Source: Schlesneria sp. DSM 10557
Lineage (GTDB): Bacteria > Planctomycetota > Planctomycetia > Planctomycetales > Planctomycetaceae
DNA: 64,000 nt
Direction: 5' to 3'
Assembly: GCF_041860085.1 (NCBI RefSeq)
Contig: NZ_CP124747.1
Coordinates: 2,914,001-2,978,000 of the forward strand
This document shows positions 1-64,000 of this stretch, in pieces (position 1 is the first letter of the stretch; every line of letters starts with the position of its first letter). The position numbers and the translations under genes are program-made. The notes beneath the pieces were generated by a model. The model was not told the origin of the DNA and made no database searches. It saw only the letters and a list, made by a program, of their open reading frames with translations.

Positions 1-1
1 G

Positions 2-103
2 GCGATCCATGACAAGCTCGCTGCTGCAACGGACACACAGGCGGCACTGACAGATCTGTTCTGGGCACTTCTGAATTCAAATGAATTCGTTTTCAACCAC
101 TGA
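2..103 (+). CDS. DUF1549/DUF1553-type protein, C-terminal end only
   Basis: The reading frame is open from the window edge to a TGA and encodes 33 residues ending in ALLNSNEFVFNH. That tail closely matches the conserved end of planctomycete DUF1553 proteins, large secreted proteins that usually carry an N-terminal cytochrome c (PSCyt1) and DUF1549 region. The rest of the gene lies outside the window. The gene just downstream also has a PSCyt1-type haem site, a common pairing in Planctomycetota. The function of the family is not established. The assignment rests on the tail motif only. Confidence 0.7.
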   Translation, partial: AIHDKLAAATDTQAALTDLFWALLNSNEFVFNH

Positions 104-225
104 GTCATCACTGCCGGTTGAAAACATGAGACGGGCACCTCGGATAAGACAATTTCTCGTTGATTTCGGGACGGCAGCGGAACCAGTCCCCACTTTTCAA
201 CACACTGATAAAAGCGAGTCGTCAA

Positions 226-1929
226 GTGAAGTCATTTTCCTCTGCGATCACCACGTTCTCATCACTGATGATCGCCCTTTATGCCTCAACCCTCCTCGGG
301 CAAACGAACTCTTCGAGCACCGCCATTGTTACCTACGATCAGGTGCAACCTGTATTCAAGAAGCATTGCGTCAGTTGTCACGGCATCGAACGTGAACGGG
401 GCGATCTGGACCTTTCGTCGACAGAGGGAATCAAGTCGGGCTCTTCATCGGGACCCGTCGTGATTTCCGGCAAGCCTGAAGAAAGTCTGCTTTACGCCGT
501 GACTGCACATCTTGAATCGCCCCGGATGCCGCCAGGGAAAGCGAAGATTCCGCAACGGGAACTTGACCTGATCCGAAGCTGGATCGAAGGGGGACTGCGA
601 GAAAAACCCGGAAAGTCCATTGCCGCGACTTCGGTGAAGAGTAAAGCCCCTTCAACCACGGCAGCGACTAAAGAGCCTGTTCCGAATTCGATCACTCGAT
701 CACTGCCCCGCCTGACTGCCGTGACGGCACTGGCGATCAGTCCCAAAGATGGATCCGTTGCCGTATCGGGCTTGAAAGAGATCCTGGTGTTTCCTCAAGG
801 AGGGGCGACACCTCCCAAGGTCGTTCCTTTTCCGGAAGGCGATCTCCATGCGCTGCGATACTCGCGCGACGGTGAATGGCTGATTGCCGGCGGAGGAATC
901 GGTGCCGAATCGGGCAAAGTCGTCGCTTTTAATGCCGCAACCGGGCAGAGACTGTTCGATGTCGGCAACGAAGCCGATGTTGTGCTGGCTTTTGATGTCT
1001 CACCCGACCGTCGATTGATCGCACTCGGTGGTCCCGGCAGAAACGTGAAACTCTTTCGCACATCTGATCAACAACTCGTTCATACATTACAAAAACATAC
1101 GGACTGGATCTTGTCGATTGCGTTCAGTCCGGACGGCTTGCTCCTGGCCAGTGGTGATCGATTTGGTGGTCTGCAAATCTGGGAAGCTGCAACAGGAAAG
1201 CCCTTCTACTCGTTGCGCGGACACACCGGTTCAGTGACTGCAGTTGCCTGGGGAAAAACTTCTGACAACCTGCTATCCACTGGTCAAGATGGATTCCTGC
1301 GATTGTGGGACATGCATCGGGGCTCACCTATCAGGACGTGGAATGGCGAGCTGGGAGGAATCGTCTGTGCAGAATGGACGACATCCGGTGAGATTGTCGC
1401 AGGTGGACGGCAGAAACAATTCGCTGTTTTCGACCCACAGGGACAGCGACTGCGGGACTGGACCATGTCCGATGAAGTTGTCGAACTGGCAGTCAACTCA
1501 GATGGAACTCAGGTCATTGCCGGAGACGCATCAGGACATCTGGCAGCCCGGTTCATCGCGAATGGAGAGTTGGCTGGGGACTACTCGATTCCCGTCGCAG
1601 AACATTCATCGGGCGAACGTACAGACAACGCGGCCGCGTCAGTTGCTCTCTCAATACCGCAGCGCAAGCCACGTTCAAAACCCGTCAATGCATCCTCTAC
1701 TGATCATGCCTCGATGAGTTCCCCATCGCCGGGTGCCTCGTCTGAAGTCACAACCGATGAAGCGAGATTACAGAAAACACTCGAGGCGCTTCACGGTACG
1801 GAGGCCGCGATTCAGGCCACGGAAGAGTCTCTGGCAAAACTCAAGACTTCTGCAGCGGCGCTGCGACAGTTGATCGAAGCCCAATCCACTCAAGCTGAGA
1901 AGCCGAAGGATGCAGCAAAAGCAAAATAG
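226..1929 (+). CDS. Secreted planctomycete-type cytochrome c / WD40 repeat protein
   Basis: The protein starts with a hydrophobic signal-like stretch (about residues 8-26). A cytochrome c module follows, with the haem site CVSCH and the PSCyt1-like pattern of a downstream PPG for the distal Met region. Next come WD40 repeats with recognisable LLASGD...LQIWEAATGK and LLSTGQDGFLRLWD blades. The C-terminal tail is Ser/Pro/Ala-rich and then a helical, probably coiled-coil segment. I chose GTG at 226 because it sits just before the signal peptide; the frame is open back to a TTG at 160. Such proteins are typical of Planctomycetota and are presumed to act outside the cytoplasmic membrane; their electron partner is unknown. 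The preceding DUF1553 end suggests co-transcription. Confidence 0.85.
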   Translation: MKSFSSAITTFSSLMIALYASTLLGQTNSSSTAIVTYDQVQPVFKKHCVSCHGIERERGDLDLSSTEGIKSGSSSGPVVISGKPEESLLYAVTAHLESPRMPPGKAKIPQRELDLIRSWIEGGLREKPGKSIAATSVKSKAPSTTAATKEPVPNSITRSLPRLTAVTALAISPKDGSVAVSGLKEILVFPQGGATPPKVVPFPEGDLHALRYSRDGEWLIAGGGIGAESGKVVAFNAATGQRLFDVGNEADVVLAFDVSPDRRLIALGGPGRNVKLFRTSDQQLVHTLQKHTDWILSIAFSPDGLLLASGDRFGGLQIWEAATGKPFYSLRGHTGSVTAVAWGKTSDNLLSTGQDGFLRLWDMHRGSPIRTWNGELGGIVCAEWTTSGEIVAGGRQKQFAVFDPQGQRLRDWTMSDEVVELAVNSDGTQVIAGDASGHLAARFIANGELAGDYSIPVAEHSSGERTDNAAASVALSIPQRKPRSKPVNASSTDHASMSSPSPGASSEVTTDEARLQKTLEALHGTEAAIQATEESLAKLKTSAAALRQLIEAQSTQAEKPKDAAKAK

Positions 1930-1975
1930 GTCAGCGTCACGCGACGATTGAAGTGTCTACTACGAAGGATTTGAT

Positions 1976-3196
1976 GTGAAACTGCGATTAATACTGCTGC
2001 TACTGACCTTGATTGCCACATGCGTCGATTCGACAAACGGTGAAGACTGGCCGGGATGGCGTGGCCCCCGTGGTGACGGCATCAGTCTGGAAACATCCGC
2101 ACCGCTGTCATGGTCTGCAACTGAAAATATTGGCTGGCGCACTCGATTACCGGGAAATGGACTCTCTTCTCCGATCGTGTTGGGAAGCCGCGTATTCGTG
2201 ACCGCAGGTAACTCGAGCGATGAAACACGCCGGGTAATCTGCCTTGATACAGCAACGGGTGAAATCCTCTGGAACGTCTCGGTTCACCAAGGCCCCGGTG
2301 GCACCATGCACCGATTCAACTCAACGGCGTCGAGTACCCCGGTCAGCGACGGTAAACTCGTGTTTGCGACATTTGTTGATGACCGCGGACTGTACGTCGT
2401 CGCCCTGGACTTTGATGGGACGATTGTCTGGGCTAAGAACCCAGGGACGTTTTACTCGAATCACGGATTCGCTGCGTGCCCTGTCATTTACGGTGAGGGA
2501 GTCATCATCAACGGACAGCAGGACGGCGAAGCGTTTGTCTGTATGCTTCGCCGAACGGATGGTCACGAACTCTGGCGTCACATCCCGACGACGAATCTCC
2601 GTTCCTTTTCCACCCCACTGTTAACCACCGTGGAAGGAGAGGACCAACTCATCCTGACCGGTTCAGCCAAAACCCTTGGTCTGAACCCGAACACTGGTGA
2701 AACGGTCTGGCACGCGGATGGACCAAGTCAGAAGTTTGTCTGCACACCTGCCGTCGGCCATGGGATGGTCTTCAGTTTTGGTGGTTCACCCGATAAGCAC
2801 GCGATGGCCTTACGACTGGGAGGACGGGGTGATATCCTGCAATCCGGACTCGCCTGGCGAAACGAAAAATCCATGCCGTATGTCCCATCACCCATCCTGG
2901 TCGGAAATTACCTGCACATCATTAACGACAATGGTGTCTATACCTGCCTGGAACCTCGTACCGGCAAGACTCTCAAAACAGCTCGAAAGTTTGGATCGGT
3001 CTACAGTTCCCCGATTGCCGTGGCTGACCGAATCTACTTCTTCGAAGATTCGGGGAACTGCACGGTCATTCAAAATAATGACCGTTTTGAGATACTCGCT
3101 CAGAACGCACTCGGTGAACCTACCCAGACGACCCCCGCCATTAGTAACGGCAGACTCTACATCCGCACTGACTCACATCTGGTGCAGGTTAAGTGA
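1976..3196 (+). CDS. Secreted PQQ-like beta-propeller repeat protein
   Basis: The start is GTG and is followed by a clear signal peptide (MKLRLILLLLTLIATCVDS). The mature protein begins with the DWPGWRGPRGDGIS motif typical of planctomycete PQQ-like propellers. Repeated blades of the type CLDTATGEILW, NPNTGETVWHADG and CLEPRTGKTLK are visible. These proteins resemble the BamB and quinoprotein dehydrogenase fold, but I see no clear PQQ-binding or dehydrogenase active site, so a structural or binding role is more likely than catalysis. It follows the cytochrome c/WD40 gene by 46 bp and is probably in the same transcript. A second protein of this family is at 37,090-38,304. Confidence 0.85.
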   Translation: MKLRLILLLLTLIATCVDSTNGEDWPGWRGPRGDGISLETSAPLSWSATENIGWRTRLPGNGLSSPIVLGSRVFVTAGNSSDETRRVICLDTATGEILWNVSVHQGPGGTMHRFNSTASSTPVSDGKLVFATFVDDRGLYVVALDFDGTIVWAKNPGTFYSNHGFAACPVIYGEGVIINGQQDGEAFVCMLRRTDGHELWRHIPTTNLRSFSTPLLTTVEGEDQLILTGSAKTLGLNPNTGETVWHADGPSQKFVCTPAVGHGMVFSFGGSPDKHAMALRLGGRGDILQSGLAWRNEKSMPYVPSPILVGNYLHIINDNGVYTCLEPRTGKTLKTARKFGSVYSSPIAVADRIYFFEDSGNCTVIQNNDRFEILAQNALGEPTQTTPAISNGRLYIRTDSHLVQVK

Positions 3197-3419
3197 CCAG
3201 CGTATCGCAAGGCCTTCAGCAGACTTGACTGAACATCAGGCGTCTTACCTCGCTCAATCCACCCACGGCGAGCAGGTTGTCGCGACCAAGATCGCTTCGC
3301 GGAAATTGGCCAACTAAGAGCATGATGCGATCAATCGAGTGCTCCTTGTTCTCGTTACTCGCAGTCGTTTTAAAAACCTATTCTGCCGAATGTGGTCAAT
3401 CGAGTTCTGGACGAGAACC

Positions 3420-3756
3420 CAGGTGCAAGCGGGTTGACTGTATGAACGGGCTGGCACCGCGAACATTTTCATATTCACGGAACCACTGGCTGGGTGGCGA
3501 AGTTACTGTCAGACAGACCAAAACAAAGATCGACTGGGCTGTAGAAATGGCTCAGTCGCTCGAAGGTCGATAAGCGACGTCAGTAAAAATTATTCTGGCC
3601 TTCGACCATCTAAACACGCTCACTAAAGGTCTGTTTGACGAGGCATTCGAACCGGGCCGTGCCCGAAAACTCGTCCGACGGATCGAGTTTCACTACAGCC
3701 AAAAAAACACGGCAGCTGGCTGAACATCGCTGAGAATGAACTCCACTCGTCACCCG
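3420..3756 (+). pseudogene. Decayed IS630-type transposase remnant
   Basis: Pieces of an IS630-family transposase can be read in order but in different frames. First comes YERAGTANIFIFTEPLAGWR (from about 3441), then the adjoining TKTKIDWAVEMAQSLEGR (about 3514-3570). Next is KIILAFDHLNTLTKGLFDEAFEPG..LVRRIEFHYS (about 3587-3700), the DNLNTH-like catalytic region. The last piece, KHGSWLNIAENELHS, is in a third frame (from about 3701). At least three frameshifts and stops separate these blocks, and the N-terminal DNA-binding part is absent. I see no terminal inverted repeats. The element must be long dead. Confidence 0.75.
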
Positions 3757-4258
3757 TCTCCCCTTCCCTCTCTCCCCCCTGCAGACGCATCTCCTGATTT
3801 CACAAGCACGATCTGACCGGGAGGATCTCTGCGGGGGGCGCTGGGTTCGGGGCTTGCGAGCCTTGGATCGCGGCGTTCAACAGACTCCGTTCCGGACGCT
3901 GCACCGCCCGTGGGATTGTCACCCGAGGTTGTCACTCTCCCGCTCTGCCGGTGAAATTCGCGACACTTTGTAGGGCGTTTGTGTGAGCCGGTAATGTCAG
4001 CATTGCCGATGGAAACCTTACGAAATTTTCATCCAATCTTCCTTGAACTGCGTTAGGGTCCTCCCCTTAGGGGACCTTTTCTGCCGCCTTAAAGGGTTAC
4101 ACAACTTCACATCCGTGAAACCTGCGAATACTTAAACGATTGAAATACAATGCCTTACAACCTCCAAAACCAACAGAACCAGTGCTAGAACCTGTGCTCA
4201 ACAAGTTGTTTTCTGGCAAAATCGGGGGTGGTCATGGGAAAACCCTGCTTGACTCAAA
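3757..4258. other. Non-coding stretch
   Basis: About 500 bp between the transposase remnant and the promoter region of the ArsR gene. It holds a pyrimidine-rich run near 3755-3780, and I see no convincing ORF, RNA gene or terminator in it. The stretch 3197-3419 upstream of the remnant is likewise without a gene I can support. Confidence 0.5.
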
Positions 4259-4308
4259 ACTTACGAAAACGTAAGATTTACACCTACTTAGATTCAAATG
4301 TTTGAATC
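4259..4308 (+). promoter_or_regulatory. Two dyads in front of the ArsR-type gene, probable operator
   Basis: The dyad GATTCAAA-TG-TTTGAATC at 4291-4308 has perfect 8-bp arms and ends 23 bp before the ATG of the ArsR-type gene. ArsR/SmtB repressors commonly bind AT-rich dyads of this shape. A second short perfect dyad, CTTACG-AAAA-CGTAAG, lies upstream at about 4259-4275. The surroundings are more AT-rich than the flanks, as expected for a promoter. I infer autoregulation of the three-gene operon; the inducer is unknown. Confidence 0.6.
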
Positions 4309-4331
4309 CATAAGACGAAAGGGACTTGCTC

Positions 4332-4742
4332 ATGTCACACAAGACTCTTGTCGCCAAACAACTCGCAGAACTTTTGGGCGCACTCTCGCACCCCCACCGC
4401 ATTCGCATCATCGAAGAGTTACGAGACGGTGAGCAAGATGTGAATTCACTTCAGCTCGCACTGGGAATCAGTCACTCCGGCGTGTCGCAACACCTCATGG
4501 TACTTCGAGCCAATCGGCTCGCGTCCGAACGGCGTGAAGGACGCCACGTCTTCTATCACCTTCGCCAACCCGCGATTGCAGGCTGGCTGCTGAAGGCGAC
4601 TCAGTTCCTTGAGAAGGGAACGGTTGAAGCGGACGAACTACGAGAAGCGATCGACAAAACCCGTAAAGAATGGGCGGCCAGTTCGGATCAGTCCCATGTC
4701 GAAGTCCAAACCCCAACTAAGTTACGAGAGGCATCACGATAA
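4332..4742 (+). CDS. ArsR/SmtB-family transcriptional repressor
   Basis: This protein of about 136 residues is a winged-helix regulator. The pattern [18 protein letters not shown] followed by [39 protein letters not shown] is the ArsR HTH and beta-wing. The classical ELCVCDL metal site is absent (ELRDGEQD here), so an arsenic- or metal-sensing role is not supported. ATG at 4332 is preferred over the TTG at 4326 because a GAAAGGGA ribosome-binding site lies just upstream. Its stop codon overlaps the start of the carbonic anhydrase gene by one base, which implies translational coupling and control of that gene and the channel after it. Confidence 0.85.
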
Positions 4743-5404
4743 TGCAAAAGCTGATCAAGGGCATCCATCAGTTTCAGGAAGAAAACTTTCGACCCCTGCA
4801 GGGACTGTTCGAAAAGTTGTCCAAGGGACAAAATCCAGAGACGCTGTTCATCACCTGCTCGGACTCCCGAATTGACCCGAATCTCCTGACGCAATCGCAG
4901 CCGGGCGACCTGTTCATTCTGCGAAATGCAGGAAACATTGTCCCTCCTCACGGAGCGGCGAATGGGGGCGAAGCGGCGACAATCGAGTTTGCTGTCGCAG
5001 CCCTCGGGGTCAAAGACATCATCATCTGCGGCCATTCTCACTGCGGTGCGATGAAGGGGCTTCTGGAGCCTGAGGCCGTGGCGACTCTGCCCGCCGTTTC
5101 GTCCTGGCTCTCACACGCAGAGACAACACGCCGCATCGTTCAGGACAATTATGGCCATCTGGAAGGTGACAAACTGGTCACCGCCACGGTCGAAGAAAAT
5201 GTACTGGTTCAACTTGAGAATTTGCGAACCCTGCCCGCCGTGGCCTCGCGCCTGGTCAAGGGGGATCTTCATCTGCATGGCTGGGTCTATAAAATCGAAA
5301 CGGGAGACGTATTTGCTTACGACTCTACCGAAGGGCAGTTTGTTCCCGTGTCGCAGCACCAGCCCAGTGAAGCCCTCAGTCGGCGACGTACGGTCACCAT
5401 CTGA
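4742..5404 (+). CDS. Beta-class carbonic anhydrase
   Basis: The enzyme interconverts CO2 and bicarbonate. Zinc ligands are visible as C39-x-D41 in the CSDSR motif and H98 and C101 in HSHCGAM, and the [11 protein letters not shown] motif typical of beta enzymes is present. The length of 220 residues is normal for bacterial members. The start overlaps the stop of the ArsR-type gene. A bestrophin-like anion channel follows after 30 bp, so the operon plausibly handles bicarbonate as a unit. The protein lacks a signal peptide and should be cytoplasmic. Confidence 0.93.
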
Positions 5405-5434
5405 CATGTACACTGCACCCTGTGGAGGGAAAGC

Positions 5435-6376
5435 ATGACAATCCGTGACTCTCGTAAATTCTGGCGTGAAGCATTCACCTGGCATGGCTCAGTCACCCCC
5501 CTGGTGATGCCGAATGTCCTGTTGTTCGGCCTGTTCGCGACCCTCGTCTGCCTGCTGGCATGGCTGGAAGAACGCTACTATCAAGTTGAAGTCGGGCTGG
5601 AAATCGCCCCCTTTGAAATTGCGGGGGCGGCACTGGGCCTGCTGTTGATTCTCCGTACCAACGCGGGACACGATCGCTGGTGGGAAGCGCGAAAACTGTG
5701 GGGCGGAATCGTCAACCAGTCTCGAAACGTCGTCATCAGTGCCCTTTCCTACGGCCCTGATGATATCGTTTGGAGAAAGCGATTCGTCCGCTGGGCCGCA
5801 GCATTCCCGCATGTTGCTCGCTGCCAGCTACGGGGCGAACCGATGCCGCCGGAAATCACTGACCTCGTCGGACAGAACACCGCAGAGCAGATTGGTGCGT
5901 CAGTACATCCCCCCAGCTACGTCGCCATGCAGATGGCGACGCTGCTGCGGGAGGCCTATGAAAGTGGCCAGATGGATCGTTTCGCATTCATGCAGATCGA
6001 TCGCGAACGTGCCACGCTGATTGATCATATTGGTGCCTGCGAGCGAATCCTGAAGACGCCGTTGCCAAAGGTCTATGCCATCAAGATCCGGCGGTTCCTC
6101 GCCCTGTTCCTGCTCACGCTACCGTTCGCACTCCTGCACCGCATGAGCGGAGCATGGCTGGTTCCCGTGATCACAATGATGGTCGCTTATCCCCTGATGG
6201 CACTCGACCAGATTGGCATTGAACTTCAAAATCCGTTCGCCAAGGCCAATCTCAGTCACCTGCCGATAGGGGATATCTCGGCCAATATCGAAAAGAACCT
6301 GCTCGGCTTCCTGCGCGAAAAAGAAGAAGGCGCGATCGACGAAGAACTGCACCAACGGCTCAGCCTTCATCCCTGA
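5435..6376 (+). CDS. Bestrophin-like (UPF0187) membrane anion channel
   Basis: The protein has hydrophobic segments near residues 20-45 and 55-75, and a further pair near residues 220-265. It carries the bestrophin-family motif RTNAGHDRWWEARKLWG after the second one. Bacterial bestrophins are pentameric anion channels, and related proteins move chloride or bicarbonate. Co-transcription with a beta-carbonic anhydrase suggests bicarbonate as the relevant ion, which is inference. Ion selectivity and direction cannot be read from the sequence. The gene is followed by a long perfect hairpin. Confidence 0.88.
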   Translation: MTIRDSRKFWREAFTWHGSVTPLVMPNVLLFGLFATLVCLLAWLEERYYQVEVGLEIAPFEIAGAALGLLLILRTNAGHDRWWEARKLWGGIVNQSRNVVISALSYGPDDIVWRKRFVRWAAAFPHVARCQLRGEPMPPEITDLVGQNTAEQIGASVHPPSYVAMQMATLLREAYESGQMDRFAFMQIDRERATLIDHIGACERILKTPLPKVYAIKIRRFLALFLLTLPFALLHRMSGAWLVPVITMMVAYPLMALDQIGIELQNPFAKANLSHLPIGDISANIEKNLLGFLREKEEGAIDEELHQRLSLHP

Positions 6377-6410
6377 CATGCACACCCTGGACGTCAGAGG
6401 ATGACACAGC

Positions 6411-6458
6411 ACAAGCCGGCCATTCCTTCTCCACAGAATGGAGGAATGGCCGGCTTGT
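6411..6458 (+). terminator. Strong hairpin after the bestrophin operon
   Basis: Perfect 17-bp arms (6411-6427 and 6442-6458) enclose a 14-base loop 34 bp after the channel stop codon. The hairpin is followed by GAATTTATC rather than a clean run of T, so it may act as a terminator or as a transcript-stabilising structure. Confidence 0.65.
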
Positions 6459-6461
6459 GAA

Positions 6462-6770
6462 TTTATCAAGCGGGGACCCAGCAACCCTGACTCGACGTCA
6501 CGTTGATTGACGTGCCAGTGATTGACCCAGTCGAGCCCCCTTAAGCACTCTGCACCATGCGACTTCCACGACCTTCGACTCCCTCTGCCCCTCCATCGCG
6601 ATCTCCATCAACGGAGCCACGGGGCAGCCCGATTGGCGTGCTTTCGGGGCGACGGGAAGGTGCTGACCATACCTGCTTTGTCGTCACGGAGGGGAGCCAC
6701 TGCTGCACAGCACTTCAATGCGGCTCAATTTACAACTCGCAACGGAATCACGTCATCAGCACGAGAGAGT
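6462..6770. other. Non-coding stretch between convergent genes
   Basis: This sequence lies between the hairpin ending the bestrophin operon and the terminator of rho. Several short open frames exist but none has a credible start or a recognisable product. Confidence 0.5.
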
Positions 6771-6774
6771 GCGC

Positions 6775-6817
6775 AACAAAAAAACCGCCCGATACGTCAT
6801 CGACGCAGGGGCGGTTT
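6775..6817 (-). terminator. Rho-independent terminator of rho
   Basis: On the minus strand the stem AAAACCGCCC / GGGCGGTTTT (6808-6817 and 6781-6790) is followed by a run of T (complement of 6776-6784). It lies about 40 bp after the rho stop codon and fits an intrinsic terminator for that gene. Confidence 0.8.
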
Positions 6818-6853
6818 TCAAATTGCGATGCCTCTTACAGAAGCAGCGATTCA

Positions 6854-8980
6854 TTAAAGGATCGATCGGACTTTCGCCAGGAAGTCGGCGTTGGTCGGAT
6901 ACTTCTGCAGGATCCGAGTCAACTGTTCCATCGCTTCGACCGGGCTCAGAGAAACCAGGCTGCGTCGCAGCAAGGTGACCCCTTCCAGCACTTCGGGCGA
7001 CAGAATCTTTTCTTCGCGTCGGGTACCCGATTTGGAAATATCGATGGCTGGCCAGATCCGTCGTTCGGCGAGTTCCCGGCTCAGCACCATTTCCATGTTT
7101 CCGGTCCCCTTGAACTCAAGGAAGATCGCCTCGTCCATACGGCTGCCGGTCTCAATCAGAGCGGTCCCGACCACGGTCAAGGAGCCCCCTTCATCAAACT
7201 GACGAGCCATACCGAACATCTTCTTCGGAATGTCCATGGCCTTCACGTCCAGACCACCGGTTCCCGTGCGACCCGTGTTCGTCCACTTGTTGAACGCGCG
7301 GGCCGTTCGAGTGATGCTGTCGAGCAGCACGAAGACGTCACGGCCGGCCTCGGCCATTCGCTTTGCCCGCTCGAAAACAAGCTGGCTGACACGAATGTGG
7401 TTTTCGACTTCGCGATCCAGCGAGGAAGCAACAACTTCCCCCTTCACCCGGCGACGCATTTCCGTCACTTCTTCAGGACGTTCGTCAATCAGCAGAACGA
7501 TCAGGTAAATGTCCGGATAGTTCGTGCTGACCGAGTCTGCGATTTCCTGAAGCAGCATCGTCTTGCCTGAACGTGGCGGTGCCACGATCAGTGCTCGCTG
7601 CCCCTTGCCGATTGGCGTGAGCAAATCCATGACGCGCATCGTGATCGGCGAAGCACCCGTTTCGAGCTTGATCTGCACGTTCGGGTTGATCGGCGTCAGC
7701 GAATCAAAGTTCTTGATCTCGGCATACTGCTCGGGAAGACGACCTTCAATCGACTGAATCGAACGAAGGCGGGGTCCCTGCCCGCGGCCACCGGGAATGC
7801 TTTCTCCGGTGATCAACACCCCTTCACGAATGCCATACTTTTCCAGCAGTGAGCCGGACACAAACGAATCGGTTTCCTGCGAAACATAGCCCGCTTTCGG
7901 ATCACGTAGAAAACCGTATCCCTTCGGATGCAGTTCCAGAATCCCCTGGACCAGCGTCACAGAGTCTGGACTGACGTTGCGATCCTGATTCCCGCGGGGC
8001 TCGGAATAGTTTCGGTTCCCCCCCGAGCCGCTGTACTGCGAGCGCCGGTTGTCCTGTGACGGACGTCGCTGACCGCGACCGGAAGACTGCTGGCCGTAAC
8101 CACCCTGGCCCTGCTGACTGTAGCCACCTTGACCCTGCTGATTATATCGCCCCTGTTGGCCACGCTGCTGGGGCTGGTTTGGCTGTCCGCCCCCTTCGGC
8201 CTGTCCACCAGGACCACGTCCGCGTCCCCGACGACGGCGACGGCGACGATTCTGTCCACCTTCCTGGAAGCCATCTGGTCCGGTTGAGTAGCCGTCTCCA
8301 CCTGACTGGCCGCCATTGGCACTGCCAGCCGATTCCAGCGAGTCACCCGCAGCAGAATCGACGTGATCCTCCGGTCCGAAGCTCTCGGCGGTGCTTCTGG
8401 ACTCGACAGTATTTCTGGGCTCAACGGTACGTGAAGTCGATTCAGTACGTGAAGTCGATTCAGCCGGTACTTCTCGCGGTGCTCGTGGTTCGCGAGGCGC
8501 TCGCGGTTCCCGGCCTTCGCGAGTTGATGTTGATCTCGATTCAGACGAACGGGATTCTTCTGATTGACGGGCTGCACGACTGGGGGCTGCAGCAGGAGTC
8601 GCTTCAGGCGATTCAACGGGAGCAGCCGCTTCAGGAGTTGCTTCTGCACTTCGACTCGCTGCGGTGGAGCGAGTACGGGTACGGCGGGGCCGCTCGGTGC
8701 TTGCGGTCGTGGCCGCACTCGAATCAGCGCGGCGGGTTCGCGTTCGGCGTGGAGCAGGTTCGGCTTCCAGCGCCTCGAAGTCCATGTCTTTTTCGGTGGG
8801 ATAGCCTTCTGTTTCCGCTCGCACTGCCGCGATCTCGTCCAGCACATCTTCGATCAGCGGCTTAGCCGTCTGAGATTCCGCGCCACTCTCACGCAGTTCG
8901 TTGGATTCGGCCGCATCGACCTTCTTCGTACGGCGACGCACGACGCGCTTGGGAGATCCGGAACTTTGCTCTGCTGTCAT
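6854..8980 (-). CDS. rho: Transcription termination factor Rho with long disordered N-terminus
   Basis: The C-terminal half is a canonical Rho. It has a cold-shock-like RNA-binding domain (GILELHPKGYGFLRDP), the Walker A motif APPRSGKT near residue 470, Walker B/LLIDERPEEV, and the Q/R-loop region (SITRTARAFN, TGTGGLD). Rho is a hexameric ATP-dependent RNA translocase that ends transcription. The first 340 or so residues are not part of the usual enzyme. They are rich in Glu, Ala, Arg and Ser, with tandem SRTEST and QQGQGGY repeats and a block of consecutive Arg residues, and should be disordered and RNA-binding. Start chosen at ATG 8980, with GGAAG five bases upstream; an in-frame ATG at 8992 has no such site. 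Confidence 0.95.
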   Translation of the reverse strand: MTAEQSSGSPKRVVRRRTKKVDAAESNELRESGAESQTAKPLIEDVLDEIAAVRAETEGYPTEKDMDFEALEAEPAPRRTRTRRADSSAATTASTERPRRTRTRSTAASRSAEATPEAAAPVESPEATPAAAPSRAARQSEESRSSESRSTSTREGREPRAPREPRAPREVPAESTSRTESTSRTVEPRNTVESRSTAESFGPEDHVDSAAGDSLESAGSANGGQSGGDGYSTGPDGFQEGGQNRRRRRRRGRGRGPGGQAEGGGQPNQPQQRGQQGRYNQQGQGGYSQQGQGGYGQQSSGRGQRRPSQDNRRSQYSGSGGNRNYSEPRGNQDRNVSPDSVTLVQGILELHPKGYGFLRDPKAGYVSQETDSFVSGSLLEKYGIREGVLITGESIPGGRGQGPRLRSIQSIEGRLPEQYAEIKNFDSLTPINPNVQIKLETGASPITMRVMDLLTPIGKGQRALIVAPPRSGKTMLLQEIADSVSTNYPDIYLIVLLIDERPEEVTEMRRRVKGEVVASSLDREVENHIRVSQLVFERAKRMAEAGRDVFVLLDSITRTARAFNKWTNTGRTGTGGLDVKAMDIPKKMFGMARQFDEGGSLTVVGTALIETGSRMDEAIFLEFKGTGNMEMVLSRELAERRIWPAIDISKSGTRREEKILSPEVLEGVTLLRRSLVSLSPVEAMEQLTRILQKYPTNADFLAKVRSIL

Positions 8981-10542
8981 AAACACTTCCATTGGCTAAA
9001 CACGCTCAGCATGAGCGGGCAAGAATACCTCAACGCAGTCGAACGGCGGCTGCCATTCGGCGGAGTACACATCGGTCCAGATAGGAATCCCCAGCACATC
9101 CAGGCGGGTTCCGTTCAAGTTGTCTGACCCCGTCAAACGGGATCCAAGATGAAACAAACGAAGAAAAAAACGTTTCCAAAACTGATTGATCAGGGACTGT
9201 CAAAAGGCAGCTCAACACCCGAAGGACAATTCCTGCGATACGCACGAGAAACCGAACCCAGCTTCGCTCGATCGTTACTGTCCCCGCCTGTGGCGAAAGA
9301 CCGTAAATTTTGACCTGAATACGAAAAATTCCTTACCTGCCCGACATTCTCGACTGCAAAAGTTTTCGTGAACCTCACATGCGAGCGCGATTGGGATTCG
9401 CTTCGATAGAAGTGTTCTCGACGAAAACGAGCCGGTGCCAGGCAAATCCAACTCGTGAAAACACGTTGAGTGATCGTCGAAAGCCTAAAGCGGAATGCAA
9501 GCAGAAAGCGTTCCGAACTGAAGAGCTAGAGGACGAAGAACTCAAGATGCCACAGCCCCCATTTCTTTGAACACCGAACTGCAACGGATACCGTCACAAC
9601 TCGAATTCCTGGGAACCGTCACGAACACGGGGACATCTTGCGAAGCGAGGTGACTCATTGGACAGGCCGTTGAGTCAGTGCCTTTCGGAAAGCACGTATC
9701 GACATTGGGATCATATCGAGCTTAAGAGTTATGTCAATTCAAGTCTTTTGCACAATTCCCCAATTTTCATCAGAGTTCTCCAATGAGATCGGAAATTCGC
9801 TGAAATTTCCCTCCTCGGCCCCTGACCGGCACCCTCCAAGGATGCCTTTTTTCGCTGCAAAACAGACCTGTTCAGCCCCTTCCGTCACCCTCTCCAATCC
9901 CCTCGTCACACCTCCCGCAAAACCGACGGAAACGACGAATTTTCACCCGCCACGCGCGCGTTGACACCTCCCTTTCACCCCGCATCGCACCATCGTGCCA
10001 ACTGAGCCGCACCTCCCTGGCCCCAAAATCGACTCCGCAGTCCCACCCTCGTCCGAGCAACAAACCCCCTCACACTTCGACCGGCTAAGCACAAAGCCGG
10101 GACAATCCGTCACACCAGCCGTTGCTGCACATCGTCTACTGATTGCGTTCGCTCAACTCCCAAGTCCTGTAGCGTGCCTCCGGTTCGAACGTGTCTGGAG
10201 CAAGAACCACGCGCTCATGTCCGCAGATGCAGACATCCTCCCCAAAGCAAAAAGACCGCAAGAGTCCTGAAACTTACCCAGAATACCGCTGGTCAACGGG
10301 GCCACCGAGACATTAGTCTGCACCGTGAATGCAGCCTCTCGTCTTCCCACCGAAACGAAACTGTCATTCATTCGGTCCGAGACCGGACTTCGCGGCAGTT
10401 CCTGACAGATCTTCCGTCAACTGGGCCAGCCCCCGCGCCCAACGCCGGATGGCTCTCCACACCGCCGCTCCCGTCCTCACCCGAGGCTGACTTGTCCACC
10501 CAGGATTGCGACTCGTTTGGAACTTACACCAGGAATAACACG
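8981..10542. other. Long intergenic region, no supported gene
   Basis: About 1.56 kb separates rho from the giant amidohydrolase gene, which run divergently. The region should contain both promoters. A weak hairpin with an imperfect GGCA-CCT stem followed by six T lies at 9828-9852 on the plus strand. Short frames such as 9379-9570 have no recognisable product. The frame of the downstream gene stays open back to 10,174, but that stretch looks non-coding and lacks a signal peptide. Confidence 0.5.
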
Positions 10543-13500
10543 TTGCGTTCCCTCCCCAATGCCTCGCTCTGCCGCTTCACTCAAGAATTTTTGATGCTGC
10601 TGATCACGCTGCTGATCGGTCTCAGCCGGGCCAGCGCCGACGACCATCAAGGCTATCAAATCCAGACATTTGCCATCCGTAACGCGCGCATCGTCACAGC
10701 ACCGGGGCAAGTCATTGAGAGTGGAACGATCCTTGTGGATCACGGCCGTATCGCCGCAGTGGGCCCCTCCGTTGAAATCCCCGGGGATGCCGACATCATC
10801 GAAGGGGAAGGGATGACAGTGTACCCCGGCTTCATCGATGCCGGGGCGACCGCCTTTCTGGACGACGTCAAACCAGTCCCCGTGGAAGGCCGACCATTCG
10901 ATACGTCCCGCTATGCCCTCGCCGGCATGCGCAGTGACAATCGCAGCGGATTGACTCCGGAATTCTCGGTCGCCGAACACCTGAAGCTGACACAAGAGGA
11001 TCTCGACAAGTACCGCCAGGCGGGTTTCGTCGCCGTCCACGTCCTGCCCAGTGGCCGCATCGCCAGCGGACAGGGAGCCGTCATCCGATTAGCTTCGCTG
11101 CCACGCCGTGAAGCGTTGCTGTCTCCCAGTTCGTTCGCCACGTTTCAGCTTTATGAACGAGGCGGCGACGAATACCCCTCGACCAACATGGGAATCCACG
11201 CCCACCTGCGACAGACATTCCTCGACGCCCAGCGACATCAGCGGCAGCAACGATTGTTCGCCGGGAACGCTCCGGGCATCGACCGCCCTGCCTCGGACCC
11301 CGCGCTCGATGCCTTCAACGCGATTCGCTCGGGGCAGACTCGATCGCTGTTCCTCGCCGATATCCGCGATGACCATGATCGGGCCCTGAACTTCGCTGCC
11401 GAACATCAGCTTCGCATCGCCATCTGGGGAGGGAACGAAGCCCATCGATTGGTCGACCGCTTGAAGGCGACTCAGACCGACCTGATTCTTCACGTCGACT
11501 TTGGGGATGAGCCCAAGTCCGATACCGCCAAGTCCGCCGAAGACGAATACGCCGATCTCCCCGAGTCACCACAGGTCACCGCGTACAAGCGTGAACTCTG
11601 GAAACAGCGGATCGCAGGACTGGCCAAACTGCATCAGGCGGGCGTCCGTTTCGGCATTTCCTCCCGCGACGGAAAGTCACCCGAAAGCCTGCTGAAAGGT
11701 CTCCGTCAGGCGATGGCGAACGGTCTTTCATCGGACGGGGCCCTCGCCGCCCTCACCACGCAGCCCGCAGCGATCCTCGGCCTTGACCGGGAACTGGGGA
11801 CGATCGCCGCCGGCCGCCCCGCCTACTTCATCGCCCTGACGGGCTCTTTCGATAACGACCAGTCGAAAGTCAAACACGTGGTCATCGGCGGGCAGAGATA
11901 CGAATACCATAAGGACGCCAAAGCCGCCCCCCCGACCAAGGCCACCGAGTCCCCCACGTTACAGGTTGCCGGAAAATGGGCCGTCGAGATCGCCTCGACC
12001 GACACCAAGGTTCGTGGAGATCTGGAACTGACTCAGTCGGAAGGCAAGCTCTCCGGCCGGTTCGTCTGCGAGCAAGGGGATGGACGCATCACATCCGGAT
12101 CGATCACCAAAGACGGGCTCGAGTTCGTCGTCTCGATCGGAGCCGGTGATTCCTCCGTCAGCCTGAAGTTCGAATCCACCAGCCCCGCCAGTCCCGCCAG
12201 CCCCGCCGACGCCAATCCCAACGAAACGACCCCTTCGGCTGACCCGGTGACCGACAGCCTGCGCCCCCGGCAATTGCAGGGAACAATCAAATCCCCCTTC
12301 GGGGCCCCCACGACCTGGACAGCCACCCGTATCGAGGCCCCTGCGGTGTCCCGGCCGGACGTGCAGCTTTCAGGAATCGATACCAGCGACGATCCTGCGG
12401 ATTCCGAGGCGAAGGAAACCGCCACCGGTGCCAGTGCGCTGGCGCCCGCCAACAATACGGTCACCCCTGCGGCGGCTTCGTCACCGACCCCGGCCAGCCC
12501 CCACGAACAGCCGATCGAAACACCCGCTCACCGCACGGCACGGCCACTGGTTACCGGTGGAAATATCCTGATCAAGGATGGAACCATCCTCACAGGTACC
12601 GGGCTGACACTCCCCCGCACTTCGATCCTGATCAAGCAGGGAATGATTGTCGCCATCGGCGAAGACCTGCAGCCGGAACCGGGGATCACCATCATCGATG
12701 CCACCGGGCGCTTCGTCATGCCGGGGATTATCGATACCCACAGCCACATCATGATTTCCAACGGCATGGCGGGAATCAACGAAGCGACCGCGTCGATCGT
12801 CTGCGAGGTTCGCGTCCGTGACGTCATCTACACCGCAGATGCAAGCGAATACCGAGCCCTGGCTGGCGGCGTCACCACCGCTCGTTTGCTGCACGGTTCC
12901 GCCAACTGCATCGGCGGACAGGACGCCGTCGTCCAGCTCAAACACGGTACCACCGTCGAGGAACACCTCTATCCCTACGCCAACTCAGGCGTGAAATTCG
13001 CCCTGGGTGAGAACGTCAAATATCGCGGCGGCCGCTTCCCCAACACGCGACTCGGCGTCGAAGCGACACTCAACCGCGCCTTCCTTGAAGCACTCGACTA
13101 TCGCCGCGTCTGGCTGGAGCATGAACAGGCCAAACGCCGAGCAGGAGGTGCCGCCGATCAATTGCTCGAACCACGCCGGGACCTGCGGCTGGAAGCACTG
13201 GTCGACCTTCTGGACCATCAGAAGTTCATCCACTCACACTGCTATCGCGCCGACGAAATCCTGATGCTGCTACGCGTGGCCGAGAACCACGGTATCCGAG
13301 TCCGCTCGCTGCAGCACGTGCTCGAAGGCTACAAAGTCGCTCCCGAGATCGTAACGCACGGGGCCAGTTGCAGCACGTTCGCCGACTGGTGGGCTTATAA
13401 AGTCGAAGCGTTCGACGCTGTCCCCCATAATGCGGCCCTGCTCCATGAAGCGGGTGCGAACGTCGTCATCAAGAGTGATGACTGGGAACTGATCCGTCAT

Positions 13501-15072
13501 CTTTACGTCGAAGCGGCGAAGACCGTCCGTTACGGCAACATGCCGCCTGACGTCGCCCTGCAGGCGATCACACTTAATCCGGCCCGGGAACTCGGCCTGT
13601 CCGACCGACTCGGCTCAATCGAAGTCGGCAAACAGGCTGACATTGCCATTTTCAGTGGGCACCCCTTGAGCGGTTTCTCTCGCTGTGAACAAACCCTGAT
13701 CGCCGGAGAACCCTACTTCACACGTGAAAAACAGCCAAGTGTCATGAGTCCCGCAGCGGTCCAGCGTTCCGCCAAACCTCCTGAACTGGTCCTGCCGAAA
13801 CCGGAAGAGCGAGTCGGCAAGATCGACCTCTCCGCCGCCACCGCCCCCCGGTTCGCCATCGTCGGAGCGACGTTGCACCCCGTGGATGCTGCGGACATCC
13901 CCGATGGAGTGGTGATCGTCGATCAGGGAAAAATTGTCGAACTGGGTGCGGGTCTGCCCGTCCCTGACGGAATTCCCGTCCTCCAGGCCACCGGCCTGCA
14001 TGTGTATCCCGGACTGATTGACGCCGGAACCTCCGTGGGGCTGATCGAAATCGGCAAAGTCCGCGAAACGAGCGACCTCAGCGAGATTGGGCGTTTCCAG
14101 GGCGACCTGCGTGCCGGGATTGCCATTAATCCCGATTCAGAACTGATCCCCGTCGCGCGGACCGGAGGAATCACGAATACGTTGTGCCTGCCTGCGGGAG
14201 GAGCCAACATGACCTCCCACGGCCGGGCTTATGGAGCCATCATTCCGGGTCGCACGTCGCTCGTCCAACTGGCGGGCTGGACCATGCCAGAGATGGTTCT
14301 CGACATGGAATCAGGCCTGCAACTGCTGTGGCCTCACGGCGACAACCGTAAACAGGCCATCGAAGACCTGTCGAACCACCTGAAAGCCGCGCGACTCTAC
14401 GACAGTGTCCGAAGTGAACCTGCCTCGACCGACAGTGCCCCATCAACCAGAGCCAATCCACCCAAGCTGCTGGTGGATCCCCGCTTCGAAGCGCTTCGCC
14501 CGTTCGTACGAGGAGAGAAGACGATCTACATCGAAGCAGAAACAAAGCAGGAGATCACCGAAGCCCTGCACTTCGCCCGCAAAGAAAAACTCAAAATCGT
14601 TCTCTGCGGTGTCACCGATGGCTGGAAAGTCGCCGACAAGATCAAAGAAGCGAATGTTCCCGTCATCGTCGGCCCCGTGATGCGAAAACCGATCGACGAC
14701 TTCGATCCCTTCGACGCTCCTTACGCGAACGCAGGCCGACTGTACGAGGCAGGAGTGAAACTCTGCTTCCGTTCTGACACGGCCTCAAACAGCCGTAACG
14801 CTCCGTTTGAAGCTGCGATGGCCGTCGCCTACGGCCTGCCAGAAGCCGAAGCTCTGAAAGGCGTCACACTGAGCTCTGCCGAGATTCTCGGTGCCGCTGA
14901 CAAGCTCGGGTCGCTCACGGCGGGAAAACAGGCGAACCTGCTGATCACCGACGGTTCTCCTCTGCAGCAGACAACGCAAATCAAAGGAATCCTGATCCAG
15001 GGCCAGCCCTACCAACCCGAAAGCCGCCAGACCCGCTTCTACGAAAAATACCGGGCCCGGCTGAACAAGTAA
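10543..15072 (+). CDS. Giant secreted protein with three amidohydrolase modules
   Basis: About 1509 residues. TTG at 10,543 is preferred because AGGA lies upstream and a signal peptide (hydrophobic LMLLITLLIGLSRASA) follows; ATG 10,594 is the alternative. Three imidazolonepropionase-like amidohydrolase modules follow each other. Each begins with a small beta region (NARIVTAPGQ, GTILTGTGL, ATLHPVDAA) and ends with a GKQADI/GKQANL-type strand. Only the middle module keeps metal ligands: H733-x-H735 in DTHSHI, then HSHCYRAD, LQHVLEG and KSDDWE. The outer two read PGFIDAGAT and PGLIDAGTS, so they lack HxH. A beta-rich domain and an acidic Ala/Pro linker sit between modules 1 and 2. The substrate is unknown; a hydrolase for a cyclic amide or peptide-like compound in the periplasm is likely. 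Confidence 0.85.
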   Translation: MRSLPNASLCRFTQEFLMLLITLLIGLSRASADDHQGYQIQTFAIRNARIVTAPGQVIESGTILVDHGRIAAVGPSVEIPGDADIIEGEGMTVYPGFIDAGATAFLDDVKPVPVEGRPFDTSRYALAGMRSDNRSGLTPEFSVAEHLKLTQEDLDKYRQAGFVAVHVLPSGRIASGQGAVIRLASLPRREALLSPSSFATFQLYERGGDEYPSTNMGIHAHLRQTFLDAQRHQRQQRLFAGNAPGIDRPASDPALDAFNAIRSGQTRSLFLADIRDDHDRALNFAAEHQLRIAIWGGNEAHRLVDRLKATQTDLILHVDFGDEPKSDTAKSAEDEYADLPESPQVTAYKRELWKQRIAGLAKLHQAGVRFGISSRDGKSPESLLKGLRQAMANGLSSDGALAALTTQPAAILGLDRELGTIAAGRPAYFIALTGSFDNDQSKVKHVVIGGQRYEYHKDAKAAPPTKATESPTLQVAGKWAVEIASTDTKVRGDLELTQSEGKLSGRFVCEQGDGRITSGSITKDGLEFVVSIGAGDSSVSLKFESTSPASPASPADANPNETTPSADPVTDSLRPRQLQGTIKSPFGAPTTWTATRIEAPAVSRPDVQLSGIDTSDDPADSEAKETATGASALAPANNTVTPAAASSPTPASPHEQPIETPAHRTARPLVTGGNILIKDGTILTGTGLTLPRTSILIKQGMIVAIGEDLQPEPGITIIDATGRFVMPGIIDTHSHIMISNGMAGINEATASIVCEVRVRDVIYTADASEYRALAGGVTTARLLHGSANCIGGQDAVVQLKHGTTVEEHLYPYANSGVKFALGENVKYRGGRFPNTRLGVEATLNRAFLEALDYRRVWLEHEQAKRRAGGAADQLLEPRRDLRLEALVDLLDHQKFIHSHCYRADEILMLLRVAENHGIRVRSLQHVLEGYKVAPEIVTHGASCSTFADWWAYKVEAFDAVPHNAALLHEAGANVVIKSDDWELIRHLYVEAAKTVRYGNMPPDVALQAITLNPARELGLSDRLGSIEVGKQADIAIFSGHPLSGFSRCEQTLIAGEPYFTREKQPSVMSPAAVQRSAKPPELVLPKPEERVGKIDLSAATAPRFAIVGATLHPVDAADIPDGVVIVDQGKIVELGAGLPVPDGIPVLQATGLHVYPGLIDAGTSVGLIEIGKVRETSDLSEIGRFQGDLRAGIAINPDSELIPVARTGGITNTLCLPAGGANMTSHGRAYGAIIPGRTSLVQLAGWTMPEMVLDMESGLQLLWPHGDNRKQAIEDLSNHLKAARLYDSVRSEPASTDSAPSTRANPPKLLVDPRFEALRPFVRGEKTIYIEAETKQEITEALHFARKEKLKIVLCGVTDGWKVADKIKEANVPVIVGPVMRKPIDDFDPFDAPYANAGRLYEAGVKLCFRSDTASNSRNAPFEAAMAVAYGLPEAEALKGVTLSSAEILGAADKLGSLTAGKQANLLITDGSPLQQTTQIKGILIQGQPYQPESRQTRFYEKYRARLNK

Positions 15073-15395
15073 TTCGCCTCGCATCACTCACCGTATAAGG
15101 TCCTCTCCGACCCAAGCGACGTGAGAAACCCATGCAGCAATCCATCGGAGCGAGAATCAAGCCGGTTCACGCTCCGATGGACGCCTCAGCGACTCCAGCC
15201 CCGCTCCTCCAGCCCCCGGACTCTTCAGAGCAGCGCGTAACGCGATTCGGGCCAGCGCGGTGCAGCGCGAGTCGAGCCGTGCACCACCGGCAGGTCCGAA
15301 ACCCGGCATCGCCAGCCCCGCCGGTTCCGGAATAATTCCCCCCCCACCAGTCTTGCAGTGCCGCCATCCCCACGCCACAATCCCACACTCCACCC
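15073..15395. other. Intergenic region upstream of tRNA-Leu
   Basis: The 323 bp between the amidohydrolase gene and the tRNA must contain the tRNA promoter. An open frame at 15,132-15,335 is Pro/Ala/Ser-rich and has no recognisable product. I see no clear terminator. Confidence 0.45.
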
Positions 15396-15481
15396 GGCCG
15401 AGTGGCGAAACAGGCAGACGCACAGGACTTAAAATCCTGTGGGACGAAAGTCCCGTGCGGGTTCGAGCCCCGCCTCGGCTA
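15396..15481 (+). tRNA. tRNA-Leu, anticodon UAA
   Basis: A cloverleaf can be drawn with the acceptor stem GGCCGAG/CUCGGCU (a G-U pair at position 1-72) and discriminator A. The D-arm GGCGAAACAGGCAGACGC is typical of leucine tRNAs. The anticodon stem-loop is CAGGA-CUUAAAA-UCCUG, giving anticodon UAA, and there is a long variable arm GGGACGAAAGUCCC. The T-arm is GCGGG-UUCGAGC-CCCGC. CCA is not encoded. The 3' half, from the anticodon stem onward, is repeated exactly at 31,111, marking the integration site of the element that follows. The gene is intact on this side, so the host tRNA stays functional. Confidence 0.97.
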
Positions 15482-15495
15482 ATAACTTACGGCGA
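15426..15495 (+). repeat. attL: left attachment repeat of the integrative element
   Basis: The 58 bp at 15,426-15,483, covering the 3' part of tRNA-Leu(UAA), are identical to 31,111-31,168. After one mismatch a further 11 bp match (15,485-15,495 with 31,170-31,180). This is the usual footprint of a tyrosine integrase acting on a tRNA gene. The crossover lies somewhere in the identical part, most likely in the anticodon or T-arm region. Confidence 0.93.
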
Positions 15496-15551
15496 ATTGA
15501 AAGACGGCGAAAAACCCTGATCCATGTATAATCCATGATTGCAATCCGAAA

Positions 15552-16709
15552 TCAGCCGGTCTCGCCCGACCTGAGATTGGGCGGGACGAAAAGGTTGTCC
15601 ACTGGCTTTTTCAACCGCCTCGCCATGTTCACGTAACCTTTGGTCGTTTCTAGCGACTTGTGCTGCATCAGTGCCTGCAACTGGAACAGGTCCATTTCAT
15701 CGCCGTTCATCGTGGCGAACCCTCGCCTGATGTCGTGGAATCCGTACCACTTGCCGCCCTTCCCCCCTTTCGGGAGTGGCGTTCCGTCTGCCAGGGTTGC
15801 CGCCGCCTGAATCGCTTGGAACGTCGGCCACAGCTCCCGTCGATTCTTGTTCCACGGGAAGACGTGAGTATCGAACGACCCCGACACGAGTTCTAATTGC
15901 GCCGCGACCACGGGGTGAAGTGGGATTCTCTCCTCACGCTTCCCTTTGTTTCCGACCACCTCCGCCTGAATTGTGATCGTCCGTTCCTTAAGGTCGATAT
16001 CCTCCCATCTCAGCGAGAGTAATTGACCGATGCGCCAGCCCGTCATGTAGCCCGTCACCAGCAAGGCTTTCCACCAATCCGGTGCGTTCACATTAGGAAT
16101 GTCGCTGGGAATCTTCGCGTCCTTACATGCCTGAAAGATCGCTGCGAAGTGGTCAGGAGGAATGTAGGTTGGAATCTTCTTCGGTTGCTTCAGGAATCGG
16201 ATCTTTGGTTTCTTGGTGATCATCCCCCATTCCTCGGCGATATTCATCACCAGGCGAATGTATCGCAGATCCTTATTCACGGTGGCGGGTGAGAGCTTCT
16301 CACCGTCCAGCCCCGGATCTTTCAAACGGTTCGCAATGAACTTGTCGACGAACTCCGTCGTGATGGACGCAACCAATACCGGCTTGGCCACACGCTCGAA
16401 TGCGTCCAGAGACTGACAAATAGCGGATTGAGACATCGCCTCGAATCGTGACGCCACTTTCTCCATGTACCGAGCCCGAAACGCCTTCCAGGTCGTTTTC
16501 CCTTTTGGCTTGTACGTTCCCGTCACCAGCTGGGAATGGATCGTGTCGGCCAGCTTGTTCGCGGCCGTCTTTCCGATCTTGCCAGGCCCGCAGGACTTCG
16601 TACGTAGAATTCCCTCCGGGTCGTAGTGGGAGACGTACCAGGATGCCTTCTCCGCACCCTTTGCCTCAACCTGTTTCTTCAGTTGATGAACCCAAGCCCG
16701 TTTATCCAC
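15552..16709 (-). CDS. int: Tyrosine recombinase / integrase of the element
   Basis: The protein has an arm-type N-terminal domain (WYVSHYDPEG...SCGPG), a core-binding domain and a catalytic domain. Numbered from the GTG at 16,709, the catalytic set is complete: R226 (GWRIGQLL), K255, H325 and R328 (FHDIRR), H350 (MQHKS) and Y359 (TTKGYVNM). It should carry out integration and excision at tRNA-Leu(UAA). The gene lies 56 bp inside attL and points towards it. An upstream in-frame ATG at 16,841 would overlap the Fic gene by 88 bp. GTG 16,709 removes that overlap, has GCGGGG upstream and gives a normal length of 385 residues. Confidence 0.95.
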   Translation of the reverse strand: MDKRAWVHQLKKQVEAKGAEKASWYVSHYDPEGILRTKSCGPGKIGKTAANKLADTIHSQLVTGTYKPKGKTTWKAFRARYMEKVASRFEAMSQSAICQSLDAFERVAKPVLVASITTEFVDKFIANRLKDPGLDGEKLSPATVNKDLRYIRLVMNIAEEWGMITKKPKIRFLKQPKKIPTYIPPDHFAAIFQACKDAKIPSDIPNVNAPDWWKALLVTGYMTGWRIGQLLSLRWEDIDLKERTITIQAEVVGNKGKREERIPLHPVVAAQLELVSGSFDTHVFPWNKNRRELWPTFQAIQAAATLADGTPLPKGGKGGKWYGFHDIRRGFATMNGDEMDLFQLQALMQHKSLETTKGYVNMARRLKKPVDNLFVPPNLRSGETG

Positions 16710-16753
16710 GAGCAGTGCCCCGCAAAACAGTGGACGATTTCCCGTCACGCACT

Positions 16754-17380
16754 CTACCGCTTGATCGATCGCAACTGCTGTTCGAGTAATCGATTCAACA
16801 GGGACTCCATTTCGCTTACGTCCACGTCTCCTCGTTGCCATGCGGCATCTGCTGCATCCAGCGCTGCGTAGTAGGGTTGCTTTGCTCCAACAATAAGCTC
16901 GGGGACGGTGGGAGAGCCTGGCAGCTCGGTTTGAAGCCCAATGGAAAGCGCCAAATAGGACACCGCTCTCGATGTTCTTCCATTCCCGTCACCGAACGGA
17001 TGGATCCAGTTCAGTCGCCACATCAAATACGCGGAAACGTGAAAAGGAGAATCAATCTTTGAGTTCGCGTATTCGCACATTTCATACACGAGTTGCGGAA
17101 CGTCCTCCGGAGGAGGCGGCGAATGCGGCGTATTGGTGATTGAGACAGGATGCTGTCGAAAACGTCCAGCAGATGACCAGATTCCCTTTGTTGCAAACCA
17201 TTGAAGATCTTTAACAAGCTCAGGCGTTAAATTGAACCGCCAGTTTGATTCTCTAATCAGACGAAGGACTTCGTCAAATTGACGAAGTCCATTCTGAGCT
17301 TCAAGAAACGCGACTTCATTTGGATCGTCAATCAACTGAACATGCGTTGTCGGATTGGCCAGTGCAGTGCTTCGTCTCAC
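16754..17380 (-). CDS. Fic-domain protein, probable AMPylating toxin
   Basis: The 208-residue protein carries the complete Fic active-site motif HPFGDGNGRTSR (residues 127-138), with the catalytic His and the Asp, Asn and Arg needed for ATP binding. Fic enzymes transfer AMP or another nucleotide moiety to target proteins; bacterial toxins of this type often modify topoisomerases, but the target here cannot be told. No inhibitory helix is seen within the protein. Instead, the small upstream gene overlapping it by 53 bp carries an SFAYGN motif like separate Fic antitoxins. GTG at 17,380 is the likely start. The next gene downstream is the integrase. Confidence 0.92.
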   Translation of the reverse strand: MRRSTALANPTTHVQLIDDPNEVAFLEAQNGLRQFDEVLRLIRESNWRFNLTPELVKDLQWFATKGIWSSAGRFRQHPVSITNTPHSPPPPEDVPQLVYEMCEYANSKIDSPFHVSAYLMWRLNWIHPFGDGNGRTSRAVSYLALSIGLQTELPGSPTVPELIVGAKQPYYAALDAADAAWQRGDVDVSEMESLLNRLLEQQLRSIKR

Positions 17381-17552
17381 GATGTGTTTGGCCCTTCAGA
17401 ATCTGAGATGCGCGTACCACAGTTTCGCGGGTGATATTCTCATTTTCAAAATGCGTGTTGCCGTAGGCGAAACTTTGGCGCTGGGTTTCTCTTTCTTCGT
17501 CTGACATCTTGATTTTGCGAGCAGCGGCGATGAGTTCTTCGAGCATAGTCAT
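17328..17552 (-). CDS. Putative Fic antitoxin (VbhA/FicA-like)
   Basis: The 74-residue protein contains EERETQRQSFAYGNTHFEN followed by a helix beginning ITRETV. This matches the pattern of small antitoxins encoded directly before Fic proteins, in which an inhibitory helix (S/T-x-x-x-E/G-N/G) blocks ATP binding by Fic. SFAYGN would be that motif. The gene overlaps the Fic start by 53 bp out of frame, and its own start forms an ATGA overlap with the preceding small gene. The function is inferred from the motif and gene order; the C-terminal 20 or so residues lie in the overlap and look unconserved. Confidence 0.75.
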   Translation of the reverse strand: MTMLEELIAAARKIKMSDEERETQRQSFAYGNTHFENENITRETVVRASQILKGQTHRETKHCTGQSDNACSVD

Positions 17553-17776
17553 TTCAAGTCCCTTCCAGACTTAGGGGTATCCCAATCCCTTGGGGCCGAG
17601 TTGTTCGGCAAATTCCTTTTTCTGTCAACATCAGATGTTGATCGGCGATTCGCAGTGCAGTTGTCGAGTTCGTCTGGAATGAGCCCTACAACCGCTGCCG
17701 ACAATGCCTTCCCTGGCCACAATAATTCTACACATGACTTCCTCACAAATGCACTACCGCCATTTTTTTTTGACAT
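17549..17776 (-). CDS. Small unknown protein upstream of the Fic antitoxin
   Basis: The 75-codon frame begins with ATG directly after a TGA (TGAATG) and ends in an ATGA overlap with the antitoxin gene. Both features suggest translational coupling. The sequence is polar with no recognisable domain and starts with a run of nine A. Just upstream, 17,777-17,920 holds a 47-residue frame opening with TTG and ending in KRVKKRSEEENFT; it may be another tiny gene or a pseudogene piece. The surroundings are more AT-rich than the rest of the element. I am not sure either is expressed. Confidence 0.4.
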   Translation of the reverse strand: MSKKNGGSAFVRKSCVELLWPGKALSAAVVGLIPDELDNCTANRRSTSDVDRKRNLPNNSAPRDWDTPKSGRDLK

Positions 17777-17944
17777 TCAGGTAAAATTTTCTTCTTCTGA
17801 CCGTTTTTTCACCCGTTTAAAGGCTTCTTGTCTAGATGCCATCGAGACAACAAACGGAGGCGGGGCACCCACACCCTCGCGCTCCGTCGTGCTCGATTCT
17901 GAATTGCTGCAATTTTTCAAAGATCAGTTCCGGCCATCAGGTCG

Positions 17945-18091
17945 TCACTCGTCGTTCAGCTTTTCCATGATCCATTCAACGCCGTCGGGGTCGTCATCTT
18001 CAAGCTTCTTTAGTTCCTCGACGATCAGCTTCAGGATCCGATGCCGTTCGACCTGCTGTGCCAGGGATGCTTCGACTTCTTCAATGGTCAC
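17945..18091 (-). CDS. Small acidic helical protein of unknown function
   Basis: GTG at 18,091 overlaps the stop of the upstream gene as GTGA. This makes it a better start than the ATG at 18,136, which lies within the upstream gene. The 48-residue product is rich in Glu and Asp (LKKLEDDDPDGVEWIMEKL) and predicted to be helical. It resembles no family I know. It is part of the overlapping leftward chain of small element genes. Confidence 0.6.
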   Translation of the reverse strand: MTIEEVEASLAQQVERHRILKLIVEELKKLEDDDPDGVEWIMEKLNDE

Positions 18092-18318
18092 GCTACAGCC
18101 TCCTCTGTCGCTTCCAGTTCTGTTGGGACGTTGCACAGACGGCCATAAACAGAGACGCTACCAGTCTTGTTCTTGCACGCCTCGCGGATTGCCTCCATGA
18201 GAATTTCAGCTTCGTAGATCACACGACGATTCTTGATGACGATAAACCGCCCCAGCGGCTTCGGTGGCGTTGATGGTGGCTTCGCCTTGTTCGGCGTTTT
18301 CCGTGGTACAGTCTTCAC
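18088..18318 (-). CDS. Small unknown element protein
   Basis: The 76-residue protein starts at a GTG that overlaps the upstream stop codon (GTGA) and ends in a GTGA overlap with the next gene. The N-terminus is basic and Pro-rich (KTPNKAKPPSTPPKP) and is followed by a beta-strand-like segment (RFIVIKNRRVIYEA). Its last residues, EEAVA, repeat those of the protein encoded immediately upstream, which may indicate a local duplication. No function can be assigned. Confidence 0.65.
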   Translation of the reverse strand: MKTVPRKTPNKAKPPSTPPKPLGRFIVIKNRRVIYEAEILMEAIREACKNKTGSVSVYGRLCNVPTELEATEEAVA

Positions 18319-18722
18319 GCTACCGCCTCCTCTGCTGGAGTCTCGGAATTGACCATGCTGGCGATCCGATCCAAGTCTCGGTCGTCAGGCACTGTCTCAA
18401 TCGCTTCAGCAGCCGCCAGCATCAACGCGGACTGCTCACGAAGCCACTCGGCAACCTGGGACGGCAGAGGCTTCCGCAGGTCGAATTCTCCCTTCTGCGG
18501 ATACCACGAATAACAGAGGGTCGCTGCCTCCTCGTTCGTCGCTGGTCGGAACCCGTCTTCGCCCTGATCTTCCTCGGTTTCCGCCATAACGAACGATTGG
18601 AACCCGGAATGCTCGAGTAGAACATCCTCCGTCACGGAATCCGCTGCCTGATCAATCAGGTCGGTCGTCGGTCGCGTGATCTTGTCCAGACGATAGGCCA
18701 GTGGGTTTTCGATAGGCTTCAT
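18315..18722 (-). CDS. Unknown element protein, 135 residues
   Basis: ATG at 18,722 forms an ATGA overlap with the gene upstream and is preferred to the ATG at 18,785, which lies inside that gene. The protein is acidic with a helical C-terminal part (SQVAEWLREQSALMLAAAEAIETV). I recognise no domain. It is in the leftward chain of coupled small genes between the control region and the Fic/integrase block. Confidence 0.65.
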   Translation of the reverse strand: MKPIENPLAYRLDKITRPTTDLIDQAADSVTEDVLLEHSGFQSFVMAETEEDQGEDGFRPATNEEAATLCYSWYPQKGEFDLRKPLPSQVAEWLREQSALMLAAAEAIETVPDDRDLDRIASMVNSETPAEEAVA

Positions 18723-18904
18723 TCTGTCGCTCCTTCTGTGGTTACGGTGTGGGGATCGTTCCAGAACCATTCGGCGTCGACGCAAACGAGCGTCCTGCCG
18801 TTGTGCTCGAATGGACAGAACTTATTCTGCCTCGCGAGTCTCACGATCGATTCAGGGACCGGGACTTCGAGATTGTCCAGACTGGTCGCTTGCTGCTTAG
18901 ACAT
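18719..18904 (-). CDS. Small unknown element protein, 61 residues
   Basis: The start at 18,904 is preceded by a GAGAGGG ribosome-binding site. The product contains a compact segment, FCPFEHNGRTLVCVDAEWFW, with two Cys that could form a fold or bind metal, though there is no standard motif. The stop overlaps the next start as ATGA. Confidence 0.6.
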   Translation of the reverse strand: MSKQQATSLDNLEVPVPESIVRLARQNKFCPFEHNGRTLVCVDAEWFWNDPHTVTTEGATE

Positions 18905-18941
18905 ACGTTCTTACCCTCTCTGGGGATGTGATGGACTGGAA

Positions 18942-19412
18942 CTACTGCCGCGAGAACTCGATCCTTCTGCGACGATCCCGGTGGAATGACTCGTCCCTGA
19001 TATTCGCGTCGTCACCCGGTCGAACGATCTCAACGAGCTTGCAGGACTTGGGGTCTCTGCCTGAGAGAATGTCGACGCGGCAACCAAGCGCCTTTGCCAG
19101 CGATTGTGCGGCACGTTCTGCACGCTTTTCGCAGTCGTACTCGATGCCGTCGACGTACCACACTTGGCGATTATGGTACTTGTCCAGAAACTCAATCGCC
19201 TTCTCGGTCAGCACCAGGACAGCTTTGTCGTCACCGAACTGCCCCAACTTCCGAACGGCTTTGACATGCTTGGGACATGCCAGGCACTTCCTCACGAGGT
19301 GTGCTGAGTTTGGCTGGTCCGGTTCCTCCGTCAGTTCGCAGTTGCAGGCATAACATCGGGGGAACGCGGCCAGCATTTCACGGCGCAGTCGTTGCTTTAT
19401 TCGCTGCCTCAT
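18942..19412 (-). CDS. Unknown protein with two CxxC-type zinc knuckles
   Basis: The N-terminal part carries CYACNCEL and, about 25 residues later, CLACPKH, so a zinc-binding module of four or more Cys is likely. The N-terminus is strongly basic (RQRIKQRLRRE) and the C-terminus is rich in Arg and Asp. This fits a nucleic-acid-binding or regulatory protein, which is inference. The start overlaps the upstream gene as ATGA. Confidence 0.65.
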   Translation of the reverse strand: MRQRIKQRLRREMLAAFPRCYACNCELTEEPDQPNSAHLVRKCLACPKHVKAVRKLGQFGDDKAVLVLTEKAIEFLDKYHNRQVWYVDGIEYDCEKRAERAAQSLAKALGCRVDILSGRDPKSCKLVEIVRPGDDANIRDESFHRDRRRRIEFSRQ

Positions 19413-20014
19413 GGGGTCACCGTCCCTTCGTCCGCCAATTTGGGATCGGTGACGGAATCAGCACGACGCAAACTGATTGTCCATTGGCGGGGGATGCGAG
19501 CCAGTGCGAAACGGACCTTGTTCGCAGCATTGGCCGTGTCCTCGGCAGTGCGGAACGTGAGATTACCCTGCACACACTTCGGGAAGTCGGCTGGGTTCGC
19601 TGGTCGGTCCTGCAGAGCGATCCCCGACAGAATCACGACTGATCCCCGATTCGTCAGGAGTGCCCATCGCCGTCTGTTCCTGCTGGTTTCGCTCTGGTTG
19701 TAGAGCAACACGTACTGGGCAGCGAGTTCCATTCCCAGTTCATCAGTGACGCTGGGGGGAACGTCGCGGGAATTGGCGGGTTCCCAGCTCACGTTCTGGA
19801 TGGTGAGCGTCCCGCAGGTGGGTGAGTCCTTCCAGTGGTTGCGAGGCTTCTTGAGCCGCTCCATTGCCTCGGTCGCTTCCTCGATCGACAGAGGAGTCCC
19901 GGAAATGGCTCTTGGGGCGTCTGGAATCGCCAATGGGATCTGTTCGTCGTCCGTGACCTGAGAAGCACCGTCTGGTCTGTGTGCGGCATGAAAAATAGGG
20001 GTGTACGTCGCCAT
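19409..20014 (-). CDS. Unknown protein heading the integrase-side leftward transcript
   Basis: ATG at 20,014 (MATYTPIF) is chosen over the ATG at 20,047 because AAGGGAG lies at the right distance upstream. The 201-residue product has no recognisable domain. The C-terminal half contains a possible beta-rich segment (RRWALLTNRGSVVILSGIAL). It is the first gene after the control region at 20,015-20,366 and is followed by at least eight co-directional genes ending in the integrase. Confidence 0.7.
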   Translation of the reverse strand: MATYTPIFHAAHRPDGASQVTDDEQIPLAIPDAPRAISGTPLSIEEATEAMERLKKPRNHWKDSPTCGTLTIQNVSWEPANSRDVPPSVTDELGMELAAQYVLLYNQSETSRNRRRWALLTNRGSVVILSGIALQDRPANPADFPKCVQGNLTFRTAEDTANAANKVRFALARIPRQWTISLRRADSVTDPKLADEGTVTP

Positions 20015-20366
20015 AAATGAGACTCCCTTGTGAGAATGTGGCACCATCCAGGCACCGAGCGCAACGGTAGCGCGGAGCCTGTTCAGGTACGTGGGGACAC
20101 CGTGTCTGAGAACTCTGAGGCGGGCCTGAAAACGTCAGTGCGTTTTGGCCGGAGAGAAAATGAAACAACCCCCGTCGAAGTCTGTTACCACACAAGACAT
20201 CTCGACGGGGGTCGATGATCTGATTCGTATTGTTCGGTCGCGAGTGTTGTCGCTCGCTGCTGTCTTGTGTGGTAGGAGAGAAATTATCGAGTGATTCGAG
20301 AGTTGTCAAATAACTTTTAGAAAACTCTCAAAAATCTCTTTTCGAGTTTTCCGAAAGCCAGAGACG
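20015..20366. promoter_or_regulatory. Divergent control region with nested inverted repeats
   Basis: This region separates the leftward transcript starting at 20,014 from the rightward genes starting at 20,367. It holds a perfect 10-bp inverted repeat, CCCCCGTCGA / TCGACGGGGG (20,169-20,178 and 20,202-20,211). A perfect 14-bp inverted repeat, TACCACACAAGACA / TGTCTTGTGTGGTA, lies at 20,186-20,199 and 20,261-20,274. The left arm of the second sits inside the loop of the first. A notably AT-rich stretch (20,280-20,345) follows with a further GAGAGTT/AACTCTC pair. This could be a switch operator region, an origin, or both. Confidence 0.6.
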
Positions 20367-20699
20367 ATGTCTAATGCGACCATGGCACGAAACCACTACA
20401 GCCCAGAGCAACTTGAACGAATCGCCGATGAGCTTGTCGACGCGGCATCGCTCTTGCGGGATACTGCGTCTGCCCTTCGTCAAAACGACGTTCCTCAGGT
20501 CCTGCTGCATGGGACTATGTCAATTCAGACACACGTTCCTGCAATTTCAGACTGGTCGGGAAAGGTTTCCCTCGACGCGAAGGCTCAGATCAGAGCGTAC
20601 CTCGCTGGGGTTCCTAGCCGAGCTGAGATCCATATCAAGCAAAATGAGCAGGCCAAGACATCAGCCGCCAGGAAGCCTCGGAAGAAGCCTGGGACATGA
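20367..20699 (+). CDS. Unknown protein, first of the rightward pair
   Basis: The 110-residue protein has a helical N-terminus (SPEQLERIADELVDAASLLRDTASALR) and a basic tail (ARKPRKKPG). No family is recognised. Its stop codon overlaps the start of the following HTH gene, so the two are probably translated together. It is transcribed away from the control region, opposite to nearly everything else in the element. This is the usual place for an immunity or lysogeny-control pair. Confidence 0.65.
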   Translation: MSNATMARNHYSPEQLERIADELVDAASLLRDTASALRQNDVPQVLLHGTMSIQTHVPAISDWSGKVSLDAKAQIRAYLAGVPSRAEIHIKQNEQAKTSAARKPRKKPGT

Positions 20700-21091
20700 T
20701 AGTCTTCACTCCAACTCAGCAACACATCGACGCAATCGCGACTCTCTTGATTCACTGGGGAGAATGGGAAATGGAGCACGGATGCAAGCTAAAGCATCGA
20801 GCACAGAAAAAGCCTCATCGGCCAGTGAAGGGACCGCGAAAGAAGATTGAAGCAAGTCGGGAATCGTCGCCAACCGAATCCCCGCCGATACCGAAGCCTA
20901 CGCTCACCAGCTCGACGATGCTAACGAACGCGGAAGCGGCAGCATTCATCAATGTGAAGCCGGGGACACTCGATAGCTGGCGTTACATGCAACGTGAGGG
21001 CCAACCACCTTACCATAAGCTCGGGAGACTGATCCGGTATCGCCTCGGGGAACTAGAGTCGTGGCTTGAGTCGAACAGGGTCGAGTCCTGA
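20696..21091 (+). CDS. HTH protein with excisionase/AlpA-like C-terminal domain
   Basis: The last 55 residues, beginning MLTNAEAAAFINVKPGTLDSW and ending in GRLIRYRLGELESWLES, form a MerR-like winged HTH of the HTH_17 type found in excisionases and AlpA activators. The first 75 residues are a basic, Pro/Ser-rich extension. Proteins of this kind direct excision or activate integrase genes in phages and satellites. Together with the upstream small gene it is the only rightward module in the element, so it is my candidate for the element's switch protein. Confidence 0.75.
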   Translation: MIVFTPTQQHIDAIATLLIHWGEWEMEHGCKLKHRAQKKPHRPVKGPRKKIEASRESSPTESPPIPKPTLTSSTMLTNAEAAAFINVKPGTLDSWRYMQREGQPPYHKLGRLIRYRLGELESWLESNRVES

Positions 21092-21185
21092 TCCGCAGGT
21101 CCTGCTAGGATCACCGCAATAGGGTGTGGAAAATTTGCCACAACCTGAGAAGGCCCAGATCCTGCTGGGATCGACCGACTTCTGC

Positions 21186-21542
21186 TCACCTTGGCTTGAC
21201 CGGCATAGTTGCCACCTTGCCAGTGCTTGTTTCGTACTTGACTTCGCGTGGCTCTTGAAAGGTGTCGCCTGGCGACACCTTTTCACGCAACTTGCACACA
21301 AATGAATGATGAACGCCACATCGGGCAGCTATCTCGCGTGCAGACCACTGCGACCACTCAGGATCATTGAGAAATGTAACCAAAAGGTGACAAAAACTGC
21401 TTTCGCCAACATTAGCGAAAGCAGTTCCCAACCACCACCGAACGCGATAAACGCGATTTCCGCCACTGAGAATCTGGACGATGATTCTATCGGGGGAATC
21501 GATCGGAACGCGGGAGAATCGATCCTCGCGAACCGATTTCAT
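21186..21542 (-). CDS. HTH protein, ParB/phage-regulator-like C-terminal domain, possibly truncated
   Basis: The segment LNDPEWSQWSAREIAARCGVHHSFVCKLREK is the HTH that follows the GAN-x-HGLRRTNADKR block in a common group of ParB-like phage and plasmid proteins. Here the preceding block is shortened and disturbed (FANVGESSFCHLLVTF). The coding sequence in that place contains a perfect 12-bp hairpin and a repeated 18-mer. ATG 21,542 overlaps the stop of the upstream gene as ATGA, which supports the frame. The protein may be a decayed or re-used fragment of a larger regulator. Confidence 0.6.
   Translation of the reverse strand: MKSVREDRFSRVPIDSPDRIIVQILSGGNRVYRVRWWLGTAFANVGESSFCHLLVTFLNDPEWSQWSAREIAARCGVHHSFVCKLREKVSPGDTFQEPREVKYETSTGKVATMPVKPR
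21379..21426 (-). terminator. Hairpin with T run inside the HTH gene, plus repeated 18-mer
   Basis: Perfect 12-bp arms AACTGCTTTCGC (21,395-21,406) and GCGAAAGCAGTT (21,415-21,426) enclose an 8-base loop. Read on the minus strand the hairpin is followed by TTTTT, as in an intrinsic terminator. The next bases form the 18-mer ACCAAAAGGTGACAAAAA (21,379-21,396, plus-strand sense), which occurs identically at 22,549-22,566, also directly after a hairpin. The structure lies inside the open frame of the HTH gene, so it would act as an attenuator if functional. Confidence 0.55.
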
Positions 21543-21835
21543 TGAGAACGCTCAGCAAGTGCCTCCAGCAGCAGCTTTGCGGTCTCCCGTTGCCGATCTG
21601 ATCCCGTCAACGCCGCTTCCATTGCCGCAGACTGCATCTCGGCAAGTTGCTTCTCTGTCACTGGCCAGCGATTACGCAGTGCCTGAAGGAACAGCCGCAG
21701 GTCACTCCGCTTGACCTTGCAGGGATTGCCGCGTGAGAATTTATTCCCGACACCGAACCATCCGCTGTGGGGCTCTCGACTGGATTCACCGTTTGCTGAC
21801 GGCGGACCGCCATCATCCATGAATTTTTCACCCAT
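21539..21835 (-). CDS. Small protein with GNKFxxGNP motif, DUF5681/terminase-small-like
   Basis: The segment GWFGVGNKFSRGNP followed by a helical region (LRLFLQALRNRWPVTEKQLAEMQSAAMEAAL...) resembles short phage-associated proteins that combine a GNxF-x-x-GNP motif with a helical domain. Some of these sit in the position of terminase small subunits. Such an assignment is suggestive only. The stop overlaps the next start as ATGA. ATG 21,835 lacks a clear ribosome-binding site; the ATG at 21,820 is an alternative. Confidence 0.5.
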   Translation of the reverse strand: MGEKFMDDGGPPSANGESSREPHSGWFGVGNKFSRGNPCKVKRSDLRLFLQALRNRWPVTEKQLAEMQSAAMEAALTGSDRQRETAKLLLEALAERSQ

Positions 21836-21923
21836 GTAGTATTACCGCTGCAAAAAGTTTCTGACGGACACGAAGCGCGAGCAGGACCACCCGCTTGCCG
21901 TGTTTCGGTCCAGCAGGGACCCG

Positions 21924-22112
21924 CTACTCATCACGGGGGATCAGCTCACGTTGCACAGACTTGAATCGATACCCGCAGGTCCGGCATCTGTGCCACCGAA
22001 TAGGCCGTCTGGTTGATGTGACGGGACAGTCCGCCCCTCGGCATCGCTTTCGCGGACACTGAATGACGTCGTACACGATCGGTCTCGGGTCGACTCGTGG
22101 GTCTCGTGGCAT
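21924..22112 (-). CDS. Small zinc-ribbon protein
   Basis: The frame encodes VIQCPRKRCRGADCP and, after about 15 residues, WHRCRTCGYRFKSVQ. This CP...C / CxxCGxxF pattern is typical of small phage-type zinc ribbons such as Com- or Ogr-like regulators. It overlaps the next listed frame by most of its length. Either the two are separate genes with an unusual overlap, or an ancestral single protein has been split by a frameshift. The ATG at 22,112 is the best available start. Confidence 0.5.
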   Translation of the reverse strand: MPRDPRVDPRPIVYDVIQCPRKRCRGADCPVTSTRRPIRWHRCRTCGYRFKSVQRELIPRDE

Positions 22113-22270
22113 TCTGGCTCCAGGTCGTGAGCACCTCGCATACGTCGGGTGATCCGCTCGCCGTGCGACCACTCGCGCCTGATCCGCGCACACTCCGCTT
22201 CGATCTCTGCTGGTGTCGGCAAGTAGATCGGCTTCCGGCGCCGTGTCAGTGGTTCCGGGTTGGTGATCAC
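21941..22270 (-). CDS. Small unknown protein with LPTPAEIEAEC motif
   Basis: GTG at 22,270 overlaps the stop of the upstream gene as GTGA, in keeping with the rest of the operon. The N-terminal part (RRKPIYLPTPAEIEAECARIRREWSHGE, split here across two helices) resembles short conserved proteins I associate with planctomycete genomic islands. The C-terminal half, from about residue 50, reads like the wrong frame of the zinc-ribbon gene at 21,924-22,112. The real end of the protein may therefore be earlier, or a frameshift may separate the two. Confidence 0.45.
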   Translation of the reverse strand: MITNPEPLTRRRKPIYLPTPAEIEAECARIRREWSHGERITRRMRGAHDLEPECHETHESTRDRSCTTSFSVRESDAEGRTVPSHQPDGLFGGTDAGPAGIDSSLCNVS

Positions 22271-22488
22271 CGCGTCAACTTCCGCTGTGGCCCCGCAGGC
22301 CGTACTGGTCCCAGTGGCATTTCCCGCGTCGTCTGCCGAGCTCCACATTTCAAACACTCCCTATGTCTCATGGTCCGCGTGCCCCCGTCATCGTGAACAG
22401 TGTTGATCACATGCGAGAATCCGCCGCATTGCTTCCCGCGAACGATGGCAACGCACCGCAGGCCCCTTGTTCGTGATCGCCTCGGCAT
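22267..22488 (-). CDS. Small zinc-finger protein, NrdR-like ribbon
   Basis: From ATG 22,488, with GAGGGAGTGAG upstream, the frame encodes 73 residues. LRCVAIVRGKQCGG is followed by RHRECLKCGARQTTRE, the CxxCGxxxTTRE pattern seen in the zinc ribbon of NrdR and in small phage proteins. It stands just after a terminator and probably begins a new transcript or is reached by read-through. Its stop overlaps the next start as GTGA. Confidence 0.6.
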   Translation of the reverse strand: MPRRSRTRGLRCVAIVRGKQCGGFSHVINTVHDDGGTRTMRHRECLKCGARQTTREMPLGPVRPAGPQRKLTR

Positions 22489-22542
22489 GGTCGTCTCACT
22501 CCCTCGAAAAATGTCGTGATCCGCTCCAGCCGACCGACGGAA

Positions 22543-22600
22543 TTTGTCACCAAAAGGTGACAAAAAGCGGGGTCAGCCAAGACTCAGAAACTGACCCCGC
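22543..22600 (-). terminator. Intrinsic terminator followed by a perfect palindrome
   Basis: On the minus strand, perfect 10-bp arms GCGGGGTCAG/CTGACCCCGC (22,591-22,600 and 22,567-22,576) are followed by TTTTT, 22 bp after the stop of the gene ending at 22,622. Immediately downstream is the palindrome TTTGTCACC-AAAA-GGTGACAAA (22,543-22,564), which has the look of an operator. Half of this palindrome and the T run form the 18-mer that recurs at 21,379-21,396. Confidence 0.7.
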
Positions 22601-22621
22601 CCCCGGCCTACTTCAGCCAGA

Positions 22622-23059
22622 TCAATTGACTGATGGAATCGGTGTGGTCGTCGGTGGCGTAGAAGTCCCGAGATAATACAGCCGTCGAGACGCCCACATG
22701 ACAAGCCCATCACACATTTCGGAGAATGTTTCGGCCACCTCGGGATAGTCGACTTTGAAACTACTGGTCCAGCCGTAAACCATCCCCAACGCCTCGGCAA
22801 GACTGGCATCATCCCAGCTTAGAAAACAGATCGGTGTTGGTTGGGATGGGATATCGGGAGTGCCCGCGATCACCATATCCGCCCGGTGCTGTAACTCTCT
22901 GTCGATGGCATCATGAAGCCACTTTCCCAGCCGTGGACACGCACTCGGCGTGACCAACTCTGCCAGGTGTTTCATTTGTTGGAGACTATCGAGACTCCAC
23001 TTACTGAAGTCGACTTTGTCGGACCATGTAAAACTTCCGTCGTCTGCTACTTCAAGCAT
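22622..23059 (-). CDS. Unknown element protein, 145 residues
   Basis: The protein is mostly helical by composition (LDSLQQMKHLAELV, LGKWLHDAIDREL) and has no motif I recognise. It overlaps the upstream Cys-rich gene by 8 bp and ends just before the terminator at 22,567-22,600. It is therefore the last gene of the long leftward transcript beginning near 29,780. Confidence 0.65.
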   Translation of the reverse strand: MLEVADDGSFTWSDKVDFSKWSLDSLQQMKHLAELVTPSACPRLGKWLHDAIDRELQHRADMVIAGTPDIPSQPTPICFLSWDDASLAEALGMVYGWTSSFKVDYPEVAETFSEMCDGLVMWASRRLYYLGTSTPPTTTPIPSVN

Positions 23060-23516
23060 TTTTCCGTTCCTTCGTGTTCAATTCTGGACCCCATTTGCCG
23101 ATAGGACACGCACTACCAGCATGGGCAAGTTTGTTCATCAGTCTGTTCGCTTCGACACACGCACAGCCGCATAACTGGCAATGGGATTCACGCAAGTGTT
23201 CGCACGACTGACAGATCGTCAGCCGTCTCTTGATCAGTGCTTCACCACTACGTGGGAACCCGTGAAATGCGTTCCACGCCATCGCCCGCCCGAAGTTCCA
23301 AGTCTTGATCAGCAGGCTGGGAGCTTTCGCCATCGCCGCGTCCAGATCCGCAGTTGCTGCTGAAACCATCGCACCTGTGGAACTTGCTCCGGAATCCGGG
23401 AGCATCTTAGAAATCACGAACTCTGTGTAGCGCGAGTAATAACTATCAAATGTTTCTCCTTCGCGCTGAACGATCGTTCTCTTTGCTAACTGCCTTGTTT
23501 CTTCGCTGATTTTCAT
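23052..23516 (-). CDS. Phage-type protein with C-terminal Cys-rich zinc module
   Basis: The C-terminal region reads CQSCEHLRESHCQLCGCAC, then a basic helix, then SACPIGKW. This matches the C-x2-C...C-x2-CGC...CP(I/L)GKW module found in small proteins of many tailed-phage genomes. The N-terminal 90 residues are helical and unassigned. ATG 23,516 has GGTGAT upstream. The module is phage-associated but its function is not established. Confidence 0.7.
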   Translation of the reverse strand: MKISEETRQLAKRTIVQREGETFDSYYSRYTEFVISKMLPDSGASSTGAMVSAATADLDAAMAKAPSLLIKTWNFGRAMAWNAFHGFPRSGEALIKRRLTICQSCEHLRESHCQLCGCACVEANRLMNKLAHAGSACPIGKWGPELNTKERKNA

Positions 23517-23520
23517 GAGA

Positions 23521-23916
23521 TCACCATGTGAGTGTAATAGTTCGCGTGTCGCACGTTAGCGTGACTCCATTAACAGCATCTGCGACCACATTTAGACAGT
23601 GAATATCACTATCGTCTGTCCACGAAAATCGCACGCGGCCAGCAAGACCAGCACAAGCATCAACTGTGACCTGCCATCCAACCCCGGCAGTGAACCCGGT
23701 TCTCCTCCAAATAATAGGAGCTATTATTGAGACTTTCGGGAGTGTGAAGCTAGTTATGCTACCAAGGTATGGCGCCCCACTAAATGCGACGTACACTGTT
23801 GAAACTGGCGTGAAGTCTGCGCAGTTGTAGACATGGCGACTTGATGACGAGCTGTTACTCGGACAGCACGCTGGGCAGTTGATAGTGGTCACAATTACGT
23901 CGCCCGGATTCGGCAT
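23521..23916 (-). CDS. Unknown beta-rich protein, 131 residues
   Basis: The start has GAGGAG at the right distance. The N-terminus holds a CPACCPSNSSSSSR stretch and the rest alternates hydrophobic and polar residues as in a beta-sandwich (STVYVAFSGAPYLGSITSFTLP, GVTLTCDTRTITLTW). No signal peptide is seen. Such proteins occur near structural modules in phages, but no structural role can be claimed. Between this gene and the next (23,917-24,109) I see only an open frame of uncertain status. Confidence 0.6.
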   Translation of the reverse strand: MPNPGDVIVTTINCPACCPSNSSSSSRHVYNCADFTPVSTVYVAFSGAPYLGSITSFTLPKVSIIAPIIWRRTGFTAGVGWQVTVDACAGLAGRVRFSWTDDSDIHCLNVVADAVNGVTLTCDTRTITLTW

Positions 23917-24109
23917 AGACTCCTCCGTGAAGTGGCGAGCCAGTGCCCGCCGTTGATTGAAAAACGCATGCTCTCGATACCCGACGTGCCCGCCGTGGAA
24001 AGGCCACTGGTGTCACCTCGATGAGCTGAGTGACGGATGCGTCGGAAGCTATGCGACGCTTGAACGGCAACCGCGTGCCGAGTGGGAACAGGTCAATATC
24101 GTTCGGGTC

Positions 24110-24808
24110 TCAGATCAGTTCAGGGTTGCAGCACCACTCGTCTTCAATGGCTTTCCGCTCGACCTTCTGGTCCTCGAACAGCTGATCAAGTTTCAACCGC
24201 CGCTGGTCCAATGTCTGGATCTCCGCGTCGAGACGGACAGCCCGTTCTGCAATCGTCGAATCATGCCCGCTCGACAGTCGGTTACGGCAGTCGTCGAGAG
24301 CATTCTTCGCGTCTTTGAGTAGCCCTGAGACGGTCTCATGATCCCGCAGTCGTGCCTCACATCGCCGCTCCAGTTCATCGAGCTTGCTCAACGCCTCGGG
24401 ATGGCGACAAGACTTGATCAGCTCGGCCCGCGCCGCCTTACCGTTGGCTACCCGCTTCTGTGCCTCGGAGACAGCACACTGATTGTCATAAATCTGACTG
24501 TTGAACTGTTCAATCAGCTGATCCCGCTGCTTCACCAGATCGCCAATATCCTTCCCTCGCTGGGTGATCTCGGCTTGTGCGCCATCTATCAAGTCCATCT
24601 TTCGCCGCAGGTCCCGTCGTCGCTCGATCGACAGTTTGAACTCCTCCAGATCCGCGACAGTCAAGCCGCTTTGTTCCAGGTCCTCGTAACTCACATCCTC
24701 CGCACGGACGTAGGCCCTGATAACCCGCTGTCGCAGCAGTTCTCGCTGTTCCTTTCGTGCTGCCTCCTCTTGGAGTAGCCTGTCTCGAAGTGTCGGTCCG
24801 TCAGTCAT
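24110..24808 (-). CDS. Coiled-coil protein of unknown function
   Basis: ATG at 24,808 follows the metallopeptidase stop codon by 4 bp and has AGGAAAGGTG upstream. Nearly the whole protein (residues 10-225) is charged and heptad-like, for example LRRKMDLIDGAQAEITQRGKD, which predicts a long coiled coil. Three Cys near the C-terminal third and the end are scattered. The shape would suit a scaffold- or tether-like role, but no homologue is recognised. Confidence 0.65.
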   Translation of the reverse strand: MTDGPTLRDRLLQEEAARKEQRELLRQRVIRAYVRAEDVSYEDLEQSGLTVADLEEFKLSIERRRDLRRKMDLIDGAQAEITQRGKDIGDLVKQRDQLIEQFNSQIYDNQCAVSEAQKRVANGKAARAELIKSCRHPEALSKLDELERRCEARLRDHETVSGLLKDAKNALDDCRNRLSSGHDSTIAERAVRLDAEIQTLDQRRLKLDQLFEDQKVERKAIEDEWCCNPELI

Positions 24809-24812
24809 GTGC

Positions 24813-25697
24813 TCACCTTTCCTCAAGTGAAGCGGCTAAAATGCGAACGTCCGAAGTTGGTACGGTCGCTGGTTTGCTGAGAGTTACAGGGTCGTGCCCC
24901 GTGTCGCTGGCCCAAACATCGAGCAGTCGCTTTGGCGGTTCCGACTTGGAAATCGCGCTCAGTGGCAAGTGCTTCATCGTTTGAATTTCGTCGCTGACTG
25001 CTTCGAGATACGCCCACGGGTCGCCATAGCCGAAATACGACCATGCCATCAATTGAACTAACGGCAGCCGAAGTTTCGTTGCCTCGATCAGTCGGCCAGA
25101 AACATGCAACGCCAGCCGAATGAATTGCCAGTCGTGATGAACCCATTTGGGATGATCTGCATATTCTGGAAGTTCATCTGGATCGACTTCGGTATCTTCC
25201 TTGAACACCTGAAATTTCGTCTCTTGTCGAATGTGGTTGAAACTCGTGCACCAGTGCGGGAAGCACCCAACGCAGTGCGCCAGCTCGTGCCCCGCGACTT
25301 GCAACAGCCGTGAGTACCAGTCTGTATAGTCCTCGTCCGCTGCTGGGGGATCGTCTCGCAAACAGAACGCAGGTCCGATGCCCCGCCACTGTGCCCCGAT
25401 CTGTGGACGCAATGTGTCGGCCAGGTCCTGAGAAGTGATCCCGCAGAGGCTATCGTGCCATCGCAGGCCGATCTCAGTCTCCCCAAGGATGTACAACCTA
25501 CGGCACTTCGACTGCCGCAGTTCGTGCCTGATCATCGGCTTCAGGGTGTCTATCAGCTTCTGCCGTTCCCGTGCCCACGAGAAACGCCACGGTCGGACGA
25601 TCTTTGGCGCAGGTCGCTCATACGCCTTGATCCATCGCCGTTCCCCCGTGCTTTCGTCGAGCCACAAGATTTTTTGGTAGGGGTTGTTTCTGTTCAA
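24813..25697 (-). CDS. Putative zinc metallopeptidase with HExxH motif
   Basis: The motif VAGHELAHCVG places the zinc-binding His at residues 137 and 141 and the catalytic Glu at 138. The protein is rich in Trp and His and has no signal peptide, so it should act in the cytoplasm. The start is TTG at 25,697 with GAGAGG upstream. It lies in the transcript between the helicase block and the coiled-coil gene. A role in processing an element or host protein, for example a repressor, is possible but is only inference. Confidence 0.7.
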   Translation of the reverse strand: MNRNNPYQKILWLDESTGERRWIKAYERPAPKIVRPWRFSWARERQKLIDTLKPMIRHELRQSKCRRLYILGETEIGLRWHDSLCGITSQDLADTLRPQIGAQWRGIGPAFCLRDDPPAADEDYTDWYSRLLQVAGHELAHCVGCFPHWCTSFNHIRQETKFQVFKEDTEVDPDELPEYADHPKWVHHDWQFIRLALHVSGRLIEATKLRLPLVQLMAWSYFGYGDPWAYLEAVSDEIQTMKHLPLSAISKSEPPKRLLDVWASDTGHDPVTLSKPATVPTSDVRILAASLEER

Positions 25698-25799
25698 AGT
25701 AGCCTCTCTCGGTTCCGCTTGGGATGGGGGTGAAATTTTGGGTGGCGCGCGGGATCGTGTGCAGTAACAAGGTTTGTCGACCTGACAGGAACCTATCCT

Positions 25800-26000
25800 T
25801 CATGGCCCCCTCCCTTCATGCCGCAGGATCACCTCACCATCACGCCTGATCTCGATCGATTGCTTCGACATTGTTCGGTCTGGTCCGATCCTCACCTCAT
25901 TGTGATTCTCGATCTGTAGCCGTGGTGCAGTCGGCCCGATCGGCACCTGATCGCAGCAGCCGAGACTCAGCAGTGCCGCCGCCCATCTGTGTGATCTCAT
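25800..26000 (-). CDS. Small possible lipoprotein
   Basis: From ATG 26,000, which overlaps the upstream stop as ATGA, the product begins MRSHRWAAALLSLGCC. This is a short basic and hydrophobic stretch ending in a lipobox-like LSLGC. The remainder is a polar 50-residue domain. A small membrane-anchored lipoprotein is plausible. Small size and weak features keep confidence low. Confidence 0.5.
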   Translation of the reverse strand: MRSHRWAAALLSLGCCDQVPIGPTAPRLQIENHNEVRIGPDRTMSKQSIEIRRDGEVILRHEGRGP

Positions 26001-26191
26001 CGCCTGCCCTTCCAATTTCGATTCGGCTTTCCTGATCGCTTCCGGCCTGCTGCCGCCGCGATGTCAATCAGGGGTCGTGTCTGCCCGCTCTCGTCGGTCC
26101 AGTTGAGCCACCGACACCGCTGGCAGTTCCATCTGCCGGACTGGGGCTTGCTCGATGTCTCGCCGCAGCCTGTGCATTTTGGTGGGGTCAT
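25997..26191 (-). CDS. Small zinc-ribbon protein
   Basis: ATG 26,191 overlaps the upstream stop as ATGA. The 64-residue product begins MTPPKCTGCG and continues WNCQRCRWLNW, a C-x2-C...C-x2-C ribbon, and ends in a basic tail (GRKRSGKPNRNWKGRR). Nucleic-acid binding is likely. It is one of several zinc ribbons in this element. Confidence 0.6.
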   Translation of the reverse strand: MTPPKCTGCGETSSKPQSGRWNCQRCRWLNWTDESGQTRPLIDIAAAAGRKRSGKPNRNWKGRR

Positions 26192-26544
26192 GATTTCCCC
26201 TTCGGCTTGAATATCCACTCGAACCCGGCGATCGAATTGCCTGGGGAATGTCGATCGAGCAGGTAATTGCGATACTCCTCCCCAACCGGACCGCGATCTA
26301 AGATCGTTCGGTTCTTGGCTTCAGCTTCCGAGAACTTCAGCCGACCGTCTGCGGCCAAGTACAGCGTCACTGAGAACTTTGCGGGGTCGTCCTCCCAGTT
26401 CGTCGCGAACGACTCAAGCCATTCATCAAAACTGATTCCGGTTCCCAGTTGCTCATGTAACCGTCTCGCATCGACGACGGTGATCGTGCTGCCGTCGACT
26501 CGGAGTTGTTCTGGTTCAAGTTGGACGTGTGTCTTTTCTGTCAT
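26188..26544 (-). CDS. Unknown element protein, 118 residues
   Basis: The start has GAGGAAAG upstream and the stop overlaps the next gene as ATGA. The protein contains RLHEQLGTGISFDEWLESFATNWEDD and an aromatic C-terminus. I recognise no family. It follows the DnaB-type helicase gene by 77 bp. Confidence 0.65.
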   Translation of the reverse strand: MTEKTHVQLEPEQLRVDGSTITVVDARRLHEQLGTGISFDEWLESFATNWEDDPAKFSVTLYLAADGRLKFSEAEAKNRTILDRGPVGEEYRNYLLDRHSPGNSIAGFEWIFKPKGKS

Positions 26545-26621
26545 GCTTCTTTCCTCGATTTTGTGGGTAATGTGAATTGCCTGTGCATGTTTTGAGATTC
26601 AAGATTCGACGGCTTATTGGC

Positions 26622-27968
26622 TCACCAGACCACCTCCTGTTCCTCTGGCCCCAGCAGTCGCTGGCGCACTGGATCGATAGTCATCTGAATGACCGCCTGA
26701 CTGATGCCGCGACTTCGATTTTTCGCGTGGTAGATTCGATACTCGGTCGGGTCGGCGTAGTTTGGATCTACCTTTGCAGGCCATTGGATGAACAAAATCA
26801 CGTCAGCATCTTGCTCCAACTGGCCCGAGTCCCGCAGGTCGCTGAGTTGTGGGACCGCAGACTGACGGCTTTCGATCGACCGGCTGAGTTGTGCGAGCAG
26901 TAACACGACAATCTCATGCTTGGTCGCGACCCGCTTCATCCGGGTTGATACGTCGCTGACCTGCTCGTACTTGCTGGAGCCAGCGCCCTTCAGTAACTGG
27001 GCATAGTCCACTGCAACGATCTTTACGCCGTGTCGCCTGACCGCCGAAGCAATCGCACGTTCTGCGACATCCACCGATCCGCAGGACTCAGCCACCAGTA
27101 ACGGCGCCCGTCCCGCGAAGTGCTGTTGGGCTTCGTATTTCAACCGCTCCAGGTCCGCTGACCAACCATTCACATCGGTCGGCATGATTCTCTGAACGGT
27201 CCGCTTTGCCAGGCTGATCGCCGACATCTCTTCGCTGACGATCATAGCCGGGACACCGTGCATCGTCGCTTGCTCAACCCATTGCAACGCGGACAACGAT
27301 TTTCCCTGACCCGGTCGCCCACCAATGATGATCAGCTCGCCAGGTGCCACCCCGCCTATCGCACGGTCAATTGCAGGAATCCCCACTCGCATTGTTTCCG
27401 CTTCGCCGCGTGCCAATCCGTCGACGTACTCGTGAACGACATCAGACATCAACTTTTCACGTCGACATCCAACTTGCGGCAGGTCCTCAGCCAGTCGGAG
27501 CAAGCTCGACCGCACGCCCTCGATACTGGCATGGGACTCCGTTAGTTTCAGCAGATCCTCGAGCCCACGCTGTAGCCTCCGCAGAGAAGCTTTCGAGTTG
27601 ATGATCGAGATCCACTCTGCAACGTGCTCGGCCCCGAACGACTCGGCCTGATCCAATAATTCGAGCAGGTAGTTCACGCCGTCCGGCAACTCGCCCAATT
27701 TCCCGGTTTCCGACAGCCGATCGCCGACGGTCAGCACGTCAACTGGTCGCTGTTCGTCTGCCAACTCAATCATCGCGGCCAGTGTGGCCCGATGAGCATC
27801 ACCCACCAGTGCCGACAGATCGAACTCGGTGATTGTGTCCCGCAGTTCATCGAACCGGACAAGCAACGTGCCCACCAGCAGTTTTTCAGCGTAGTCCGCA
27901 CGAATGAGCCCCCCTTCGAACGGGATCTGCCATTTCTGGGCGCCGCGTCGTGTACGCGCCTCGCTCAT
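26622..27968 (-). CDS. DnaB-type replicative helicase of the element
   Basis: The protein has a DnaB-like N-terminal domain (residues about 22-125) and a RecA-like helicase domain. Walker A is GRPGQGKS (217-224). Walker B is VAVDYAQLL (D321). A motif like AQLSRSIESR and SGQLEQDADVI follow, as in DnaB. The length of 448 residues is normal. It should unwind DNA at the element's replication fork. It is preceded by, and overlaps as ATGA, a phage-type initiator gene that could load it. An autonomous replication module is unusual for a passive island and supports episomal replication after excision. Confidence 0.93.
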   Translation of the reverse strand: MSEARTRRGAQKWQIPFEGGLIRADYAEKLLVGTLLVRFDELRDTITEFDLSALVGDAHRATLAAMIELADEQRPVDVLTVGDRLSETGKLGELPDGVNYLLELLDQAESFGAEHVAEWISIINSKASLRRLQRGLEDLLKLTESHASIEGVRSSLLRLAEDLPQVGCRREKLMSDVVHEYVDGLARGEAETMRVGIPAIDRAIGGVAPGELIIIGGRPGQGKSLSALQWVEQATMHGVPAMIVSEEMSAISLAKRTVQRIMPTDVNGWSADLERLKYEAQQHFAGRAPLLVAESCGSVDVAERAIASAVRRHGVKIVAVDYAQLLKGAGSSKYEQVSDVSTRMKRVATKHEIVVLLLAQLSRSIESRQSAVPQLSDLRDSGQLEQDADVILFIQWPAKVDPNYADPTEYRIYHAKNRSRGISQAVIQMTIDPVRQRLLGPEEQEVVW

Positions 27969-28726
27969 TGGATGATACCTCCGAGTGAATTGGTTCGGAT
28001 CTCGGAGATTGGCTGAATACGTGGGGTGGTGACGTGCCCTGTGCGATGTGGTGTCAGTCCGTCGCCAGCGGAATCCGTGGTCGACCAGTTGCGGACCGCT
28101 GCCCTCCAGTCCTTCATCGCGTTTCGACCAACCTTCCAGCCGTTCGACTCGTAGTGATCAACGAACTTCTGCGGATTGATCGTCGACGAGATCTCACGGC
28201 AGTAGGCCGACACTTCAGTGGCAGTAGGCTTAACGAACCTCACGACCTTCGGTTTCAGTTCTATTTCCCCATTCCCCTTTGGGTGGCGTGCGTCTTCTTG
28301 ATGCACACTCTTACTATCCATTCCATTAGACTCCATTCCGTCGCGAGGAGTCGTCGAATGCTCGACGATAACTCGACGAGTGCTCGACGAATTTTGACCA
28401 TCAGGACGAGGGTATTTCTTGGTGGGTCGGTCTATCTTTTGGTGCCGATCCCAGCCTGTAACATGCCAATACCTCTCGTTTTCAGCCTCAAACTCAATGA
28501 TCAGGCCGTTCCGCTTTAGTTCGTCGACCATGCCTTGGATCTCTTCATCGGCGATCGCATCACCTGGGAAAACCTCCATCTTCAATCGCTTAATGCTCGC
28601 GGGATGAACTCCGCCGTCGTCGCAGAAGCACCACAAGCCGACGAACAGCAGTCGAGCACTCGTCGAGCACTCGACGATTTGTTCCGACGTGAAGAATTCC
28701 GGCTTGATCGTGCGAATGCGTGCCAT
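27965..28726 (-). CDS. Phage-type replication initiator / helicase loader
   Basis: From ATG 28,726 the protein begins MARIRTIKPEFFTSEQIVEC, followed by SARLLFVGLWCFCDDGGVHP. This is the N-terminal winged-helix pattern of phage replisome organisers (related to DUF1376 and phage O proteins). A low-complexity Ser/Asp linker leads to a C-terminal domain with VDHYESNGWKVGRNAMKDWRAAVRNW, typical of the same group. Its start shares a base with the upstream stop and its own stop overlaps the helicase start. An origin may lie within or near the gene, as in lambda-like phages; I could not see clear iterons. Confidence 0.82.
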   Translation of the reverse strand: MARIRTIKPEFFTSEQIVECSTSARLLFVGLWCFCDDGGVHPASIKRLKMEVFPGDAIADEEIQGMVDELKRNGLIIEFEAENERYWHVTGWDRHQKIDRPTKKYPRPDGQNSSSTRRVIVEHSTTPRDGMESNGMDSKSVHQEDARHPKGNGEIELKPKVVRFVKPTATEVSAYCREISSTINPQKFVDHYESNGWKVGRNAMKDWRAAVRNWSTTDSAGDGLTPHRTGHVTTPRIQPISEIRTNSLGGIIQ

Positions 28727-28995
28727 CAATACACCTCCCGATCGATGCCGTATTGACGCAAAACTTTCGGCAGGATCGCCCCCAGCAGGACAGGCCCGCA
28801 AGCTGGTGAATCGTCTGACACGCGACTGCCAAACGCATTCAGTCCATGTCGTCGCCGCAGTCTGATGGACGCATCTCGCAGGATCGCCCGCACTCCGGGT
28901 GTGAGCCCGATAGCCGAGTCGACGACAACACGGAACGGCGCAGTCGGGATTGTTCGTCGCTGGATCTTGCTACTTAGTTGTGACGCTCGTATCAT
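28726..28995 (-). CDS. Unknown small protein upstream of the initiator
   Basis: The 89-residue basic protein has AAGGAAA ahead of its ATG and ends in a TGATG overlap with the initiator gene. It has no motif I recognise. A GC-rich hairpin (CCCCGTG...CACGGGG) followed by TTTTT on the plus strand lies just upstream at about 29,014-29,053. Confidence 0.6.
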   Translation of the reverse strand: MIRASQLSSKIQRRTIPTAPFRVVVDSAIGLTPGVRAILRDASIRLRRRHGLNAFGSRVSDDSPACGPVLLGAILPKVLRQYGIDREVY

Positions 28996-29056
28996 GACGT
29001 TTCCTTGTTTTTGCCCCGTGGGGAGGTGCCAACCAAAACCTCACGGGGTTTTTGCA

Positions 29057-29245
29057 TTACTTGGACTTTAGATAGTACTTGTGCAGCGTCGCCCGCTGCT
29101 GTGGAGTCAGTTCTGAAAAGAACCAGCCATACGAGACGAGCCAGGCACCGAATGACGATGTGTCCACCGCCCGCAGCCCTGATATTTGGTTGCTCCTGAG
29201 TGCCCCTTTCGGAACGTTCGGCACCGCGTACAATCGATCGATCAT
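29057..29245 (-). CDS. Small unknown element protein, 62 residues
   Basis: The frame has a good GGAGG ribosome-binding site before ATG 29,245. The product contains FGAWLVSYGWFFSELTPQQRATLHKYYL, which looks like a small helical domain. No family is recognised. Confidence 0.55.
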   Translation of the reverse strand: MIDRLYAVPNVPKGALRSNQISGLRAVDTSSFGAWLVSYGWFFSELTPQQRATLHKYYLKSK

Positions 29246-29271
29246 CTGTTCGCCTCCTCAAAACGAGTCCG

Positions 29272-29556
29272 TTAGATCCTTGGCTCAGACCGATTCCGCG
29301 CCAGGTACTGCAGCAGATCAGATCTCGTGTACCGGATGCGGCGACCGACGATCTGGCTGGCCCCGATACGGCCCCTGCCCCGTTCGTCCCGCAGTTGATG
29401 CGGTTCAAGCCCAATCAGCCGAGCAGCTTCGGGTTCGCTGAATGCGAGACGATCGCCGAGTTTGGCTTCATCTGCTTTGATCGCTGCAATGGTTTCCGCG
29501 ACGACAGACGCGACAAGTGGTCGCAAGTCGTCCTGAGTGAGTGACACGGTCAGCAT
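29272..29556 (-). CDS. HTH_17-type DNA-binding protein
   Basis: The C-terminal half reads AFSEPEAARLIGLEPHQLRDER and IVGRRIRYTRSDLLQYLARN, a MerR/excisionase-like winged HTH. The N-terminal 35 residues form an acidic helix. It overlaps the gene before it by 7 bp. It could act as an excisionase or as a transcription regulator of the replication transcript. Confidence 0.75.
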   Translation of the reverse strand: MLTVSLTQDDLRPLVASVVAETIAAIKADEAKLGDRLAFSEPEAARLIGLEPHQLRDERGRGRIGASQIVGRRIRYTRSDLLQYLARNRSEPRI

Positions 29557-29780
29557 GAAACCGACTCCGCCTGCGGGAGCCAGTTCAGCCGGCGCAACTC
29601 ATTCGCCACGGTATCTACGTCTTCGAGTGCCAGAGTGCGGTACACTCCGACTCGCTGGATATCGATCGCGTTCCGTGCGTCCAACGCATCGACAACGCGA
29701 CGCATCTTCCATGCGGGAATTAGTTCGCCGCCATGTCGACTATGAATCGTCGCAGCTACGTCCGTGATTGTGAGCCTCAT
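29550..29780 (-). CDS. Small HTH-like protein opening the replication transcript
   Basis: The 76-residue protein contains LTITDVAATIHSRHGGELIPAW and a RRVVDALDARNAIDIQRVGVYRTL segment, resembling a short DNA-binding domain. It is the first gene of the long leftward transcript. The ribosome-binding site GGGAG lies within the 3' arm of a perfect 9-bp dyad at 29,780-29,823. Confidence 0.6.
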   Translation of the reverse strand: MRLTITDVAATIHSRHGGELIPAWKMRRVVDALDARNAIDIQRVGVYRTLALEDVDTVANELRRLNWLPQAESVSC

Positions 29781-29823
29781 ATCGTCTCCCTGTGTGGTCA
29801 GCCATGTGACTACAGAGACGATA
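29780..29823 (-). promoter_or_regulatory. Dyad covering the ribosome-binding site of the first replication-transcript gene
   Basis: The arms TATCGTCTC (29,780-29,788) and GAGACGATA (29,815-29,823) are perfect inverted repeats. On the minus-strand transcript the second arm reaches into the start codon and contains the GGGAGA sequence that serves as ribosome-binding site. The structure could act as an operator or as an RNA hairpin hiding the start. Confidence 0.55.
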
Positions 29824-29899
29824 GGCCCAAAGAACGTCGTCGAAAATAGGCTTTCGCTGCTTTCAGAAGCAACATAAGCAACCGAAGAAACAAACTAAG

Positions 29900-30889
29900 C
29901 TAATGACTGTTCAGGAGACGCTGGATAGGTCGTTTTGGTGGATCTTCGCTGAACTTCAAGTATGGAAATTGTTTCTCAAGAACGGGTTTCAACTGGACGT
30001 AACTGAACTTGCTCGGTTGTCGTCCGCGTGAGGCAATGATCGGTTCCGGCCAGGTCTTTTCATACGGCGCAAGCGAAGTTCGCTCTAATCCAACGAGGTC
30101 TGCAATTTCAGTCGGTGTGTATAAGTCTGCGAGGCCATTCGAGACAGCACTGGGTGTGATAGGTTTCGGTAAAGCCATGATGTTAGGGTCGTCTTGCTCC
30201 AGTAGAATCGGCAAGTCTGTCTCAGCTTCCACCTTGATCACTTCAGTCTGAATCTTGCGATTCGACCGAGCCCCCCCCAGTACAGATCTTTGTGGGGACG
30301 TTTCATTCCTCAACCGCTCCAACTCTCGGATGCAGTCCGATACAGTCGCCGCCTCTGCTGGCCATGCCGGTTTGTTTTCCGTGACGTTCGACAGCAGCCA
30401 TAGGTGCGCGTGCCGGACAGCAGATCGACCGAATGACAGATCGTTTGCGCGTGCCACGTCTGCAATCGTGTCACCCAGCCACCGCGAGAATGCGTCTGCC
30501 GTATTTAACGCATACTTCGGAAGTTCAAACTCCCATCCGCGAGGCAGTTCCTTGCGTTCATCGACCAGAGAACTCAGTCGGAAAAAAGCGTCATCCAACC
30601 ACCGCAGCCGATCTCGTTTTGCGGCCTCTCGTGTGACAACTTCGTGTTCAGGTTGCGGGGATTCGGTCCATTGGATGGGATGGAAGATGATTCCCATTCC
30701 AGTAAGACTCTGAATCACGTGCGTTGCGAACGTATCGGCGTAGCCCTTCAGTTCGTCAACGCCCCACGGCAGATGTGGTCCGTACTCCGCTTGTGGTGTG
30801 CGCTGCCATTCGACGTCCCTCAGTAACTCAACGCAACTTCCAGCCAGGTCATCTTCCATATCGCCCGCCCCATGCGTGCCAGCCCCCAT
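29900..30889 (-). CDS. Unknown protein with C-terminal HTH-like domain
   Basis: The 329-residue protein has no recognisable enzymatic motif. Its C-terminus, YTPTEIADLVGLERTSLAPYEKTWPEPIIASRGRQP, followed by FSYVQLKPVLEKQFP, looks like an excisionase-like HTH. The N-terminal region is helical with conserved-looking Trp. ATG 30,859 is an alternative start. It is the element gene closest to attR. A 120-bp gap with regulatory dyads separates it from the replication transcript. Confidence 0.65.
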   Translation of the reverse strand: MGAGTHGAGDMEDDLAGSCVELLRDVEWQRTPQAEYGPHLPWGVDELKGYADTFATHVIQSLTGMGIIFHPIQWTESPQPEHEVVTREAAKRDRLRWLDDAFFRLSSLVDERKELPRGWEFELPKYALNTADAFSRWLGDTIADVARANDLSFGRSAVRHAHLWLLSNVTENKPAWPAEAATVSDCIRELERLRNETSPQRSVLGGARSNRKIQTEVIKVEAETDLPILLEQDDPNIMALPKPITPSAVSNGLADLYTPTEIADLVGLERTSLAPYEKTWPEPIIASRGRQPSKFSYVQLKPVLEKQFPYLKFSEDPPKRPIQRLLNSH

Positions 30890-31110
30890 TGAATCAAAGC
30901 ACCGACCACGGAGCGAATGGGGATCGCTTTTCGGGGATCAGCCTAGTGGCCGGCGCGTGTACTGTCAGACATCCCGTCTTTTCGTTCCATGTCAATTCCA
31001 TGTCCACGGCACGATTTCACACGGGATCAGCACGATCAGTATAGCAAAAAAACAGCTTTGTTTCTTGCCTTTTCCGTAGTCCTCGAAAGTATAGAATAGC
31101 CCTTACTTCC

Positions 31111-31180
31111 GACTTAAAATCCTGTGGGACGAAAGTCCCGTGCGGGTTCGAGCCCCGCCTCGGCTAATGACTTACGGCGA
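31111..31180 (+). repeat. attR: right attachment repeat
   Basis: 31,111-31,168 repeats 15,426-15,483 exactly (3' part of tRNA-Leu from the anticodon stem to beyond the discriminator). After one mismatch, 11 more bases match. The 5' half of the tRNA is absent here, so this copy is not a gene. Confidence 0.93.
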
Positions 31181-31189
31181 TTCTGCAAC

Positions 31190-31730
31190 TCAGAAAAACG
31201 CCAAATGGTGCCCTTTCGGGCCCTCTCTTGAACGAGCCGTGCTGCCGTCAGTCGGCAACGGGCACTCAATCTATCGTGAATTGCTCAAAGCGAGCGATGG
31301 TCAACTCAGTCAAACAAAGTACGTGTGGCTGACCCGTCATGAGAATTTCAATCAGACGCAACTCTCCAATTTTGAAGAGACGTTCACGCTGCAATTGAAA
31401 ACCGGCCAAGTCTGGACCTTCAAAGAAATGCTCCGAGATCTCTGGGACCAGGATTCCGCCAAGGCCGGGACGATCTTCTTTAACGAGTGGTACAAGCGCG
31501 TGATTCACAACGGGCTGGAACAAATGAAGTCCGTTGCTCGTTTCATCAAAGACCGCCTGGTGAACGTCGTCAGCTACTGCTCACACCCCCTTACCCACGG
31601 AGGGGCCGAAGGACTCAACAGCAGAATCATCTCCATCAAAAGACGAGTCGGTGGTTTTCGTAACCGGCAAAACTTCAAAACCACCATTTTCTTCCGCTGC
31701 GGGGGACTCAATCTCTCCCCACGATAATCC
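31190..31730 (+). pseudogene. ISL3-type transposase fragment next to attR
   Basis: The frame from about 31,255 to 31,727 encodes the C-terminal third of an ISL3-family transposase. Recognisable blocks are LLKASDGQLSQTKYVWLTR, LKTGQVWTFKEMLRDLWD, and near the end AEGLNSRIISIKRRVGGFRN and NFKTTIFFRCGGL. The N-terminal zinc-binding and catalytic parts are missing, and no terminal inverted repeat is evident. The frame begins in attR sequence by chance only. It is a dead fragment that lay downstream of the tRNA before or after the element inserted. Confidence 0.8.
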
Positions 31731-31868
31731 CGGATGGACCCCCAAAAAGCCCCTGCCCCTGCGGCTGTTCGCGATATCGGGGCGAGGAGCTGTCAGTTCT
31801 CGTTCTCGCGCTTTGATGTTTCGTGTTAAGCAAAGGGCGTAGCAATGTCCATTGATCGCATTCGTGAC

Positions 31869-32567
31869 TTATTCAGATGCGGCAGAAACCCAGCGTCGGT
31901 GACGAAATCGACCAAAGATCACCAGTCCAGAAGCCCCCATGAGCGCCAAGGGAAACCCTGCTGGTTCGGGGACCTGAGTAACGTTCATGATCATCATAAA
32001 CGTTCCGCTAGACGGAAGTCCGGACGCGATGCCGAGAGGAATGTAGAAGCTAATTGAATCACCAACTGCCAGTGGCGTCTGAAAATCATAGATGAACCCA
32101 GCGATATCCCCATTGACGTTAACTTGCGTTGCTGTGAATGCTTCGCTGGAAATAAACTGGGGACTCGGAGACAGCAGAAAATCTCCGGCGTAAACGATTC
32201 CACCTTTAATGTACGGTGCGTTGCCAGAAGAAATACCGAGTGAACTGATCGCCCGCGACCCGGAATTCACTATCACCAGCACCAGATGGTCGGTGTAGCT
32301 GGGATCGAGCCCTCCGGCGCCAGCAACTGGATCGGTAAAAAAGAACTGAGCCTGGGTAGTAGGGAATGGCTGAAGGATCTGGCTTACGAAAGCACTCCCT
32401 TCTTTAATCCCTCCTTCGTTAACGAAATCAATCGTCGTCGCTACGGGAGTGCTGGTCACGTCTGCAACTCCCCCTGGATTCACCGTGGCGGAAATGATTC
32501 CCGCTTCCACCCGTGTTGTTGCCAGCCCAAGTACCACCAGCAGTATCGCACGCACTGTATTTCTCAA
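31869..32567 (-). CDS. PEP-CTERM sorting-domain protein
   Basis: The C-terminus carries VPEP, a 20-residue hydrophobic segment and an RFRHRR basic end: the PEP-CTERM signal read by an exosortase. TTG 32,567 is chosen because it follows GGGGGG at a proper distance and is followed directly by a signal peptide (RNTVRAILLVVLGLATTRVEA). The mature part is beta-rich and of unknown role. PEP-CTERM proteins are linked to surface or extracellular polymer production; no exosortase gene is in this window. Confidence 0.85.
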   Translation of the reverse strand: MRNTVRAILLVVLGLATTRVEAGIISATVNPGGVADVTSTPVATTIDFVNEGGIKEGSAFVSQILQPFPTTQAQFFFTDPVAGAGGLDPSYTDHLVLVIVNSGSRAISSLGISSGNAPYIKGGIVYAGDFLLSPSPQFISSEAFTATQVNVNGDIAGFIYDFQTPLAVGDSISFYIPLGIASGLPSSGTFMMIMNVTQVPEPAGFPLALMGASGLVIFGRFRHRRWVSAASE

Positions 32568-33179
32568 GGTTGCCCCCCAGTCTGATCCGCACTTCCTGAC
32601 TCGAATCACGTGACGCACGACACGTCCCACGGGACGTACACTAGCCTTTTCAATTCCCAAAAAGAAAGAGACAGAGCTCACTGGTGTCCCCGTCGAGAAG
32701 GTAAATGGAATGCCGATCTTTTAAATCAATCACATCTTTTCCTGGAAGATGCCCCTGTAATCATAGTTCAGCGAGCATACGAAAGCCTCGATTTTCGCTT
32801 CCCAGCTCCATTTCGTCGCCGGGCCGGGCGGGTGACGAACAGCCCGCTGGGACCGATGATGGTGATACTATTCGTCGTCGCCGTAGTCGTTTTTTATACG
32901 AGCTTTCTCGCATTCATTACGCTTGGTTCAGGGCGGTACTTTGTCTGGAACGTCACCTAATCCCATGAGCGTTACCGCGAGTGATTCAACACCGAGATGA
33001 CTATCGTTGATTCAGCGTCCCGACCCTCGATCCAGAACCGTTTAGCCAAGACCCACTCTGCCAACGTAAAGCCCCCAACGAACCCATCGGACACGAGCTG
33101 ATCATGTTTGCTGTCGGTCTTCTGGTGAGCATTCATGGTCTGTCTCACCAGCCTCTTCCCAGAGCCGTTTGGGCAAATC
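32568..33179. other. Intergenic stretch, no supported gene
   Basis: A 116-codon plus-strand frame at 32,610-32,960 has a hydrophobic segment near its end but no ribosome-binding site and no recognisable product. It overlaps the promoter area of the PEP-CTERM gene. I see nothing else of note here. Confidence 0.45.
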
Positions 33180-33788
33180 TCACCGACGATTTATTCTTTG
33201 AACCTCGATGGAATACCACTCTGTGACGATGCGGTCTGACCACTTTCGTTCGGGGGTCGTTTCAACGTCGAGAATGGAAGCGGTCGGCGGGTCCTGGTCT
33301 GGACGCGCATCGATTTCAGGGACAGTGATCACGTATTTTGGGATGCCGTTGCCGGAACCGATGTGGAACGTGTGGCCCTCTTTCGTCCCAGAGACATCAA
33401 ATTGCCAACGGCGATCTTTTTGAGCCCCAATGACCCAAATCTGCTCGACGTCACTGTCACTCGACGCTTCTCTGCGAGGACTCTTCAATCGGATGGGAAA
33501 CGGGATCGGCGAAATGCCTCTTGCCGTGACAACATACGCGGACCACTTGAATCCACGCGGCAGTCCCTCAACATTGTTCACATCGATTGTCCCGTTTGTC
33601 TCGACCCGGAACTCAGATTTGTCGGGATCAATAACCAGGAATGAAGAAATCGATTTCTCATCACGCGCCGCCGCCAGATGCAGGTCCTGCCAGACGTGAT
33701 GAACTCGCATGTAGCGCTGTTGAACGTCGGTATCGCTCATCGGACGGACCGCAGCCACGAATGTCAGGAACAGGAAGGCAGGATTCAT
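33180..33788 (-). CDS. Unknown secreted protein
   Basis: From ATG 33,788 the product begins MNPAFLFLTFVAAVRP, a short signal-like segment. The body is polar and beta-rich, with FLVIDPDKSEFRVETNGTIDV and a WQFDVSGTKEGHTFHIGSG region. I recognise no family. It stands next to other unknown leftward genes. Confidence 0.6.
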   Translation of the reverse strand: MNPAFLFLTFVAAVRPMSDTDVQQRYMRVHHVWQDLHLAAARDEKSISSFLVIDPDKSEFRVETNGTIDVNNVEGLPRGFKWSAYVVTARGISPIPFPIRLKSPRREASSDSDVEQIWVIGAQKDRRWQFDVSGTKEGHTFHIGSGNGIPKYVITVPEIDARPDQDPPTASILDVETTPERKWSDRIVTEWYSIEVQRINRR

Positions 33789-34060
33789 AAACTTCCCTTG
33801 CGATGATGTCCGATAGGGCCGGCATCCCAACGCCGCCTGCCATCGACTTTGATGGGTATCACATCAGGGAGGGATCGGTTCGTCCAGATCAACCTGTCTC
33901 GGGTGATCGGCGGGAGACGCCACGCAACAGAGCCGCGCCGATGGCCGGAGCATCTTGAGACAGCGATCCCACGATATTCGGCGCTGGTCAACCGTGTAAT
34001 GTCATTCAACGAGCGATTTCAATCGCTGAAACGCAAGGGGCTGCTTTGAAGCTGCCCATT

Positions 34061-34801
34061 TCAGTTCAAACTTTCTTCGTCCAGATCCGTAATCAAGCTG
34101 GTCGCTGTGGGAGTGATGAACTCTTTCTCGAAGGGAACTTCGGCTTCTGCTTCGGCGACCGTCTCAACTTCATCTTCGGCTTTCAGCAGGACATGAGGGA
34201 TCAGGCGATGTGTTGTGATCCCCGCTTCGATCCCTTGTGGCGTCATATGATGTTCGACCCCGATTACAATCATCTTGGAACCCCCTTCGGGGACGACGAT
34301 CTCGCCGACCCGTGGGACCGCCGGCGCGAATACCCCGTGCAAACGGTTCCGTGCTCCAGCCGTACAGTCAACGAGTTCCATAAAATGAGTTGCCCCATGC
34401 CAGTTCCGTTCTGGAGGTGACAACTGCTTTAAATGGTGAAACGGCGAGTCTGGTTCTTCAATTAACTTTTCGATCGCGGCGGGAAACCGTCCCTGCATCC
34501 GGCACAGTTCGATGATCTTCCCCGCATCCGACTGATCGACATTGTCGCTCCGAAGTCGCCGCATCACACCGGTCGTATCGAAAGCGGCTTCCTCGTTCTC
34601 GATCTCCTGAAGGAACGCCTCGACTTTGGCCTGCGTCTCTTCGCTGATTCCGTAAGAATCGATCTCTTCATTCACGATACTCTCGAATCCATGCAGCAGT
34701 CCGAATATCCGGGTCGCTTCGATCGAGTCACCTCCTTCCCACCGCTCGAGTCGAAGTAATTCAGCCAGAATCAATGACGACGGAACATGATGGCTGTTCA
34801 T
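34061..34801 (-). CDS. Unknown cytoplasmic protein
   Basis: ATG 34,801 has AAGGG upstream; an earlier in-frame start would overlap the preceding gene. The N-terminal 130 residues are helical (LILAELLRLERWEGGDS...) and the C-terminal half looks beta-rich with a very acidic stretch (AEDEVETVAEAEAEVPFEKE). No domain is recognised. Confidence 0.6.
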   Translation of the reverse strand: MNSHHVPSSLILAELLRLERWEGGDSIEATRIFGLLHGFESIVNEEIDSYGISEETQAKVEAFLQEIENEEAAFDTTGVMRRLRSDNVDQSDAGKIIELCRMQGRFPAAIEKLIEEPDSPFHHLKQLSPPERNWHGATHFMELVDCTAGARNRLHGVFAPAVPRVGEIVVPEGGSKMIVIGVEHHMTPQGIEAGITTHRLIPHVLLKAEDEVETVAEAEAEVPFEKEFITPTATSLITDLDEESLN

Positions 34802-34863
34802 GACTGCAACCCTTTTTAGAGAGACCTCGCTTGCTGCCACCCTGGACCAGACGGTCGCGGCAC

Positions 34864-35085
34864 TCAGTCCAAATCCTCCAAGCAAGCCTTATACCAGTCG
34901 TAAAGTCCAATCAACGGATTCGAGAGGGGGCGATCGTCCGACCGCAGGTCAAAGATGGTGACCCTCGCATCGTTTAACGGGAAACCTCTTCCACTGATGC
35001 TTTCATACGATTCGTTGTGCCCGACACGGGTCATTGCATCGGCTGCGATTAGCGTGACGGACCTTGCATTTAACCGCTGCCCCAC
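34864..35085 (-). CDS. Unknown small protein, 73 residues
   Basis: GTG 35,085 has GAGGAAG upstream. The product contains ARVTIFDLRSDDRPLSNPLIGLYDWYKACLEDLD, which resembles the end of a small conserved domain rather than a random frame. It precedes the 274-codon frame of the next gene and slightly overlaps it. Confidence 0.45.
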   Translation of the reverse strand: MGQRLNARSVTLIAADAMTRVGHNESYESISGRGFPLNDARVTIFDLRSDDRPLSNPLIGLYDWYKACLEDLD

Positions 35086-35308
35086 TGTGCTTCCTCGGCC
35101 CGATCAGGTGGAGCGGGATCATTCCCACTGCGCGCCGGCGGACCGCCCCGACGTCAAATTTGTCGTGGTGGGTGAGTTGTATAAATCGACACGGATCCAC
35201 AAAGTCTTTCTGATGTGATGCGTCAGCACATCGCACTTTGAACGGTCGCGGCCGACCTCTTCGTTCGCGACCTGGACGACTTGCAGAGGAATTCGAGAGG
35301 CACCCCCG

Positions 35309-36952
35309 ATGATGCGCCGACTTTTTTTCCTGGCCGTGATGACCGCTTCCAACAGCTTGCTCGCGGCTGACGACCAACAGGCTCAGACCGCGTCGACTCC
35401 GGTGGCAATCGGGACACGACGCGAATTATTTGTGGAATCGACGCTCATCGAGCGTCTGTCCGGCAAGGCCGAATTACGACTGCATGCTCCCATCGCGAGA
35501 GAAATCGTGCTGGAACACGGTGAGCCGTGGGAAGGGAGCGGCTGCGTCTATCATAGCCTCTTCAAAGATGGTGACCTCTACCGGATGTACTATGCCGCGG
35601 GACACCTCAAGGTGACGCCTCAGGGTGTCGATGCCGGGTCGCACGGCCAGGTTTGCTGTTATGCCGAAAGCGATGACGGAATTCACTGGCGTAAACCACA
35701 TTTGGGACTGCATGAGTTCAACGGCAGTAAGGCGAATAACATCGTCCTGGTCCAGCAGAAAGTGGGCAACGCCATGTCCGTTCCGGGGGAGCCCGCCGTC
35801 TTCAAGGACGAAAACCCTGCGGCACCACCGGAAGCCCGCTACAAGGCGCTCCTTCCCGCTAATCGACTGCCGAACGACTACAGTCGCGGTCTGCTGGCTT
35901 TTCAATCCCCCGACGGGCTGCGCTGGTCTCCGATAAGCGACCAGCCGGTCATCACCGACGGCGCATTCGACTCGCAGAACCTCGCCTTCTGGGATGCCGA
36001 AAGCCAGGTTTACCGCGCTTACTGGCGTTATTTCACCAAGGGAGGCTACGACGAAAAGACCTGGGACCCGCAAGGGGATCGTGCCATCCGCACGGCGACG
36101 TCAACCGACTTTCTGAACTGGACCAACCAGGCCGACCTCGCCTACGTCGACTCCCCGTCCGAACAGCTCTACACGAATCAGGTCAAGCCCTATCATCGAG
36201 CCCCCCATCTGCTTCTGGGCTTTCCCATGCGGTATATCGAGCGGGGGCACCAGGATCCCCCGGGCCACGAGTCGCGGGTCAGTGCCACGGCGACCCACAT
36301 CGCACGCTGGTCCCCTGCTCTCCGCGCCCTGCCTGAATACGAGAATCGGGTGTGGCGGTCGAGAACCAATGAACGATATGGTCGAGCGATCACCGAAGGC
36401 CTGCTGATGGCCAGCCGCGACGGTGTCACCTTTCACCGGTGGAATGAAGGCTTCCTGCGGCCGGGAATCGAACGGGACGGAACCTGGAACTATGGACATC
36501 AATGCATCGCCTGGCATCTGGTCGAAACGAAAGGGACGCTGGAGGGGGCTCCGAACGAGCTTTCCCTGTACGCAGTGGAAGGGTACTGGACCGGGAACAG
36601 TGATCAGGTGCGACGATACTCGCTCCGCCTGGATGGTTTCGTGTCGGCCTGGGCTCCGATGCGCGGCGGAGAGCTGGTGACGAAACCAATCACCTTCACA
36701 GGAAAGCAGCTCTCGCTGAATCTGGCCACCTCCGCCGCAGGAGGGATCCTGGTCGAGATTCAGAACGAACAAGGTGAACCATTTCCCGGCTTCGCTCTGA
36801 AGGACTGCGAAGAGGTCTTCGGAGACACACTGGACCGAAATGTCACCTGGAAGTCTCAGGAAAGCCTCGCCCACCTCATCGGCAAGTCCGTGCGAGTTCG
36901 CTTCGTACTCCGTGACGCAGACCTTTACTCGTACCAGTTTCGGGATCAGTAA
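35309..36952 (+). CDS. Secreted glycoside-hydrolase-like five-bladed propeller protein
   Basis: A signal peptide (MMRRLFFLAVMTASNSLLAAD) precedes a propeller typical of the GH32/GH43/GH130 superfamily. Blades are visible around DGDLYRMYYAAG, YAESDDGIHWRKPHLGL, KDENPAAPPEARYKALL and LAFQSPDGLRWSPI, and near FWDAESQVYRAYWR. A C-terminal beta-sandwich follows (residues about 430-547). Many planctomycete genomes carry these next to PQQ-like propeller genes, as here. The sugar substrate cannot be told, and catalytic acids cannot be placed with confidence. Confidence 0.75.
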   Translation: MMRRLFFLAVMTASNSLLAADDQQAQTASTPVAIGTRRELFVESTLIERLSGKAELRLHAPIAREIVLEHGEPWEGSGCVYHSLFKDGDLYRMYYAAGHLKVTPQGVDAGSHGQVCCYAESDDGIHWRKPHLGLHEFNGSKANNIVLVQQKVGNAMSVPGEPAVFKDENPAAPPEARYKALLPANRLPNDYSRGLLAFQSPDGLRWSPISDQPVITDGAFDSQNLAFWDAESQVYRAYWRYFTKGGYDEKTWDPQGDRAIRTATSTDFLNWTNQADLAYVDSPSEQLYTNQVKPYHRAPHLLLGFPMRYIERGHQDPPGHESRVSATATHIARWSPALRALPEYENRVWRSRTNERYGRAITEGLLMASRDGVTFHRWNEGFLRPGIERDGTWNYGHQCIAWHLVETKGTLEGAPNELSLYAVEGYWTGNSDQVRRYSLRLDGFVSAWAPMRGGELVTKPITFTGKQLSLNLATSAAGGILVEIQNEQGEPFPGFALKDCEEVFGDTLDRNVTWKSQESLAHLIGKSVRVRFVLRDADLYSYQFRDQ

Positions 36953-37089
36953 TGAGACAGGCAAGAAAAGTATCGAAGCGACTGGAGAAGTTCCGAAGTC
37001 CTGGCATCGAACAGCAGTGATACGCTTGAACTCTGCTTCGCTCTGCTATCTACTCAGTCAGCTCGGGTCCCGTCTTCAGGAGAATTGCC

Positions 37090-38304
37090 GTGCGTGAACT
37101 TGGGTTTCTGGCCATCTGCCTGTTCGTTTCTACCGGCCTGTTCGCAGGGGACTCTCCTCAATTTCGAGGTGCAGGCGGCGAAGGGCATTCGGACGAAACA
37201 GCGCTACCGCTTACCTGGAGCGAGACGGACAACATTCGATGGAAGACCGACATCGCCGGTCTCGGCTGGTCGACTCCCTCGATCGCCGGAACCGAAGTCT
37301 GGCTCACCACGGCTCTTGATGAAGGAAAGTCACTACGAGTCATCTGCCTGCATCGGGACACCGGCAAGGAACTGCATAACGTCGAAGTCTTTCACCACGA
37401 CGATCCCGGGCCCGTGCATGGCAAGAACAGTTATGCCTCTCCCTCCGTATTAATCGACGGGCCGCAACTGTTCGTGCACTTCGGCAAACTGGGAACAGCC
37501 TGTCTGACGCGTGGCGGAGAAATCGTCTGGAAGACAGAGCTTCAGTACAACCACCGCCACGGACCGGGCGGCAGTCCCGTCGTGTTCGATGATTTACTGA
37601 TCATCGCGTGCGATGGAACCGACGTGCAATATGTGACGGCTCTGAACAAGAAGACGGGCGAGGAAGTCTGGAAGACACCGCGCGACGGCAAAATGGCCTA
37701 CTCGACTCCGCTTCTCATCGAAGTCAACGGGCAGCCGCAACTGGTCAGTACCGGGGGCGAGTGGGCGATCGGCTACGAACCGCGCAGCGGCAAAGAGATC
37801 TGGCGGTTCCGGTATCCGTCCGGCTATTCCAACGTGCCGCGACCGGTGCACGGGCAGGGTCTCGTCTTCCTCTGCTCAGGTTACGACAAGCCGTGGATTT
37901 ATGCGGTTCGGCCTGACGGGACGGGTGACGTGACCGAATCGCACATGGTGTGGAAGCTTGATCGCGGGGCACCGCTCAATCCCTCCCCCCTGCTCGTCGG
38001 CAACGAACTTTATCTGATTGCCGATAACGGAATTGCGACCTGCCTGGATGCGAAAACGGGAAAGCAGCACTGGCAGAAGCGACTGGGTGGCAACTTTACG
38101 TCATCGTTACTCTTTGCTGAAAACCGGATCTACCTGCTGGATGAACAGGGAAAAACCTACGTCATCGCTCCCACGAAAGAAGCGTATACCGAGCTGGCCG
38201 TCAACGAGCTTCCCGGACGAACTCAGGCGACCATCGCGGCCGCAGATCGATCGCTGTTTCTACGGACTGACACCAGACTCTATCGAATCCAGACACCGCA
38301 GTGA
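37090..38304 (+). CDS. Secreted PQQ-like beta-propeller repeat protein
   Basis: GTG 37,090 has AGGAGAA upstream and is followed by a signal peptide (FLAICLFVSTGLFAGD). The mature protein starts SPQFRGAGGEGHSDET. It contains propeller blades such as CLHRDTGKELHNVEV, ALNKKTGEEVWKTP, YEPRSGKEIWRF and CLDAKTGKQHWQK. It is a paralogue of the protein at 1,976-3,196. No dehydrogenase active site is seen. It lies 137 bp after the glycoside-hydrolase-like gene and may share its transcript. Confidence 0.85.
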   Translation: MRELGFLAICLFVSTGLFAGDSPQFRGAGGEGHSDETALPLTWSETDNIRWKTDIAGLGWSTPSIAGTEVWLTTALDEGKSLRVICLHRDTGKELHNVEVFHHDDPGPVHGKNSYASPSVLIDGPQLFVHFGKLGTACLTRGGEIVWKTELQYNHRHGPGGSPVVFDDLLIIACDGTDVQYVTALNKKTGEEVWKTPRDGKMAYSTPLLIEVNGQPQLVSTGGEWAIGYEPRSGKEIWRFRYPSGYSNVPRPVHGQGLVFLCSGYDKPWIYAVRPDGTGDVTESHMVWKLDRGAPLNPSPLLVGNELYLIADNGIATCLDAKTGKQHWQKRLGGNFTSSLLFAENRIYLLDEQGKTYVIAPTKEAYTELAVNELPGRTQATIAAADRSLFLRTDTRLYRIQTPQ

Positions 38305-38459
38305 TGCCAACAACCATTACCAGAGGAGAGGGTCAATGCACGTCTGACGCGGGAAATCGAAACGGGCTCGCTGCGCGTGACGGCAGGCAGAATCTGCAGG
38401 CCTCGACGGAAACTTGATACCGGAACAAACACCTTGTCTGGAATCGGTGGAGTCAGGGT

Positions 38460-39056
38460 TTATTTCTTCGCGAGTGACTGTATCAGTTGATCGATGTCAT
38501 TCTCGGGTTTGGGCACTGGGCCGAGATGCGCCACCATGCCTCGCCGGTCGATTAGAAACACCCCGGGAAGAGTCTTGTCATTGGCAGGATTCAGTCGTCC
38601 CCAGCGCCGATGAATGCGAAGCGTTCCTTCGGGAGATTGCGGATCAATATCCGAGACGACCGGGAACGGGAATTTCCCGCCGGCTCGCTCCATTGCCGCA
38701 CGATTCTCCTGGGGAATGGCCGCCGTCACTCCGACAACCTTGACGTCGAGCGCCTGCAGTTCGGCATAACGATCCCTCAGCCGCAGCAGATTGGTGTCCT
38801 GGTCGGCTCCGGCCTCGCCGTCAAAGAACACCACAATGATGCGGTGGCGCCCCAGCCAGGAATTGAGGCGAACCAGATGACTGTCCGAGTCGAGAGCATC
38901 AAATCCGGCCGCAGGACGCATGATCGTCGCGGCAGCAACCTGTTCTTCATAGCTGTGGGGCTTATCCGTAACAATTCGAGCGGCCGAGACGATCGCAATC
39001 ACAACTCCGAGGAAGAGCACCAGGCCGAGACGCCAGTCTTTCAAGATAATGTCCAA
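38460..39056 (-). CDS. Membrane-anchored redoxin-fold protein lacking catalytic Cys
   Basis: An N-terminal membrane anchor (LGLVLFLGVVIAIVSAARIV) precedes a thioredoxin/AhpC-TSA fold, recognisable from WLGRHRIIVVFFDGEAGAD, VKVVGVTAAIPQENRAAM and PGVFLIDRRGMVAHLGPVP. The position after the first strand, where peroxiredoxins and TlpA have Cys, reads FFDGEAG, and the protein has no Cys in its catalytic region. It should be a binding or structural variant. The TTG start at 39,056 overlaps the end of the upstream hydrolase gene. Confidence 0.75.
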   Translation of the reverse strand: MDIILKDWRLGLVLFLGVVIAIVSAARIVTDKPHSYEEQVAAATIMRPAAGFDALDSDSHLVRLNSWLGRHRIIVVFFDGEAGADQDTNLLRLRDRYAELQALDVKVVGVTAAIPQENRAAMERAGGKFPFPVVSDIDPQSPEGTLRIHRRWGRLNPANDKTLPGVFLIDRRGMVAHLGPVPKPENDIDQLIQSLAKK

Positions 39057-40063
39057 TCCACAATCTGCTGGTCGAGCCAGGCTGGTCCGCGAGTCGTCAC
39101 GAAGCCAATATGCCCCCCGTACCGTGGAGCCCGCAACAGAATCGAAGAAGAAAGCGATGTGTCCAGAAACGGCGTAAAAGGGATTACGGGATCATCCTGA
39201 GCAGCAATCAGCAGCGTCGGAACCATCACCTTAGACAGGTACGGACGGGAACTGGACTTCTCGTAGTAGTCTGCCGCCGAAGCAAATCCACAAACCGGTG
39301 CGGTGAACGTTTCATCAAATTCCCGCATCGTACGAGGTGGTCGGTCGAACCAACCCGCGGGAATGACCGAATCGGGCCGGGCACTCAGTCTCCGACGAAC
39401 GTTCTGGATGCACGTCTTGGTGAAGTACGCGTCGTAAGCTCGTGCCAGCCCCATCCCGATGAAGTCGATCGTCAGCGAAAGATCGATTGGCGGGCAGACG
39501 GCAACGGCTCGCGAAATCCCATCCAGGGGTCCCCTTTCACCCAGAAATTTCAGAGCGATGTTCCCCCCCATTGAGAAGCCGATCAGACTCACGGGAGACC
39601 CCGGGCACAGCTCCTGGACGGCTCTCAACGTCGCCAGCAGATCGTCGGAACGACCGCTGTGGTAAGGGTACCGGGCCAGCGTCATCCCCGCGCCGCAGCC
39701 ACGAAAATCCATCCGCATCGTCCGGACGCCGTGCTGACACAATTGCACGGCGATTCGCTTCATGTAAGGACTTTGATGCGAACCCGCGAGTCCATGCAAC
39801 ATGATGGCAACGCGATCACCGGGCTTCCATGCAACAGGGCAATCGTCATGGAAGACAACTCGGTCACCGTTATCCACGCTGACCAGATGCTGCACGGTCG
39901 GCGCGGCGAACGTCAGACGATCCGTGTTCCGTCCGAACAGATAGGTTCCGGCCAGTGTCTGAACATGGCCGTTCCGAAAGATCCAGGGAGGTTGGAACGA
40001 GTCCCTCGGGCGAGCAGGTCCGTCCAGGGACGAAATTGCAGACTCGGTCGACATCGCAGACAT
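39041..40063 (-). CDS. YheT-like alpha/beta hydrolase
   Basis: The protein belongs to the YheT/EMB8 group of alpha/beta hydrolases. PWIFRNGHVQTL at the N-terminus is typical of the group. The nucleophile elbow is GFSMGGN, the oxyanion region HGLAGSHQSPYMK, and the catalytic Asp and His are likely those in AAQDDPVI and YGGHIGF. Such proteins are predicted esterases or lipases of unknown substrate. ATG 40,063 (MSAMSTES) is preferred to the ATG at 40,117. An IS5-family element lies just upstream and may have displaced its promoter. Confidence 0.85.
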   Translation of the reverse strand: MSAMSTESAISSLDGPARPRDSFQPPWIFRNGHVQTLAGTYLFGRNTDRLTFAAPTVQHLVSVDNGDRVVFHDDCPVAWKPGDRVAIMLHGLAGSHQSPYMKRIAVQLCQHGVRTMRMDFRGCGAGMTLARYPYHSGRSDDLLATLRAVQELCPGSPVSLIGFSMGGNIALKFLGERGPLDGISRAVAVCPPIDLSLTIDFIGMGLARAYDAYFTKTCIQNVRRRLSARPDSVIPAGWFDRPPRTMREFDETFTAPVCGFASAADYYEKSSSRPYLSKVMVPTLLIAAQDDPVIPFTPFLDTSLSSSILLRAPRYGGHIGFVTTRGPAWLDQQIVDWTLS

Positions 40064-40135
40064 GATTTGAAGAAATCCTCCCGAAACAAGGTCGTGTATC
40101 ATCCTGACTCTGAGCAATGTCGTCTAGAAGCAGTT

Positions 40136-40534
40136 TCAAAACCGGTTCAAGCATATCATTAGGCAGGCGAGGTGGAAAAAACCTTCGAAGAGATGTGGGT
40201 AGTATTCATGCCGGACAAGAAGTCTTCTTTGATAGCCTAGCCAACTGATCGTGCGTTCCACTTTCCAGCGACTCGCATATCGCCTCAGGCTTCGCCCGTC
40301 TTGTCGAGACGGCTTCTTCCGGCCTTTTCGGTGGGGTGTGATTTGCTCGATACCTCGCAGTTTGAGCGTATCACGAATCCAATCCGCATCGGCAGCCTTA
40401 TCGTACAGCAGCCTCTCCGGTTTCTGGCCAGCAACTTGAATGTCGACCAGCGTCTCGATCGTGTTGACTTCGGCGACCTGTGCAGAAATGGTGAACCCCG
40501 AGATGGGGACGCCGTTACCATCCGTCATCAGCAT
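40136..40534 (-). CDS. IS5-family transposase, second frame (orfB)
   Basis: The second frame continues the DDE transposase (the LMTDGNGVPISGFTISAQV block). It ends with the conserved region containing RWKVERTISWLGYQRRLLVR, which supplies the catalytic Glu, and IEQITPHRKGRKKPSR before it. It overlaps orfA by 7 bp as delimited here, but the frame is open further upstream to the slippery site. It is probably expressed only as a fusion. Confidence 0.88.
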   Translation of the reverse strand: MLMTDGNGVPISGFTISAQVAEVNTIETLVDIQVAGQKPERLLYDKAADADWIRDTLKLRGIEQITPHRKGRKKPSRQDGRSLRRYASRWKVERTISWLGYQRRLLVRHEYYPHLFEGFFHLACLMICLNRF

Positions 40535-40974
40535 GAGTTTCGTTCCTTTGCCTTTCTTGGTCTTACCAACCTCGGCGCCCCCTTTTTTGCAGGCGAAAAG
40601 GTGCCATCACCCATTGCCTGCGACCAATTCAGCCGCTTCTGTCGATCAAGGGACTTCAGCAGACGCTCCCACGTTTTGACCATGATTCCTCTTTCCGTCC
40701 ACTCCTTGAGCCTTCGCCAGCATGTTGCAGGAGAGGGGTATCGCTCTGGTAAATCTTGCCATCGTCCTCCGCTCTTCAGGACCCACAGAATTCCCTCCAG
40801 ACAGGGTCGAGGCTCGACTCGTGGTCGGCCTCCCAGTGGGGATGGAAGAGGGTTCGCAAACAGATCCTTGATGGAATTCCACTGAGCATCATCGAGAAAA
40901 GGCTTTGGGACCGTCCTGGACCCTGTCGTATTCGGCCGCCGTCGCTGGGGCCACATGGACAGGGTGATTCGCAT
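40528..40974 (-). CDS. IS5-family transposase, first frame (orfA)
   Basis: The first frame encodes the N-terminal DUF4096-type domain (FLDDAQWNSIKDLF, LEGILWVLKSGGRWQDLPERYPSPATCWRRL) and the first catalytic Asp region (MGDGTF). After AAAAAAG (40,588-40,582 on the minus strand) this frame runs into unrelated sequence and stops. Normal transposase sequence continues in the other frame. A -1 programmed shift on A-AAA-AAG would give the full enzyme, as is known for this IS group. Confidence 0.88.
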   Translation of the reverse strand: MRITLSMWPQRRRPNTTGSRTVPKPFLDDAQWNSIKDLFANPLPSPLGGRPRVEPRPCLEGILWVLKSGGRWQDLPERYPSPATCWRRLKEWTERGIMVKTWERLLKSLDRQKRLNWSQAMGDGTFSPAKKGAPRLVRPRKAKERNSC

Positions 40975-41060
40975 GTAAGGGACTCCTTTCTCCCTTATCG
41001 GTATGCAAATTGCCTGCCAGAGTAATTATTGCAAAAATAGGGTTTTGAAACTGCTTCTAG

Positions 41061-41505
41061 AGAGAGTAACGGTGAAACGCGCCTCTGTTCAACCTTGTCT
41101 GGCCTGCACGGGGACCCCACACGTTCGGATGCAACGAGGCCCCCGACTTCACGGACAGAGCAGTTTCCTCAAGACCAATCACGGCCCTGATCGTCCCTCT
41201 CATCACTGCCGCCGTCCGATACGTTCTGCAGGGGAACGCGGTACCAAGTGCGTCGGAGCCCCTCTGCGCCTTGAATCATGCTCCACAAAAGAGGATTTGA
41301 ACAGCCGAGTTTTCGTTTACGAAGGGGAGCTGACTGTGAAGCTGACTGTGAAACAGTGCGGCCGAGTTGGACACGGATACGAATTGTCGTTGAAACAGGA
41401 AATTTCCCGCCCCCCGGTTTGGAATCTCGCAGGGGCCATTTTAGAATTTGCCTGCTGATTCATGGACGACGTGAAACGCTTGCATCAAGAACGAAGGGCC
41501 CGCTG
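41061..41505. other. Intergenic region right of the IS element
   Basis: The 445 bp upstream of the PHP-domain gene hold no convincing gene. The frame of that gene is open back to 41,278 but lacks a signal peptide there. The IS insertion at the left edge may have altered upstream promoter sequence. Confidence 0.45.
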
Positions 41506-44085
41506 ATGAAGTCTTTGATGGCAGTGCTGGGAACAGTCCTTTTGCTGGGACTGGTCGTCGGTCTGGGAACCGCTCGTCAGGTGATACAGACAGGTGAAAG
41601 CTTCGTTGAAATCGGAGTTTTATCGGAAGAGACCTGGAACCGGTTCGTCGCGGACGGGAAGGAGGTCGACTCGATCTACGGCGACATCGCCCTGCGGAAC
41701 GATTACCTCTCTGCCGTGATCGGCCAACCGATCGCCACCAGACACGCAAACATGACCGTACGGGATATCGCCGGGGCTCTCATCGATCTGGCCGTTCAGT
41801 CCGCTCCCAGTGATCAACTGGCCGCGTACTATCCCGGTAAACGACGATACCCATTCCGACAAGCATCCATCGTCAACGCCGAAGGGGCCGAAGTATCGCT
41901 CGATCAACCCTATCGTTCCGGTCAATCCGCGGCGGTGGTTCTCAAGGCCGAAGCGGGTGAGGACCGACCTGAAGCGACGGTCCGCTATCAGTTAGGTCCC
42001 CAGGATCGCTTTCTGACCGTCGTGACCACGCTCACGAATCGCTCGAACAAACTGCAGTCGATTCCGCTGGAAGATGATTTTCGAATGGACGGCGGCAAGG
42101 AAGAAATGCTGCGGACGCCTAATGGCACCGTTGATCAATTCTGGGTGGAAGACCGCTACTGGGATCAGGCCTATGGGTTGGATGCCGAAGGTTTGAAGCT
42201 GCAACTGACCAGCGATGCTCGAGTCACGGCCATCAAGTATGAACGTCCCGACGGCGCGACAATCGTCGCATTAGAACCCGGTCAGTCCTACACGTTTCAA
42301 CGTCGTCTCTATCCGGGAAAGAACCGGTTGGAAGTCAACGCGATTGCGCGGGGCCTGACTGCCGGAAATTCGACGACACACCAACTCGTCGTACTCAACA
42401 AACGTCATCGTCCCATCCCGCGGACGCTGGTGGAATTCAAGCTGGGCAGTGCATCTTATGGGACTGCTCGAACCGACAACGATGGACGGCTGACGGTCGT
42501 GACCCCCAGCGAACCGGTCACAGTGGACCTGTCAGCCTTCGGGAACAAAATTGCAGCCAACCTGCCACTAAAGACGGATGGTCAACCCGAGGTACTCACG
42601 GTCGACTTTGATCCCGGAACCGTGACGGCGACCATCACCGATGGCCAGCAGCGACTCATTCCCTGCAAGGTAGAGTTCAAACCACTCGACGGTCACTACA
42701 AACTTGACTACGGTCCGGAAAGCGGCGAGTTTGCCGTTCGGAACCTCATCTACACCCCCAACGGTAAGTTCCAGAGACTGATCCCCCCCGGTAAATATGC
42801 CGTCACGATCAGCCACGGCCCCGAATTTGACGCGGTGTTCACGGAACTCGACATCTCGCCCGGTGAATCGGCCTCTCTGGTCGCGTCGCTTCCCCGTACA
42901 GTCGAGACGCCGGGTTGGGTCAGCAGTGATTTTCACAGCCACAGCAGCCCTTCGGGCGACAACACCTCCAGCCAGTTAGGTCGCGTTCTGAATCTGGTGG
43001 CCGAGCATATCGAGTTTGCCCCCTGCACAGAGCACAACCGGGTCAGTACCTACCAGCCACACATCGACCGGCTGGGGATCGGTTCGCAAATGATGACAGT
43101 CTCGGGGATCGAACTGACCGGCCTGCCCCTGCCGCTGAACCATCAGAACGCCTTCCCGATCAAACTGGTTGAGCGAACGCAGGACGGAGGGGGCCCTGTG
43201 ACTGGCCCTGATCTCGAATCGCAGATTGAGCGTCTGGTCCTGCATGATGGACGCAGCGAGAAACTGCTGCAGGTTAACCACCCGGACCTCGGGTGGATGT
43301 TTTACGACAAAGACGGAGACGGCAAACCCGATTCTGGTTTTGAACGTGCCTTCCCCTTCATGGATGTGGTTGAAATTCATCCGATCGACCATGTTCTGGA
43401 ACTCGGCCCGATCGTCCAGCGAGGGACTCGGCAGCAGCCAAACACGATCTTCAACTGGCTTCAGTTGCTGAATCAGGGATTCCGGATCTACGGCGTCGTC
43501 AATACCGACTCACACTACAACTTCCACGGATCGGGCTGGTTACGCAACTGGGTCCAGTCATCGACGGATGATCCTGCGAAAATTGATCCCATGGAAATGG
43601 TCCGTTCTGCTGAACGGGGACGCCTCGTGATGTCGAACGGTCCTTACCTTGAGGTCCAGGCTCAAGAATCAGGTCGCTCTGAGCTTCACGTCTCTGGCGA
43701 AGACTTGAAAGCCCCCAGCGGACGGGTGTCTTTGAAGGTTCGTGTGCAGTGCCCCAACTGGCTCGATGTCGACCGATTGTTCGTCCTCGTCAATGGCCGT
43801 GTCCATGAGCAGCATAACTACTCACGCGAGAAAACCCCCGATGCCTTCCGGGGTGGAGTTGTGAAGTTCGAACGAACGCTCGACCTGGAGTTATCGTCGG
43901 ATGCTCACATCATCGTGGCAACCGGAAATACTCAAGGAAAACTGACAAACATTTACACTACAGACGTCGGGAATGCGCGTCCTGCCGCAATGACGAACCC
44001 GATCTTTGTTGACGTCAACGGGGACGGATTCCAGGCGAACAAAGACACACTGGACGTTCCACTTCCCACCAAGTTCTCCAGGTAA
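41506..44085 (+). CDS. Secreted PHP-domain metal-dependent hydrolase (CehA/McbA-like)
   Basis: ATG 41,506 has GAAGGG upstream and starts a signal peptide (MKSLMAVLGTVLLLGLVVGL). The first 480 residues are beta-rich domains. A PHP domain follows with the ligands DFHSHSSPSGD, APCTEHNR, LLQVNHPD, a VEIHPID segment and NTDSH, as in the CehA/McbA phosphodiesterase-like group. A C-terminal beta domain ends the protein. PHP enzymes cleave phosphoesters using two or three metals. The substrate is unknown; an extracellular or periplasmic site is implied by the signal. Confidence 0.82.
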   Translation: MKSLMAVLGTVLLLGLVVGLGTARQVIQTGESFVEIGVLSEETWNRFVADGKEVDSIYGDIALRNDYLSAVIGQPIATRHANMTVRDIAGALIDLAVQSAPSDQLAAYYPGKRRYPFRQASIVNAEGAEVSLDQPYRSGQSAAVVLKAEAGEDRPEATVRYQLGPQDRFLTVVTTLTNRSNKLQSIPLEDDFRMDGGKEEMLRTPNGTVDQFWVEDRYWDQAYGLDAEGLKLQLTSDARVTAIKYERPDGATIVALEPGQSYTFQRRLYPGKNRLEVNAIARGLTAGNSTTHQLVVLNKRHRPIPRTLVEFKLGSASYGTARTDNDGRLTVVTPSEPVTVDLSAFGNKIAANLPLKTDGQPEVLTVDFDPGTVTATITDGQQRLIPCKVEFKPLDGHYKLDYGPESGEFAVRNLIYTPNGKFQRLIPPGKYAVTISHGPEFDAVFTELDISPGESASLVASLPRTVETPGWVSSDFHSHSSPSGDNTSSQLGRVLNLVAEHIEFAPCTEHNRVSTYQPHIDRLGIGSQMMTVSGIELTGLPLPLNHQNAFPIKLVERTQDGGGPVTGPDLESQIERLVLHDGRSEKLLQVNHPDLGWMFYDKDGDGKPDSGFERAFPFMDVVEIHPIDHVLELGPIVQRGTRQQPNTIFNWLQLLNQGFRIYGVVNTDSHYNFHGSGWLRNWVQSSTDDPAKIDPMEMVRSAERGRLVMSNGPYLEVQAQESGRSELHVSGEDLKAPSGRVSLKVRVQCPNWLDVDRLFVLVNGRVHEQHNYSREKTPDAFRGGVVKFERTLDLELSSDAHIIVATGNTQGKLTNIYTTDVGNARPAAMTNPIFVDVNGDGFQANKDTLDVPLPTKFSR

Positions 44086-44202
44086 GCGGCCCTGCACCAC
44101 CGACCTCGCTGGCTGCAGGCCCCCCATCGGCCCCGGCGCGGACGGTCCCAAACATGATGATCCGAAGGGCGATTCCCTCACTCCTTTGACTTGGACAAGT
44201 TC

Positions 44203-46194
44203 ATGAGACGAATACCGTGCTTGCGCGTTTACCAGACGTCTGTCGGCTTCGGCATCATCGTGTTGACCATGGGATTACTGGGACACCACCGGATGTCAGT
44301 CGCTGCCGAGGGTGTGAAGGAATTGGGTCCACCGGTCGACGTCAGTTTCATCGCCCGCCTGGATGGAACAGAGCAGCGTTACGTGATTCAGAAGCCACGT
44401 GATTTTCGCGAAGATCAGCCGTACAGCCTGCTGATCGCGTTGCACGGTCACGGGTCAGACCGCTGGCAGTTTGTGAACGATGGGCGGGGTGAATGTCGTG
44501 CTGCGCGCGATGCCGCCGCGCAGCATCAGATGATCTACGTCTCTCCCGACTATCGTGCCAGAACATCCTGGATGGGCCCCGCCGCCGAAGCAGACATGCT
44601 GCAAATCATTGACGATCTTCACCAGCAATTTCGTATTGAAAAAGTGATCGTCAGTGGTGGATCCATGGGAGGAACATCTGCCATGATCTTCGCAGCACTC
44701 CATCCAGAAGTGGTCGACGGTGCGGTCAGTCTGAACGGGACCTCGAACATGGCCGAGTACGAGGGATTCCCCAAAGAAATTGCCGAGTCTTACGGCGGAA
44801 CGAAAGCCGATGTTCCTGCGGTCTATCGGGCACGCTCGGCCGAACTGTTTCCAGAACGACTGACAATGCCCGTGTCATTCACCACGGGAGGACGGGATAC
44901 TCTTGTTCCGCCCGACAGCACACTGCGGTTGGCCGCGGCGATGAAGGATCGGGGGGCACCTGTCAATCTGCTTCACCGGCCTGAAGGGGGGCATGATTCC
45001 AGTTACGAAGATTCGCTCCAGGCCTTTGAGTATGTGATCAACAAGGCGCTGGCGGTCCCCGAGTTAACGCCTCGCATCACGCTCAAAGAAGGCCCCGTGA
45101 AGGTCGTTTGCCTGGGTGATAGCGTCACCGGAGTTTACTACCATACCGGCGGACGCCGCGCGTACCCGGAAATGCTGGAGGTCGGACTCCGGAAGATTCT
45201 GTCTCGCGAAGACATCACTGTCATCAACGCGGGGATTAGCGGCAACACCACACAGGACGGACTGAACCGTTTCGACACTGACGTGCTCGCTCATCATCCA
45301 CAGATCGTCACGATCAGCTTCGGATTGAACGACGTCACCCGGATCCCCCTCGAGACATTCCGGGCCAACCTTGAGTTGCTGACGAAACGATGCCGCGATG
45401 CGGGTAGCGAGGTGATCCTCTGCACCCCCAACTCCGTGATTACGACTGCGAGTCGCCCGATCGAAAAACTGCTCACCTACTGTGACATCATTCGTGCTGT
45501 AGGACGAGAAATGAACGCCCCCGTTTGCGACCAGTATCTCAGCGGGACGAAGCTCCTCACTCGAGCACCCTGGACCTGGCGTCTCACGCTGAGCGATGAG
45601 ATTCACCCCAATATGGCCGGCCATAAGAGAATGGCAGAAGAACTCTGCCGAACAATTACGGGCAAGGGAGCCTCTCTCGATCAAGTGGGGCCACTTCATC
45701 CATCCCTGCCTCGTCTCGCATCGCTACTGAAAGAAGAGCGCCCCATCAAGGTCCTGGCGATGGCACCTTACAACGAGCTGATCGGCAACGCGATCAAGAA
45801 CCTGAAGCCCACCGCCCAAGTGGAGGTCAGTGGCTGGGACACCAAGGGCAAATCGATCGCGGCCCTGGAAGCCGAGTCCAAAGCACTCGTCCGGAATCTT
45901 AAACCCGACCTGGTTCTTCTGGCCGTACCACGAAGCGTCTCTTCGGAAGTCGACGAGGAATTCGTACGCAACTTCTCATGGATCATGAACTGGTCACTCA
46001 GCTTCGCTCATCAGGAGTGGGACTGCATTGTCATTCATCCTTCGGTCGCTGATCCCGACTCGAAGGGTTCGACAGACGAGACTTATCGTCAATTGGTGCA
46101 CGCTCAGGATCTGGGACTGATCGATCGGAAACCCGCTGACCGCGCGACCGCCGCAGAACTACTCTCGAACGGAATCAAACAGGCGGTCGAGTAA
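44203..46194 (+). CDS. Secreted fusion of alpha/beta esterase and SGNH hydrolase
   Basis: A signal peptide (FGIIVLTMGLLGHHRMSVAAE) is followed by an alpha/beta-hydrolase domain resembling feruloyl or polyhydroxybutyrate esterases. It has LLIALHGHGSD, a nucleophile elbow GGSMGGT (Ser154 from ATG 44,203) and GGHDSSY. A GDSL/SGNH domain comes next (VVCLGDSVTGVY, INAGISGNTTQDG, SFGLNDV, DEIHPNMAGH) with the full Ser-Gly-Asn-His set. The last 140 residues look like a second, degenerate SGNH-type domain. Two different esterase folds in one chain suggest removal of acyl groups from a plant- or algal-type polysaccharide, which is inference. Confidence 0.83.
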   Translation: MRRIPCLRVYQTSVGFGIIVLTMGLLGHHRMSVAAEGVKELGPPVDVSFIARLDGTEQRYVIQKPRDFREDQPYSLLIALHGHGSDRWQFVNDGRGECRAARDAAAQHQMIYVSPDYRARTSWMGPAAEADMLQIIDDLHQQFRIEKVIVSGGSMGGTSAMIFAALHPEVVDGAVSLNGTSNMAEYEGFPKEIAESYGGTKADVPAVYRARSAELFPERLTMPVSFTTGGRDTLVPPDSTLRLAAAMKDRGAPVNLLHRPEGGHDSSYEDSLQAFEYVINKALAVPELTPRITLKEGPVKVVCLGDSVTGVYYHTGGRRAYPEMLEVGLRKILSREDITVINAGISGNTTQDGLNRFDTDVLAHHPQIVTISFGLNDVTRIPLETFRANLELLTKRCRDAGSEVILCTPNSVITTASRPIEKLLTYCDIIRAVGREMNAPVCDQYLSGTKLLTRAPWTWRLTLSDEIHPNMAGHKRMAEELCRTITGKGASLDQVGPLHPSLPRLASLLKEERPIKVLAMAPYNELIGNAIKNLKPTAQVEVSGWDTKGKSIAALEAESKALVRNLKPDLVLLAVPRSVSSEVDEEFVRNFSWIMNWSLSFAHQEWDCIVIHPSVADPDSKGSTDETYRQLVHAQDLGLIDRKPADRATAAELLSNGIKQAVE

Positions 46195-46498
46195 CCGGAA
46201 ACACCGATGTAGCAGGGATACAGTGCGCCGCGGACATTCCAGGCGTTTGGAAGACTGCTTCCCAAGGACGGGATGCGTCGAAAAAAAGAATCCTTTCCTG
46301 ACAACCCTCAAGTAGACCGCCCCGTTTGAAGGCTGTCGCGATCACGGGGTTCCGCTGGCGATGCCGCGGTTCGCTTCCTGTCGGACGGCTTGAAGAAACG
46401 AAGGAAGCGGAAACGGTCACGCCCACCCCTGAGGCCGTCTCGGTACGGGGTGACCGAGGTGAAGCAACGACCGGCCTGCAGAGCGAGTCGGCGCGCGA

Positions 46499-47251
46499 TC
46501 AGCCCGCTTCTAACTGAGCCATCACTGAGTCGGGAATATTAAAATTCGCCGTCACGCTCTGCACATCGTCGTGATCTTCGAGCAGTTCCATCAACTTCAG
46601 GACAGCTCGAGCCGCTTCGACATCGAGATCCACCGTGTTGGAGGCGACACGCATCACTTCCGCCGATTCGGTAGGAATCTTGGCCGTTTCGAGGGCAGTC
46701 GTCACCGTTTGAAAAGCATCAGGAGTACAACTGACTTCAAACATATCACCAACCTGCTGCACATCGGATGCTCCCGCCTCCAGCGCAACCTCGAACAGCT
46801 GGTCTTCGGCAACGGCTTTCGTCGGAATCTGGATAATTCCTTTGCGTTCGAACAGATACGCAACGCACCCCGTGCTGCCCAGGTTTCCGCCGTTCACTTC
46901 GAAGGTCTTACGAATTTCGCCCGCAGTCCGGTTTCGATTTTCCGTCAGAATTTCGCAGAGAATGGCCACACCATTTGGCCCATAACCTTCGTAAATGACC
47001 TCGTCATAGGTTTCGGTCTCGAGTTCCCCGGTCCCCTTTTTGACCGCCCGGTCGATCGTGTCGTTCGGCATCGAGGCCTTGCGGGCGCGGTCGATCGCGT
47101 AGCGTAACGCCAGGTTCGCGGCAGGATCACCGCCGCCGCGACGTGCGGCCACGATGATGTAACGTGAGAGCTTGCCGAAGAGTTTTCCTCGTTTTTTATC
47201 AACAAGGCCCTTCTTGAACGCGATATTCGCCCAGTGGGAATGTCCTGCCAT
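46499..47251 (-). CDS. YebC/PmpR/TACO1-family protein
   Basis: The N-terminus MAGHSHWANIAFKKGLVDKK and the segment YEGYGPNGVAILCEILTENRNRTAGEIR are diagnostic of the YebC family, and the length of 250 residues is usual. Members act as transcription regulators in some bacteria and help ribosomes translate difficult sequences such as proline runs. It stands alone here, with a 303-bp gap (46,195-46,498) separating it from the esterase gene. Confidence 0.93.
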   Translation of the reverse strand: MAGHSHWANIAFKKGLVDKKRGKLFGKLSRYIIVAARRGGGDPAANLALRYAIDRARKASMPNDTIDRAVKKGTGELETETYDEVIYEGYGPNGVAILCEILTENRNRTAGEIRKTFEVNGGNLGSTGCVAYLFERKGIIQIPTKAVAEDQLFEVALEAGASDVQQVGDMFEVSCTPDAFQTVTTALETAKIPTESAEVMRVASNTVDLDVEAARAVLKLMELLEDHDDVQSVTANFNIPDSVMAQLEAG

Positions 47252-47387
47252 ATTTGGTTAAGTCAGATTCGAAGTAATGCGAGGGGTAAGGGCGCACCCG
47301 GAATGGTCTCGGGTGCAGAACAGGTCGGGCGAGAGAATAATCTGCTCGGCAAGCAGTCTCAACCCCGGTAACAGCAGACTCGCAGGT

Positions 47388-49673
47388 TCAGGGCGAGCCC
47401 TTCTCTGCTGGCTTGGGTCGTGACTGAGCTCCGTGCTGTTTCAGCTTCTCCCGAATCCGTTCCATCAGCTCTACGTCAGGAGAATTTTCTTCTTCGGAAT
47501 GCTCAAGGGCCGTCTGCCAGGCTTCAATGGCCTTTTCCGTCTGCATGGCTTTCAACAGGACATCACCCAGATGATCCCATAGAGTTGCGTCGCCGCCGAA
47601 ACTGTTTTGAGTGGCCTGCTCCAGAGGCGGAATGGCCTCTTCAATTCGGTCCAGCTTGAACAAGACCCAGCCCAGGCTGTCCAGGTACGCCGGATTTTCC
47701 GGCTCGGCCTGCAGGGCTTTGCGAATCATTTTCTCGGCCCGTTCCAGGTTTTTGCCCTGCTCGGCCCACAAATAACCCAGGTCGTTATTCGCCTGCGAAC
47801 TTTCAGGATCCATTTCCAGGACCTTTTCGAGGATTTCTTCCCCCTTGCGCATCTCACCTTTCTGAACGTAAACGTTCGAGAGGCTGAACTGGGCACGTGT
47901 GACGACTTCGGGGACATCCGGGAAATCCGTCATCACCTGCTCCAGCTTGAGGAGGGCTTCATCCCAGCGGCGGGCATGGGTGTAGATCCCCGATTCAAAC
48001 AGGCGAAATTCGTAGTTGTCGTCGTCCAGTTGAATCGCTTTTGTGATCGCTTCGAGTGCTTTGTCAATCTGATTGTCTCGCGTCAGCACTTGCGTCAGCG
48101 AGAAGTAGGTCCAGGCCCTCCCCTTTTCCGTCAACTGACCGGACTCGAGGATTTCGTGGTAGGCCTCGGCAGCGACGCGATATTTACGCAGGCGGGCCAT
48201 TGTGTCCGCAAACTCGATCTGAGTGGCGATCTTCGGCCGATTCGGGCTGGGGGGAAGTGACAGTGCCAACTGGAAGAACTCTTCTGATGCATCCGCCTCT
48301 TTCAAGGCAGCCGCCAGCTTGGCCAGCAGAATGGCTTCATCGAGCTTCAGTTCGCCTGCTTTGGCACGTGTTCGGCCCGACTCGATCAACATGGCGACGA
48401 GCGCCTTGTCTTCGGCCAAGGCTTTCACTTCGGACTCCAGCGACGCAATCGCTTCTTCACCCCGAGCCATACCGCGACCGAGTGCGTCAAGCAGATCATC
48501 CGACTTCTGCATTTTTCGTAAGACACGAGCGAGTCCTGCATACCCCGATGCGTCCCCGCCACTTTGCAGCATGGTGTCGTAGATTTTCCGGGCACGCTCC
48601 AGCTCGTTTACGTCCGTCAGACGTTCCGCCAGGTAATACTGGAGCGCGACATTCTGTGCGTCATTCTCTGCCAGCGTTTCCAGGCGTCCGATCAATTCGT
48701 CGGATTTATTGAGCTTCTCGAGAATCTCGGCCAGCAGTCGATAGGCGTCACGTCCCTTCGACGTCCGCTGCGCATCAAAGTACTTCTGGAGTTCCGCAAG
48801 AGCCTCTTCAGGCTTGTCTGAAAGCAGGAGAACTCGCGCCCGGTTATATGCCAGATTACCAGCACCTTGCCGGGTCGTTCCGGCCAGTTCAAATGCTTCG
48901 AGCGCAGGTTTCAGGCGATCGCCGTCGAGCAGAATCTGCCCAATTCTCTCGTAGGTTGAAGTGGGATCAGCCAGCAGGCTCTTTTTGGCGCGGGAATCGA
49001 GACCGTACTTTTCCGGATCTTTGATGGCGTCAAACAGAATTTCGTAACAGTCCGCCGCCGATTCCTTCTGTCCGGTAACGGCATACAACAGGCCAAGACT
49101 CTTGTTGAGTCCCACATATTCCGGAGAGGTCTTGAGAATTCGAGGCGATTTAATCGCTTGTTCCAGGTGCTTGATCGCTTCTGGAAGCTGCCCGGAAATC
49201 GCGGCCTGCCGAGCCAGCAGTTGCAGGATTTCAACGTCATCCGGATCGAGTTGAACGGCCTTGGATGCATAACGAACGGCCGCTTCCAGGTTCTCGTGCT
49301 GCAATTCCAGCGGAACCAGTTCCCGGTAGATTTCGACCGCTTCGGGATCGAGTTTCACCGCTTTGCGGAAGGCGTTCAAAGCCTTGCGAGGCTCGTTTCG
49401 ATGTGTCGAGTCGAGGAGTCGCCCCGTCATGTACCACGACAAGGCTTCATTGCGAGCGGTAATTGCGGCGGAACGAGGCACCAGGGGCTTCAGCGGCAGA
49501 GCGACATCATCCGATTCCTGCTGCTGATAGCCTTTGACATCAGGTGACTCTGCCGTTGAAGAAGGAGATTCGGTCTGCGGCTTCTGGGGTTCATCCTGCG
49601 ACAAGGCTGGCTTCGTCAGACCGAAGGCAAGAAGTCCCGCAAGCCCTACTCGATACCGAAGTAAATTGCTCAT
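47388..49673 (-). CDS. Secreted TPR-repeat protein
   Basis: ATG 49,673 begins a signal peptide (SNLLRYRVGLAGLLAFGLTKPALS). The protein is then built of about 15 or more tetratricopeptide repeats, for example ALNAFRKAVKLDPEAVEIYR, AVRYASKAVQLDPDDVEILQ and ALEAITKAIQLDDDNYEFRL. The C-terminus is Lys/Pro-rich. TPR arrays hold protein complexes together; the partner is unknown. It is preceded by the HhH-GPD gene in the same direction after about 120 bp. Confidence 0.88.
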   Translation of the reverse strand: MSNLLRYRVGLAGLLAFGLTKPALSQDEPQKPQTESPSSTAESPDVKGYQQQESDDVALPLKPLVPRSAAITARNEALSWYMTGRLLDSTHRNEPRKALNAFRKAVKLDPEAVEIYRELVPLELQHENLEAAVRYASKAVQLDPDDVEILQLLARQAAISGQLPEAIKHLEQAIKSPRILKTSPEYVGLNKSLGLLYAVTGQKESAADCYEILFDAIKDPEKYGLDSRAKKSLLADPTSTYERIGQILLDGDRLKPALEAFELAGTTRQGAGNLAYNRARVLLLSDKPEEALAELQKYFDAQRTSKGRDAYRLLAEILEKLNKSDELIGRLETLAENDAQNVALQYYLAERLTDVNELERARKIYDTMLQSGGDASGYAGLARVLRKMQKSDDLLDALGRGMARGEEAIASLESEVKALAEDKALVAMLIESGRTRAKAGELKLDEAILLAKLAAALKEADASEEFFQLALSLPPSPNRPKIATQIEFADTMARLRKYRVAAEAYHEILESGQLTEKGRAWTYFSLTQVLTRDNQIDKALEAITKAIQLDDDNYEFRLFESGIYTHARRWDEALLKLEQVMTDFPDVPEVVTRAQFSLSNVYVQKGEMRKGEEILEKVLEMDPESSQANNDLGYLWAEQGKNLERAEKMIRKALQAEPENPAYLDSLGWVLFKLDRIEEAIPPLEQATQNSFGGDATLWDHLGDVLLKAMQTEKAIEAWQTALEHSEEENSPDVELMERIREKLKQHGAQSRPKPAEKGSP

Positions 49674-49797
49674 CGCCCAATCTCCTCGCAATCCGATTTG
49701 ATGATATTCAGTATTCGTTCTTCCGTCTGATTGGGAAGCCTGCTCGAGTTAATTTACCTTAACTCTCACAGGGAAAACGATGCCAAATACCGCTCGT

Positions 49798-50715
49798 TCA
49801 GCGACTCTTCTTGACCGGCTTCTTCGCAGCTGCAGCCTTTTCGACGACGGCGGGGGCTTTGGCCGCAACGGCCTTCTTCGTCGCCGGCTTGGCCGCAGCC
49901 ACTGCGTCTGCTTTGGAAGTCTTCGCAGCTGCTGCCGGTGCCGGTGCAGCCGTCGCAGCGACTTTCTTGGAGGCAGTCGCCTTAACCGGCTTCTCGAGAC
50001 CATTCTTGAACAGACTCACCAGCCGATCCGCAGCCGTGTCGGTGTCGTACCCTCCTTCTGGAGGGGGGTACTTCGCAGGATCAAACGCCGGTTGCAGCGA
50101 CTGATCACCGGCGACACAACGCATCGTGAAAACGAACGTCTCCACCTCCGCCTTGCGGACGGCGGCTTTCATCATCTCGCCAATTTGTTCAGGCGTCTGA
50201 CTCGGTACCGCCAGACCAAGCCAAATCAGCAGACGGGCCAAGGCTGGATCGATCGGGATCAGGTGGGCCCCCGTGACTTCATGCAAGGTGTAGTCACGCA
50301 CGAACGGCGACAGATCCTTGATCTTCGCCAGTTGCTTCGTAGCCAGGTCGAGCGTCTTCTTCCGAAGGTTCTCGAACTCAAAAGAGTAAGACTTATCAAA
50401 CACAAACTTGAGGACCGAAATGACACGGAAAGCGCGCCATTCAGAAGCGGTCTGGCCCGCAAAGGCCCGTTCGATTTCGCCGACGCTGCTGACCCGCACT
50501 TCGTTCAGATCAGGAAACTCGGAAAATAACCGCTGGAAGGAGAGGTCTGCTTCCTCGACCGTTGAGTCCTCAAGACAAATGGCATACAGCATCGTTTCCA
50601 GGACAGGTTTGTTTCCCTTCGGGATCTGGACCTTGTACTGTTTTTTGATGATTGGAAACAGCTTCTTGAGAAGCGCTGCCCGATCGGACGCCTTGGCACG
50701 GGACGCTGCTACCAT
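49798..50715 (-). CDS. HhH-GPD (endonuclease III-like) protein with Lys/Ala-rich tail
   Basis: Residues 15-200 resemble the endonuclease III fold (KPVLETMLYAICLEDSTVEEADLSFQRLF, then SVGEIERAFAG). The helix-hairpin-helix Gly residues, the catalytic Lys and the Fe-S Cys set are not evident. The C-terminal 70 residues are nearly all Lys, Ala, Pro and Val, like histone H1 or AlgP-type tails that bind DNA without sequence preference. DNA binding is likely; glycosylase activity is doubtful. It lies in line with rbfA, infB and nusA. Confidence 0.72.
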   Translation of the reverse strand: MVAASRAKASDRAALLKKLFPIIKKQYKVQIPKGNKPVLETMLYAICLEDSTVEEADLSFQRLFSEFPDLNEVRVSSVGEIERAFAGQTASEWRAFRVISVLKFVFDKSYSFEFENLRKKTLDLATKQLAKIKDLSPFVRDYTLHEVTGAHLIPIDPALARLLIWLGLAVPSQTPEQIGEMMKAAVRKAEVETFVFTMRCVAGDQSLQPAFDPAKYPPPEGGYDTDTAADRLVSLFKNGLEKPVKATASKKVAATAAPAPAAAAKTSKADAVAAAKPATKKAVAAKAPAVVEKAAAAKKPVKKSR

Positions 50716-50761
50716 GGGCTTGTCTCAACTCCGTTCTGGAACCATCTACGACGAACTTTGA

Positions 50762-51253
50762 TTACCGCAAGTCGGCACTTCCCGACTCGCTCTCGTCGTC
50801 AACATCGTCGGTATCACTCTCATCATCGTCGCCTTCGTCGTCGTCAGATTCGGCGGTGTTGCTGTCGAACTCGGACTCTTCCGAATCAACCGCGCCTGCA
50901 ACACCGTTCTCGTCTGGCATCACTTGACGCAACGTCTGAGATGTTTCTGCACTGAACTTCACACCAGGATCGAGGACAAACTTCAACACAGGAGTGTTCT
51001 TGGTCTGCAATCGATCCGCGACCTTCGCCTGAATATAGCCTCGCGCCGATTCGAGGCCGTGCATCGTGAGGGACTGGGCTTTCGCATCCCCCATGATTGA
51101 GACGTACACCTTGGCATTGCGTAGATCACCACTCACTTCTGCCCGCAAGACAGTGACGTTCTTCACACGTGGATCCCGAAGTCCGACGAGAATCGTCATG
51201 CTGACCGATTCTCGAATCGCTTCTGCAGCTTTGGCAACGCGACGCGTGTTCAT
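50762..51253 (-). CDS. rbfA: Ribosome-binding factor A with acidic tail
   Basis: From ATG 51,253 the sequence MNTRRVAKAAEAIRESVSMT, then LRDPRVKNVTVLRAEVSGDLRNAKVYVSI, is the KH-fold RbfA pattern. RbfA binds the 30S subunit and helps 16S rRNA maturation. The last 55 residues are an Asp/Glu/Ser-only tail not found in most family members. The gene order nusA-infB-rbfA matches the widely conserved operon. Confidence 0.9.
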   Translation of the reverse strand: MNTRRVAKAAEAIRESVSMTILVGLRDPRVKNVTVLRAEVSGDLRNAKVYVSIMGDAKAQSLTMHGLESARGYIQAKVADRLQTKNTPVLKFVLDPGVKFSAETSQTLRQVMPDENGVAGAVDSEESEFDSNTAESDDDEGDDDESDTDDVDDESESGSADLR

Positions 51254-51327
51254 GAAACCCCAAACTATCGATCGACAGGACCGCCGTGGTGACGGCAAAA
51301 AATACCATACGCCTCAAGTCGCGAAGA

Positions 51328-54252
51328 CTATTCCAGCTTTCGTTTGACCTCTTCGATCTTGAACGCCTCAAGCAAGTCACCTTCCTTGACGTCGTTATAG
51401 TTCTCGAGACGAATACCGCATTCCATCCCTTCACGAACTTCGCGAGCATCTTCCTTCTCACGCTTCAGCGAAGCGATGTTGTAGGTATTGATGACACGCT
51501 GCTCGCGGATCAGATGAATCCGGCTGGAACGTTCGATGGTCCCATTGAGCACGCGACAGCCCGCGATGGTACCAAACCGCGTGATGCTGAAGGTTCGCAG
51601 CACGATCGCTCGACCGGTTGCCACTTCCTTCTGCTCGGGCTTCAGCATTCCTTCGAGAATCTTGCGAATCTCGTCCATCACCTCGTAGATGATGTTGTAA
51701 CGCCGAATCTCGACACCTTCCTGCTGCGCCAGCAGTTGAGCCCGATCTTCCGCAATCACATGGAAGGCAAAAATCACAGCATTCGAAGCGGATGCCAGAT
51801 AAACATCGCTTTCGTTCACCCCACCGACACCCTGGTGCAACAGCTTGACGCGAACTTCCGGATGCTCAAACTTGTTGAGTTCGCTGCGAATTGCTTCCAG
51901 CGATCCCGGAGTATCCGCTTTGACGATCACGGCCAGATCGCGAATCTCGCCCTCGGTTGTCGCATTGAGGATATCCTCGAGCGTTCGCTTGCCACCCATA
52001 TTCGCCAGAACGGTTGCTCGCCCCTTTGAGCGACGCTCTTCAGCCGCTTCGCGAGCCGCGTCAACGTCTGGCAGAACCAGGAATTGCTCACCCGCACCCG
52101 GTACGATGTCCAGACCGGCGATCTTCACTGGCGTCGAAGGCAGAGCTTCGGTCAGTTCTTCATCACGCTCGTTGTACATGGCTCGGATTCGGCCATAGGC
52201 ACCACCACACAGGACGACATCGCCTACGCGGAGCGTTCCTCTCTGAACGATCAGCCATGCCAGTGGGCCGCGACCTTCATCACGGAATGCTTCCAGACAA
52301 GCACCCGAAGCAGGACGATTTGGATTGGCGGTGAACTCATGGAGTTCGGCCGTCAACAACAAGGTATCGAGCAGTTCAGGCAATCCCTGGCCGGTGAGAC
52401 CCGAGGTGCGGATTACTTCAACGTCGCCACCCCATTCGGCCGCGAGCACGTTATGCGACGACAACTCCGTCAACACACGCTGTTCATTTCGCTCGGGCAG
52501 GTCGACCTTGTTCATGGCAACGACCAATGGAACCCCGGCGGCACGGGCGTGCGAAATACACTCGACCGTCTGAGGCATCACGCCATCGTTAGCCGCCACC
52601 ACGAGAACGACGATGTCTGTCACGTGTGCACCGCGAGCACGCATTTCACCGAAGGCAGCGTGACCAGGTGTATCCACAAAGGTCAGCTTACGACCGTTGT
52701 GTTCGATCTGGTAGGCCGCGATGTGCTGGGTGATTCCACCATGTTCAGACGCGGCGACGTTCGCAGAACGCAGCTTATCCACCAGCGTCGTCTTACCGTG
52801 ATCGACATGCCCCAGAATCGTAATGATCGGAGGACGAACCTGCAGATCTTCCGGCTTGTCTTCACCCTCAACGACTTCAGTCACTTCGTCCTCGATCGTT
52901 TTCGGACGGTGGATCTGCAGATCGACACCCAGTTCCAGGCAAACCTCGACAGCAACGTCTTCTTCGAGAGCGGAGTTGATGGTGACCATGTCACCTCGTT
53001 GCCACAGAATCTGCATAATCGATTTCGCAGGTCGTCCGATTCCTTCCGACAACGAACGAACGGTCAACGGAAGTTCGAGTTCGGCGGTCGACTTGAGCGG
53101 CACGGGCCCCGAGCGACGCTGTGGCTTCGGCCGTACACGCGATCCCCGGCCACCGCGATCTTCGTCTTCATCGATGTCCTTCAGCGTGACTTTGCGTCGC
53201 TGGTTACGGGCATCCTGAAGAGACGCACCACCGACGTGCTTCTTGACCTTGCCGTCATCCGGTTCGTCGTCACCAACCTTCTTCTTCGTAGTCGTGGTTT
53301 CAGCACGCTTGCGAACAATCGGCCCGAGCGGTGCATCCTTTGGCGGACCGTCAGCGTTGAAACGCTGGGTCGGTCGCTGCGGTGCCGCCTCTTCCGGCTT
53401 GGGAGCCTTCATCGACGGAGGAGCTTTGAATCGCGGAATCTCAGCGATCAACGGCGCGACGGTCTTGGCCTTCTTTGCAGAGGCAGACCCCTTCGCTCCA
53501 CCCATCTCATTCGTACCACGAGACACCATGACACGCATGGATTTCTGTGGGGGAACAGGGGCGGCGAAGTCCGAACGGGGCGCCGGCGGCGGCGACAATA
53601 CCGGCCGTTCTTCGGCGGCAGGAGTCGGACGACTTTTAGGAGGAGCAGATGGGGGTTCTACAACAGGTTTCGCGACTGCGACCACGGGCGGAAGCTCTGG
53701 AGGTAATTCGGGGATCGGCTTTGGGGCCACGACAGGCGCAACCGGCGCCGACTTCTTCTCCAAGACAGGAGCAGGTTGCGTGGGTACTTCAACTTTTTCT
53801 TCGACAACCGGTGGGGTTGGAGGAGTTACGACAGGCGGCGCCGGTGGTACCGGGGCCGGTGCAATCTCTTCCGTCGGCTGCACAGGTTCTTCAACTTGCG
53901 GCTCAACTGGCGGTTTGGGGGGAACCGATTCAGAGGGGCGAGATCGGGGTACCATCAGCGGTGGCTTGGCACCCATGACTCGGATCGGCCGCGATTTCAC
54001 GGCAAGATCGGCAACCGGCTCACGCGTCGCTGCCACAGGGGGCGGAGCTGCGGCCGGGGCTGCTGCTACGGGAGGCGCAGCGGTAGTGGAGCCACTCGAC
54101 CGAATAATCTCCATCACCCGATCGCGCTCTTCTGGCGAAATGCTCGCCAAGGCGGAGTTCTTGATCGTAATTCCTGCTTTCGTGCAGAAATCAATCAAAA
54201 TCTTGCTGTCGATATCAAGCTCTTTGGCAAGAGCGAAGATCCGGATTTTCAA
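51328..54252 (-). CDS. infB: Translation initiation factor IF-2
   Basis: TTG 54,252 is chosen because GAAGGA lies upstream and the protein then begins MKIRIFALAKELDIDSKILI, the usual IF-2 N-terminus; the frame remains open to 54,375. After an IF2_N domain comes a long Pro/Ala/Val/Glu-rich linker (about residues 60-400) and a second IF2_N domain. The GTPase domain has GHVDHGKTT, DTPGHAAF and NKVD, and beta-barrel domains follow. It delivers initiator tRNA to the ribosome. It is flanked by nusA and rbfA as in most bacteria. Confidence 0.96.
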   Translation of the reverse strand: MKIRIFALAKELDIDSKILIDFCTKAGITIKNSALASISPEERDRVMEIIRSSGSTTAAPPVAAAPAAAPPPVAATREPVADLAVKSRPIRVMGAKPPLMVPRSRPSESVPPKPPVEPQVEEPVQPTEEIAPAPVPPAPPVVTPPTPPVVEEKVEVPTQPAPVLEKKSAPVAPVVAPKPIPELPPELPPVVAVAKPVVEPPSAPPKSRPTPAAEERPVLSPPPAPRSDFAAPVPPQKSMRVMVSRGTNEMGGAKGSASAKKAKTVAPLIAEIPRFKAPPSMKAPKPEEAAPQRPTQRFNADGPPKDAPLGPIVRKRAETTTTKKKVGDDEPDDGKVKKHVGGASLQDARNQRRKVTLKDIDEDEDRGGRGSRVRPKPQRRSGPVPLKSTAELELPLTVRSLSEGIGRPAKSIMQILWQRGDMVTINSALEEDVAVEVCLELGVDLQIHRPKTIEDEVTEVVEGEDKPEDLQVRPPIITILGHVDHGKTTLVDKLRSANVAASEHGGITQHIAAYQIEHNGRKLTFVDTPGHAAFGEMRARGAHVTDIVVLVVAANDGVMPQTVECISHARAAGVPLVVAMNKVDLPERNEQRVLTELSSHNVLAAEWGGDVEVIRTSGLTGQGLPELLDTLLLTAELHEFTANPNRPASGACLEAFRDEGRGPLAWLIVQRGTLRVGDVVLCGGAYGRIRAMYNERDEELTEALPSTPVKIAGLDIVPGAGEQFLVLPDVDAAREAAEERRSKGRATVLANMGGKRTLEDILNATTEGEIRDLAVIVKADTPGSLEAIRSELNKFEHPEVRVKLLHQGVGGVNESDVYLASASNAVIFAFHVIAEDRAQLLAQQEGVEIRRYNIIYEVMDEIRKILEGMLKPEQKEVATGRAIVLRTFSITRFGTIAGCRVLNGTIERSSRIHLIREQRVINTYNIASLKREKEDAREVREGMECGIRLENYNDVKEGDLLEAFKIEEVKRKLE

Positions 54253-54637
54253 ACGCGAGTCCTTCGTGGGGAAAAGCCCGACCGGTAGTCCCGGCGTGTC
54301 TGCAACAACAAAGAGTTCCGCCGGAACACGACGTACGCACTCCGACACCCCTTGCCCGAATTCGTTTTTACTCAAACGCCATCAGGTGAGGCCGACCCAA
54401 ACCCGCCAACCCTGATCGGTCGCGCGAATCGAATGACCCCTCACCGCCTGTACCTCGTTCGTGTGATGATGACGAAGTTGAACTTCGGGCTGCCAACCCT
54501 AATCGGCACGTCCTACGGGCTTCTCTATTTCCCTAAAAGAGGCGTCTACTCTAAATAATCACCTCAGATCAGAGCCGCGAGCGGGTTTCATCTGAAGTTA
54601 GACTCGAATTCGAAGAGACCCAAGTTTCTGCTTGCAC
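54253..54637 (-). other. Leader region between nusA and infB
   Basis: The 385 bp between nusA and the infB start are unusually long for this operon. The near-repeat CCAACCCTGATCGG / CCAACCCTAATCGG occurs at about 54,407 and 54,496. I see no ORF. It may hold an internal promoter or an untranslated leader; I could not define a structure. Confidence 0.4.
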
Positions 54638-56062
54638 TCAATCTACCGAGGGACTTGACTCATTCCCAGTCCCATGAGCGTCATTTGCAGCAACTCCACT
54701 CCCTTTTTCCTCGCCAGCGTTACTATCGGGTTCACTTACCGAACCATTGACCTCTGCCAGCACCACTTCATTCTGTTCAGCAACAGGAGCGGCCTTCTCG
54801 GCTGCTCGCTGCTTTCGCTGTTCCTGGTCTGCCTTGTCATTATCGTGGCGTGAACCGGAAGAAGAATGAGATTTTTCCTGTGCCCGTCGCTGACGCTGCT
54901 CCTGCTCGAGCCGCTCACTCTCTTTCTCCGCGTACTCCACGATCTCTTCGCACTGCTCCTCGGTCAGACTGCCCATTTCCGCCAATTGATCAGGCTCAAT
55001 GACAGACAAGTCGTCAAAACTGAGAAAACCTTGCGCCACAAGACTTTCCGCCAAATCTGGCGTTACACCTGGAGTTTCCGAGAAAGCTTGAACAGCACGT
55101 TCGAGCTGCTCATCAAGCTCCTCTTGCGTCATGACTTCGATATCCCAACCCACCAGCTTCGAGGCGAGGCGAACATTCTGACCTCGCTTCCCGATAGCAA
55201 GGGACAGTTGGTCATCCCGCACCAGCACGATCACCCGCCCCAGCATCGGGCAGAGGATGACGTCCTCAACCTCAGCCGGCTGAAGCGCATTCGGCACCAG
55301 CACTTGCAGCGAGTCATTCCAGCGAACGATATCGATTTTCTCGTCGCCCAACTCACCCGTAATATTCTTGATTCGAGCCCCGCGAACACCGACACAGGCA
55401 CCGACGGCATCGATATTGTTGTCAATGCAACTGACCGCAACCTTCGACCGATATCCGGCTTCGCGTGCCAGCGAACGAACTTCGATAATCCGCTCAGCGA
55501 CTTCCGGGATCTCAAGCTCGAACAGTCGACGAACAAACTCAACGTGCGTACGCGAGAGTATGATCTTTACTCGACTGCCGGACTTGCGCACCTCCAGCAC
55601 AATCGCCCGAACCCGATCACCAACCCGAAATCCTTCGCCAGGGATCTGCTCTCCGCGGGGAAGCAGGCCTTCAACCTTACCGAGATTGACGATGGAAGCC
55701 CCACCCTCAATCTTGGCGACAGTTCCCGTAACAATCTGATTCCGTTGATCGACATATTCGTCGAACAGAGCATCACGCTCTGCTTCGCGAATCTTTTGAA
55801 TCATGACCTGCTTGGCAGTCTGGGCGGAAATTCGTCCCAGCAACTCGCCAAGCGCGTCCGAGTCGACATCCTGACCATTCGTCTTGACAGTAGGGTGCCC
55901 CGAAGACCGATCGACATGGACCTCGATTGCCTCTTCTTCGCCGTAGTGCTTGCGCGCCGCCGAAAGAATAGCCTGCTCGATCCCTTCGAACACGATCTCC
56001 TTATCAATACTCTTATCTCTGTGAATCGAATCGACGATTCGCAAGAGTTCGGGGCCGTTCAT
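54638..56062 (-). CDS. nusA: Transcription termination/antitermination factor NusA
   Basis: ATG 56,062 has a GAGAGG ribosome-binding site; the frame is open to 56,218 but that part lacks NusA similarity. The N-terminal NusA domain ([20 protein letters not shown]) is followed by S1 ([20 protein letters not shown]) and two KH domains ([33 protein letters not shown]). A helix-hairpin-helix-like acidic repeat comes next, and then a charged disordered tail of about 100 residues. NusA binds RNA polymerase and nascent RNA. The usual upstream rimP gene is absent; a divergent TPR gene is there instead. Confidence 0.95.
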
Positions 56063-56648
56063 TTCTCTACCTCTCAAACCAATACCGAGCGGCGAAGACC
56101 ACGACAACAAGCAACCGCCACCAAATCCCACCTCATAAAACAAAAAAAGCGGGCACAAGTCCCACTTCGTTCGCGACCGAATCCACCGACCGGATTCGAC
56201 CATGACACCTGCACGCAACCGAAAATCGGCCGCGTATCGCGGTGTCGACCAGGAACCTGTCGTTGTTTCAGGCTACATGGACAATGACTCCGCTCAGAAG
56301 CTGAGACTCAGGACCACACTTCATGGACGCTCATTCCACATCATTTCGCCTGAAACTGAAAACCAGTGTCTGCCGACATGCAGAGGAACGTCCGTTCCAT
56401 GCAACTGCCAACATACTCTGACTTAGCCGCGGTGTCAAGGAGTTATGTTGTCTGATCCTGTCCCCACCCGCTTCGGAATGAAGCAGTTATAGCGGGTGTG
56501 GAAACTTGGATGCATCCTCCCTTGAAGCTGGGATGGGGGCGATCAATGACCCGATGCTTTCTGCATAACATGTTGACGTAATGATCCGTTCCGGATTGAA
56601 TTGCTGGATGCAAGGATGAGTCGCATGTCAAAACACTTGGAGTTCGCC
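56063..56648. other. Divergent intergenic region between nusA and a TPR gene
   Basis: This 586-bp gap should hold the nusA-infB-rbfA promoter and the promoter of the TPR gene. Open frames across it have no recognisable product. I found no rimP-like sequence. Confidence 0.45.
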
Positions 56649-58067
56649 ATGTTTCGTAGCCATTGGATTGTGTTCGTGCTCTGTTTTGGGTCGATTGCCT
56701 CAGGTCAGGCCAACCCCGAACACGAAAAAATGAAAGCGGAAGCAGAGACCGCCTACCAGCAGGCCGACTTTGCGAAATGCAAGGAACTCACCAGCAAGGT
56801 CCTCGCCCAGAACCCCAAAGACCATGCCGCAATGTACCTGCGAGCCAGTTCCCGAGTCGAACTGGGTGTTGTGAAGCGAGATGTTGCCGAACTACGGGAG
56901 GGGATCCAGGACGCCCGCGAATCACTCAAGATCGGCGGCAGTTCGGAAGTTAACTATTACCTCCCCTACCTTTATGGGATGATCGCTCTTGCAAACATGG
57001 AGGACAAGAAAGAGCACGCCAATGTCGCGGTCGACGTGGCCACCAAAAACGTACTCAACCGAACCAACCTGAAGCCAGAACAGCGCGCCAACGTCCTGTA
57101 CCAGCGCGCGGCGGCCTACATTCACCTGAAAAACCTGAATTCTGCCATCGAAGATTATCAGGCCGCGATTGAAGCATTCCCCGGACATCTCGGTTCTCAC
57201 GTAGGACTCGCAGAAGCCTATGTGGTTTCTGGACAAGCCGATAAAGCACTTCAAGCTTTCTCCGCCGCAGTCGAGACATTCCCCGAAAATCATCTCGTCT
57301 ACAACAACCGGGGACTCTTCCTCCAGCAGCAAGGGAAATCCCAGGAAGCACTCGCCGACTTCAACAAAGCCCTCGAACTCGACAAGAACTTCGCAGTCGC
57401 CTACACGAACCGTGGTTACACTTACCAGGCGGCAGGAAACCTTGCCGACGCCGAGAAAGACTTCACACGAGCCATCACGATCGAGCCCAATAACCCGCTC
57501 TTCACAAGCCTGCGAGGAACATGCCGCCTTTCGCTCGGGAACACAACCGGGGCTATCGAAGACTACACCAAAGCAATCCAGCTCGCTCCCCAAAACCCGG
57601 TTGCTCACGCCGACCTGGGATTCGCCAACTTCTTCTCCAAAAACTACGCTGGTGCTGTCAAGGCGTTTGATGAAGCCATCCAGATCGACCCGCGAGCCAT
57701 GCGCTACCTGAACCCTTGGCTACTCTGGTCGCTTGTTCTCTCCGGCAAACCTGACACCGTCGGCCAGATTGCCAAGGAAAGCGAAGACAAGGCAGAAAAA
57801 GAACGCGACTGGATCGACGCTCTCGTCCTGTTCCTCAGCGGAAAGCTTTCAGAACAGCAACTGGTCAACTTCGTTTCCACGACCACCGACGCCAAAATGA
57901 AGAACGCACAGCTCTGCGAAGCCTACTTCTTCATCGCCGAACGACGATCGCAGGCGAACGACAAGACCAACGCGACAGCGTTCTACAAACAAGTGATTCA
58001 AACCAAGGCGACACAGCTCTCTGCCTATCGCGGAGCCCAGTACGTCCTGCAGAGCTTCGGAAAATAA
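56649..58067 (+). CDS. Secreted TPR-repeat protein
   Basis: ATG 56,649 begins a signal peptide (MFRSHWIVFVLCFGSIASGQ). The protein then shows at least nine tetratricopeptide repeats, such as AIEDYQAAIEAFPGHLGSHV, ALADFNKALELDKNFAVAYT and AIEDYTKAIQLAPQNPVAHA. It ends with a helical tail. It is probably a periplasmic protein-binding scaffold of unknown partner. A strong terminator follows 22 bp after the stop. Confidence 0.87.
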   Translation: MFRSHWIVFVLCFGSIASGQANPEHEKMKAEAETAYQQADFAKCKELTSKVLAQNPKDHAAMYLRASSRVELGVVKRDVAELREGIQDARESLKIGGSSEVNYYLPYLYGMIALANMEDKKEHANVAVDVATKNVLNRTNLKPEQRANVLYQRAAAYIHLKNLNSAIEDYQAAIEAFPGHLGSHVGLAEAYVVSGQADKALQAFSAAVETFPENHLVYNNRGLFLQQQGKSQEALADFNKALELDKNFAVAYTNRGYTYQAAGNLADAEKDFTRAITIEPNNPLFTSLRGTCRLSLGNTTGAIEDYTKAIQLAPQNPVAHADLGFANFFSKNYAGAVKAFDEAIQIDPRAMRYLNPWLLWSLVLSGKPDTVGQIAKESEDKAEKERDWIDALVLFLSGKLSEQQLVNFVSTTTDAKMKNAQLCEAYFFIAERRSQANDKTNATAFYKQVIQTKATQLSAYRGAQYVLQSFGK

Positions 58068-58089
58068 TGCCCTTCGGAGCGACATCGAT

Positions 58090-58125
58090 AAAGCCCGGTT
58101 CCCCCAGGAACCGGGCTTTATTTTT
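58090..58125 (+). terminator. Rho-independent terminator
   Basis: Perfect 13-bp arms AAAGCCCGGTTCC (58,090-58,102) and GGAACCGGGCTTT (58,107-58,119), a CCCA loop and ATTTTTG follow the TPR gene. It is a textbook intrinsic terminator. Confidence 0.92.
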
Positions 58126-58445
58126 GTTCGCGTCGGGAAGATTCTTGCGATAAACGCCACTCGATCCGCTTGAAGAGATCGACACTCACCAATCAGGCCC
58201 CGTCCAGGGCCCACGAAAAACGGGAAGCCGGACGGATGCTCTCACTGCGCAAAGGGACAACGAACCCTCAAGAATACGGTCTCAATCGGAAACCGCGCGG
58301 GCTCGCATCTCGATATCCGCATGCTTCATGCGGCAATGAATCAGACTTCCGCGCTACGTCAGGTTGCAGTCGCTCATGGACTTTCAGCAACTGCAACGCC
58401 AGTGCAACCCCGATCATCCAGCGCCTGCGTCAAAACAGCCAGCGC
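58126..58445. other. Non-coding stretch between convergent genes
   Basis: About 320 bp between the terminator and the end of the ketosynthase-like gene. I see no gene, and no clear terminator for the minus-strand lipid cluster. Confidence 0.45.
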
Positions 58446-59762
58446 TTATGCTCCCACCTTCACGATTGAGGCGGCGGCTTGACCGATCTTGGTGACGTTA
58501 ATGCTCAACACCACGTTATTCGCAGTGGGTTGTGGCTGGCCGACAACAATGTTCAACGGACAAGCCGGATCGGGCGTCTCATAGTTAAGGGTCTGAGGAA
58601 TGACGCCGTGAGTCAGACTGACCACCGAGGCGGCCAATTCCAATAGACCAGATCCTGCACCGGAATTCCCAATGAAGCTCTTAATCGCCGTCACGGGAAT
58701 CTTGCGGCCTAAATCACTTCCGAAGACATCGTGAATTGCCGCAGCCTCCGCGATATCAACTTCCTTCGTCCCCAGACCGTGAGCATTGATATGCCCAATC
58801 TGATCGGGAGTCAGATTCGCATCTCGCAAAGCCCCGCGCATCGCATTCGCCAAAGCGAGACGATAATTCGCCTCTTGATTGGTGTTCGTGACACACGAGG
58901 AACCCGTTCCGAGAACGCGACCCCAGATTTTTGCGCCACGCTCTTCAGCATGTGCCCGATCTTCCAGAATAAACGAACAGGAACCTTCGGCCACCACGCG
59001 TCCCGCTCGATTCAGATCGAATGGTCGAGCTCGACGCTCGGGCTCTGCCGGAGTCCGAGCCAGATCATCCCACAGGGCCTGGTGCAATGTTTTGATCGGG
59101 TGCAGTGTCGTACCTGTCACACCAACGATCATCATATCTGCAGCACCACGAAGCAGAATCCTCATCGCTTCGCCGATGACAGTATTCCCCGAGGCGTCAT
59201 CGAGAGTCAGCGAGTTACTCGGACCGCGCGCATCGGCCGAAATACTGATATGGCAGGCCGGCATATTGGGCAAGTAGCGGAGCAACCACAATGGCTCCAG
59301 CTTGGTCAGACCCTTCTGCCCCCATTCAGAGGGCTGGAATTTCGTCGTCCCTTCCTCGCAACAGGCTTCGCAGCCTTCCAGGAGGACTTCAGGAGGACTG
59401 AGCATGAGGTTGGCGCCGAACTCGACACCGAGCCGCTCATGGTTGATTTGACTGAGATCAATCGCGGAGTTCTGGAGCGCCAACAAGGCGGAGGCAACAC
59501 CGAGCTGAATTTCCCGGCACATCGCCTTCAAATTCTTGCGTTGTTCCTTCAGATACACCTTGCGCGCGGACTCATCGGTGAAGTCCAGCACCTCGGCGCA
59601 TACCCCGTCAGGAGCGGCAAAGCCCGGGAACAACTTGCCGTGTCGAATCCCCGACTGACCGGTGGACAAATTCTTCCAGAATTCGTCCACACCAATGCCG
59701 ATGGGGCTGACGATACCGACGCCCGTGATGACAACTTCCCGACTCTCTGAACTTTTGGTCAC
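58446..59762 (-). CDS. Ketosynthase-fold protein without catalytic Cys/His
   Basis: The protein has the full beta-ketoacyl-ACP synthase fold (REVVITGVGIVSPIGIGVDEFW at the N-terminus, DLNRAGRVVAEGS, HINAHGLGTKEVD). Aligning with FabF by eye, the catalytic Cys is replaced by Asp (LTLDDASGN in place of TACxSG) and the second active-site His by Asn (KSFIGNSGAG in place of GHxxGA). The first His and the Lys are kept. It cannot catalyse normal condensation and may act as a partner subunit or chain-length factor, or as a decarboxylase. GTG 59,762 is the preferred start; the frame is open to ATG 59,840. It follows fabF by about 100 bp. Confidence 0.82.
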   Translation of the reverse strand: MTKSSESREVVITGVGIVSPIGIGVDEFWKNLSTGQSGIRHGKLFPGFAAPDGVCAEVLDFTDESARKVYLKEQRKNLKAMCREIQLGVASALLALQNSAIDLSQINHERLGVEFGANLMLSPPEVLLEGCEACCEEGTTKFQPSEWGQKGLTKLEPLWLLRYLPNMPACHISISADARGPSNSLTLDDASGNTVIGEAMRILLRGAADMMIVGVTGTTLHPIKTLHQALWDDLARTPAEPERRARPFDLNRAGRVVAEGSCSFILEDRAHAEERGAKIWGRVLGTGSSCVTNTNQEANYRLALANAMRGALRDANLTPDQIGHINAHGLGTKEVDIAEAAAIHDVFGSDLGRKIPVTAIKSFIGNSGAGSGLLELAASVVSLTHGVIPQTLNYETPDPACPLNIVVGQPQPTANNVVLSINVTKIGQAAASIVKVGA

Positions 59763-59870
59763 GATTTGGTGCTCATTGGCGGCCGGCCGTCTGCCCCCCT
59801 CCTTCGCCCCAGGCGAGTGCCGCAGCGAACGATGAAGCATAGACCGATAAAAACATCAGACAAACATCCG

Positions 59871-61112
59871 TCAGTTCACTCGCCCAACAACCAGACAGGC
59901 GTTGTGACCACCGAATCCAAAACTGTTCGACATCACTCGATTGACGGCTAATTCCCGAGCCTTGTTGGGAACGTAATCCAGATCGCAATCCGGATCGGGG
60001 TTCTCAAGATTGATTGTAGGAGGAATCAGCCCATGCATCAGAGTCAGGACAGCGACAACGAATTCAACGCCGCCCGAAGCACCCAGCAAGTGACCTAGCT
60101 GACTTTTCGTGCTCGAGACGCAAATTCTCTTCGCTTCCGACTCAAACACGCGCTTGATTGCATTCGTCTCGGCCTTGTCCCCGAGCGGGGTACTCGTGCC
60201 GTGAGCGTTAATGTAATCAATGTCGCTCACTGAGAGGCCAGAATCTTTGAGTGAAAGACTCATTGCCCGAGCGGCGCCTGTCCCTTCCGGGTCAGGAGCG
60301 GTCATGTGAGTTCCATCCGACGACATCCCGTAACCGAGAACTTCGCCGAAAATTGTCGCGCCTCGCTTCTTCGCGTGCTCCAGTTCTTCGAGGACAACGA
60401 CTCCTGCCCCTTCTGACAGAACAAAGCCATCGCGATCTCGATCAAACGGCCGGCTGGCCGCTTCAGGAGCGTCATTGCGAGTCGACAGGGCACCCATGCG
60501 AGCGAATCCCGACAGCCCCATCGGGGTGATTGCCGCTTCACTCCCGCCAGCAACGAGAATATCAGCAACGTCATGCTGGATCAGACGAAACGCGTCGCCG
60601 ATAGCATTACTCGCTGATGCACACGCTGTGGCCACCGCACTACTGGGCCCCTTCAGCCCGAATTGGACTGAAATATTCCCGGTTGCGGCGTTCACCATGA
60701 GTTTCGGGATCATAAACGGCGAGACTCGAGAAGGACCGCGATCGAACAGCTTGGCATGCTGCTCTTCGATCTCGTTCAACCCTCCGATTCCGCTACCGAT
60801 GATGACACCGCAACGATAGGGATCCGCTACCGACTGAAAGTCAATTCCGGACTGCCGAATCGCTTTCTGAGCCGCCGCAAGCGCAAACTGACTGAAACGA
60901 TCCAGTCGCTTGGCTTCCTTCGAGTCAAAATGCTCATCGGGGCGAAAGTCCTTGACTTCGCCTCCGAAATTGACCTTAAAGTCGGAGCAATCAAATCGCC
61001 CCAGTCGGCTGATTCCGCTTCCGCCTGCGCACAAGCGATCCCAGAACTCAGAGACTTCTGAGCCCAGCGCGGTAATCACCGACATTCCTGTCACGACGAC
61101 GCGTCTGAACAT
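59871..61112 (-). CDS. fabF: 3-oxoacyl-ACP synthase II
   Basis: The condensing enzyme of fatty-acid elongation. All active-site residues are present: Cys164 in ATACASAS, His in INAHGTSTP and the second His in KSQLGHLLGASG. The length of 413 residues is usual. It follows acpP by only 3 bp and stands in the cluster rpmF-plsX-fabD-acpP-fabF. The cluster lacks fabG and fabH in this window. Confidence 0.96.
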   Translation of the reverse strand: MFRRVVVTGMSVITALGSEVSEFWDRLCAGGSGISRLGRFDCSDFKVNFGGEVKDFRPDEHFDSKEAKRLDRFSQFALAAAQKAIRQSGIDFQSVADPYRCGVIIGSGIGGLNEIEEQHAKLFDRGPSRVSPFMIPKLMVNAATGNISVQFGLKGPSSAVATACASASNAIGDAFRLIQHDVADILVAGGSEAAITPMGLSGFARMGALSTRNDAPEAASRPFDRDRDGFVLSEGAGVVVLEELEHAKKRGATIFGEVLGYGMSSDGTHMTAPDPEGTGAARAMSLSLKDSGLSVSDIDYINAHGTSTPLGDKAETNAIKRVFESEAKRICVSSTKSQLGHLLGASGGVEFVVAVLTLMHGLIPPTINLENPDPDCDLDYVPNKARELAVNRVMSNSFGFGGHNACLVVGRVN

Positions 61113-61115
61113 CCG

Positions 61116-61352
61116 TCACTGCTTCTCCGTGATGTATTTCACTGCATCACCAACTGATTTGATTTTTTCCTGATCAGATTCGGGGATCTGCACACCGAAT
61201 TCGTCCTCGAACTCCATAACGAGTTCGACCAAATCGAGCGAGTCAGCTTTAAGATCGGCAACAAGTTCGCTGCTCAACTTAATATCTTCTTTGGGAATAT
61301 TCAGTTGCTCACTGACGATTCCAACCACTTTCTCTTCAATCGACGACGCCAC
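61116..61352 (-). CDS. acpP: Acyl carrier protein
   Basis: The 78-residue acidic protein carries the phosphopantetheine attachment site ADSLDLVELVMEFE (Ser38). It carries the growing fatty acyl chain between the enzymes encoded around it. Between it and fabD lie 253 bp that may contain a promoter. Confidence 0.97.
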   Translation of the reverse strand: MASSIEEKVVGIVSEQLNIPKEDIKLSSELVADLKADSLDLVELVMEFEDEFGVQIPESDQEKIKSVGDAVKYITEKQ

Positions 61353-61605
61353 GCCTCACTCCTTTGGAGTCGAATCTAGAAACTTGTACTGACCATCACG
61401 GCGATCGTGGTGGATTTTGCAGTGTCAATCCGCAGAGGGAAATAGTTCAATCTGGCTGATTTGCGAGGGTATACAGGGTTTGAAGAGTTATGTAAACGGC
61501 AACAGAAATATCGGAGGAATCAAATTAGAACCAACCGACTGCCCATACCTGCCGTTCAGGGGAATCACCCCTGATTCATCCCTTCAAACCTCGTCGTCCC
61601 TCACA

Positions 61606-62547
61606 TCAACTATCGTTTACCGACTGGCAATCCACTTTCCGATCGATCCGCTTCATCAGCGACTTCAAAACCTTCCCCGGCCCGACTTCAAAGAACTGAT
61701 CACAGCCTGAGGACAGGAGTTGACGCACACACTCTTCCCACAAGACAGGCTGAGTCACCTGCTTGATCAGAATCTGACGCAGCTCATCCGGGTCACTGTG
61801 GACCTTCGCATCAACATTCGAAACAACGGGAATGCGACCTGGCTGAATCTGGATATCCTGCAGAATCTTTTCCAGCCGCTCACAGGCAGAGGCCATCAGA
61901 GGGGTATGGAACGCTCCGGCCACGACAAGCGACTTGGCACTTCCCCCCGCCTCGGCAATAAGCTCGGCAGCTCGTGCACACGCCGGCTTATCGCCTGAGA
62001 GCACTGTGTTTCCAGGACAAAGAAAATTGGCGAGCCAGATCTGACCGGCGGATGATGCGTCGTCACGAACCTTGGTAACCTGTTCCGTATTGAGCAACAG
62101 GGCACTGACCATCCCGGAAGGATTTGCATCGGCCGCCTGCTGCATCGCTGCGCCACGTGCCTGGACAACACGCAAACCGTCTTCGAATGACATCACACCA
62201 GCAAAAACGAGTGCCGTGTACTCGCCGAGACTGAGGCCAGCCGCCATCGAACAGTTCTCGACCACGTCAGGCTGTTCGGCCCGCAGCATTTCCAGTGCGG
62301 CTAAACTGCTGACGAACAACGCAGGCTGGCTGATGGCTGTCGTATCGAGCCGTTCAGCCGGCCCTTCGAAGCAGAGTGACGCCAGATCAAAGCCAAGCAC
62401 ATCCGCGGCACGGTCATAAAGCGATTTTGCCTGAGGGAATCGCTCAGCAATGGTTTTCCCCATGCCGACGTGCTGGGCACCCTGACCCGGAAACAGAAAC
62501 GCAATCTTTGCCACATTTCCCTCGACATTCGACTGATTCTGCGTCAA
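61606..62547 (-). CDS. fabD: Malonyl-CoA:ACP transacylase
   Basis: The enzyme loads malonate onto ACP. Visible are FLFPGQGAQ, the nucleophile Ser106 in GLSLGEY and the catalytic His214 in GAFHTPLM. The TTG start at 62,547 overlaps the plsX stop (TTGA). GTG at 62,514 has GAGGG ahead of it and is an equally good start directly before the conserved AKIAFLFPGQG. Confidence 0.95.
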   Translation of the reverse strand: MTQNQSNVEGNVAKIAFLFPGQGAQHVGMGKTIAERFPQAKSLYDRAADVLGFDLASLCFEGPAERLDTTAISQPALFVSSLAALEMLRAEQPDVVENCSMAAGLSLGEYTALVFAGVMSFEDGLRVVQARGAAMQQAADANPSGMVSALLLNTEQVTKVRDDASSAGQIWLANFLCPGNTVLSGDKPACARAAELIAEAGGSAKSLVVAGAFHTPLMASACERLEKILQDIQIQPGRIPVVSNVDAKVHSDPDELRQILIKQVTQPVLWEECVRQLLSSGCDQFFEVGPGKVLKSLMKRIDRKVDCQSVNDS

Positions 62548-63551
62548 TCGACCAAAGCAGACGAACTCGAAAGTTCGTCCACAATCTGCTCATTAATTCT
62601 GCGATTCTTGAGAGTTGTGGCGACGCGCAAAGCGTTATAAATCGAGCGAGAGTTGCTGGAACCGTGGCAGATGATGGCGATTCCATCAACCCCCATCAGT
62701 GGCGCCCCACCCGCTTCATGGTACTCAAACCGCTTACCCAGCTTACCGAAGGCCTCAACTGCTTTTGACTTCTCCTGGTCTAAAGCCACCAGGACTTCAG
62801 CAGAGACAGTCTTCATCAGCATATCGACCATCCCTTCGGCGGCCTTAAGCAGAACATTTCCGACAAATCCCTCACAGATCACCACGTCGGCACCTCCCTG
62901 ATAGAGATCCCGGCCTTCGACGTTCCCGACGAATCGATCACGGAAGGGACTTTTGGCGAACAGAGCGAGCGAATCGCGGACGTCATCCGTCCCCTTCCCG
63001 TCTTCGCTGCCGATATTCATCAGCCCGACGGTCGGACGTTCGATACCCAGCATTTCGCGGGCATAAATGGAACCCATGGTTCCGTACTGCACAAGATGCT
63101 CGGGACGGGCTCCCGGATTAGCCCCCACATCCATCAAGACCGTCTTGCCCTTGGTCGTCGGAAGCGCAACGGCAATCCCCGGCCGTTTCACTCCCTTGAG
63201 GAACAGTCGGGTGCGCAAACCGGCAGCGACGACAGCCCCGGTATGACCGGCGCTCACGACAGCATCCACCGCCTGCGTTGCCATCAATTGCCAGCAGACG
63301 ATGATCGAACAGTTGGGCTTTTTGCGCAACGCCTCGACAGGCTTTTCGCTCATCTCAACCCAACCATCGGCGGGACGAATCGACAGCCGCCGATCATCAA
63401 AACCGGAAGCCGCCACCAGCGACCCGAGTACCCCCGGATCACCGACCAGCGTCACCTGAAGTTCCGGATTTTCGCGAAGAGCCTCAATCGCTCCATCAAT
63501 GTTGGGCTGTGAACCGTAGTCCCCTCCCATCGCATCCAGTGCAATCCGCAT
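62544..63551 (-). CDS. plsX: Phosphate acyltransferase PlsX
   Basis: PlsX converts acyl-ACP to acyl-phosphate for phospholipid synthesis. The MRIALDAMGGDYGSQPNIDG N-terminus, SAGHTGAVVAAG, DVGANPGARPEHLVQ and CEGFVGNVLLKAAEG are diagnostic, and 335 residues is a normal length. It lies 6 bp after rpmF, a conserved pairing, and overlaps fabD. Confidence 0.96.
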   Translation of the reverse strand: MRIALDAMGGDYGSQPNIDGAIEALRENPELQVTLVGDPGVLGSLVAASGFDDRRLSIRPADGWVEMSEKPVEALRKKPNCSIIVCWQLMATQAVDAVVSAGHTGAVVAAGLRTRLFLKGVKRPGIAVALPTTKGKTVLMDVGANPGARPEHLVQYGTMGSIYAREMLGIERPTVGLMNIGSEDGKGTDDVRDSLALFAKSPFRDRFVGNVEGRDLYQGGADVVICEGFVGNVLLKAAEGMVDMLMKTVSAEVLVALDQEKSKAVEAFGKLGKRFEYHEAGGAPLMGVDGIAIICHGSSNSRSIYNALRVATTLKNRRINEQIVDELSSSSALVD

Positions 63552-63557
63552 AGAGGA

Positions 63558-63737
63558 CTATTCCTCGATTTCGACGAGTGTTCGCCCCATGTAATCGCCA
63601 CACGTCGGACAAACGACGTGGGAAGGGATCTTCGATTGGCATTTTGGACAGTTGTGCAGCTGAATCGGGGTCAACGCGTCATGACTTCGACGACGACGTG
63701 AACGACCTTTGGATTGACGACGCTTTGGTGCGGCCAT
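63558..63737 (-). CDS. rpmF: 50S ribosomal protein L32
   Basis: The 59-residue product begins MAAPKRRQSKGRSRRRRSHD and carries a C-x2-C...C-x2-C zinc site (NCPKCQSK, VCPTCGDY), as in the zinc-binding form of L32. The gene precedes plsX, as in many bacteria. The frame was verified codon by codon from ATG 63,737 to TAG 63,558. Confidence 0.95.
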   Translation of the reverse strand: MAAPKRRQSKGRSRRRRSHDALTPIQLHNCPKCQSKIPSHVVCPTCGDYMGRTLVEIEE

Positions 63738-63874
63738 GTTGAGTTGTTCCCAACGGATCGAGGCAAAAAAAGAACGGTGGAAATAGACCCGTCGCCCAAC
63801 ATGGCGACAGGCCCTCCCGACCGAATGAAGAGGCAGATGGTACGCGAACAGGAAATAACGGTCAAGGAAGGACC

Positions 63875-64000
63875 TTACAGCAATTCCTGGATCACCGCTC
63901 CCGGCTCCAGCGCCGGCGTTGGCCGGCCACTGTGATTGAGGAAATTCATATTCGGATCCACCCCAAGTACATGGAAAATTGTGTGATGGATATCGGCCGG
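63875..64000 (-). CDS. DUF1501-type protein, C-terminal end only
   Basis: The open frame from the window edge to a TAA encodes 41 residues, including ADIHHTIFHVLGVDPNMNF and SGRPTPALEPG. This is the conserved end of planctomycete DUF1501 proteins (alkaline-phosphatase-like fold, usually encoded next to DUF1553 genes). The rest of the gene lies beyond the window. Assignment rests on the tail motif. Confidence 0.72.
   Translation of the reverse strand, partial: PADIHHTIFHVLGVDPNMNFLNHSGRPTPALEPGAVIQELL

Follow-up and report, generated by a model that had tools for sequence, protein, structure and literature searches.

A 15.7-kb integrative element in tRNA-Leu(UAA) of a planctomycete belongs to a family of co-resident elements that are probably of the phage-satellite type

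A tract of 15.7 kb follows the tRNA-Leu(UAA) gene of the planctomycete Schlesneria sp. DSM 10557, and the question it raises is whether it is a mobile element and, if so, of what kind. In the window, by which we mean the whole 64,000-nt stretch of DNA analysed, the lone tRNA call is this gene, with anticodon TAA (ARAGORN, 64-kb window; Rfam, positions 15000-32000). Its 3' part recurs downstream as a direct repeat of 70 bp with a single mismatch (position 15484) and a spacing of 15,685. The exact core of the repeat spans 58 bp (15426-15483 and 31111-31168), and an exact match of that length within 64 kb is far beyond chance. A tRNA duplication was ruled out, as a single tRNA was found with ARAGORN and Rfam and the right copy begins in the anticodon arm and is without the 5' half, and therefore does not constitute a further tRNA gene. 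The tyrosine integrase gene is located 70 bp from the 3' end of the tRNA.

An initial annotation had proposed an integrative element in this gene, with a 58-bp exact repeat of the tRNA 3' end, the intact tRNA on the left and a tyrosine integrase just inside the left repeat. Sequence comparison confirmed the repeat, 58 bp being the exact core and the end at 31,180 that of the full 70-bp block, and the placement of tRNA and integrase was likewise borne out. Three observations, namely the repeat, the integrase next to it and the recurrence of the arrangement elsewhere, support the proposal of an integrative element. Boundaries known to the base were too strong a claim, because the crossover may fall anywhere inside the identity block. 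We refer to 15426-31180 as element A; its features and those of its relatives are listed in Table 1.

Table 1. Features of element A (window positions) and sibling elements (genome positions)
Feature	Coordinates	Strand	Evidence or remark
Intact tRNA-Leu(UAA), integration target	15396..15481	+	ARAGORN, Rfam
Left attachment repeat, attL side	15426..15495	+	58 bp exact up to 15483, mismatch at 15484
Tyrosine integrase, 429 aa	15552..16841	-	PF00589 8.8e-15; phrog_1 1.2e-41
Fic/DOC protein, 208 aa, cargo	16754..17380	-	PF02661 1.2e-19; HPFGDGNGRTSR read in sequence
Short stretch with 63-aa minus-strand ORF	17882..18107		aligns in B, C, D, E (DNA alignment; A-D 51 bp only)
Genes of 156, 61, 156 and 212 aa	18315..20047	-	no family match (61-aa ORF scanned with PHROGs only); homologues in B and/or C
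110-aa gene and 131-aa gene with HTH_17, variable cargo slot	20367..21091	+	
118-aa protein and 98-aa protein	21186..21835	-	HTH match of 118-aa protein weak, below cut-off
6,975-bp block	21832..28806		100% identical in element B (C1:5796071-5803045)
154-aa Cys-rich protein, DUF6171-like, hallmark 2	23052..23516	-	PF19668 1.8e-5, below cut-off
131-aa protein, starts MPNPGDVIV, Ser-rich, hallmark 1	23521..23916	-	homologues in B-E and cluster F
238-aa protein, coiled-coil-like by eye	24110..24826	-	no significant family; 47% identical in C
294-aa protein with HELAH motif	24813..25697	-	98-100% in B and C; dN/dS 0.21
DnaB-type replicative helicase, 448 aa	26622..27968	-	PF03796 1.2e-43; phrog_19 2.7e-58
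Replication initiation protein (Rep), 278 aa	27965..28801	-	phrog_2149 7.5e-36; 502 phage records (tblastn)
Excisionase-like HTH_17 protein, 94 aa	29272..29556	-	PF12728 1.7e-8; phrog_66 7.2e-6; 62% identical in G007 element
76-aa protein, paired with excisionase-like gene	29550..29780	-	phrog_14130 0.0018; 62% in G007 element
329-aa protein, attR end	29900..30889	-	no family
Right attachment repeat, attR side	31111..31180	+	3' part of tRNA and bases after it
Element B	C1:5789471-5806037		tRNA-Gln; 57-bp repeat
Element C	807858-824989		tRNA-Lys; 25-bp repeat
Element D	299793-310211		tRNA-Ala; 44-bp repeat
Element E	2796103-2806064		tRNA-Arg; 45-bp repeat

Outside this genome, a related integrase together with tRNA-Leu direct repeats was found at three of eight loci examined, the other five having no such repeat. 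In G036, another planctomycete, the tract occupies tRNA-Leu(UAA) with a 58-bp repeat, is 15.0 kb long, has an integrase 46-49% identical to that of element A and codes for a large terminase subunit (phrog_9 3.7e-28; PF03354 1.3e-5, above cut-off). The other two tracts lie in tRNA-Leu(CAA): that of G007 has a 57-bp repeat and measures 19.2 kb, and that of G001 has a 61-bp repeat and 4 kb, its matched integrase being a 41-aa fragment only. Large elements sit in the same tRNA gene as element A in G004, G007 and G012, with only weak integrase matches to elements A-E and none of their cassette genes. Across the genus, tRNA-Leu(UAA) is a hotspot of insertion.

The comparison with relatives that the initial annotation suggested did not yield a clean empty site by right-flank synteny in congeners with the same left neighbour. 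Four congeners (G001, G002, G005 and G014) share that neighbour, adjoining an intact tRNA-Leu(UAA), and none of the window's right-flank proteins of at least 150 aa was found at the locus in these four. A single right-flank protein was searched genus-wide; in most congeners its orthologue is encoded on a different contig, and in G007 and G009 it lies 557 kb and about 30 kb away, respectively. In G001 and G002, the 16 bases 3' of the tRNA agree with the right copy at 15/16 positions and with the left at 13/16, the pattern predicted for a right side that represents the former host junction; across all 14 rows of this comparison the right copy was better in 4, the left in 3, and 7 were equal.

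The 7.07-Mb single-contig genome holds at least four relatives of element A (B-E), each in another tRNA gene. These siblings are 10.0-17.1 kb long, are bounded by exact repeats of 25-57 bp and encode different integrases of their own; the integrases of A-E account for five of the genome's 12 PF00589 matches. The block of 6,975 identical bases shared by A and B has sharp edges. Between A and C, dN/dS is 0.12-0.32 in six of the seven genes compared (0.23 in the first 156-aa gene and 0.12 in the 212-aa gene), the seventh giving 0.67. The siblings probably swap modules by recombination within the cell.

The cargo had been described in the initial annotation as almost entirely unknown, a description that fits only in part, the replication, excision and Fic genes being recognisable by family scans. 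The Fic/DOC protein is further matched by PADLOC (SoFic 1.7e-19) and by PDB Fic chains (best 1.6e-12), and in B and C the variable cargo slot is occupied by a 122-aa gene paired with a weakly SocA/Panacea-like 198-aa gene. AlphaFold models of the 294-aa and 131-aa (hallmark 1) proteins were of low confidence (pLDDT 34.6 and 34.1), and a PDB search gave no meaningful match for the 294-aa protein or Rep. Pfam was searched with 27 of the 31 listed ORFs and PHROGs with 29 of the 31. These scans gave no match for capsid, portal or terminase and recognised no packaging-redirecting or capsid-remodelling gene. A single tail-protein match (PHROGs, 29 of 31 ORFs) was not significant at E 0.035.

Several shared genes of 238, 294, 145 and 138 aa have no assigned function and D and E carry a capsid gene, so that element A might itself be a very small autonomous phage with capsid and packaging proteins too diverged to recognise. 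However, its longest proteins besides the integrase and DnaB measure 329 and 294 aa, short for a large terminase and a portal, and match no head or packaging family; we regard such a phage as very unlikely. The phage-type Rep, DnaB and integrase, with no structural genes recognised, would also suit a decayed temperate phage, originally complete but since stripped of its structural genes, that persists as a stable, passive island. Also in favour of such a remnant, the 98-aa protein of A resembles a fusion of two genes that are separate in B and C, and 346 bp of B are absent from A. Yet a similar plan recurs in five elements, each with a different integrase and in a different tRNA gene; together with purifying selection in six of the seven genes compared between A and C and a recent A/B exchange, this argues against a remnant, and independent decay to one common cassette is improbable. 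We consider this explanation unlikely.

Element D encodes an HK97-type Phage_capsid protein (PF05065 4.9e-32; phrog_10 6.4e-23), for which a PDB search returned one capsid-type chain (E 0.0016), and the protein of E is 98% identical. Matches to this capsid above 37% identity were found in D and E only, and some capsid match occurs in 36 of 247 genomes, the own genome included. D also has a weak match to a terminase small subunit (phrog_83 8.4e-6; PF23931 0.0023, below cut-off). The 10 D/E proteins scanned, a set that omits several smaller ORFs, included no recognisable portal, protease, connector or large terminase. Matches to packaging genes come from kin, the weak one in D and the large terminase of the G036 element, and none was recognised in A.

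These phage genes also bear on whether element A is a mobilizable island, moved through an oriT by a conjugative element acting in trans. A TrwC-relaxase element does occupy the same attachment tRNA gene in a congener (G012), with a similar repeat of 63 bp. Unlike element A, it is 40.8 kb long with many large genes, its integrase is about 20% identical over 232 aa, and no cassette gene is shared. Among the 27 ORFs of element A searched against Pfam there is no relaxase, the gene expected of an IME or ICE, mating-pair genes having been sought via the same family scans; mobilization in trans would be compatible with this result. Phage capsid and terminase genes are found in place of a relaxase among the siblings and integrase kin, and we judge a mobilizable island to be distinctly unlikely.

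A gene pair, encoding proteins of 131 and about 154 aa, is common to all five elements, and the one further copy found in the genome is located where the tail genes of a phage head-tail cluster, F, end. Copies of the 131-aa protein in B-E are 85-100% identical to that of A, and a distal gene of cluster F is its homologue, as is that of the corresponding cluster in G004 and G001. The 131-aa profile was matched in 6 of 247 genomes (E up to 0.01), the 154-aa profile in 17 of 392 and the 294-aa protein in 4 of 149, the own genome included each time and the other three 294-aa matches being weak. Outside the own genome, no close kin of the cassette came to light (294-aa protein in 149 genomes, 131-aa protein and D-type capsid in 247, 154-aa protein in 392). 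The 131-aa protein had no match in phage records, and IMG/VR scans with five queries (the integrase, two hallmark queries, the 294-aa protein and the D capsid) returned no relatives. Within the genome the 154-aa protein was found in A-E and F. It was rejected as a phage-only marker, since at four loci read elsewhere the Cys-rich domain adjoins glycosyltransferase-like (by eye) or unrelated genes and is therefore not phage-specific on its own.

Cluster F itself is an unlikely candidate for an intact helper here, its protease-like gene being split by an IS66 transposase gene (PF03050 4.7e-38). The likeness of that gene to a protease is weak (G007 copy: phrog_617 4.9e-8 over the first part, phrog_80 0.016; no Pfam match for this copy). 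A TerL/portal pair, at C1:3994800-3997795, is located about 160 kb from the cluster. The helper could conceivably be a conserved, domesticated phage-like particle of the genus's F-type cluster, possibly a gene transfer agent, and not an ordinary infectious phage. Satellites, equipped with a distal tail part to match and, in the case of D and E, with a capsid protein of their own, would then ride a cellular DNA-transfer particle, an idea we hold to be quite improbable.

We favour the reading that element A and its siblings are phage-satellite-type integrative elements that swap modules, with a probability of about 0.65. As described in PMC13376191, phage satellites reside between attL/attR repeats with their own integrase, measure 7-20 kb, carry regulatory/excision and replication genes and have an incomplete virion gene set; they further bear a packaging signal or packaging-redirecting gene and are induced by a helper phage, in whose particles they are transferred. 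Element A has the repeats and integrase, falls within that size range, as do its siblings, encodes an excisionase-like HTH protein, Rep and DnaB, and, with 29 of 31 ORFs searched against PHROGs, matched no head, portal or terminase family; the large terminase, portal, capsid and tail genes of a temperate phage were not recognised in it. Besides these features and the missing relaxase match, the four siblings, the capsid in D/E, the weak TerS and the TerL match in kin, the distal-tail homology of the 131-aa protein, the A/B block and the low dN/dS count in favour. Counting against are the packaging and capsid-remodelling genes not recognised in A, the IS66 insertion in cluster F, the null IMG/VR scans, the cassette kin not found outside the genome and the 154-aa domain, which is not phage-specific.

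Helper dependence, excision and packaging of element A are what we infer from this gene content. The integrase would excise the element, aided by the excisionase-like HTH protein, Rep and DnaB would replicate it, and its DNA would be packaged into particles from a tailed phage. The shared 131-aa protein may stand in for, or be added to, a part of the helper's distal tail, and the Fic gene of A and the SocA-like pair of B and C may be cargo from which host or element benefits.

Beyond the initial annotation, element A thus appears as a member of a family and as satellite-like. If the satellite reading is true, phage satellites extend to the phylum Planctomycetota; a literature search, with most subscription papers outside its reach, found no paper joining the two. 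Five co-resident siblings with exchanged integrase, replication, cargo and particle genes would be a natural experiment on satellite evolution and on gain and loss of capsid genes, and the reading predicts, in defined terms, gene transfer by particles in planctomycetes.

Tycheposons and VEIMEs, described in marine bacteria, are tRNA-integrated, modular and equipped with tyrosine recombinases, and some are satellite-like; they are set beside element A by description only. Both are named in PMC11389934. Compared with the capsid-forming PICIs described there, which have their own capsid and head-assembly genes, D and E likewise encode an HK97-type capsid, with the weak small-terminase match in D. 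They differ in having no recognised portal, protease, connector or large terminase among the 10 proteins scanned, and A has no recognisable capsid. With phage satellites generally (PICI, P4-like, PICMI), as portrayed in PMC11389934, PMC13376191 and PMC10803314, element A shares its tRNA/att-flanked position, integrase, excision and replication genes and incomplete virion set, and cargo of the Fic or SocA-like kind may be part of such satellites. Unlike the satellites in those accounts, element A has a planctomycete host, is one of five co-resident family members that differ in integrase and tRNA gene, and has a cassette, common to A-E, that is related to distal tail genes.

Element A, the 15.7-kb insertion in tRNA-Leu(UAA), is bounded by two copies of the 3' part of that gene, which share 58 bp exactly, carry a sole mismatch at 15484 and are spaced 15,685 nt apart. 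The initial annotation had claimed such a repeat with a tyrosine integrase just inside it, and both are borne out, the 429-aa integrase ending 70 bp from the tRNA. Because the bases preceding the repeat block differ between the left and right copies, the right one can be placed as starting within the anticodon arm, a displaced tRNA 3' part. Duplication of the tRNA, named earlier as a competing source of the repeats, is ruled out, since the right copy starts only in the anticodon arm and no second tRNA is present. GC content is 55.4% within A versus 57.5% outside on the left and 56.1% outside on the right, values so close that composition marks no boundary.

Among 31 listed ORFs of A (27 scanned with Pfam, 29 with PHROGs), those recognisable are the integrase, two HTH_17 proteins (the one close to the right end is excisionase-like), a Fic protein (PF02661, 1.2e-19; PADLOC SoFic, 1.7e-19; Fic chains matched in PDB), a replication initiator (phrog_2149, 7.5e-36) and a DnaB-type helicase (phrog_19, 2.7e-58). 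Small zinc-ribbon-like proteins matched below cut-off, and the other ORFs had no recognisable identity in these scans. Head, portal, terminase and relaxase families gave no match in the ORFs scanned. One 98-aa ORF stems from a 346-bp deletion relative to sibling B that fuses two small genes, which stand apart in the siblings (149 + 78 aa in B, 145 + 78 aa in C).

Coordinates of the features discussed (bare numbers, window; C1 of the own genome; other contigs as named)
Feature	Coordinates	Insertion site	Repeat	Remarks
tRNA-Leu(UAA) gene	15396-15481
Repeat copies of A	15426-15495; 31111-31180	tRNA-Leu(UAA)
98-aa fused ORF	21539-21835
A/B identical block	21832-28806			6,975 bp, cassette to Rep
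ISL3 transposase fragment	31140-31727			PF01610 5.5e-31
B	C1:5789471-5806037	tRNA-Gln(TTG)	57 bp, exact	integrase with Arm-DNA-bind_3 domain
C	C1:807858-824989	tRNA-Lys(CTT)	25 bp	599-aa AAA_25/DnaB-N protein
Integrase of C	C1:823765-824205			PF00589 match
D	C1:299793-310211	tRNA-Ala(GGC)	44 bp
E	C1:2796103-2806064	tRNA-Arg(CCT)	45 bp
Recombinase beside E	C1:2794813-2795292			478-aa frame
F (L092, L093)	C1:3814000-3833300			phage head-tail cluster
Protease-like gene of F with IS66 transposase gene	C1:3830351-3833260			PF03050 4.7e-38
TerL + portal pair	C1:3994800-3997795 (L226:10801-13796)			PF03237 5.5e-24, PF04860 2.4e-31
G012 element	C5:25080-65986	tRNA-Leu(UAA)	63 bp	40.8 kb; TrwC relaxase
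G004 element	C124:15412-71557	tRNA-Leu(UAA)	60 bp, one mismatch	56.0 kb
G007 element		tRNA-Leu(UAA)	59 bp	35.5 kb
G036 element		tRNA-Leu(UAA)	58 bp	15.0 kb
G007 element	C21	tRNA-Leu(CAA)	57 bp	19.2 kb
G001 element	C265	tRNA-Leu(CAA)	61 bp	4 kb; integrase fragment

Partial 3' copies of tRNA-Leu(UAA) were found in five of 14 congeners (G001, G004, G006, G007, G012), and a sixth copy, which begins right at the end of a contig in G011, is possibly a full one that was broken there. The gene is an insertion hotspot in the genus. Both tRNA copies lie on one contig in G012, G004 and G007. The 35.5-kb G007 element carries portal and protease-capsid genes, which make it a prophage. The elements of G012 and G004 look like defence-carrying mobilizable islands; by eye, both contain restriction-type and other large genes.

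An empty site had been expected to join the tRNA directly to the sequence beyond 31180, and no clean site of this kind was found among the congener loci compared. To the left of the tRNA, the amidohydrolase-like gene is kept at 72-73% identity in four of seven loci from six congener genomes (G001, G002, G005, G014), and the window's right-flank proteins are near the tRNA in none of these four. When the right-flank protein at 37090-38304 was searched genus-wide, it lay on other contigs in most congeners; the distance to the tRNA is 557 kb in G007 and ~30 kb in G009. At the start of the right flank stands a C-terminal ISL3 transposase fragment (profile 103-240 of 240), so other insertions may have remodelled the region around the right junction. 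The bases following the tRNA in G001 and G002 match the right copy at 15/16 versus 13/16 for the left, and favour the right copy as the host-derived side; across the 14 rows obtained from 16 loci (L031 and L033 yielded none) the right copy matched better in four, the left in three and both equally in seven.

Within the own genome (one contig of 7,067,087 bp, on which the window occupies C1:2914001-2978000), searches with a 294-aa protein gave three copies, and profiles of the 154-aa and 131-aa proteins six each. These sort into five tRNA-integrated elements, A to E, and one phage-like cluster, F. In BLAST comparisons the only clear proteins in all five are the 131-aa protein (85-100% identical to that of A) and the Cys-rich 154-aa protein, here the hallmark cassette; a short DNA stretch at ~17.9-18.1 kb of the window also aligns in all five. 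Both D and E have a gene for a 453-aa HK97-type capsid protein; the D copy matched PF05065 (4.9e-32), phrog_10 (6.4e-23) and, in tblastn, 19 phage records, the best at 36% (Streptomyces phage Dagobah). D has a weak small-terminase match, and the 10 proteins scanned (seven of D, three of E) yielded neither a portal nor a large terminase. A second tyrosine recombinase just outside E, beside tRNA-Arg, possibly belongs to another or older element.

The alignment of A with B spans 7,302 bp at 99.37%, with all 46 differences confined to the outer edges and divergence on both sides of the identical block. Either the two elements, resident in the same genome, exchanged this block very recently, or the assembly collapsed a repeat. 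B and C have 1,339 bp in common (97.8%) within a cargo slot; it encodes a 122-aa protein and a 198-aa protein whose weak SocA/Panacea match falls below cut-off. The stretch common to D and E is 3,287 bp long (94.8%) and takes in the capsid gene. Of seven genes compared between A and C, six have a dN/dS of 0.12-0.32 and one of 0.67.

Genes for capsid (PF05065 1.5e-34; phrog_10 4.2e-28), head-tail adaptor (phrog_442, 1e-23) and minor tail (phrog_290, 4.7e-19) proteins were recognised in cluster F, and homologues of both hallmark genes lie near its distal end. The 131-aa-like gene was matched at E 1e-5 (3.1e-21 with F itself included in the profile), and the 154-aa-like gene at 55% over 77 aa; large genes around the former matched no family. 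Comparable N-termini (MPNPGD.. CPCC.. Ser run) are encoded in G004, 0.6 kb past the last large tail gene, and in G001 at a contig end, on a contig that also holds an F-like capsid gene. From this distal position we infer that the satellites carry a version of that phage lineage's distal tail protein, the tail role of the 131-aa protein being predicted from gene position. The protease-like gene of F is unbroken in G004, G007 and G014, but here an IS66 transposase gene interrupts it, which makes F an improbable working helper in its own genome. The cluster is kept in the genus (capsid 85-89% identical in G004 C58, G007 C22 and G014 C201), and F-like capsids at 48-49% occur in another genus as well (G066, G320). 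Host genes similar to those flanking F adjoin it on one side in G004 (72-82%) and on the opposite side in G007 (27-51%). By eye, neither TerL nor portal adjoins the F-type cluster, which makes a candidate for a domesticated phage or for a gene transfer agent. A TerL-portal pair lies ~160 kb away from F, and the two are perhaps parts of one split element. By eye, a small gene near that pair resembles a neighbour of the G007 F cluster.

The integrase matched at E 1e-3 in 32 of the 40 genomes searched, own included, and tRNA direct repeats flanked three of eight integrase loci examined. Of five proteins of the G036 element that were scanned, one is a primase containing a D5-like domain and another a large terminase subunit. 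Among nine planctomycete loci from a named collection (L126-L134 of 80 retrieved; L129 is Pan216), six have a tRNA gene no more than 200 bp from the integrase, three of these being tRNA-Leu, and no tRNA repeat was found within the stretch examined of each. A long CRISPR-like repeat array was noted in G027 (joined L055+L056, ~30270-32820), ~13 kb from the integrase homologue.

Taken together, the evidence that A is a mobile integrative element is strong (probability about 0.97). Moderate evidence makes it a fairly probable phage satellite, mainly on account of the siblings' capsid gene, the G036 terminase, the distal tail cassette and the fact that no relaxase or virion gene was recognised in A. 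As such, A would excise, exploit a helper, be packaged and be transferred. Our literature search returned no paper with both 'phage satellite' and 'planctomyc', and the satellite type to which A is compared follows the definitions in the parts consulted of PMC13376191, PMC10803314, PMC10690885 and PMC11389934.
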